Shown here in pieces: positions 1 to 64,000 of a DNA stretch of 64,000 nucleotides. The position numbers were made by a program, and so were the translations under genes. Position 1 is the first letter of the stretch. Every line of letters begins with the position of its first letter. The stretch lies in assembly GCA_963402885.1 (NCBI GenBank), contig OY727097.1, positions 26,281,401 to 26,345,400 on the forward strand. The letters run 5' to 3'. A model generated the notes under the pieces. The model had not been told where the DNA came from. It did not search any database and saw only the letters and a program-made list of their open reading frames with translations. Source of the DNA: Antedon bifida (Eukaryota > Echinodermata > Crinoidea > Comatulida > Antedonidae).

Positions 1-18224
<18,224 letters not shown>

Positions 18225-19670
18225 GGTAGCCGTATAAATGACGAAGGGCCAAGCCAGTGTATCAAAGATCAAAGATTGTCTGTATCTAAGTTAATCAACT
18301 TAGCTACAGGGTGCTATATGAGGTTTATTTTGAGTTGTTAAGAACAAATTTGTGTTAGCGTGTCCTGCATAACCATCTTCTACAGCTCATCGAGTAATAG
18401 TCAAAATCTTGCTCAAAATATCTGTTTTCCATGTCTTGTTTTTAGAAAGCATTTTAAAAAGCAAAACAAAACTATTTTAGACGTTGGGGGAGTTTTTTTA
18501 AGAAAGTTGACTATTGACTGTATGATGGCATTATACTTAGATTATTGTCATTTGTTTAACTAAAAATAATTGTCAAGTTTTTTAATATTTGCGCCCAACA
18601 GTATACAGTATGCAATTAGTTGGGTTAAATACAATTTTGTAACTCTGAATCTATTTGTACTGAAGAATGAATGTTATATTGTTGGTTAGCTTTCAGGTTG
18701 GCTAAAACTGACCACTTATGACCTATGCATCTATGTGTCATCGGTCGTCGAGCAATAAACTGACAAAGAAAGTTCCAACTGTCCCAACATGCATGCAATG
18801 GCTTGACATGACCTAAATGCAAATCTCCTTAATATAAACAGCTTTATTTTGTGGGTCAAAATGAGGTATATTATCATAGTTTTGTGTTATATTGAATAAG
18901 TGCACGTCTATCTTTTATTAAATATCTGCTGGCCAGTGGCGTAACGGCTATGAGCTCTCACTGGCTAAACCCATGGGCCATGGAACTTATGGGGGCCCCT
19001 GAGCAGTGCCCGGAGGAAGAAAGACATTAAAATATTTCGAAAATGCCAAAAATGCCCGAGACCTCCAGCATTAGAGAGCCACTCTGCGTTACGCCACTGC
19101 TGCTGTCAGAATCGTTTACTAATTGTTAATTTCAGTAGAAATGGGTTCATACAAAAGTTGATTCATTTTATTCTGTTTTTAATGCCTAAAAATGTACAGT
19201 TTTTACCCTGTAACTTTTGTTTTGTAAATAATTGTTATTTTCAACATGGCAACATGTGGCATATTTAGACCAATCATAATTCGTAATATTGCTGAAACAT
19301 ATTTTTGGTGAAACTTGATAATTATGGTTTTTTTATGTTGTGGAATTACACATAAAATAATGATATTCACTATAATATCCAAAGCTAATTTTGAGATTGA
19401 TAAAAATTTGTAAATTTGTATCGATTCATCCCTGTTTTAATAAATAGTCTTCCTTGAGGTATAGTAAATAATTGTTATTTTGAAGGTCTAATTTTGATAG
19501 CAATTAATATTCACATTAATTATATTGCATTTAATCATAAGAACTTGTACACTAGCACAAGACGTATTTGTTTTGATGGTAACTCATTTGAACAACTCTT
19601 GTGAATATTATGAATTGTATCAATGTTTATAAAATGTGTTTGCTCTGTGATCGATACATTGGTTTATTTT
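18225..19670 (+). other. Probable 3' UTR of the kinase gene
   Basis: No coding sequence is seen. Several AATAAA motifs occur (for example near 18756 and 19441, and more to about 22150), so the polyadenylation site cannot be chosen from sequence. A family 2 MITE lies at 18934-19099. Confidence 0.5.
18934..19099. mobile_element. MITE, family 2, best-preserved copy
   Basis: cagtggcgtaacg at the left is inverted as gcgttacgccactg at the right. The interior is rich in ggcccc-type blocks. It is inverted relative to the copy at 4570-4705. Confidence 0.8.
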
Positions 19671-19679
19671 TTGTGGGAG

Positions 19680-19970
19680 TTACTGATCGATTGATCGATT
19701 AATTATTGATAAATCGATTTATTTGCTGATAGATCAATTTATTAATTGATCGATTGATTTATCGATAGACTGATTATTTATCGATACTGATAGATCGATT
19801 GAATATTTATCGATACTTATAGATCGATTAGTAATTGATCGATTGATTTATTGATTGATCGATTGATTAGTTATCGATTGATTATTTATTGATTGATTTA
19901 TTGATCGATTTATTATTCCTCGATCGACTTATTTGCTATCGATTGATTTAGTGAACGATTGATTGATTTA
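19680..19970. repeat. Degenerate GATCGATT/ATTGAT-rich repeat
   Basis: A dense irregular series of gatcgatt, gattgatt and atcgat motifs with period near 4 and multiples of it, clearly unlike its flanks. Confidence 0.85.
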
Positions 19971-20554
19971 CTTTACGTATTGATATGTTTGATCAATTGC
20001 ATGATCAAATCAGGAAATAATCAAAAACCGTTTAGATAAGTAATAACAAACATCTTAAAAGGGTTTTTTGTAAATTTTATATATAAAAGAGATACAATTT
20101 CCCTGTAGTCATACCGCTTCCATTTTTGCAACTAAATTGTAAGCTGAACCCCCAGCCATCTCCAAACCTTCTTCTCTATACTTAATATTTGGTTATTCAA
20201 TGTGATTATAATAATATTCTCAGAGATAAAATAGCGGCTTTGATGAATTTAAACAGTAATTTATACATTGTTCTATATGCACCGATATTTCTCCAAAATC
20301 TGTTTTATTTTGTAATTTTATTATGTGCCATTTTATAAACCATATTTTGGATATTATTTTATTAGCCAATTTTATCTTGGTTTAGAATATTTTAATTAGA
20401 AATAATCATACATTGTTATTGGTTGATCAAGTGATCGATAGATTGATCAAGTGATGGATTATTGATTGATTGATTATTTATGAGTGTGATCGAATAATGG
20501 GAATTACCGACTATGTATTTGACTATAATAATCGTACAAACAGTTAATGACCGA

Positions 20555-20905
20555 TTTATTGACTAAGAATCGATCGAATACCGTAGTTATTGACCAATTT
20601 ATTGACTAAAAGTCGATCGAATAGTTATTGAACACTTTATTGACTCTCGGAATCGATCGAATAGTTATTAAACGACTTATTGACTCTCGAAATCGATCGA
20701 ATAGTTATTGAACACTTTATTGACTCCCGGAATCGATCGAATAGTTATTGAACGACTATTGACTATCGAAATCGATCGAATAGTTATTGAACGACTTATT
20801 GACTATCGAAATCGATCGAATAGTTATTGAACACTTTATTGACTATCGAAATCGATCGAATAGTTATTGAACACTTTATTGACTCCCGGAATCGATTGAA
20901 TAGTT
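20555..20905. repeat. 40-bp tandem repeat carrying AATCGATCGAAT
   Basis: About nine units of 39-40 bp. Each has aatcgatcgaatagttattg then aac(g)actttattgact. The TCGATCGA palindrome is the least variable part. It lies downstream of the kinase stop codon. Confidence 0.9.
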
Positions 20906-22179
20906 AAATATTTTCTACACATTTGGGCATCAGTCGTACCATTTTGAAGATATCCGTGTAAAAAAAAACATTTTCGCATGGTTAAAAAAAGTAAATAGAG
21001 GCTGTGTAAATTTTATGGAATCGTAGCAGTACAATGTATATGGTTAGATACCCTGTTTTGCATTGATATAGAAATGCGTTGTAAATAAACAAAATAAAAA
21101 CTGTTAGGCTATGTATAACGAATTATTACAGATTCTAAAATTTTACTGGTTACCATTGTAATTAAAAATAATACTTTTTATTAACAATAAGATTAACTAT
21201 TGTAATAAAATTATTATTTTATTATTGACAATATAAATTTATTATTATTATTATTGTTTCATATTATGTGCCGTATTGATACATTTTATTTATTTTATTA
21301 TAAATATTGATTGACTTGATATCAGCCTAAACAGTATGTAATGTATTTTTTTAAATGTTAGTATGAACATTTTTAGTATAAAGAGAATCGTGAGTTTACG
21401 CAAGTTTATTTATTTCTTTTTAAAATGAGTTTTAGACATTTTGTAAAACGAACATTTGAGTTGTCTGTAACACATTTTAAAAACCATTTACCCGTTATTT
21501 TCGTTGGTGATGCCACGAAAAAGAGTCACATTTTAGCGCATGCGTGCAAAAGTTACACGTGACTATTACGCGCGTCTTAAATTGTTTGTGGTGTCTTAAG
21601 TATTTTGTTTAATTTATTTTTTTTATACACTCATGCAACGTTATAACCTTCACAAACCGATTGTCTGCCAACTACGTCTGGTTTTATAGGCTATTATTGC
21701 CCACAACGTGCAATTTAATTTTTTTTTTTAATGGTAAAATGCTATTTGTTTTCAGTTTTGTTAATATTATATATATAGGTTGTATAGTAAAGTTTTAAAA
21801 TAAACTTGTCTTTCGATTATATAGTATAATTAATGTAATTATGCAAATTAGTCAGTCATTAATGAGCATTTATGTTATTTTGTATTAGCCACGTTAATCA
21901 TTTTTTTTAGTTATGGACACGAAGTATGTAAAATTAAAAATATATACACCACTGATAGTTCAGCTTACGTTTTGTTTTATTACTGTCTATTTGTCTCTAA
22001 AACGCGGAGAAAATAAAATGTAGCAAAGCAAATATTTTATAAACTAATAGTTTTTATTTGACTGTCTTTCACAAGCTTTGCTTTTGTTTCTTTTTATTTC
22101 CCCTCTTAGTTACTTACATTATTGTACTTTATTATGAGTTTTACAAGAGAAATAAATGTTGCTACTGGCTTGACGCGCT

Positions 22180-22335
22180 TAAGCGTTGTTCCCACTAGGA
22201 CGCAACGCAATGACGTTGACGCAACGCAAGCTAGTTGACCAATGACAAACGACAGTTCGAATAATCCATCGTTTGTTATTTGGTCAATTCACTTGTGCAT
22301 ACATCTTTGCGTTGCGTCCTAGTGGGAACCAAGCT
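22180..22335. mobile_element. MITE, family 3, long imperfect palindrome
   Basis: The left end gttcccactaggacgcaacg is mirrored by cgttgcgtcctagtgggaac on the right. The interior (tgaccaatgacaaacgac / atcgtttgttatttggtca) is also inverted, so the whole element can fold on itself. No coding capacity. Confidence 0.9.
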
Positions 22336-22449
22336 TTATGAAGGTATAACTCGGATTGTGTGCAGGTGACGCGTCAGAGCCAACAATACAACAATATTTC
22401 CATTCAATTTAAAAGAGAACCAATGAAAATATATGTTCAGTAAGTTTAA

Positions 22450-23100
22450 ACATTTAAATACGTTACGTCAGTCTTTCTTGTTGCAAGAATGTATTGGAAC
22501 TATCAATATTTAAATACGTTACGTTGGTATGTGTTGCTCAATGGTATGCGAGCAGGTGTTGAATTTTCTCCGTTAAAGAAGTAGCTGTTTCTCTGTCTTA
22601 TCATGGAGGTAGTCTTATATACAATAAGAAAGATTCATATAAAATGTTTTTGATTATTATTACGGGAATGTATTGATTTAAGAAATGATTTTAAACGGTT
22701 GTCGCATAGTTGTTGTGGAAATCTTGTTGTTCTTTTTCCAATTGCGAGATATAGGAACTATCCACATTTAAATACGTTACGTCGGTGTGTGTTGCTCAAT
22801 GGTATATTAGCAGGCGTTGGATTTTCTCCGTTAAAGAAGTATTTGTTTCTCTGTCTTATACACAATAATGACGATTGATTGTTTTTGATTATTATTACGG
22901 GAATTTATTAACTTAAGACATGTTTTTAAACTGTTGTCACGAATAGTTGTTGTGGAAATTGTTGTCGCTCTTCTTGCTTGCGAGATGTAGGAATTTTCAA
23001 CATTTAAAATACGTTACGTCAATGTGTATCTCAATGGAATGTGTACATGGCCTGCGTTGAATTTTCGCCGTTAAAGAAATTGTTCTTTCATATGCCTTAT
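22450..23100. repeat. About 240-260-bp tandem repeat, three diverged units
   Basis: catttaaatacgttacgtc followed by a ttgctcaatgg-type block and ttttctccgttaaagaa recurs with anchors near 22507, 22766 and 23002; a partial fourth anchor lies at 22452. No open frame runs through it. Confidence 0.8.
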
Positions 23101-24433
23101 TTATACACAATGGAGATTGCTATAAAATGCCTTGGAATAATACGGGAATGCTTTGTGAAATATAGGTGTTCATTATCAAGGATACATAAGGTTAGTGTTA
23201 AAGCAAATTACTATTTATTTTTTATAGATTTAAGGTTAAATATAAGATTTGTTTACGTCTATGAGCGCTCACTGGCTAAAGCCAGGGCCCCGGAGCGTAT
23301 TGTGGTTCCAGAGGAAAAAACAGGCATTAAATATGTCGAAAAAGACTAAAAAATACCCGGGGCCTCCTCTGTTGGACACTTATGGTTCCTAAACCAGGGG
23401 CCTCAGGCCTAGCCTCTACGTTATGCCCTTAATCTGTGATTTGTATGTATCACTATTTATCTCTATCCCAATCATGTTAGTTAAGGCCGCCATGTTTGTT
23501 TCATGTTTTAGATTTAACCACTAAAGTTGGATAATGGCGAAATTAATTACGAACACGCATTCGTTTTTACACACATTGTCTAGTTTAAAGTAACATTTAG
23601 GCATAGTGCTTTTGTTTTGATAGCTCAAACAGGTCGGTGCCTTTTTAGATTTTTGCTTCGATTCTTGAATTCATCCATCGTGAATGCATGTAGTGTTTCA
23701 CAGAGTATGTTTAGTAAAAATGTCTGTGGTTCAGAATCGTTTGATTGAGACGTTCTGTTACCTAATCACGCATGCGCAAAATAAAAAATTAAGAAAAAAA
23801 AAAAAAGAAACCGTTTGTAGGAGCTATAATTTTCAAATATTATGTTTATTATTATCAATGCCTATTATACACAATATGGCTATATCAAAAAAAATTACTT
23901 TTACTAATTCAATACTACAATTTTGGAATAAAATAAAACATCAATTACTGTAGCCTATATGCTGTATCTTGGTGCCATAGTATATTAGTCCTTTTCGGCG
24001 TCTATATACACTATTTGAAGATCATCAGACCATCTTTTTAAATCTTTGTATACTCTACTAACCCACTGATTTATTCAATCCCCAGTAACTGAAAATATTT
24101 TGTCTTAGGCAATTCTTCTCAGTAAATGTGATATACTATTTTAAAACATGTGAGCACATATGTCACTTCTAGAGCCTAGTATCTTAAACATTCCTTAAGC
24201 TAGAGTTTTTGTCGATTCATTAACCAAAGTTTTTTTTTTGGTAACTAGATTCCATCTCGAGTATAGGCATGTTTTATTTTCGGACGTTGAATCGCCGTCA
24301 TTTTTCCCATCGTTGGATCCCCACTACATTATGTATATTAATCAATTATTAATTAATTAGTAATTTAGTAGAACTACAGCAAAATTTACAATTTAGAACG
24401 CTCCATCGCTTTGAACAGCAATTGTATTTAAAT
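23101..24433. other. Convergent intergenic region
   Basis: Lies between the ends of the plus-strand kinase gene and the minus-strand receptor gene. It contains a decayed family 2 MITE (about 23258-23430) and AT-rich DNA. I see no exon. A minus-strand AATAAA overlaps the receptor stop codon at 24433-24438. Confidence 0.55.
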
Positions 24434-26211
24434 TTATTTTAGTTCCTGGTATGTTTTTAGATAACACAGGGCTGTATCGTAGCAAAAGTTGTACTGGACC
24501 TAGAATACAAACAAAAACACAATAATTTAGATGGTAATTTATACAAACAATTTTGCAATAACAACATGTCAGAAAGTATTATCTTACAGACTTTAGATGA
24601 AGAACAAAATTTACCTCGGAGTCCACCATAGTAGGACATGCTGACCTCAGTGCTTTAAGTGTTTGAAATACATCCACTACCTTGTCATCTTGCATTTTCT
24701 GAATCACTGAATACACTAGGCAGAATAATCCAGATCTACCAACACCGTCTCTGAACAAGGAGAGATACAGTCCATAAGTTTTTTTTTCTAAAAAAAAACA
24801 CTAGCATCTAAAACAACATCCAATAACAGTAAAACAACTGCTATTGCTCACGTTGTCTAGTTTTCGTTGAAATAATATATACAAATAATTAAGAAATAAA
24901 TAATAAGAAAGACATTGCTTACCGCGGCGTTTCAGGCCTATATATATGTCTAAACAACTAACCAACATCATTGCTCTTTCACTTCAGTTTGTTTATACCC
25001 ATGCATACATTATAAAAATAAACTTAGGATGAATTAGTGTTATCCGAACACTTTGCAATTTCTTTCTGGCTATTTTACTTAGTAATAGTATCGTGTTGAT
25101 TTAGGTTTTTGTTTTTTTTATATCTTTATTGAGATGTAACACCTTATTTTCTTTGTCAGTAATTTGCTGTTGGATCTATGAAAATAAAACTGAACTAACA
25201 TCGTTTCAGATACTAATTGATATTCCTCTTTATTTTGGTTATACCTACCTGCAATGAACAGTGATTGGTGATGACGTAACGTTTGATCGCTGCTTTATTG
25301 TCATAATAAATTTAACAAATGCATCAACTTCGGGAACAGGTTCGTGTATTGGCCATTGGTTAACCTCATACAGAATGATTCGTCGTTCTGCTTTAGCCTT
25401 AAAGAAAATATAACTAGTATTATTTAATTATTTGTACCGGTATATAGTGAACCGCCATCACCTCTAATGAGTCAATACAATATAAATCTAAAATTTAGCT
25501 TTCATTGCTGATGATGACATAAACACAAATTTAAAACAACCTTTTCTATAATGATTTTTGTCTTGGTCAAAAAATCGTACTGATGCGTTGATTTGATAGT
25601 GACCGTAAATTCACCAAATGTTCGTCTTTGTTTGATCTTATTTGGGAGGTACACTGCACTCGTCAGATCTTCCATCTCATTTAGTTGTACAATGACGTCA
25701 GATTTATAGTCAAATATCAAACGCCAGAAATCGACACTAGTGTCATCAGCCAATGGGGTCCGCGTAACGATATAAACACGATTTTTCTTGCAATGCTAAG
25801 AAATAAAATGAGTAAAAAGCAGGACAGTTATTACGCAATCTATGAATATTGTAAGAGAACATATTTTGTATCATTTGAAGCGTAATAAAAGATATCTTGG
25901 TCATGTAGTTACCGTAATAAACGAAGCGTTAACATAATCATCATCACTGTCAACTTCTGTACTGAAGCAATCGTTTGTTACTAAAACATGAACATACTTA
26001 TTAGTAAACACGATCAGAGATCTTATATCACCTCTTGTTATTACTGTTTATATATATATATATATATATTTATTTTTAGCATCTAGGCCTACTTTCCAAA
26101 AAACATAGATTTATTTAACTTACAAAACAAAACATCTTGAGATTTGTTTCCATCTTGTCGTATGTGTCCATGTGACGTAAGACAATCACGTGGAAACAAG
26201 CTGTTTAAAGT
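24434..26211 (-). other. PTP domain 2, Cys retained, WPD Asp lost
   Basis: Landmarks: DDYVNASFIT, DTSVDFWRLIFDYKSDVIVQ, EVNQWPIHEPVPEVDAFVKF, PITVHCRDGVGRSGLFC, VVDVFQTLKALRSACPTMV and the end VQYNFCYDTALCYLKTYQEL before TAA. The signature loop has both Cys and Arg, but the WPD loop is WPI and the usual YWP motif reads YLP. The loop HCRDG resembles the second domain of CD45-like receptors. Weak or no activity is expected. Confidence 0.88.
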
Positions 26212-29200
26212 CTAATTAAAAACAATGTCCAATAATTAAGTTATTTTGTTTTATTTATTTATTTTTTTTATTTAGATGAATTTAAATTATTATTACCTTT
26301 AGTTGGTATTCAAAAACTGTTTTCAATTTGTGGTTTTGTATTATTTTTTGTATGTCACCCACGGGAATCACAGTCTGCCCACAGAACCACTCTTCAAGTA
26401 GAACTGCATAGATAAATGCATACTGCTCCTATAATACGAAAGAAAGATTACCATTTCCGTGTTTTTTAAATTAAATTCATATAGATAGATATCGGAAAAC
26501 AAAACGAATGTACAATAATCAATAATGTGACAAAAAGCACGAAAAGACAAAAAAAGTTTTAAAAAGTTTTAAAATACCAGAAAACACAATACAAAATAAA
26601 CATATAATGTAAAAAGAACATTGAAGCTGAAAGAAAAAACGTTGAATTTCATTAATTTCTTTAATTAATAGCAAAAGTTAAAATAAAAAGTTGAAAAATA
26701 GCATAATATAATGCAATGTAAAGAAATAAAAAAACCTTTGTTTGAACTGTTTGGATACATTTCTGTCTCATGCTTCGTACAAAATTGAACACATCTACTT
26801 TCATTTCTTTTTCTGACATATCCAACATGGCTGCTATAGCTATCATGGTTCCACTTCTACCGGCTCCTGAACTATTTGACATAAATTAATACGTACGTTA
26901 TTGTATCTGTCATTCAGTTATAGATTTCCTTAAGTGTATACAATTAACATTTTTATGACATTGTAAATAGAACGTCTGGTCTTCTTTACATGCCAAGAGG
27001 TTTAGCCTGCCCCAACTGAAATTTGGCACCTTTTTACAAAATATTGGAAGATCTACAAAAACTTGTAAATGCGATTTTATCTACATACCTGTGTACGATG
27101 ACTGGTCCACTTTCTGTACCAACATTCAGTTGAGTTTTCCTAAACTGTTTGATGAAATCAAGCAGGTGCGGGACTGTGCGGGTAACACTTTTGTCTGACC
27201 ATTCAGTAAAATGATACTGATACACATTATGGATCACATCATCTTCTCCAACCTTTGAGAGAAGCAACTTTTTAATAGATGCTTCCCGGAACGCGAAAAT
27301 CGCTTCCGGTGACAGCACTCTTTGGCTCAATAATTCCTTAAATAATTGATTGCTACGTGAATAAATCCTCTCGTTAAGAAACCTAAGATTACTACGTCTT
27401 GTTCTGCTTTCATTGGAAAATTGAATCACATTTGCTTAGTATTTTAATGAGTTCATATTGTCTAATAACTTTCCAATCTTTTATGCTAAAGGTAGGTCTA
27501 TTAGTTGTTTTAGTTTGTAATTGTAGTTTTGCGTCAGGGAGTTGAGTAATTTGATGTTTTTGCCCTACTCTGACGTAATTTGTACTTTATACTAAGTACA
27601 TTTGAGAATACTTGCGAAAAAATTCGCAAGTAGTTCTCGGGTGGGACTCGAACCCACGACCTCCAGATCACTAGCCTGGCGTTCATAGCTCTAGACCACC
27701 GAGCTTGCGCTGATGGCTAGTGGTTAGATTCGAGCCCAAGTAAGCAGCGGGTACTGCATTAACAGGATTGTAATTGTAGTTTTGCGTCAGGGAGTTGAGC
27801 AATTGTTTTAGTTTAGTATTCGGATGTGTCAAGTTAATTATTCGTACTAACCTCTAGGTAAAATTATTCTTACCTGTTGAATTTTGAAGTTTCGGAGGAC
27901 ATAGTACCTGTAATCAGTTTCTTTGACGTTTGTTAAAAGAAGATTTCCTAACTCTTTAGAATGGCCTAAGTCTGGCCAATACTTTTTGCACTGTTGCTGT
28001 AATACAAACAGATAATTTAAAAACTGTTATAATGCATTTAATCAAATTAAAAAGCTAAAATTAATAACTTCGACACTGGGGCCAACTAGGTAGGCTCATC
28101 TCCAACTAGCAATCGTGTTCGATAAGATCAGTTTTATTGATTATCTGTAATGTTAGACTGACAGTCCTATATTGCCAATCGTGTTGTTCTTTAGCAAAAT
28201 CCATACTGATGTTGATATGAAAGGTTTAGGTCTATTTGTTGGAATATTGTTGTTATAGTGTAATTGTGTTCAGGAATAGTGTTGGGGTACTGTTCTGGTA
28301 ACAAAATATAACCTGCCTGTTTTCCTTCAATAAGATTTGTAATCATGATGACAATTCTAGACTTCTCATTCCAGATCAGTCTCCACATATCGTTGATTGA
28401 ATCAAATGTAGGCCCTACATACCGTGATATAAAATGAATGTGAAGTCCATGTTATCATTCTGAACCATATTAACAGATAATAATTTTATTATTTTAGGTT
28501 AGGTCTAGTTCAACACCAATTCACTTCCATACAATGCTACACATTTTGAAACAAAATGGATCATAACATCACAATCATCAGCTCGCATAACTAATACAAA
28601 TAATGTATGTTATTGACATTAATTATAAATTAATTCAGACCCGTAGAGTCTTAAGTATTTGTTATTGCCTTTTAAAAATATTATGGTCGGACATATTTTT
28701 GAAATGACGTGGTATGTATGTGTCGCTTGTTGAAATATGACAATCAAGATAAACATAGTGTTTACCGTCGCATGCAATAAATTCGCGTGGTGTACACCAT
28801 CCCTACAAGAAAAACAAAATATTGTTATTGTATACAAACTGCTTCTCTAAAACATTGTGTGAAGTATTTGATTGATAAATTACACAGAATTTCACATTCT
28901 GCACATTCTACACATAGAACCAATGTAGCGTTGTCCCATATCATAGAAATACATCCGATACATTAGATTTTGTGCATGATGGCTGCCAGTCTTACATCAC
29001 CACTAAATTAAATAATTACAATGCAATAAATAGAACATTACGTTAACATCAGACAATTTTGAACCATGTCACCACAATATGCCACTGAAAGAAATAAAGT
29101 TAGGTAATCGATTTATTGAGCAAACAATTATATCTTCTCAACTACGCCTTCATAAAGCAACTTACATCTACATACGAGGCATTTATATTTTCCGATCCAG

Positions 29201-32200
29201 GAACAGTATCAAGCTTGTTGTCATCAAACTCCTGTTGGGATTCCTAAAATAATATGAATGGAAATATTACTGAGGATACGATGAATCATGACATTTTACT
29301 CCTGTCGTAGTTGTGTACTCGTTGACAGATTTGATTCAAAACAAAATTATTATATCTCGTCACATCTACATAAAGATCAATTCAATCAGATGAAGGAGGC
29401 ACTTTAAGGAAGAGATTTGGCTTGGATCCAAAAATTAATTTCTTTATATCGTTCGTTAGTAACAACAACCAAAATATACTGTAGAAAGTTATAACATAAC
29501 GTAGCGTACCTTAAATTCTTTCTCAAAACCATTTTCAATGCTTAATTGGCGCATCATCACATATTCATGTAACTTTGATACCTTAATTGTGTTGTAATCA
29601 ATGTCTGCGTTGTAATACAGAGGTTCAGGTTCCCGTTGCGGTACAAGGTCAGTATCTATGTAGATGTGATTTTCGACAGCAGGACCATTTTGAAAATGAT
29701 CTTTAATAACATGCTGTTCATATTTTGTAGACACATTTTGATAATCTGTATCTATGTTTAATGTGTTTAAATCCGATTGATTAGTTGAAGAAATTGTTTC
29801 TTTTTTCGAAATAGTTCGTCTAACAGAAAAAAAAAGTAAATGGACTTTTAATAGTTAGTTTTAAATAATGTAGGCCTACTTTCAATTGTAGTGAATTTAG
29901 AGTAATACACTACCGTTTAAGAATCATCAAGATAATAGCAACAACGATAAATGGAACAAGCAGTAAAAGCCATGCTAAACCTGAAAAATATAACATTGCA
30001 ACAACCTTTATTAAAACACGGTGTGTACAGCACAATATGAACGCGTCCTTTACAAAGGACAATTTTGTAATTTTACAAGAAAAAGAAATTCTTTTTTAAA
30101 CAATACTACATTTCACTTTTTGTATCATTTTCCAACATCCGAGTCATCCGCTACATAGAATTTGGGAAAATATGATTTTGGCATTAGTCCTACCGAATGA
30201 CCGGTTACAATTTGTTCCAAACATAAATATATTTGTGTCAGGTGTCCCATGAACGTTTAAGTATGACGCTAATACTGTGAAGGTATATTCTATACATGAC
30301 TCTATTCCTTCGTCAAATACAACTTCAGTTTCTGTTGTGTTTCCTTGTTGAAATAATCCATCACCTGACAGTTCGTAATGGTAGGTCACATGATAGTCAC
30401 ATGTAGAAGCATTCCATTTGATAAGCAATGATCCATTTCCAAATGAAGTGCTTTTTATTGATGGGTGTGATGGCACTAAAGAAAAATTAAATTAAATAAG
30501 TATTGAAAATTAAATAGCGAACTTTCTAGTTAAATGTAAACCAGTGTAGTCATGCAATGTTTTGCTTTTAGTTTTGTATTTGTTTTCTTTCCTGAAGACA
30601 GACAGTCGGATTAGGCCTAATATTTGTAAAAATAAAAACATTGTGAGCTTAAATTGAACAAAATGAAAATCCCCCGCTGGTGGCACTGTTACAAAATATT
30701 TATCAGCTTTTTAAGCTTTACAGATAGGCTTACACTAACCTATCCCCAGCGTTATAATAACAATTAGAATCATATTAGCCTACTGAATGCGCTGTGTGTA
30801 TCGTTCAGTTCCCAATTATTAGAAATCTCCTAAATTTGAATAATTACCATTTATACCCGATGGCGCTGTTTGTACCGCTATATTTTCTCCCCAATTACCA
30901 GCAATCTCCATGTTATTAACAACTCGAGCGTATGCGACATAATCGGTACAACTTGACAATCCTGATAGTTCAACTTCTAATTGAGTACTACTTGATATGT
31001 TGACTATATCTTGTACGTTTCCATCTATGTCCGAGTATTGCACTTGATATCGGAGAATTGAGTTGCATTGTATTCGATCATACTCACTAGAAACTGGCTG
31101 AAGATAATATAAAGACTTATTTAATTAGGCGTAGTTTGTTATTTAATATAATAATTGTTTGAAATAAAATAAGATGAGTAGACACGAAAGGATTACAGCA
31201 AACCTTTTGGGATACAGGTAAATGCATAAACAGACTATAGACTTACCTTTAAACTTAAAACGACGTGGTATTCTGCATTAGCTTTCAATTCTATCCCAGG
31301 TTCTTCCAAAGGTTCTATATTATGTCAAACAGATAACAGATTTTAATTATAATACACATACACTCCATTGTTGATGCTTATAATGGTTATAACATTCATT
31401 AGATTCACTATACATAACTGACCTGAACAGATTGTGATTGTTGTTCCAAGTGCACTTCTTGGTCCATCTACCTCAATACCCCCAACCATCCTCGAAAATT
31501 GAGAGTAGAATTGATATTGCATATTTGGAGTGAGATTATCAATAACAATAAATAAATGGTTATCCGGTTTAATTATCGATATAAATGAATCCATCTGAGA
31601 TGATTTAGGCCTATATGACAACTTTCGATTTGTAATTGTTCCTGTTCCAAAGTTTTCACCAAGAACCCAAGTGACGTCAAACGTTAGAGTGGTTGCTGCC
31701 TGGTTTACAATATTTGGCGGTTCAGAACGATACGGTAATGCTAATTTTTGTAACAAATAACAAAATAGAGTTATGTTTACTAGTTTTAAATTATTCGAAT
31801 AACGGAAGGCGTCATTTTTAAAATTGAGCGCAAAATTGGTGCAGTTTATAAGTCTCTGTATGCGGGAATTTCACTGGTAATATTGAATATTGTATGTTCT
31901 GTTTAAACTGTACGGGTTATTGAAATGTGGAATCTTATCGTGATTAGGTTTTCATCAGCATGGTAGGGTTTGACCTTTCTATATCCAGTTGATATTAATT
32001 ATTTTTTTTTTTTGTATTCGGTTAGTAGAAAACAGTATTAAAAATAAAGATTCCTCCAATTATAAATATTGCTTTGGACATGCAAGCAATGATAGGTTCT
32101 TAAGACTTTTTTTGTTTCAGGTCCTTTCCTGTTTAAAGCAATATTACTCGCTATACTCATTTGTTAATTTGTTTGTAGTATGTTTCAAGAAGATAATTTT

Positions 32201-35200
32201 TGTGTGTGTTTTTTTCTTTTTGGGGTATTCACACACATGTAATCTTTCTTTTCATTTTGTATATGACATAACATGAAGAATTAAGTCATTAACATTAAAA
32301 TAGTAAAATAAAAATTGAAATTACATATAGATAGATATATAGGATTTTTAGTAGTCAGTGGGTCAGTGAACATTTTTTTAACCAAAGACGTTATTTTTAA
32401 GTAGGCCTACGTCTAGAGCATGTTTTTTTCCTGCTAAATAAATGAACGTGCATGCCAACCTGTGCTGCATGTTGGTCCGTACCAAGCCTCATGGCATCCA
32501 TTAGAACACCTTCCATCTCGTGTACAATCTGCAGAATCTTTGCAATGACATGGAAAATTACATAAATCACCAAAAAATCCAGACGAACAAAGTATAGGTT
32601 CTATAAAAAAATGATTTGCACAAAAATACATTGTTTTTATATAATGCTATATAATTCATATTGTTTGATTGGACGATTGCGGGTCACAATAGCGAGTGTG
32701 CAATAGACTTGGACCAAGTCTGTATTTTATTGTCTTTTTTATGTCATTCCACACGTCGTCGTTTTGATTTTTGTCTGAAGTATGAAACGCCACATGTGCA
32801 AAAATATTTATCTTTTTACTAGTATTAAGACAAAACTCCGTCTGGAGCCCAGACTAGTCGTGCAATAATACGTACTGTTAAACGATCGCGTACTAAAAGT
32901 AATGGTATTTAAAAAAATCATGCACGAAACAAAAGTATGTTTAAACAGTTGTTTTACGGGAACACATCGATTGAAGGTAAAAATTCATATTACTGTAAAA
33001 ACAAAACGTAAAATCCATTCATACCTAAACACATATTACCAGTGTAACCTGACGAGCATGTTGAGCCGGAAGTACATCCTTTATGTGGATTACAATCGAC
33101 AATGTCACAATGACATGTTTGACGACAATCCGCTCCGTAGAATCCAGCCTCGCAAACTTAACAAAAACAGGTTATCATGTTGTACATCGAATACCCGGCC
33201 TATTTTTTTATTTTTTTTTTTGAGTGACAAATTATGTTTTATCAATATATCTAAAATTGTTTAATGTTTTTGGTTCTAAGAATTAGCCCACCAGTTAATT
33301 GGTTTCTTGTCTTGTCATTAAGGTATGATTGTTAATCTATCTTTATTGTCTAACATTTCTGACATGTGTACATTCACCAATAATCTATTATTTTACAACT
33401 TGTTTTCAATATTCTATTCTCCTACTATCTATTAGTCCACGAAGCAAAACAAAAGACATTTAACTCATACTTTCACTTTTAAAATAATATAGAGAAACAG
33501 GGATGACTATTAATAATAATTAAAATATGGTGTACTATAGCATTGACCTAATTATGGTAATAAAAACGTAAGTAACCTTTTTTACAATCGTTTCCTCCAA
33601 AACCATTGATGCACGTACAGCCAACTGGGTCCGGTGGACACAACAGAGCTCCTTTGCAATTTCCACCAGTAGCACACACAACGTTGCAGTCACGACCCAA
33701 GTTGTTATTTTCACAACCTATCGCAAATAGAGCACATGACATTATATTCAAAACCATGTAAATTATTTACACCATACAGTATATTATAATAATTAAATGA
33801 TTACCGTTTTTGCAAGTATCGCCTTTAAATCCTGCTGGACAAATACAGACACCCGTCTTATCGCCACACACTCCGCCATTATAACATACTGGACAGTCCA
33901 TTTCACAGTCTGGGGGATTCCATTTTGATGAGGAACAAGCTAATACATTGAATAATAAGTAGGTATAAAGAATAACATAAATCATGATTCATAAATCATA
34001 ATTATATATACCATAAATCTGAATTGGAATAAGGACACAAATGTTATAACATAATTAGCTTACATTTCTGAATGTGACCATGCCCTAAATTTGTCTTACT
34101 TTGACAGTCTATATCGTGCCTGCTTACCTGGATAAACCCAACATTAGCCCTTTTCCACGAAGTGCGAAACAATTATGAAAAGAAGAATTTTGCGGTAGCT
34201 CATCTCCATGATAAATGGGGCAGTCCGTTATAGCGCCCTCTCGTGGGACCACTCCCACGTAATACTGTAACCTTCCACACTAATCCTGCTTTTTATTTAA
34301 TTATTTATGTTGAATTGTAAACAGTGTACAGAAACAGAAAGTTGTCGTAATGAGAATTTTTTTATTTAGAAAGACACGGGGTTATTTGACCAGTATTTTT
34401 TAAATCTAACTCTTCACAAATTGAAATTGTTTACAGACCATGTGTTTTCATGTGTTTTCCAATTCCCTATACTAAAATCGTTATTATTATATTTATATTA
34501 ACATTTATAATAAATGAATGAACAGTTCGCAACCTACCTCTGACAATAAGTCTCATGATGCCACGGTTATCATCCGGGCTATCACCTGTATAACATTCAT
34601 ATACGCCATCATCTTTCATCCGTATGTTATCGATCACAGCAGAAGTACTACCCCTCAGATTGTGTATTTCATCACCGTAATTATGTCTCCAACGTAAATC
34701 GTTAAGATCACTTCCTTTACTGAGATTGATAGTGACAGACTCTCCAATACTGACTGTTATCGTTCTATACTCCATTGCAATAGTGGCTGTGAAATAGTAA
34801 TATTAAAGCATTAGCAATGTTGTGTAATCAATCTCCTATGAATAAATGCATTTGAATCGATAGCAAAATATAGGCCTCTAAGCAAAATTACATTATATGC
34901 CTACTCACCAGTAGAGGATCCTAAGACAATTGCGGTGTTGGCGACTTCTCTACCTTTCTTTGCTTCAAATGAAAATACACCAACTCTCTGGTATCGTAAT
35001 TTAGAAACGCCAAGAAACGTAAGATCGCTATGTATTTGGTATATAATTCGGCTTCCTGTGTTAAATATATTGCCGTCTGGCATACCTTTATATTTCACAT
35101 CACCAGTATTATTACCCGAATACTCGGTATCGTCCCAAGTCAGGTTACTCTTCCCAGGAATAGTCTTGTATAGTATTCCGACGGATAAATCTCTGATATC

Positions 35201-36414
35201 ACTATCGTTTTGAAGTGCGTATCCTCGAAACCAGGCCCTCCTTTGCGACCATGGGCTACCCGAATATAGTGTTACATCCAATGGATCTAAAGAGTATGGA
35301 AAATATTTATATAAAAAATAATAATAACGTACAGTTATTCTCAGCTTACAACATTAATCCTTCAGTCTGTCATAACAGAATCTGAGTAATGTATGCTTTT
35401 GTTTGAAAGCTTTCTTCTGAATATTAACGTAGAGCTTAATAATCTCTTCATTCTTTATTCAATAATAAAAACATTAAAAATGTACATGTCTTCCAGAACA
35501 AATGCAGGAATAATATGGTACTCATTTAAACACAAAAACACACTAAACAATAAAATAATAGTTGAAAACATTATTAGCTGAGTAGGGAACAGTTCTCCAC
35601 ATTATGCCTAGAATTCCAATATATACCAATAAACACATTTTTAGTCGCGTGCAAACGCGTCTCTATAGCTCACTATGTCGGTCGGTAGGTCGGTCAGTCG
35701 GTCGGTCGGTAGGTAAACACTAATTCAAATTTACACACGCCACTGCAGCCAAGTATTATGGCCTTGTTTTTCTTAGTGAAGGACAGAATTTCATTTTATT
35801 GATTTTAAAAATCTACGCGTAGGAGTCCAGTCTCCTACTACCTATCTCCACACATATTAACTTATATGAGAAGGCTCTAGTAGGAAATTAGGGTTCCACC
35901 CCTGAGGTACAATTAAAAATAATAAATACAAATAAAAGTATGTCTTACCGGATCAGGTTGTTAATGTTTTCAAGCATGTCCTATGGGTTACTTTTGACCC
36001 ATTTAGTTGACATGTTGGATTTAACAAAATAAACATTTTTTGCCATTTCTTAGGAAGCAGAGGTCGTAGAAATATGATTATTTATTAAAGTACTCACAGT
36101 ACGTATGTTTGTGTATACGATTTAATGGCAGTTTCTCGCGCAAAATGACCTTGCTTTTAAATGGGGTCCATATCTCAATAACCGATATACATTGAATTTA
36201 ACAATTTACTCTCAAATTGTATATATATATATATACAAAGCTTGGCCAAACTGACAGCAAAAATGGTATTTTTTACACATGACATAATTGTACGATTATA
36301 TTTATTATTATTTTAACCGTTTAGCTTACCTGCTGAAGATTCTAAGGGACAGCCAAAACAGATAATTACTATAACCAAGTAACACAAGTTTGACAAATAT
36401 TTAATGAAAAGCAT
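24434..36414 (-). CDS. Tie-type receptor with two phosphatase-like domains
   Basis: Exons from the start: 36330-36414, 34909-35286, 34538-34786, 33805-33939, 33577-33717, 33025-33156, 32460-32600, 31423-31740, 31247-31314, 30857-31097, 30194-30475, 29914-29980, 29510-29819, 29166-29243, 28766-28802, 28317-28414, 27874-27996, 27089-27252, 26736-26871, 26297-26428, 26124-26211, 25913-25980, 25541-25786, 25249-25397, 24615-24750, 24434-24499. The sum is 4,068 nt, 1,355 residues, frame closed. Order: signal peptide, N-terminal domain, Ig, four EGF, three FN3, membrane helix, juxtamembrane tyrosines, PTP D1, PTP D2. All introns look GT-AG except the one after 28317, which only keeps frame with a GC donor. 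Both PTP domains lack key catalytic residues, so activity is doubtful. The start ATG opens a good signal peptide. Confidence 0.9.
26049..26070. repeat. (TA)n microsatellite
   Basis: About eleven TA units in an intron between D2 exons of the phosphatase-tailed receptor. Confidence 0.9.
26297..29243 (-). other. PTP domain 1, catalytically degenerate
   Basis: Recognised by ENINASYVD, TPREFIACDGP, INDMWRLIWNEKSRIVIMIT, KKYWPDLG, YQYHFTEWSD, GPVIVH and the closing EQYAFIYAVLLEEWFCG. The signature loop reads H-S-S-G-A-G-R-S-G instead of H-C-x5-R-S/T-G: the nucleophilic Cys is Ser and the loop is one residue short. The KNRY substrate-recognition segment is absent from the spliced product. The WPD loop reads WSD, so its Asp remains. 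In canonical two-domain receptors this first domain is the active one. Confidence 0.88.
27517..27804 (-). mobile_element. tRNA-like SINE flanked by about 36-bp direct repeats
   Basis: tagttttgcgtcagggagtt occurs at both edges (about 27526 and 27779). Between them the minus strand holds agctcggtggtctagag (A-box-like) and a perfect T-arm-like gtgggttcgagtcccac. The acceptor stem pairs only in part, so a working tRNA gene is unlikely. A related tail (ccctactctgatgtaat) recurs near 56970. Confidence 0.65.
29510..29980 (-). other. Transmembrane helix and juxtamembrane tyrosine segment
   Basis: 29914-29980 encodes LAWLLLLVPFIVVAIILMIL followed by KR. The next exon carries NIDTDYQNVSTKYEQH, then HIYIDTDLV and PLYYNAD, and ends in the helix that precedes PTP domains (KLHEYVMMRQLSIENGFEKE). 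The DYQxxSxKYEQ stretch recurs in the tail of the paralogue at 46251-56755. Confidence 0.9.
30194..36414 (-). other. Ectodomain of the phosphatase-tailed receptor
   Basis: The signal peptide (MLFIKYLSNLCYLVIVIICF) is on its own exon. The N-terminal domain (34909-35286, 126 residues, no cysteine) is followed by the Ig exon (34538-34786; DDGVYECYTGD, one conserved Cys) and EGF exons at 33805, 33577, 33025 and 32460. FN3-1 is 31423-31740, FN3-2 is split over 31247-31314 and 30857-31097, and FN3-3 is 30194-30475. The block MRLIVRGACSSSKWNPPDC then CICPAGFKG, and CPPDPVGCTC in EGF2, match the order seen in vertebrate Tie1/Tie2. Most exons are phase 1-1, which favours exon shuffling. Confidence 0.88.
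35638..35772. mobile_element. AGTCGCGT repeat family, diverged copy 1
   Basis: Starts ttttagtcgcgtg, continues tctatagctcactatgtcgg and a (TCGG)n-like run, and ends atggccttgtt. It lies in the first intron of the phosphatase-tailed receptor. Confidence 0.8.
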
Positions 36415-37172
36415 TTTCAATTTCCTCCTAAGTTCATTTTCAAAAACCAGTATGCTTAGCAGTCCAAGAGTTGTTCACGTAGAATGAAACACGTACAGTT
36501 TTGACAAAGAACAATCGATCCGCAATCTACGTTTACGTTATTATATTCAAATAATAATATTATTACAAATCTACGAAACTGAAAGAAAATTATCGCTGAA
36601 ATGGAACGATATTTGGACTCATTAATCTCATCATAAGTTCAGGACTGTGATAGACACAATGAAACTGAAAACGAAGAGTTGCATTATATCACACGGACAT
36701 GTCTTGATTGACTGCTACTGGTAATGATAATTATAGATAAAATATGCTTATTATATAAATAAATAGTTATTTTAGTTAGTAAACAACGAAACCTACAGAG
36801 TAGGCATACTGCATTCCGAATAGGTTTGTTTGCTTTCCATGCTTGCGAATTTTGATGGGCAAAAACGATATATCGTATCTTGTATGAGGCGCAAAGTGTA
36901 CATTTTTATTTATAATGAATTATTTAACAATACAGTATAATTTGTTTTTGTCATATCATCATCATCATATTATAATGGGTAATAATAAACAGCTTATTGC
37001 GTTTCATTTAGATTCCCTTGGAGTCACATTTAAGCTCTGTTTACACTATACAACTAGACAAAAACAAAAAGTGTGATGTGCACAAATATTGCAGTGATAT
37101 GTCATAGTGTTCATATGGACACATCACGTTTTCTTGTCACATAATGTGTGATAGTGTAGACAGAGCTTAATT
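36415..37172. other. Intergenic, between tandem minus-strand receptors
   Basis: A 758-bp gap that must hold the promoter of the phosphatase-tailed gene and the 3' UTR of its upstream neighbour. A minus-strand AATAAA lies at 36905-36910, consistent with the end of the neighbour. The 5' flank shares a cagtatg(c/a)(t)tagcagtc block with the flank of the neighbour (near 44730), suggesting a common ancestral promoter. No clear TATA box is seen. Confidence 0.55.
37031..37170. mobile_element. Short TIR element, family 1, abutting a stop codon
   Basis: The left end ttaagctctgtttacacta and right end atagtgtagacagagcttaa are intact, with the core reversed. The right edge is 2 bp from the TAA (37173-37175) of the tyrosine-tail receptor, so the element forms most of its proximal 3' UTR. 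Confidence 0.9.
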
Positions 37173-37986
37173 TTAGCTTAAAAGTCCAATCACAAAGCCT
37201 ACATTGTTTTCTAGTTCAGTGGGAGAAGTGGCAACGGGATTAATATTGTTATATTCAATTTGATTGTCCAATTTGGTGTCGTCATAGACAAGATCCGGTT
37301 CAGGCTTTGGTAAGCCTACATTGTTTTCTAGTTCAGTGGGAGAAGTGGCAACGGGATTAATATTGTTATATTCAATTTGATTGTCCAATTCGGTGTCGTC
37401 ATAGACAAGATCCGGTTCAGGCTTTGATACAGTGTTTTCGAGTCCAGTAGGAGAAGTGGCAACATGCTTAATGTTGTTATATTTAATTTGATTGTCCAAT
37501 TCGGTGTCGTCATAGACAAGATCCGGTTTAGGCTTTGGCTCTGTGTATACGGGTTCAGCAACGGAAGTGGCAACATTAGACTTAACATTTTTATATTCAA
37601 TTTGATTTGCTATTTCGGTGACATTACATACAGGACCCCGTTGAGGTCTTGGTTCTGCATATATGTGTTCAGTATTGGAATTGGTAAAATTAGACTTACT
37701 ATTTTTATATTCAATTTGATTTTCTATTTCGGTGACATTACACACAGAACCCCGTTGAGGCTTTGGTTCTGCATATATGTCTTCAGTATTTGAATTGGTA
37801 ACATTAGACTTACTATCTTTATACTCATTTTGATTTTCCAATTCATAGACATGATCAGATTCATGGGTAGAATTAGGAATTCTATACTGATATTTATAGT
37901 CCAATTCGGTGATATCATAAACAGTATATGGTCCCGGCTCCGATTTTGTTGGTTCCGCAGAAGAACTGGGTCTCGTGTGTCCAAAC
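37173..37986 (-). other. Tyrosine-rich repeat tail exon
   Basis: Repeats of about 37-39 residues carry paired tyrosines. Early units have IYAEPKPQ or IYAEPRPQ (pYxxP type) plus IEYKNS/IEYKNV (pYxN type). Later units have LVYDDTELDNQ followed by IEYNN. At the DNA level the last two units are nearly identical with a 117-bp period (anchors 37201 and 37318), so the array is still expanding or being homogenised. pYxxP fits Crk-type SH2 domains and pYxN fits Grb2-type; this is motif inference only. Confidence 0.9.
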
Positions 37987-40900
37987 CTAAAGGGAAAGAT
38001 AGTTACACGATGACTTTTTTTCATAAGCGTATATTTTGAATTCTAGTAACTTTATAGGAGTGATACTGTACGTTACCGTTTAAATATTGTCAACATTATA
38101 CCAGCTGTGAAAACTGCAGATATTAGTGAGCCAATCACAACACGTATTATTACGTAGCCTGCAAAATAATATTAAACGCAACATTTTATACTTGTTACAA
38201 TTTGGATAGTTTGTTATGCTTGACGACTTGCACATTTCTTGACGTATCTAAAATATACAGCTTTCAGCCATACAAGTCATTTATTTTGGAAAAAACCTTG
38301 TTTAAAATAGATACATATTAAAGCCCCATTCCCTACGTTTTTTAGATATAATTTAAGGTCACAATAAATTTAATGTAAAAATAAATACTATATGGTCCTA
38401 TTTGGACGTTTTTTTAGATATAATTTAAGGTCACAATAAATTTAATGTAAAAATAAATACTATATGGTCCTATTTGGATAATTTATTTCGTCTTTAAAAA
38501 GAATTTAGGTTAAAAATGTGAAAAATAAGTTGATTCTGGTAATTTAAGCGGGGTATAAATCCCAACATGCATTGCGCGCGGATTGATATTTTTGTTTTTC
38601 TTTTGTGATTCACCCACTTTCGATCGATCGTGAAGGCCAAAACAATTGGAAGAATCGTAACTTTCCAGCGAACATATCGGGTTTCCTCTAATTTGTATTA
38701 ACGGATTCTGGCAAAAACAGAAAGACTATTAATGCAGAAAATTATAATAATCAACAGAAATCCGATTAAGAAATAGATTTTACAAACCTTGATTCTTCTG
38801 GTCTGATATTTCTGAAGGTTTACAATCGGTGCCAAACATAACTTCCTTTGATTCAGAAGTTCCGTTAACGTTTAAATATGATGCCAATACTGTGAATGTA
38901 TATGCTTTGCAAGACTCAATTTCTTCGCTAAATACAACTTCAGTTTCTGTTGTAGTCCCTTGCTGAAATATTCCATCACCTGACAGTTCATAATGGTATG
39001 TCACCTGATAATACGAGATGTCACACGTGGCAGCTTTCCATTTCATCAGCAAGTGTGTTCCATTTCCAAACAAATCACTTTTTATTGATGGAGCTTAAAC
39101 AATTAATACAAAATAAAATCATTTTCATTAATATTAAAATAAATACAGTTTAGAATAAAACAAGTTTGCTTCTTCTGCTTTCTGCTACTCTTTGTCAAAT
39201 GTTATTTTGGTTAGCTATAGACAGTAGGTTATTTTCTGCAGTCTGTTCTGGAGAGAATTTACATAAATACATCAACACTATTTTAGAAGAAAATGTTCTG
39301 TTTTGTAGTTAACCACTGCAATGTGCGAGTTATTTGTACCCACTTAACCTAATTTAATAATTGAATAACCAAATATGTTTTTTTTTTGCCCAGGGAAGAG
39401 TGACATTTTCCTGGTTTGCCGCAACGCACTTTGCACGCCGTTATCGCCTACCTGAAGGCGGTGTTCGTATCGTTAAGTTCTGTCCCCAATTACCAGCAAT
39501 CTCGAAATTATTAACAACTCGAGCGTTGAAGATATAATCAGTACAACTTGACAATCCTGATAGTTCAACTTCTAATTGAGTACTACTTGTTGTGTTGACT
39601 ACATCTTGTATATTTCTATCTATGTCCGAGTATTGCACTTGATATCGAAGAATATAGTCGCATCGGATTCGATTAGGAGCGCTGGAAACTGGCTGGATAC
39701 AAAAGAAGACTTCTTTTAATGTGATGGCCTAGATAAACCGGATTAGATAAATCATTATTTAATCCATGGATAAACTAAATGCTAATGATCTTGGCAACCT
39801 ATGCGATAGTTCTTGAGAAAGTGATGAGCATAATTTTGTTTTGGGACATGTAACGAAAAACGTATTACACGTCATAATAGATAGTTATATTTTATTTATG
39901 ACTACAGGACATTTACAGGAAATGTATGACAATTAACAACAAGTGAATAATATAATATTATACCTTTAAGCCCAAGATGACGTAGTTTTCACCATTATAT
40001 TCCAATTCTATCTCAGGTTCGTCCAAAGGTTCTATAATTTTATAAAACAGTTGATTTATATATTGGACATATAGTATTCAAGCATTATTATATATACGTT
40101 TTTAGTCGCGTGGACGCGACTCTATAGTTCACTATGTCGGTCGGTCGGTCGGTCGGTCTGGTGTCACTATGCGTTTTAGCACGCGACTTATGGCTGTTGG
40201 CCTTGTTCACATTCACTGAGTGTAGGCCTCTACAATGTGATTGTTTAGAAAGTTACCTGAACAGATGGTATTGGTTGTTCCGATTGTACTTCTTGGTCCA
40301 TCTACCTCAATACCACCAACCATCCTCGAAAATTGAGAGTAGAATTGATATTGCGTATTTGGGATGAGATCATCAATAACAAGAAATGCATCATCATCTG
40401 GTTCAGTTACTGATATAAATGAATCCATTTGCGACGATTTATATGCAAGCTTCCGATTTTCAATTGTTCCTGTTCCATAGTTTTCACCGAGAATCCAAGT
40501 GACGTCAAACTTTAGGGTAGTTGCTGTCTGATTTACAACGGTTGGTGGTTCAGAGCTGTACGGCAATGCTAGTTATTAGGACAAATATAGCAATTTAGTA
40601 GGCCTATATACTGTATTTATTAACGGTGAAATGAAAGAGTTGTTTAACCTTTAGGCCTACTCCTGATTCAATCCTAGACAACAATCCAGAAAACGGAATT
40701 AGATGATAGGTGAATTGCGATAGTCCGCAGTAGAATTATAATTAGGCGGTCGTGTTTATTAAACCACGATGAATATAGGCCATTGTTGTAAGTAAAAATG
40801 ACATTTTTAAATATGGCCAAAAGGTAGATAAAGAAACACAATTTAGGCATAATTCATTAAATGACCAGTGATAAGTAGCGTTTGGTGACAAAACATACAG

Positions 40901-43900
40901 GGAATTTCCATGAATTCTGCGGGTTTTTTCTTTACATAACCGAATTTAATTTAGTGTTCCACGATTTGCCTTTGATTGTTGTCCATGCGTCGCCTGAAGT
41001 AACATCCGGGAAAAGGCGATGACGAGGATCTTGATGTTCGAATATTGTCCTATCTTTTTTTTGTTTTCCTTGTTTTTTCAAGCACAAAAGCAAAATCATT
41101 CTTTTCCTTTTTAGGCTAATTTAAATGATAGTTAATTTGGTCTTACTGTTTTAATTTTATTGAAGAAGGCTAGTAAATATTATTGAGATAAGCCTACTGC
41201 TAATTTGTAAATGGTTTATTTTGATTCAGTAGTAGTCATTGGGGTATGCCTATTCCAATTATTTTCTAAATAAATTATTTTGGAATGTTAGGGTATATGG
41301 TTTTGTTTATAAGTTAAATTAAATTAAATCAAACATATGCTGTTACCTATGCTGCACTTAGATCCAGCCCAAGCCTCGTGACATCCATTAGCACAACTTC
41401 CATCTCGATTACAATCTTCAGAATCTTTGCAGTGACATGGAAAGTTACACAAAACACCGAAGAATCCAAATGGACAGAATAATGGTTCTTTACGTATCCA
41501 AAATAAATGAATAGGCCTAATTAATGTTTGTTAAAGTATAAGTATAAGCTGCTTAATTTGTAATGTAAAGTTTGTACAGCAATAGCCCTAGCGTTTATAC
41601 ATTGATGATCCAAATTAGAATGTAGCGTTCTTTATTGATCTACTATTCTTTTTTTGCGTGACCCACCCCCACCCAATTAAATAGTATCTAAAGTGTAGTG
41701 GAGTTCAAAATGATTATATTATTGTTTGAACTATTTTTTTATTTTAGTGTACTGCAGTACGTCGATGGTTTCGTAAGGTATAAACATTCCTAAAATATTA
41801 TACATTATTATAATTATCATACCCAGACACGAACTGCCAGTGTAGTTTGAGAAGCATTCTGACCCGGAAGTACATCCTTTATGTGGATTACAGTCGATAT
41901 TGTCACAGTGGCATCTTTGACGACAATCCGCTCCATAGAAACCAGCTTCGCATACTAAAAAAATTATTTGTTTATCGTGAACATTTCACTCACGAGTCGC
42001 CATTATTCCCTGTTATTTGTGAAAAGAGCAGAAACTACTGAATTGACATTTTTTACTCTCGTGAACCTAGGTGACCTTTGAGTCAGATATTTAAATATTT
42101 GGGAGCATACCAAGTAATAACTTTGTAGTCAATCATCAAATATAGTTGATTGAATAGTTTTGTTAGAATCGGACCGAAATCGCTTCTTGTTGACTACTTT
42201 GACCCAATGATCTTTTGAGGGTCACACCATTTATTGTATAATAACTTTGTAGTCTATTATCCAGTTGAAGAAGTATACTTTCAATTTAATAAACATTATA
42301 AATACGAGATAAGATGGAATAGAAAATAGAAGGAAATAATAATATAATGACCTGTATTACAATCGCTTCCTCCAAAACCATCACTACACGTACAGCCAAC
42401 TGGATCAGGTGGACAGAAAAGCAACCCACCGCAATTCGCACCACGTTTACTGCTACACACATTAAGGCAGTCACGTCCCCAGTTGTTATTTCCACACCCT
42501 AATTAGAAAATAACGCACATGAAACTACATTGAAATTATCATGTTTACAAGCTGTTTAGGCCTACATGTATTTTACCTTAGTTATTTCTTACCGTGTTTG
42601 CAATCAGCACCTTTAAATCCTGCTGGACAAATACAGACACCCGTCTTATCGTCACAAATTCCACCATTGTAACATACGGGACAGTTGTCTTCACATTCTG
42701 GAGGATTCCATTTTGGCAAGGGACAAGCTAGTAAATTGATAGTACAATTTAAAATATATAGCATCGTGGCAACATTTGGGTCGTGGACACTAAACTCTCG
42801 GTGGCCGCTTTTCTCAGCCAGGTTTATATTATAAGTATTCAGAAGAAAATTATAAACTACCACAATCTAGAACGCCAATATGACACACGTTTCTCCTACA
42901 AGTGTAATATTTTATACCTTTTTAAATGGTTTTGTTTATTAATTATATTATATGTAGGTTGCGTAACATGCATATTTGCGGGATATGTTTTTATATTTGT
43001 GATTCTTTTAACATTTTTGCAGTATGTACAGCATCAAATCACCGCCAACAACTACAGCCCAACTTGCATAGACATAATCATTATCAAGATAAATAATAAT
43101 TTGATAATAAATAGAAATGTAAAACCTACCTCTGACAATAAGTCTCATGATGCCATGGTTACCATCCGGGCTATCACCTGTATAACATTCATATACGCCA
43201 TCATCTTTTCTTCGTATGTTTTCGATCACAGCAGACGTATTACCCCTCAGAGTGCCAATTTCTTCGCCGTAATTGTGTCTCCAACGTAAATCGTTAAGAT
43301 CACCACCTTTACTAAGATTGATAGTGATAGACTCTCCAATACCGACGGTTAACGTTCTGTACTCCATAGCAATAGTGGCTGTGAAATTGTCATCATAAAC
43401 AGTATCATTGTTTAAAGTAATCTCATGGAATAAATAAATAAACAATAATAATTTAAATCAACGAAAATAGTAGGCCTAGATATTACTTATATCTGAACTC
43501 GTCCCACGGCGAGTTGGTAATCATGGCGGACACCTAAATCCGTTTTCCATAAACAAAAATGACATTACTTACCAAAACTGGAAGTCAAGATAATTGCTGA
43601 TCTGGTGACTACTCCATCTTTTTTTGCTTCTAATGAAAATACACCAACTCTGTGTGTAGTCTCGTATACAACACCTAGAAACGTGAAATCGTTATGTATT
43701 CGAAACAACATTTTGCTTATACTTGAGTCAAATATTTTATCGTCTGGCATATCTATCCGATGTTCACGGCCAACATCACCGCTGTATGCAGTGTCATTCC
43801 AAGTTAGGTTATACCTGCCAGCAATATTCTTGTATAATATTCCAATTGATATATCTGTTGTACTGTCGTCTTTAAGAGTATATCCGCGAAACCAATTATC

Positions 43901-44114
43901 AGAAGATGTCGCCAATGGTTTTCCGGTTAAAAATGTTACATCCAATGGACCTTTAAATAAATAAATATTTAAAATTATTTGTATCTATACTTACAATTTG
44001 TTTAGTTGTTTGATTACTTGAAAAATAACAGAACAAGTAAAATTAATTACTTAGTCTGCACATTATTTTTAGTCGCGTGGACGCGACTCTATAGTTCACT
44101 ATGTCGGTCGGTTG

Positions 44115-44177
<63 letters not shown>

Positions 44178-44682
44178 GGTCCGGTATCACTATGCATTGT
44201 AGCACGCGACTTAATGGCTGTTGGCCTTGTTATCTGATGAGCCACTATTGGCGCCAAATCTCAAATGCAAAGACAACTATTTTTCAACATTTGACATTAT
44301 TCGCAAGAATTGATTACTACTACTGCTACTGCTACTGTTGCTACTGCTACTGCTACTACTGCTGCTGTTGCTACTGTTACTGCTACTGCTGCTACTGTTG
44401 CTACTGCTACTGCTGCTGCTACTGCTGCTACTACTGCTGCTGCTACTGCTTCTGCTGCCGCTGCTGCTACTGCTGCTACTGCTGTTGTCACTGCTGCTAC
44501 TGCTGTTGCCACTGCTGCTACTGCTGTTGCCACTGCTGCTACTGCTGTTGCCACTTCTGCTACTGCTGCTCTACTACTACCACCCTATATGAGATTAAGC
44601 ATATACCTGAAGATTCTGATGAACAGCTAAAACAAATAATTACTAGAATAACCAGATACCAAACATAGTTAACAAACGACAT
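37173..44682 (-). CDS. Tie-type receptor with long tyrosine-motif tail
   Basis: Exons from the start: 44607-44682 (signal peptide MSFVNYVWYLVILVIICF), 43573-43950, 43130-43378, 42593-42727, 42352-42498, 41823-41954, 41347-41487, 40257-40568, 39964-40031, 39452-39692, 38788-39093, 38077-38158, 37173-37986. The sum is 3,081 nt, 1,026 residues, frame closed, all GT-AG. Ectodomain as in its neighbours: N-terminal domain, Ig, four EGF, three FN3. The membrane helix (IRVVIGSLISAVFTAGIMLT) is followed by one 814-nt exon encoding a tail of about 270 residues with no enzyme domain. The start is supported by a TATA box 76 bp upstream. It diverges head-to-head from the plus-strand paralogue starting at 46251. 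Confidence 0.9.
38337..38480. repeat. 72-bp tandem duplication, two copies
   Basis: tttagatataatttaaggtc through actatatggtcctatttgga is repeated once with almost no change, in the intron before the transmembrane exon. Confidence 0.9.
40098..40207. mobile_element. AGTCGCGT repeat family, copy 2
   Basis: ttttagtcgcgtggacgcga ... ctatagttcactatgtcggt, (TCGG)n, gcgttttagcacgcgactta, ending ctgttggccttgtt. It fills about half of a 225-bp intron of the tyrosine-tail receptor. Confidence 0.9.
44066..44231. mobile_element. AGTCGCGT repeat family, copy 3 with expanded (TCTG)n
   Basis: Same ends as copy 2. The internal tetranucleotide has become a pure (TCTG)n run of about 60 bp (44117-44176). It lies in intron 1 of the tyrosine-tail receptor. 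Confidence 0.9.
44316..44576. repeat. CTG/CTA trinucleotide repeat, about 260 bp
   Basis: Interrupted (ctg)n, (cta)n and (ttg)n. It generates false open frames on both strands (poly-Leu, poly-Ala/Thr). It sits in intron 1, about 30 bp from the signal-peptide exon of the tyrosine-tail receptor. Confidence 0.95.
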
Positions 44683-44757
44683 TTCGACCACCAGTTCCAA
44701 TCCTATGTTCAGTTAGGCCTCAACATTCAGTATGACTAGCAGTCTTCAAAGAGTCGT

Positions 44758-44765
44758 CTTTTATA
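44758..44765 (-). promoter_or_regulatory. TATA box, tyrosine-tail receptor
   Basis: TATAAAAG on the minus strand within TATATAAAAG, 76 bp before the ATG at 44682. Initiation about 30 bp downstream would give a 5' UTR of roughly 45 nt. Confidence 0.6.
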
Positions 44766-46017
44766 TATCAGCACTGAATCATTAAACATTCGCGATTTTA
44801 CCTAACTTTGCACCTAAATACTAATAATAACGTAATAAAGGCTACGTCAAACGGATTTAACACCATACGTTATAAAACGATATTTTTCTTGGCTGCAGGG
44901 GTCTGTTTCTATAGAAAATCTTCAAAGAACGGTACATTTTGAGACTGTTCTTGTTGATTGGTTGTAGACAAGGATCACATTGTACCCATTTTTACGCCTT
45001 ATTTGGGGTTTTTTAAAAAACTATTTTTGGGGAGGGGTTGATTTTGTTATGTTGTTTTAAAGGCTTATTTCTATAAGAAAGAAAAATACCATTAGTTTTT
45101 GAAATACCGCTTTATATCCGTTAGTTCCCTTTATAGAAACGTGCTTATGAAGAATGTTTTTATTGTTGTAGCACCAAATGTGAGTGGATCGAGAATCTTT
45201 CCCAACCTCTGTAATCAGTTTGTATAATGTACAGTTTTAAAAATAATATACCTCTCCAAATTATGAGTATTTCTTCAACTGTTGATTGAAGTTATTGTAC
45301 GGTGTCAAACTGAACCGAATAAATCATACAAAGTGAATACGTATATGTGTTGTTATTCCGGAGGTTTGACCTATTAGATGTTGTAATTTGGTTTCCATTT
45401 CATATTGATTTCTGACGTGACGCCAAAATACAGTAGGCCTAACAGACAGAAGTACTCTTATTATTATACGGTAATTGCGACAGCCGGCAAAAGGATATCT
45501 GTGCCAATAACAAAGTACAGTAGTTTAAGGTGTTGACTTTTCAATAAGATTATTATCAACTCCGTGACAATGTTAATTACTACAGGGAAACTCTTGTATA
45601 AACATTTAGTGATCTATTTGTTAATTTTGTGTTTTATTTCCCTATACATTGCACGTGATTAGGTTGAATATATAAACTGAATGTTGGTGTAATGGAGAAA
45701 TATACGTGGGCAAATGTTTTCTGAATTTAATTAACTGAACTCAGACGGTATTCTTTCTATACAATTGATAATAAATAGTTACTTTATAAAGAAATAATAA
45801 GAATAATTAATGCTTTTGAAATATTTTTTGTTTTGTTTAACCACCACCCCTCTCACACAAGTCCATCTAAGGTTTCTGTTCATTTTCTCTACTCTTTTTT
45901 TCCCTCCCCCTCCCTTCTTTCCTTTCATTTACTATTATGCCTTCCTTTATTTCTCCGCTATGTTAAACATTAGTTATTGAAATTGTGTGAGTTTGTGTAC
46001 CGGCTTATCAATGAAGA

Positions 46018-46025
46018 TATAAAAG
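46018..46025 (+). promoter_or_regulatory. TATA box candidate, ITAM-tail receptor
   Basis: TATAAAAG at about 226 bp before the ATG at 46251. A short upstream frame (ATG at 46241, six codons, stop overlapping the main start region) precedes the main ATG. Confidence 0.5.
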
Positions 46026-46250
46026 GACATAACATAATAGTTAAAGAATCCATGGACAAAGGTTGTTTGCAAGTTATAGACGTCACATGTAGTAAAATAA
46101 ACAAGGAAGTATTTTACAGTGAATGAGTATTTGTGTAGTTTACAGTTATTTATTAATTTCTATTGTAGGCCTACGTGTTTAGATTATTAGGTATAACCTA
46201 ACCCTCATTATACTAGCTATTAATTCTGGTGAAAATGTACATGAGTGAAG

Positions 46251-49200
46251 ATGTTTGCTAAACCTTTTCCAAACTGTATAGGCTTGGTTATAAGCCTAGC
46301 TTTCTCTTCGTTGGCGTTTCAATCTGGATTATCAGGTATATACACATATTTGCATATTGTTTATAATTGTTTTCCCCCCAAAATAAGTCGTTAACAACAA
46401 AATTGTGAGCATTTTATCAAGCGTATTGTTCGTTGCAGGGACACTATTATAATTCCAAAATCACTCTGTGCTATTGTACGTCCGATTATTGAATATGCTG
46501 TACCTGCTTGGTTACCTTACAAAAAAGGACATGTTTACGCATTGGAACAAGTCCAACGCCGAATGACTAAAACTTGTTTCTATGGGGACGATATTTCCTA
46601 TGAACGGCGTCTTAATGTTCTATTCTATTCTATACAAGTTTTTATATGGCGCCCTACAAAGAACCAAACAGAGCCTTATATATGGCTCTGAACCAAAGAT
46701 CGTATAGCGCCACGTAGAGTGGCGCAAGGTATGGAACTGACGCTCGAAAAATGATAATTGCATGGGCAACCATTCCAGCAATAATCAAAATAATCAAAGA
46801 TATCGACACTATCTTTGCCTAAATCAATGTACAAAATAGGGTTTACATCTTCGCGATAAACAGTACGACTTTATTTTATCTTTTGCGTCAAAATTAAAGA
46901 ACAATTATATAAAATTCGATTAAATAAAGTTACTCCATTTGTTATTACACTTACATATGCGACTATATCACTGCCAAATCTCAAACGGCTACAGAATAAA
47001 CACCGACTGTATGGAGGACGAAATATTTAATAAAAAAAAACCAATATCATCATCGGTGTTTTGGTTTAATAGGCCAACCTATGATGTTATTGTTTTAGGC
47101 CCCTATAACAATATTTTATTTTAATACATTTAATTATTTCTGTTAATGTTATTACTGTATTAATTTGTATTAAAAACTCTTAATTCCCGAACAGCTTTTA
47201 GCTTTTTTCTTAATCTTATGATCATTCCATCCATCCAAGCCTTGTTTGATCCATCTATCAAGCCGCCAATATCATTCATCCTCCCAGACTTTTTTTTTTA
47301 TTAATACTATAGTATTCGGCATTAAATATGCCTAGGCCTACTACTATCTAGTTAGGCCCTAGATCGGATTGCACAGAAACGCCCACCTGAACTACCTTTG
47401 TCCAACAATTTAATAATTTTGTTAATGTTTACTAACAAAAAAATATATATTCTAAAAACTTACCACTACAATTTACCCGATACAGCACGAGAAAACGTCT
47501 CGAACAAACACAAACACATCACACGTGGATGTGGTTCAATGGTTTATTATACACTTCCGGTGTATGTGATCGCGTAACTTGCTTGCTGCTCTGCTGGAAG
47601 GCAGCCCATGGAATTTCGCTCATGCGCAGTGTATAAGAGATAGGAGTCCCATATCTTCGTGGCCGCTATAGTATATTTGCAAAGAACAGAGCGCCTAACA
47701 ATACTTAGTAATTAATTAAAAAGAAAAGTTGACGTTTAAATAGAGGTGCCGAATTCGCTGCTCTCAAATCGACCGGTAACGCGTTCCAGATCCGCGGAGC
47801 GGTGACAGAAAAAACATTCTCACCAGCTTTCCGATTCGATCGTGGAACGAAAAGTCGCGGGTGGGATCATTAGAGGAGCGAAGTCGGCACCTGTAATTAA
47901 ATTAAAAACGTTTTAAACTTTTAATTTTATCCATGTCATTTATTGTCAAATGTCTTTTAATATATACTGTGGATATTTTACACCATATTTCTATATACGG
48001 TGGCCCACAACTGTCACGCACACTATATAAATCATATTCATACAATTAAAGAAGGAATCACACAATTAAAGAAGAAATCACACAATTAAAGAAGGAATCG
48101 CATATAAACAAAAGAAAGCATGAAAATATAAAACGAAATGCACAAATAAAGAAGAAACGCGCAAATAAAGAAGAGCTAAGCACAAATAAAGAAGAAACGC
48201 GCAATTAAAGAAGAGCTAATAAGCGGAGGTCCAATAGCTTGTTTAGAGAGCTCCCATTGCCATGTTTCTACACACTCAGCACACCAACTTTTTTTGTTAG
48301 CTAACACCCTTAGACACAATAATCACGAGGTGTGCCGTTGCAAATTTACTGCGGCCACCTTGAAATCCAAGATGGCGGCAAACATTTCCGCCATTTTATA
48401 GTGATGCACTTTATTGTTCTTAACTTAATAAATATTTGATGTATTTTGTTGAAATTAATGTTGATTAATAGCTAATTACATTATATATTCAATAAAATAT
48501 TTTTATTTTAACTTTATTGAAATTAAATTACTTTTTTTAAGCAAAAATATAGAATTTTAGCAAAAAAATCAGCAGGGATTTAATAACGTTTAGTAAAATT
48601 GTGAAGTTGAGGGCGCTATTTAAGTAAGATACAGGTACTCTATTTTCGGTTGTAACTCATTAAATACTTAACCGATTATGATGAAAATATATTTATTTTA
48701 TAGATAATTAAACCTTCATCCTTATTAATTAATTAAAAGTCATGTTAGATAATAAATACCTATGAAAAATGTGCAAAAATCAACAAAAAAGTTGAGCATC
48801 ATTTCTGAGAATCATACTCAAACTCAGAACATGGTGTAGTTGGGGAGCCAGAAATGGGTTACCTGCACCCTCTAGCAAACTATGCCAACAATGTTAAACA
48901 TCACAGTTAAATCACCAAGATCATTATTAATATTTAGTATTATAATTACAATCTAAACTAATTACTGTTTAACAATGGTTAACTTTTGTAAATGCTACAG
49001 TAAGTATACAGTTTACTGTTACATATTTTTAAGCCATAATTGAACAATAACAACAAATCAAAGTAACTGTAGTATGACTATATATTATGTTATAAAGAAA
49101 AATGTTTATTTACTCGTCCTCCTTTTTGTAGAAATCACTAACTTATTATAATTTATAACTAATACTAATTAAGAAGCTTACCATGTTTGTTATGACATTG

Positions 49201-52200
49201 CACAGTGAACCTTAAACTTCATACTACTCAGTATATGTGATTTTAATTAAAACTAAAAATTAATAATTTAGCAATTCTAAAGAACTTAGGTTTGTTTTGT
49301 TCAGATGTTCCAAAAAATTGATTTGTATTGATATAAGGAAGCAAAAAAACATTGTTAACATAGTTTGCTAGAGGGTGCAGATGAACCCTTTCTGGCTCCC
49401 CAACTAGTGGGGCATTTCGTATATACAAGAACACTGAAAATGTTACCATTACCATACATACATACCATCCCAAAAAAATTTTCTTTTAATATATCGAAAA
49501 AAAGTGTGTCATTTTGAAGTATCATAATAGTTAAAAATTTTCACCAAAAACTAGTCCAAAAAAAATCATTTAACTGAAATACAGACGTTTTTTGTTCAAA
49601 AAATAACTTTGACTTCTAGTCAAAGTTTTCAATCAAAACATATCTCATAATGCAACGCGCTTGTTTGGCTACTATGTATGCATAATCATAACATTTCCTC
49701 GAGATAGGTGTGAAAACATCTTCTCAACTGTGACGAGTTGTAAACAATCCTAATATTTTGACCTTCATTTTTTTGTGTTTCAAGGGACAATACATCTTTA
49801 AGGGTCTTGTAAAAAAAATACAGAAACCATAATCTATATAAAACCAATAAATATTTTTTGCTTAAATATTGTTTGTTCCTCATTCAATTTAATCAATCCT
49901 TATTTTGATAACTTAATTGACGGTAAAGTGACTGAATGTAATAAAGTAATGACGTCATATCACTACACTAGTTTGAAAGTGTAGACAGAGCTTAAACTAT
50001 TTTTTTTGGTCAAAGATCCATTAGATATAACAATGTATTCTATAACACCATTGACGGCATCAGCTAATGCTTGGTTTCGAGGATACGCACTTAAAAATGA
50101 CAGAGACATTCGGGATTTATCAGTCGGAATATTATACAAGAATGTTGAAGGGAAAGATAATGTGACTTGGGATGATACTGGCTATGTAAGTGGTGGTAGC
50201 TCAAGAGATATGCCAGACGGTAAAATATTTCACACAAGTAGCAACATAGTATACCGAGTGCACTCCACACACACGTACCTAGGTGTTAGTAACTTACAAC
50301 CCCAGACTGATAGAGTTGGTGTGTTTTCATTTGAAGCAAAGAGAGGCGAAGTAGTCACCAATTCAGCAATTGTATTGACATCTGATTCTGGTGAGTAATG
50401 CTATTTGTACTGTAGGCTATTTCTCCTTTTTAAATATCATTGCGTAACACTCTTAACGTTTTATCAAATATATTCCTACTATTATTGGTATACACATACA
50501 ATTATATTACAGCAATTATTGTAATGGAGTATAGAACGTTAACCGTTGGTATTGGAGAGTCTGTCACTATCAATCTCAGTAAAGGTGGTGATATTAACAA
50601 TTTACGTTGGAGGCATAATTACGGTGATGAAATACACACTCTAAGGGGTAGTACGTCTGCTGTTATTGATAACATACGAATGAAAGATGATGGCGTATAT
50701 GAATGTTATACAGGTGATATCCCGGATGGTAACAATGGTATAATGAGACTTATTGTTAGAGGTAAGACGTAATTTTTTACCGAGTAACAAGTTTGGATTA
50801 TGAGGGTAGGCTTTTCGCTCCAATTTACAGATGTTGTACTTGACATATGTCAAGTCTAGATATTGTGAGATCTTAATTACAAATTATGATTATTATTATA
50901 TTTGTTTTCCTTTTAGCCTGTCCATCACCAAAATGGAATCCTCCAGATTGTGAAATGGACTGCCCCGTATGTTATAATGGCGGAGTGTGTGACGATAAGA
51001 CGGGTGTCTGTATTTGCCCAGCAGGGTTTAAAGGCACTGATTGTCTAACTAGTAATAATAATCATAGTTTTTAATTTTAATTTATTATATCTAAATTCAT
51101 TCTAAATGTGATGACGATTACTGGTCTGTGCTCACACTTTATTCACGAGAATGCAAATGTGTAATGATACAATGATTTACAAAACAATATAATATATTCG
51201 CTTATTGAATTCCAAATTCTCAAATATATATTGTTAAATAAATTAATAATTTTATGTTGTTTAATGTCACATGTAATAGTTATTCACTTTTAAAAAAGTG
51301 GATCGAAAAAAGGCATATACAACGCTGAATACAGCTATTAATCAGCGCAATTACATCTGTGCGTAAATAAAGCTAGTAAAGTATCTCGCCTATTATAACG
51401 ACACAAGCAAAACAAAGAGCGTTGGTCTTGAGCAATATAATATTTTTATATTTCATATTTTGATATTTTTTTAAAATTTTTGCAAAAGAATTAAATTATT
51501 CGCTTTTTTTAATTAACTCTTGAACTTGATTCTGTTAACAGGTTGTGGAAATAATATCTTTGGTCGTGATTGCGAAGTTGTGTGTTCTAGTAGTAGCAAT
51601 TCATGCGAAGGAGCTCTGATCTGTCAAGCGGATCCAGTTGGATGTACATGCGCCAATAGTTTTACTGGAAACGATTGCAAATCAGGTTTTTTGTCGATAA
51701 CTTTGTTAATACCGTTTGATACGATTTCAAACTAGCGGGCCCTGGTTCGCATTGTCTTCTCTCTGAAACTTTATTAACAAAAAAAGATAATATCAATCTA
51801 TACCAGTTACCAGTGTAAAGTATGATACAAAATGATAGTACGGTTCTATTATTTTACACCATACAACATTAACATATGTATGATCTATTAACTGTTACAA
51901 CACACCTGTATTTTGATTGTAATTTGATTGATTAATTCTGGATCACGTGTCATTCGGTATTGTCCCCTACCTAACAGAAAAGTGATATTTAATGGCCTCA
52001 AATGTACGTTCAGCTTTTCTGTAAACATTTTGAGACTTTTTCCCACGCGACGTCGTTGACTGATCGCGTTCGGAAATCAGCTTATTGTGAGCGCCGTCAT
52101 AAACTGTTCCTCAGCTCCGCGTCTGAAGTTGGATACTGCCTTTTTTTAACAGAGCTTCCCGGTCGCATTATTTTTTTCCTATGCAATTAAGGCAGAAATC

Positions 52201-55200
52201 ATGAATAATTCGTTAAAATAATTGACATAATATGGGATATTATAGAGGGCGATATATAAGCATGCAGAGAGATTAAATAATTTGTGTAAACATCGTTTGC
52301 CAACCGAAATGTTTGGTCTAGTGGTAAAGGCTTTTAGCCTATTACACTGGAGCCCTCGTTTCGAGGTCTTTCAAGAATATGGTTTTTTTTAATAGTTGAG
52401 AGAGATTATTTAGAGGGTTAGGTTTAGTATTTTTAAGTAGATCAGCAATCTTGCAATTCTTTATAATAGAAAATAATTAAGGTAATTAATTATTCATGAT
52501 TTCTGCCTTAAATTGCATATGAACAAAAATAATGCTTCCCGATCTAGCATTCGATAGTGATTTACGATGGATAAATTGAATGAAAATAGGTGTGGTTTTC
52601 AGTTTTAGCAAAAAAATACTTGCAAAACTTGCCCATTTTAATTATATCGAGTAGGCCACTCTACTGACTACATAACCCATGCATCATACACTGGTGTGGT
52701 GGTAGGCCTACAGTAATTCTTAAAAGTTAGACATAACAATATAAGTTTTATGATTTTACAATAATTTGTAATAACTTTAGATATTACATTAGACATTTAA
52801 GCTTACGTCTCTCACGTTCTTGGAAACGCAACGTTAATTTATAATATATGACTAAACATTGTTTATATGTAATACTACTATGCCAGTATTGTAGTTTAAT
52901 TTAATATTTTAATATTACAATATAAAAACTAGTTTCCTAAATATATTATGCTTTTAAGAGTGTGAGGTTTTATACCCAAACACCAATATCCCAGATGAGA
53001 ATTTATACTATGGAGCAGATTGTCGGCAAAAATGTAACTGTGCCAATGACGATTGTAATCAAAGTCCAACAGTAACCAATACAGACATAGGATGTACTTC
53101 CGAGTCAACATGTTCATCTGGTTACACTGGAGACAAGTGTCTAGGTAGAATGATCATGACGTAAACATTAGATCATTTATAGGTCCATTGTATAATATTA
53201 ATTCAAATTAAATACTATTTTTTCGTGCATTACATTGTAAATTCATAATTTATAATGTACTTTCATTTTTTTATTGACTCACTTCATTTCCACAAACACA
53301 AAGCAAAGTCAATAGACCACCAATTGTGACAATAATACAAAACAGGTTCTCCAATATTAATATTTGAACATGTTTAAGTAACAAAAATGCATGCATATTA
53401 TCATTTTCAAAAGCAATATATTTTTTCTATTTAAAAGTGATTAAACCTACCATGACCAATGCATGTTTTTTTTCCTTTAATGACATAGTGTGATTATTTA
53501 ATTCCACTTGCTAACACTTAATCTGATTTCAAATTGTACAAATTTAGTTTTCTTTTCTTAGAAAATTATTTCATATTAATTATCTGTTTGTACAGAGCCT
53601 ACGTCATGTTCATCTGGATTCTTTGGTGTTTTGTGTAACTTTCCATGTCACTGCAAAGGCACTGACGATTGTAATCGAGATGGAAGTTGTGCTAATGGAT
53701 GTCATGAGGCTTGGGCTGGTCCAAACTGCAGCAAAGGTAAAGGCAAATGTAAGCCTTATAATGAATATCACATATTGTATAACATAGTTAGTGTCCCGTT
53801 TTGCTTACTTCTGCTTATTATTAGTTTAGTCAAAGATCTGATATGCGATCTTTGGTTTAGGCCTAAATAGCAAACATGAAAGCAAACTTTTATATGTTTG
53901 TACTGTAAGTGTGCTTTGTTTTTATAAATAGCAATGCCGTACCGCTCTGAACCGCCAACTGTTGTAAATAAGACAGCAACCACTCTAACGTTTGACGTCA
54001 CTTGGATTCTTGGTGAAGACTATGGAACAGGAAAAATTACAAAACGGAAGCTTTCGTATAAATCGTCGCAAATGGATTCATTTATATTAATAATTGAAGA
54101 ACAGAATAACAATTTAATTGTTATTGATAATCTCACCATAAATGCAGACTATCAATTCTATTCTCAATTTTCGAGGATGGTTGGGGGAATTGAGGTAGAT
54201 GGGCCAAGAAGTGCAATTGGATCAACAAACACCATATGTACAAGTAAGCAGAAATGTTATTGAGCAAACTGAACACTATTAGGTTACCAATGTCGGTAAT
54301 ATTAATTAGTAATAGATGAGTGAGTGGCCGAGTGGTTAAGAAAGTGAAATCGTAATATATTATCCTAGTATCTGGGTTCGTTTGAGGCTCACTCTCGCTC
54401 CGAACGAGTCTTCTCGGATAAGGACTATAAACCGGTGTGGAACTTACGACGTTGAAGATTATTAGAACACAGCTTTCACAGTATGACGTAATAATTTTAA
54501 AATGGTCCTACTGTTCATCCTACGTATTCTTTTTTTTCCGTATGACGATTTACTATTAAACTGTTCTAAGTACTATGTAGTACTATATTTATTTTATTTT
54601 TTTGTAATGTAATTGATGTTACTAAAATAATTCTTGGCCATCTGCAGAATCACATGACTATAATAATTATACTTGATTCGCTGAGTTCATAAACCTCGTA
54701 AAAACTGGTCTGACTTTAAAAAGTTTCTCTACTGGTCTGCACTGACAAACTGAAATACATTTCTTGCTAAACTCGAAGTTTGCTCAAGTTTGTAAGCTAA
54801 AGTGTGCTAGTGTTATATACATAATGTATGTGCATTTTTATTAATTAATAATATTGTGTATTAATAGAACCTTTGGTAGAACCCGAGATAGAATTGAAAG
54901 CAGTTGAAGACAATCTGGTCATCTTGGGTTTAAAGGTAGTACAGTAGTTCAAATAACATTTTAGTTGTTTTAATTTCACACAGTTTTATTCTACTGTAAA
55001 AGATGATAGAAAAAAACTAAGGGAAAATTGCCGTTTAACATGTTTATTTTCATTGTACTTATATCCATTCAAGCGTTATTCTGCCGCAATAAAGAATATG
55101 TATGTTTAGTAAATTATGAATAATTAACCATTATTATAATCATAATAATTAATTTATATCATCATAATTATAATTGAACGGTGTATGTATATGTTTGTAG

Positions 55201-56755
55201 TATATTGATTTATATCCTTCGGTATTCACGTTAGGCTGTTTCTTATTGCGTCTCACTCAGTTCAACCATAGAAGAGTGATCTTCCATGGCTCAACTTACA
55301 TCATCAACATCTTAGATTTGTTTTATTTCACAAAACAACACAACGGCGAACTTTGTTTGTCTGACATGTAAAAAAAGTTATTTTAGTCTTCCGTACTCTT
55401 TCAATTAATTTATTTACTTCTATTAAACTACATTCAGCCCGTTTCTGATGAGTATTATCAAATCCAATGTAACCATATTCTTCGATACCAAGTGCAATAC
55501 GCGGACATAGATGGAAATGTACAAGGTATAATCAACACAACAAGTAGTTCTCAATTAGAAGTTGAACTATCAGGATTGTCAAGCTGTACTGCATATGTCG
55601 TCAACGCTCGAGTTGTTAATAATATGGAGATCCCTGGAAGCTGGGGACAGGATTTTACTGTACAAACAGCTCCGTCAGGTTGGTTCAATCACAACGTTCT
55701 TTTACATAGCCTTTTACTTTTGTTGCAAAACAATAATTACAGTGTTCCATTATTATAATACTTATTTTAAAATTAATTTATTCTGTGTTCCAATAATAGA
55801 ACCATCGATAGAAAGTACTCCATTCACAAATGGAACACATTTGCTGATGAAATGGAAAGCTTCTACGTGCGAAAATCAGGTGACCTACCTTTATAAACTG
55901 TCGGGTGACACAGTTCAGCAAGGGATAACAATAGAAACTTCAGCAGCATTTGACTTAGGCATTGGATCAATTGAAGGATATACATTCACAGTATTAGCGT
56001 CATATTTAAAGGTTAATGGAACACCTGACAGCAAGCAAATTATGTTTGAAACAGATTGTGATAACCAAGGGTGCTCAAACCAGACACAAGGTGTGTAACA
56101 TACTTTCCATAAGTTATATTTAGAATTCTATTTAGAATGGGGCTTACAAACAAACGTTTCGTCAAGACGCAACTGCGCGTCGCTCCGTAGAAGATGATAT
56201 GCCCACATGGACAAATATTCAAAAATGATACGTATAAAAAATGTGTTCTTTTATATTTTCCAGGTTACGTAATAAGTTTTGTAATTGGCTCAATAATTTC
56301 GGCCGTTATCGCAGTTGCTATCGCTTTAATATTAAAACGGTAAAGTAAAGTTTGTATTGTTGAAAATAAGACACATTTAATTCGATTGTTTCATATTTAA
56401 CCGTATTTCCAACATTAACTACTGAAAAAACAACAAGACATTTTGTCCGTTTACACCCATTAAACGATGATGAAATACAACTACTAAACCTTTTATTACT
56501 TTTAGGTTTAAACATTCAGAAAAGGACGTTGGTAATTCCTCTACTGCTCAACCCAATGTATGCACAATAGATACTGATTATCAAACGTTGTCGAAAAAAT
56601 ATGAACAAAGTGCATATGAAGATATTATGCCTACTGATACTACTTCTTCTGCTGAACACGTTTACGCAAACCCCGAGGCCGTACTGAAACACGTTTATAC
56701 AGAATTGGAAAAGAGAGAATACGAACCAGTAGTACCAAAGAAAAATGTTCTGTAG
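46251..56755 (+). CDS. Tie-type receptor with short ITAM-like tail
   Basis: Exons: 46251-46335, 50016-50390, 50513-50761, 50917-51051, 51542-51685, 52959-53144, 53596-53736, 53932-54243, 54868-54935, 55438-55678, 55800-56090, 56264-56339, 56506-56755 (TAG 56753-56755). The sum is 2,553 nt, 850 residues, frame closed, all GT-AG. Signal peptide MFAKPFPNCIGLVISLAFSS, N-terminal domain, Ig, four EGF, three FN3, helix VISFVIGSIISAVIAVAIAL, then an 83-residue tail. The tail has DYQTLSKKYEQSAYEDI, in which YQTL and YEDI are eight residues apart, then HVYANP and HVYTEL. EGF3 is longer than in the minus-strand paralogues. Intron 1 (3.7 kb) holds LINE remnants, a TIR element and a truncated family 1 MITE. 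No phosphatase exon is seen after the stop. Confidence 0.9.
46445..46625 (+). mobile_element. LINE reverse-transcriptase C-terminal fragment
   Basis: Frame reads IVRPIIEYAVPAWLPYKK, then ALEQVQRRMTK and YERRLNVL, the usual pattern at the end of non-LTR retrotransposon ORF2 (RPxLEYxxxxWxPY, LExVQRRxxK). Both ends are lost. It lies in intron 1 of the ITAM-tail receptor. Confidence 0.8.
47745..47880 (-). mobile_element. LINE ORF2 extreme C-terminus, opposite strand
   Basis: The minus strand encodes RLFVPRSNRKAGENVFSVTA followed by PRIWNALPVDLR. The FSVxxPxxWNxLPxxLR pattern is typical of CR1/L2-like and related LINE ends. The orientation is opposite to the fragment at 46445, so these are separate insertions or a rearranged one. 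Confidence 0.8.
48045..48225. repeat. About 20-bp tandem repeat (cacaattaaagaagaaat)
   Basis: Purine-rich array with alternating aattaaagaag and aaataaagaag variants, roughly nine units. Confidence 0.85.
48837..49406. mobile_element. 570-bp element with long terminal inverted repeats
   Basis: Left end tagttggggagccagaaatg, with tagcaaactatgccaacaat further in. The right end is the inverse (catagtttgctagagggtgc ... ctggctccccaacta). The inverted ends span about 60-70 bp and TA sits at both outer edges. The AT-rich interior has no transposase frame. It is a nonautonomous DNA element, possibly Tc1/mariner-type by the TA. Confidence 0.85.
49945..49996. mobile_element. Short TIR element, family 1, 3' remnant at a splice acceptor
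   Basis: gacgtcatatcactacacta then gtttgaaagtgtagacagagcTTAA. It ends about 20 bp before the acceptor of the exon at 50016, so it supplies part of the branch-point region of that intron. Confidence 0.8.
50016..50390 (+). other. Conserved cysteine-poor N-terminal domain (unnamed)
   Basis: About 125 residues on a single phase 1-1 exon, present in all four receptors (also 34909-35286, 43573-43950, 59188-59568). Shared motifs: WFRGYAL (or similar), LSVGILYKN, a W(D/N)DT with downstream Tyr, MPDGKIF, and RVGVFSFEAK. The absence of a cysteine pair argues against a classic Ig fold. I do not recognise a named family. Confidence 0.7.
52165..52535. mobile_element. TIR element with internal tRNA-like sequence
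   Basis: The left gcattattttt...tatgcaattaaggcagaaat and catgaataatt are mirrored on the right (aattattcatgatttctgcc ... aataatgc). Near the middle, gtttggtctagtggtaaagg looks like a tRNA A box with a degenerate T-arm (ctcgtttcgag) behind it. This is either a SINE inserted in a MITE or a composite element. Confidence 0.7.
54305..54490 (+). mobile_element. tRNA-derived SINE
   Basis: Strong A box gtggccgagtggttaag (Ser/Leu tRNA-like), B box gggttcgtttgag, then gtcttctcggataaggacta, a 3' module resembling one common in invertebrate SINEs. It lies in the intron after FN3-1 of the ITAM-tail receptor. Confidence 0.75.
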
Positions 56756-56771
56756 TTTAGTCAGTAGCAAC

Positions 56772-56777
56772 AATAAA
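56772..56777 (+). terminator. Polyadenylation signal AATAAA
   Basis: Lies 17 nt after the TAG of the ITAM-tail receptor, implying a very short 3' UTR. Confidence 0.6.
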
Positions 56778-58123
56778 GAATTAACTTTTTCAAGTTATTT
56801 TTCCTTTCTATTTCATTGCAGTAAACAATTGATCCATGCTGATAATTTTCACTTACTCCAAAATGGCCACGTGTTGAATTTGTATTTTATTACATTTAAA
56901 AGTTCACACTAATTCATGTTTTATTTTAATTGTGGTAGTATATTATTATAATATTTCCAGATGTTTTCCCTACTCTGATGTAATTTTGTAATTTATACTA
57001 AGTAAATTTGAAAACAAATATTTTTTAGATGGTTTGCAGACCTCAGGACAAAGATTTTATATCCGTGATTTCCTTTTTAGTACATAATACATACTCTGTA
57101 TTGGTCCAATAAAGGACATTCGTTTTGTTGACAAGCAAAGAATTAGAAATATATATAAGTCATAGGTATACAAAAATACAAGTTTAATATAATATAACAA
57201 TTAAAAAACGAATAAAATAAGAATATAAAAAATACATAAATGTAATTGTGTTTAAATATAGATATATAAAATGGATATATAAAATGGATATAGATTAGTA
57301 AAGTATATTTTTATCTCAACATAGGCATATTATCTGTTTATTATTTTTGGAAGCTACATATCATACCACCCCTTCTCAAAATAAAATTACTAGCTACTTA
57401 TTTTTAATAAACCTGCTGACGAATAAATAACCTAATATTTAAATCTTGGATAATAAAACGTAATAAAACAAATGCCATTTATATACAATCTTTATAAGCT
57501 CTTTCTGTAATGTTAAATGGTATCTCGAGTTTAAAGTTTCTATTTTTGTTATTATAAAATATAAACATTTGCAAATACATTGATAGAAACAATAGTGAAA
57601 GCAGAACGAGGCCCCCTTTTTTGTTTAAGTGGTGTTACTGTTTCACAATGTTAGGAATTGTACTGATAACAATGATTCCTCTCTTCTTTTATCGCTGACG
57701 AAAATAAGTGAGGTTATTACATTGTTGTTTCAACGGCTTCTATTTATATAGTTTATAATAAACAATATCAATTTTAAACCCGGAACTACACTTTGACATT
57801 CATTCACTGTGCTTTGTTTTCCCTTCAGTAATCAAGGCAGATAAGATTGCTTGGTCAACAAATTAGCATCGTGTTGTCAACATTCGTTCCAAAATCAGCA
57901 GAAGCATATAAACTCTGTAAGGCATATAACACAACATAAATAACTACATGAATTGTTTTTCTTTTATAACTTCCTGTTTTTCATACATTGTTTTTCCTTA
58001 TACTAGGGAGGGAGTTGCAACGCCCTGCCCACATTGTAGGTGGTTAGTCACAAATATTTCGCAACACAGTACAGTTAGAGTTACACTGTATTGAGGACGA
58101 AAGTCACCCACTAAACTCCAGAG
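56778..58123. other. Intergenic between the two plus-strand receptors
   Basis: AT-rich. Around 56965-57010 there is a fragment related to the SINE region at 27517-27804. I see no exon and no tyrosine-phosphatase motif. CATATAAACTC near 57905 is a weak TATA candidate for the gene starting at 58124. Confidence 0.5.
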
Positions 58124-61100
58124 ATGTTGACAAAACGTTTTCCTAACTTTGTACGCCTGTTTTTAACTCTCTGTTTGGGATATCAATTGGGATCATCAGG
58201 TATGTTTTGTGATATACAACAAGATTTATTTTGTTTTATTTAAAATAAGTGGTTTAGACCTACAGTTTAAAAACTGTTTTGTATAAAAATGTAGGCCAAA
58301 TGGAGGTAATATTTATTTTATTTTTAATCTAGTGTACCTCCATGACAGTACTTTCGTCCGATTATAGACCTAAAATTACAGTTTATCATGATAGTGTTAG
58401 AAATTGTAGTTATTGTGTTTTGAACGAATAATATGTGGATAGTCTCGTTGTAATACGGCTATGTGTCGGTTGATATAGGCAATGTCATCAAATTTTCTTT
58501 TGAAACAATTATGGTGATGGGTAGAGAAGGGACGGGGTTTACAAGCACGAAAGGAATAGTATATATGTATATCATTTTAGGTAAATGTTTGTAGTTATCG
58601 AGTCGTGGAAAGATGGGCGATTTACAAAATTCCTATTCTGTAACACGGCGTTATATTCGAGAAGCCCAAAATTCGAAGTGCGAATTCAAACATCTACAAA
58701 ACCAGTTACAAAAATATTGCACAAACACAATAAAGTATTACAGCCAATAGTATAAAAATTCTCCAAAAATGTTACAAAACGTCAATGCAATTTTCACTAT
58801 TTATTTGGTGTACTATCCCAGTTACAGTTTGTTCAAAGGATTCGGCCATTTCAGCCGTAAAACAAGGATACCATGAGATGTCGACAATCGCACTGAACCA
58901 AATAGACAGGGTTAGGCGAATTTGCACATGCCTATAAGCCCAGTATACTACATTCGCCTAACTGTTTCCAATAGGCGAATTTATTCTTCACCTAAATCGA
59001 AATTGAATTCACTATTTAGAGGATTCTTTTGTGACGGTAGGACAGCTCATCCTCCTCAACAATACGTCGGTGATTCTTTATACGTATTGCTAACTACACG
59101 AATACGTGGGCCTGCATTAATTGCTTACTTAACTTAACTGAAGTAAATGATTGATATGAAAAGTTGTTTTTTTTTTTTTTTTTTTAGATCCATTAGATAT
59201 AATATGTTTTTCTGATACACCACTGGTAACATCTAGTAGTGAGTTTCGAGGATACGCACTTGACAATGACAAAGACATTCGAGATTTATCAGTGGGAATA
59301 TTATACAACAATATTGATGGGAAAGATAATGTGACTTGGGATGATACTGGCTATGTAAGTGGAAGTGGAAGTGGCTGGCAAACGAAAGATATGCCAGTCG
59401 GTAAAATATTTCCTACAAGTAGCATAATTAGATACAGAGTATTCACAGACCATACGAAGCTAGGTGTCGAAACATCACAACAGACTGAGAGAGTTGGTGT
59501 ATTTTCATTTGAAGCAAAGCGAGGCGAAGTAATCACAAATTCAGCAATTGTATTGACATCAAATTTTGGTGAGTAATGTCATGAAGTATCTTTTGTATCT
59601 TTTTATAATTACTTCTTTGTTTTTATGGAAATTTACATTAACTATATCATATGATAATACATTACACTATAATACTTTTATAATTATTTTAGTAATACAG
59701 TTATTATTTTTCAGCCACTATTGAAATGGAGTATAAAACAATAACCGTCGGTATTGGAGAGTCTGTCACTATCAATCTCAGTAAAGGTGGTGATATTAGC
59801 AATTTACGTTGGAGACATAATTACGGTGATGAAATACACAATCTGAGGGGTAGTACGTCTGCTGTGATTGAAGACATACGAATGAAAGATGATGGCGTAT
59901 ATGAATGTTATACAGGTGATAGCCCGGATGGTAACCATGGTATCATGAGACTTATTGTCAGAGGTAAGTCTAACAGGTTTTAGAAAGTAATCGGGACTAT
60001 TTACCTTCTGAAATACCAGTTGATACAAAGAATTGTGAATTAAAAAATAATGATGAGATCAAGATTAAAAATGAGTGTTTATGATTGAAGTTCATGGTGG
60101 TGGGATTTGTGTTGTTGTCCTCGCCGGTGAATTGTTCTATAAAAATCAGTATTTAGATTTATATTAAGGTTTTTATATCATAAATATTTTATTATAAATC
60201 CGGTCTAACGGGTGAAATGTGTTTATTTTTGTTTATTAGCTTGTCCCTCACCAAAATGGAATCCTCCAGATTGTGAAATGGACTGTCCCGTATGCTATAA
60301 TGGAGGAATGTGTGACGATAAGACGGGTGTCTGTATTTGCCCAGCTGGATTTAAAGGCGCTGATTGTCTAACTGGTAATAGCATGAAATGTTAAACACAT
60401 GCATGTTGCTTTTTGACGAATGTAATTGGATCGAATTTTGAACTAAACTTGTGTTTTCAAACAGGTTGTGGAAATAACAACTTCGGTCGTGATTGCGTCG
60501 TTATGTGTTCCCAAGCCATTGCTGCCGATTGCAATGGAAATCTATTTTGTCCATCTGATCCAATTGGATGTACATGCATCAATGGTTATGGAGGAAATGA
60601 TTGTAAAACAGGTTTGTTGTAATTTCCAGTATTTGCTTTCCTTCGTCCACCCATTCTAATTTGATTTCGTTTACCTGTTCATTAAAAAAAAATTACATTC
60701 ACTTATGAACTAGTCATTTCAACATTAGAAAAAAAAACGATTAAAAGTATCTTTTTTCTGTTTGTATAACCTTTTTTAGACGCGTGGACGCGACTCTATA
60801 GTTCACTATGTCGGTCGGTCTGTCGGTCTGTCTGTCGGTCTGTCTGTCGGTCCGGTATCACTATGCGTTTTAGCACGCGACTTATGGCTGTTGGCCTTGT
60901 TAAATGTTAACATCAGTTTTTAATATAGGGTCGAGCATTCCATTTCTTCGATCTATATAACCTATAAAATTTGGTGTAATTTACCATGTCTAGTTGAAAT
61001 AGAATACTTTTTGTGTTTATTTATTTTAATTTTAGCAAACAAAGGAAAAATAAATGACAGTTACGAAAACGTCACTGAGAAAAAACAGAAATAGACAAAA

Positions 61101-64000
61101 CTGTTTTATTAATATGAGAATATAGTAATAATGTAATTTGTCAGTATTTCATTCACATTACGTAATGTCTTGAACCTATTATGTGTTTAAGCCTGTGAGG
61201 TTTTATATCCAGACGACACCAATGTCCCAGATGAGGATTTATACTATGGAGCAGATTGTCGGCAAAAATGTAACTGTGCCAATGACGATTGTAATCGAAG
61301 TCAGACAGACATAGGGTGTACTTCCGGGTCAGTATGTTCGTCTGGTTTCACTGGAGACAAATGTTTAGGTAATGTATAATTAATTTAAATTGAATACTGT
61401 TTAGTTTCATGCTAAATATTCTATATGTTTTATTCTCACTATTGTGACAAAGCTTACTAGGACGTAGTTTTGATATACAAGAATATTTTCGCAATAATTT
61501 ATTTGATACTTAGTTTAACCATAATAAGATTCCAATAACTTCGGGTTTTGATATTTTTATATACTACTTATATATACCTACTGCAGTACGTAGGTCTTTG
61601 TCTTCAGTTGACCATATTTTATTGCATCAAAATAGACAGAAATATACGTCATTTTAGAAATGTGGCTTTCTCGCTATATAATAAAAACATCTGTATAATA
61701 TAAAAAGATATTTCCATATATTCACGGAAAGAATATTTGAAAATAAGCCGATTTAGTCAATGTGGCATTTTTTTATATTTTAGACAATCAGTCAACTAAA
61801 TTGTATTAATTTTAAATGTTTGTACAGAGCCTACTGGATGTCCTTCTGGATTCTTTGGTGTTTTGTGTAACTTTCCATGTCACTGCAAAGATTCTGAAGA
61901 TTGTAATCGAGATGGAAGTTGTGCTAATGGATGTCATGAGGCTTGGGCTGGTCCAAACTGCAGCAACGGTAAATTATACTGTCACATTGTGCATAATTTA
62001 AGCCCTGTCATGAATATCACATTTTGTATAACATAGTTAGTGTGCCGTTTGCTTACTTCTGCTTATTAGTTTAGGCAAAGATCTGATATGCGATCTTTGG
62101 TTTATAGGCCTGTAGCAAGCAAAGCCAGCTTTCACTTTCAATAGGAAGAAGCTTTTATATAGATAGATAGATAATATATAGATAAAATGTTATTCGTCAT
62201 AAAATAAATAAAATTACATTATGAAAATTGTCTTCCTTGGCAAGAACATAAATATAAAAAGACCATATATAACATATTTGAAATACTTAAAAACAAATTA
62301 CACAAAAATATTTATAATATACAGCACAGGTATGAATAGTGAAGGAATCAGTATTACAAACTTCTCTTAAATCGTGAAATAAAATTATGAATAGCATTTG
62401 GAACAAAAGATAGTCTAAAACGTGAATTATTTGACCGTGGTGGTCTAACTCTCCCTGATCTATTTACAATAAATTCATTGTAAACATATGTTTGTACTGT
62501 TAGTGTACTTCGTTTTTATAATAGCAATGCCATACCGCTCTGAACCGCCAACTGTGGTAAATATGACAGCAACCACTCTAACGTTTGACGTCACTTGGAT
62601 TCTTGGTGAAGACTATGGAACAGGAACAATTACAAAACGGAAGCTTTCGTATAAATCATCGCAAATGGATATTATAACAGAAGAACAAGATAATAGTTTA
62701 ATTGTTATTGCTAATCTCGTCCCAAATACAGAATATCAATTCTATTCTCAATTTTCGAGGATGGTTGGTGGTATCGAGGTAGATGGACCAGCAAGTGCCA
62801 TTGGATCAACAAACATGATATGTACAAGTAAGCAGATAATAACAATAATAATTCATTGAGTAAACTAAAAACTATATTATGTTACCACTGTCGGTATTAT
62901 TATTACTTAAGAAAGTGAAACCGTACATAACCATGTATGTTTATAATGTACATTTTTATTTGCTGATTTCTAATCAATAACATTAATTAATATACAGAAC
63001 CTTTGGTCGAACCTGAAATAGAATTGAAAGCTGTTAACGAAAATTGTTTCATCTTGGGTCTAAAGGTATAGCAATAATTTTAAATAACATTTCAGTTGTT
63101 TAAATTGTACAGTTTTATTCTACTGCAAAAAATGATAAAAAATTCAAGCATTATTCTGCTGCAATAAAGAATAATGTATGTTATAATTAATTTATATCAT
63201 AATTATAATTAGACGGTGTAAGTATATGTTTATTATTCACGTTTCTTACTGCGTCTCACTAAGTTGAACCAGGGAAGATCACTTACAGTATCAACGTCTT
63301 AGATTTGTTTCATTTCACAAAACAACATAACGGCAAACTTTATTGTCCACGTAAAATGTACCTTATCTTTTAGTCTTCCTTCTTACTATTTCAATTAATT
63401 TATTTACTTCTATTATTCAGCCCGTTTCTGATGAGTATGATCAAATCCAATGTAACTACATTCTTCGATACCAAGTGCAATACTCTGACATAGATGGAAA
63501 TATACAAGGTATAATCAATACAACAAGCAGTACTCAATTGGAAGTTGAACTATCAGGATTGTCAAGATGTACTGCGTATGTCGCCACCGCTCGAGTTGTT
63601 AATAACATGAACATCCCAGGAAGCTGGGGACAGGACATATTAGTACAAACAGCTCCGTCAGGTTGGTTCGATAGCCATTCATATCGTTCTTTTACATAAC
63701 CTTTTACTTTTGTTGCGAAACACTAATTACAGTGTTTCATTATTATAATACTTATTTTTTTTAAATTAATTTATTCTGTGTTCCAATAATAGAACCATCA
63801 ATAGAAAGTAATCCATTCACAAATGGAACACATTTGCTGATGAATTGGAAAGCTTCTACGTGTGACATCCTAGATTATCAGGTGACCTACTATTATGAAC
63901 TATCAGGCGACAGAATATTTCAGCATGGGAAAACAACAGAAACTTCAGTAGCAGTTGGCATAGGCATTGGATCAAGTGAAGAATATACATTCACAGTATT
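58124..64000 (+). CDS. Fourth Tie-type receptor, 3' cut by window
   Basis: Exons: 58124-58199 (MLTKRFPNFVRLFLTLCLGY signal peptide), 59188-59568, 59715-59963, 60240-60374, 60465-60611, 61192-61368, 61828-61968, 62525-62827, 62998-63065, 63421-63661, 63793 to beyond 64000. Phases are continuous and all sites GT-AG. Same ectodomain: N-terminal domain, Ig, four EGF, FN3-1, split FN3-2, start of FN3-3. Closest in the cluster to the gene at 46251-56755: it shares the long EGF3 (CEVLYP..., YYGADCRQKCNCANDDCN) and a similar start exon. The N-terminal domain differs by a Gly/Ser-rich insertion (GSGSGW). Its membrane helix and tail, which would reveal its signalling type, lie outside the window. Confidence 0.9.
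60774..60901. mobile_element. AGTCGCGT repeat family, copy 4
   Basis: gacgcgtggacgcgactcta ... ttcactatgtcggtcggt, mixed (TCTG/TCGG)n, ttttagcacgcgacttatgg, ttggccttgtt. It lies in the intron between EGF2 and EGF3 of the fourth receptor. All four copies point the same way on the window although their host genes do not. Confidence 0.9.
62155..62180. repeat. (ATAG)n microsatellite
   Basis: Short gatagatagatagata run in the intron before FN3-1 of the fourth receptor. Confidence 0.85.

Follow-up and report, generated by a model that had tools for sequence, protein, structure and literature searches.

The window analyzed here, a 64,000-nucleotide stretch of the Antedon bifida genome, contains four paralogous receptor genes, with A and B on the minus strand and C and D on the plus strand. 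All four encode a signal peptide, an N-terminal domain, an Ig domain, four EGF domains, and three FN3 domains, followed in A–C by a transmembrane segment (Table 1). Gene chains were built from consensus splice sites and the reading frame, and in A–D they gave long, uninterrupted multi-exon frames joined at canonical splice sites; the introns of gene A comprise 24 of the GT-AG and one of the GC-AG type. Ectodomain exons correspond one to one across the genes, with phase-1 introns and one common phase-0 intron in FN3-2, and none of 1785 tblastn hits at E ≤ 1e-4 placed family similarity outside the modelled exons of the window. The clean chains and matching exons bear out a sequence-only reading of this DNA, which had described four adjacent paralogues sharing one ectodomain plan. 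The starts of B (44682, minus strand) and C (46251, plus strand) stand head to head about 1.6 kb apart, and the two genes may therefore share a promoter region.

Table 1. Receptor genes and their notable parts in the window (positions count from its first letter).
Feature	Position	Strand	Description	Basis
Gene A	24434..36414	-	26 coding exons, 1379 aa; Tie-type ectodomain, TM, tyrosine-rich juxtamembrane segment, PTP D1 and D2	Splice chain, Pfam, PDB
Gene A exons 14-26	24434..29243	-	Tandem PTP-like domains; D1 VIVH-SSGAGRSG, WSD; D2 HCRDGVGRSG, WPI	
Possible relic of D1 first (pTyr-loop) exon	29290..29460	-	Stop inside, unusable in chain	By eye, weak
Gene A juxtamembrane exon	29510..29819	-	Tyrosines (IDTDYQNVSTKYEQ...); homologous to C tail, itself without ITAM	
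Gene B	37173..44682	-	13 exons, 1026 aa; Tie-type ectodomain, TM, 18-tyrosine repeat tail, no PTP	Splice chain, Pfam
Gene B tail exon	37173..37986	-	Tandem VYDDTELDNQIEYNNI-type repeats	
Gene C	46251..56755	+	13 exons including probable signal exon; rest of chain 50016-56755; Tie-type ectodomain, TM, short tail	
Gene C probable signal exon	46251-46335	+		Donor score, hydrophobicity, by-eye likeness to D and A. mediterranea N-termini
Gene C tail exon	56506..56755	+	Strict ITAM YQTL-x8-YEDI, then YANP, YTEL, YEPV; end TAG	
Gene D	58124..64000	+	Signal exon, ectodomain up to part of FN3-3; tail beyond window end	

By sequence, the ectodomain of A–D is Tie-type. When the gene B stretch from Ig to FN3-1 was used as a query, Tie2 was the first PDB match (E 5e-35), with an alignment running from the end of Ig through EGF1, EGF2 (Tie-like), and EGF3. 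The Tie-specific Ig2-EGF1-3 module is present in this stretch, along which the other copies align throughout, and three membrane-proximal FN3 domains are present as in Tie receptors (Pfam, the structure model, and a Foldseek match to 5utk, Tie2 FNIIIa-c). The structure model, an AlphaFold2 prediction for the Antedon mediterranea relative P0001 (mean pLDDT 84.6), retrieved the Tie2 ectodomain first in Foldseek (4k0v, E 1.5e-24, TM 0.33/0.49) and, in fifth and sixth place, ectodomains of RPTP mu and sigma; we attribute the low TM-scores against Tie2 to differing domain angles. With Tie2 leading both by sequence and by Foldseek, the Tie-like frame proposed from the letters alone holds. The similarity to Tie receptors (Tie1, Tie2/TEK, and sea-urchin SpTie1/2) covers the end of Ig to EGF1-3 and the three membrane-proximal FN3 domains. 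However, Tie receptors carry a kinase, whereas chains and Pfam revealed no intracellular tyrosine kinase in A, B, or C, the tail of D lying beyond the window. Moreover, in the order of Tie2 a third Ig occupies the place of the fourth EGF here, and the N-terminal domain of the crinoid genes, whose exon probably encodes a beta-sandwich, is divergent.

Among A–C, gene A alone carries tandem PTP domains after the transmembrane segment (Pfam). Their closest PDB match is LAR, although the ectodomain differs from that of LAR-type RPTPs in being Tie-type. In D1 the catalytic cysteine codon is absent and WSD stands in place of WPD; the catalytic combination of HCX5R and WPD was found neither in D1 of gene A nor in A. 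mediterranea P0017. D2 keeps its HCX5R-containing loop but has WPI. The D1 pTyr-loop exon is missing from the gene A chain, and for its possible relic the best family tblastn match had an E of 4.1, to a non-PTP stretch. P0017 shows the same loss of the D1 cysteine (VIVHSSGGGRSG) and, at the same junction, likewise skips the pTyr-loop exon. Gene A and P0017, whose model begins only at EGF4, are 86% identical over 1023 aligned columns. Identical residues number 101/106, 98/104, and 80/89 in FN3-1, FN3-2, and FN3-3, 73/93 in the juxtamembrane segment, 219/237 (92%) in D1, and 239/270 in D2, placing D1 conservation between FN3-3 and FN3-2 and above D2. Because it is so well kept without its nucleophile, D1 is probably in use, as judged from this comparison. 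Full D1 motifs are found in A. mediterranea P0003, P0163, and P0164. Work on PTPRU describes a receptor with two inactive PTP domains that still binds substrates and has been proposed to compete with its active sisters (PMC7320164). Both PTP domains of gene A likewise look inactive; PTPRU, however, keeps but occludes its D1 cysteine (PMC7320164), whereas gene A lacks it.

The ITAM consensus is YxxL/I-x6-8-YxxL/I, and a strict ITAM was identified in gene C, A. mediterranea P0002, and P0017, with chance probabilities by shuffling of 0.4%, 0.3%, and 2.1%, respectively; the tail scan detected none in A or B. The ITAM-like short tail noticed earlier is thus confirmed in gene C and kept in P0002, and gene C resembles ITAM receptors in carrying this motif in its cytoplasmic tail, as predicted from the sequence. 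The sequence-only reading had also called the three visible tails different and unrelated. They do differ, consisting of a PTP pair, a tyrosine-repeat scaffold, and an ITAM tail, but they are not unrelated, since each of the three shows similarity to one and the same stretch, the juxtamembrane segment of A. mediterranea P0170. Owing to this common match, B and C look like phosphatase receptors after loss of the enzyme. The cysteine-less D1 and the ITAM tail are both also present in A. mediterranea.

Identity of the N-terminal exon between copies is 0.52–0.74, and in four of the six pairs of A–D no other domain has diverged as far. FN3-3 (identity 0.61–0.73) is about level with that exon in pairs A-C and C-D, and Ig identity between copies is 0.84–0.88. 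Values of dS between copies range from 0.15 to 0.84. The dN/dS of the N-terminal domain is 0.41–0.66, and none above 1 was found for any domain in any pair of A–D. Fourfold sites in A–D gave no sign of special Ig homogenisation.

The closest proteins are from crinoids, which account for 29 of the 45 matches at E ≤ 1e-10 (14 from Antedon mediterranea and 15 from Anneissia japonica). Among the retrieved proteins, only A has an A. mediterranea relative well above the 61–70% level of the others, and gene turnover consequently looks high. Varied tails on such ectodomains recur in two crinoids; the tail types of A. mediterranea comprise active-type RPTP, cysteine-less RPTP, apparently one-domain PTP, ITAM/scaffold, and short. 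Additionally, A. mediterranea P0015 and P0016 have a Tie-type ectodomain, no transmembrane segment in a hydropathy scan, and a common EEDQRQxMKRIND end; they are possibly soluble members or ligand traps.

The Tie-ectodomain family is wide in echinoderms. A search with a Patiria Tie-like ectodomain as a query yielded 390 proteins at E ≤ 1e-15, and the best 120 of these included such ectodomains with kinase tails, PTP tails, or neither. For Patiria miniata, the 29 labelled proteins among the matches listed comprise 12 kinase, 10 PTP, and seven with neither; labelling by Pfam yielded identical kinase and PTP sets. The predicted Patiria proteins P0053 (PTP) and P0054 (kinase) are 73–93% identical per 100 residues over residues 1–800, beyond which identity falls to 35% and then 19% and is lost at the membrane; these and the other starfish sequences come from gene models in databases, where annotation can fuse genes that lie in tandem. 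The idea of the same outside with a varied inside is met again in A. mediterranea and, as kinase versus phosphatase, in these predicted Patiria proteins. Starfish kinase and PTP tails (16 and 14 rows, respectively) track the ectodomain phylogeny hardly more closely than labels assigned by shuffling: the Ig-EGF tree requires eight changes against a shuffled mean of 10.3, and 10.8% of 500 shuffles were as low. Across all species, 11 changes were counted against 18.1 in shuffles, with 0/500 as low, and therefore tails do follow broad lineages. By pattern, an active-type PTP loop occurs in 30 of 39 retrieved PTP-tailed members, and HRDLAxRN is kept in 22 of 24 kinase members. The Tie-like kinase and phosphatase receptors of Patiria miniata and Acanthaster planci share the ectodomain module with tails exchanged, and starfish relatives carry database names such as Tie-1-like, angiopoietin-1 receptor-like, and RPTP kappa/T/F-like. 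They differ from the crinoid genes in the discoidin-like domains (PF00754) of many members, in having more FN3 repeats, and in catalytic motifs kept in most. In amphioxus, P0092, P0097, and P0103 combine a Tie-type ectodomain with a fibrinogen C domain (PF00147), the fold of the receptor-binding part of angiopoietin, and two of them carry a kinase.

Paired receptors are defined by like ectodomains and opposed signalling, and their activating members are thought to derive from inhibitory ones (PMC3533184). Clustered genes with very similar ectodomains, a feature of such receptors, are present in A–D. As for tails, the window has an inactive-looking PTP pair, an ITAM, and a scaffold, and predicted Patiria proteins, which are database gene models, have a kinase versus a PTP. 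Vertebrate paired receptors (KIR, LILR, PILR, CEACAM, and Siglec) are likewise clustered, with like ectodomains, different tails, and an ITAM in one, and one tail type is apparently derived from another by loss there as here. Nevertheless, enzyme domains lie inside the receptors here, and Ig homogenisation is absent. Paired-receptor logic appears to be the best supported functional reading. We lean slightly toward the view that echinoderms possess a Tie-ectodomain family with one outside and different phosphotyrosine-handling insides, acting as a paired-receptor system, most likely in coelomocytes or other motile cells. A study of Asterias rubens reports the detection of a Tie-2-like kinase and an RPTP-F-like protein as coelomocyte surface candidates, their likeness to the present genes being by name, and cites a paper on SpTie1/2 expression in sea-urchin coelomocytes (PMC13409769). 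Owing to this detection, immune use is plausible as a putative role; an allorecognition function is unsupported.

Such a system could have begun with a phosphatase receptor bearing a tyrosine-rich juxtamembrane segment. Its copies would have shed the enzyme while the tyrosine module was kept (C) or amplified (B), and gene A would have retained the PTP fold and lost catalysis. The sisters may bind common ligands, or compete for them, through their conserved Ig-EGF region, while their N-terminal domains move apart in sequence. Upon ligand clustering, a Src-type kinase would phosphorylate C and B. ITAM tyrosines recruit tandem-SH2 kinases and YxN binds Grb2; phosphorylated C and B might thus recruit SH2 proteins, Syk-like on the C ITAM and Grb2-like on the B YxN sites. 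In the manner of PTPRU, gene A could lack catalysis yet act as a decoy or scaffold, shielding substrates from active sister phosphatases of the A. mediterranea P0003 type. Phosphotyrosine would then be read by C and B, shielded by A, and erased by active PTP sisters. A broader proposal, which we advance tentatively and rate somewhat short of an even chance, is that echinoderms use the Tie ectodomain as an exchangeable outer part, to which kinases, phosphatases, a pseudophosphatase, ITAM tails, or tyrosine scaffolds can be joined, such that one ligand would lead to phosphotyrosine being added, removed, hidden, or read, according to the sister that binds it. In this system the receptors would themselves be the opposed enzymes, and ectodomain lineages would often have swapped tails. 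No account of Tie-ectodomain phosphatases or of such an exchange came to light in the literature searched.

The four genes could instead be ordinary developmental or adhesion receptors, a tandem Tie/RPTP expansion tuning adhesion, migration, or regeneration, in which tail variety reflects neutral birth and death and immune pairing plays no part. The Tie and RPTP families of vertebrates function in development and adhesion, and dN/dS is below 1 throughout; in addition, the Asterias rubens study takes its Tie-2-like and RPTP-F-like proteins as balancing migration cues (PMC13409769). We regard this explanation as unlikely, although it deserves serious weight, given that varied tails recur in two crinoids, the ITAM is kept between the window and A. 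mediterranea, tails are spread almost at random over the ectodomain tree of starfish, and turnover looks high, with only A having a close A. mediterranea relative among the retrieved proteins. Polymorphic allorecognition receptors, in which the N-terminal domain would vary by individual and the tails would set fusion versus rejection, would fit the clustering, the tail variety, and the N-terminal exon being most diverged in four of six pairs. However, the dN/dS of that exon (0.41–0.66) argues against this, we know of no allorecognition work on these genes, and we consider the idea quite improbable.

It is very improbable that the locus is decaying, with A, B, and C as damaged copies of an active phosphatase receptor whose tails are idle. 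Gene A does lack the catalytic cysteine and the pTyr-loop exon, and B and C have no PTP domain, but none of the four long chains has its frame interrupted and their splice sites are canonical, D1 without the cysteine shows 92% conservation in A. mediterranea, and the C-type tail persists with its ITAM in P0002. A tandem arrangement such as this one could be mimicked by assembly duplicates of alleles or by a single gene with alternative tails; yet dS between copies is 0.15–0.84, A, B, and C are spread over two strands, each with an ectodomain and a tail of its own in genomic order, and the same tail types exist in A. mediterranea, leaving an artefact extremely improbable. If the paired-receptor reading is correct, invertebrates would have this logic, built into a receptor frame of vascular/coelomocyte type and placing kinase and phosphatase behind the same ectodomain, and a route to activating tails via enzyme loss would become visible. 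The family would also offer a conserved natural PTP domain without a nucleophile and make the origin of ITAM signalling outside vertebrates, and that of Tie signalling, directly testable.

Several other features were observed in the window. Left of the cluster lie exons of a Ste20-family kinase gene of the MAP4K4/TNIK/MINK (Nck-interacting kinase) type, at 2348-2440 (+) and about 5418-5609 (+), the latter matching MAP4K4 in the PDB (1.3e-24). Short tandem arrays at 7153-7696, 17471-18005, 20602-21012, and 38345-38494 have units of about 34, 110, 40, and 72 bases, as taken from self-comparison offsets. Short-unit repeats at 44046-44260, 44280-44584, and 60744-60920, namely a pair of related microsatellites and a trinucleotide run translated as serine/alanine, appear from the translations to lie in early introns of B and in D. 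The palindrome TAGGCCTA, which is common in echinoderm genomes, occurs at 16 sites in the whole window (e.g., 5255-5262 and 53858-53865) against 0.53 expected from dinucleotide shuffles.
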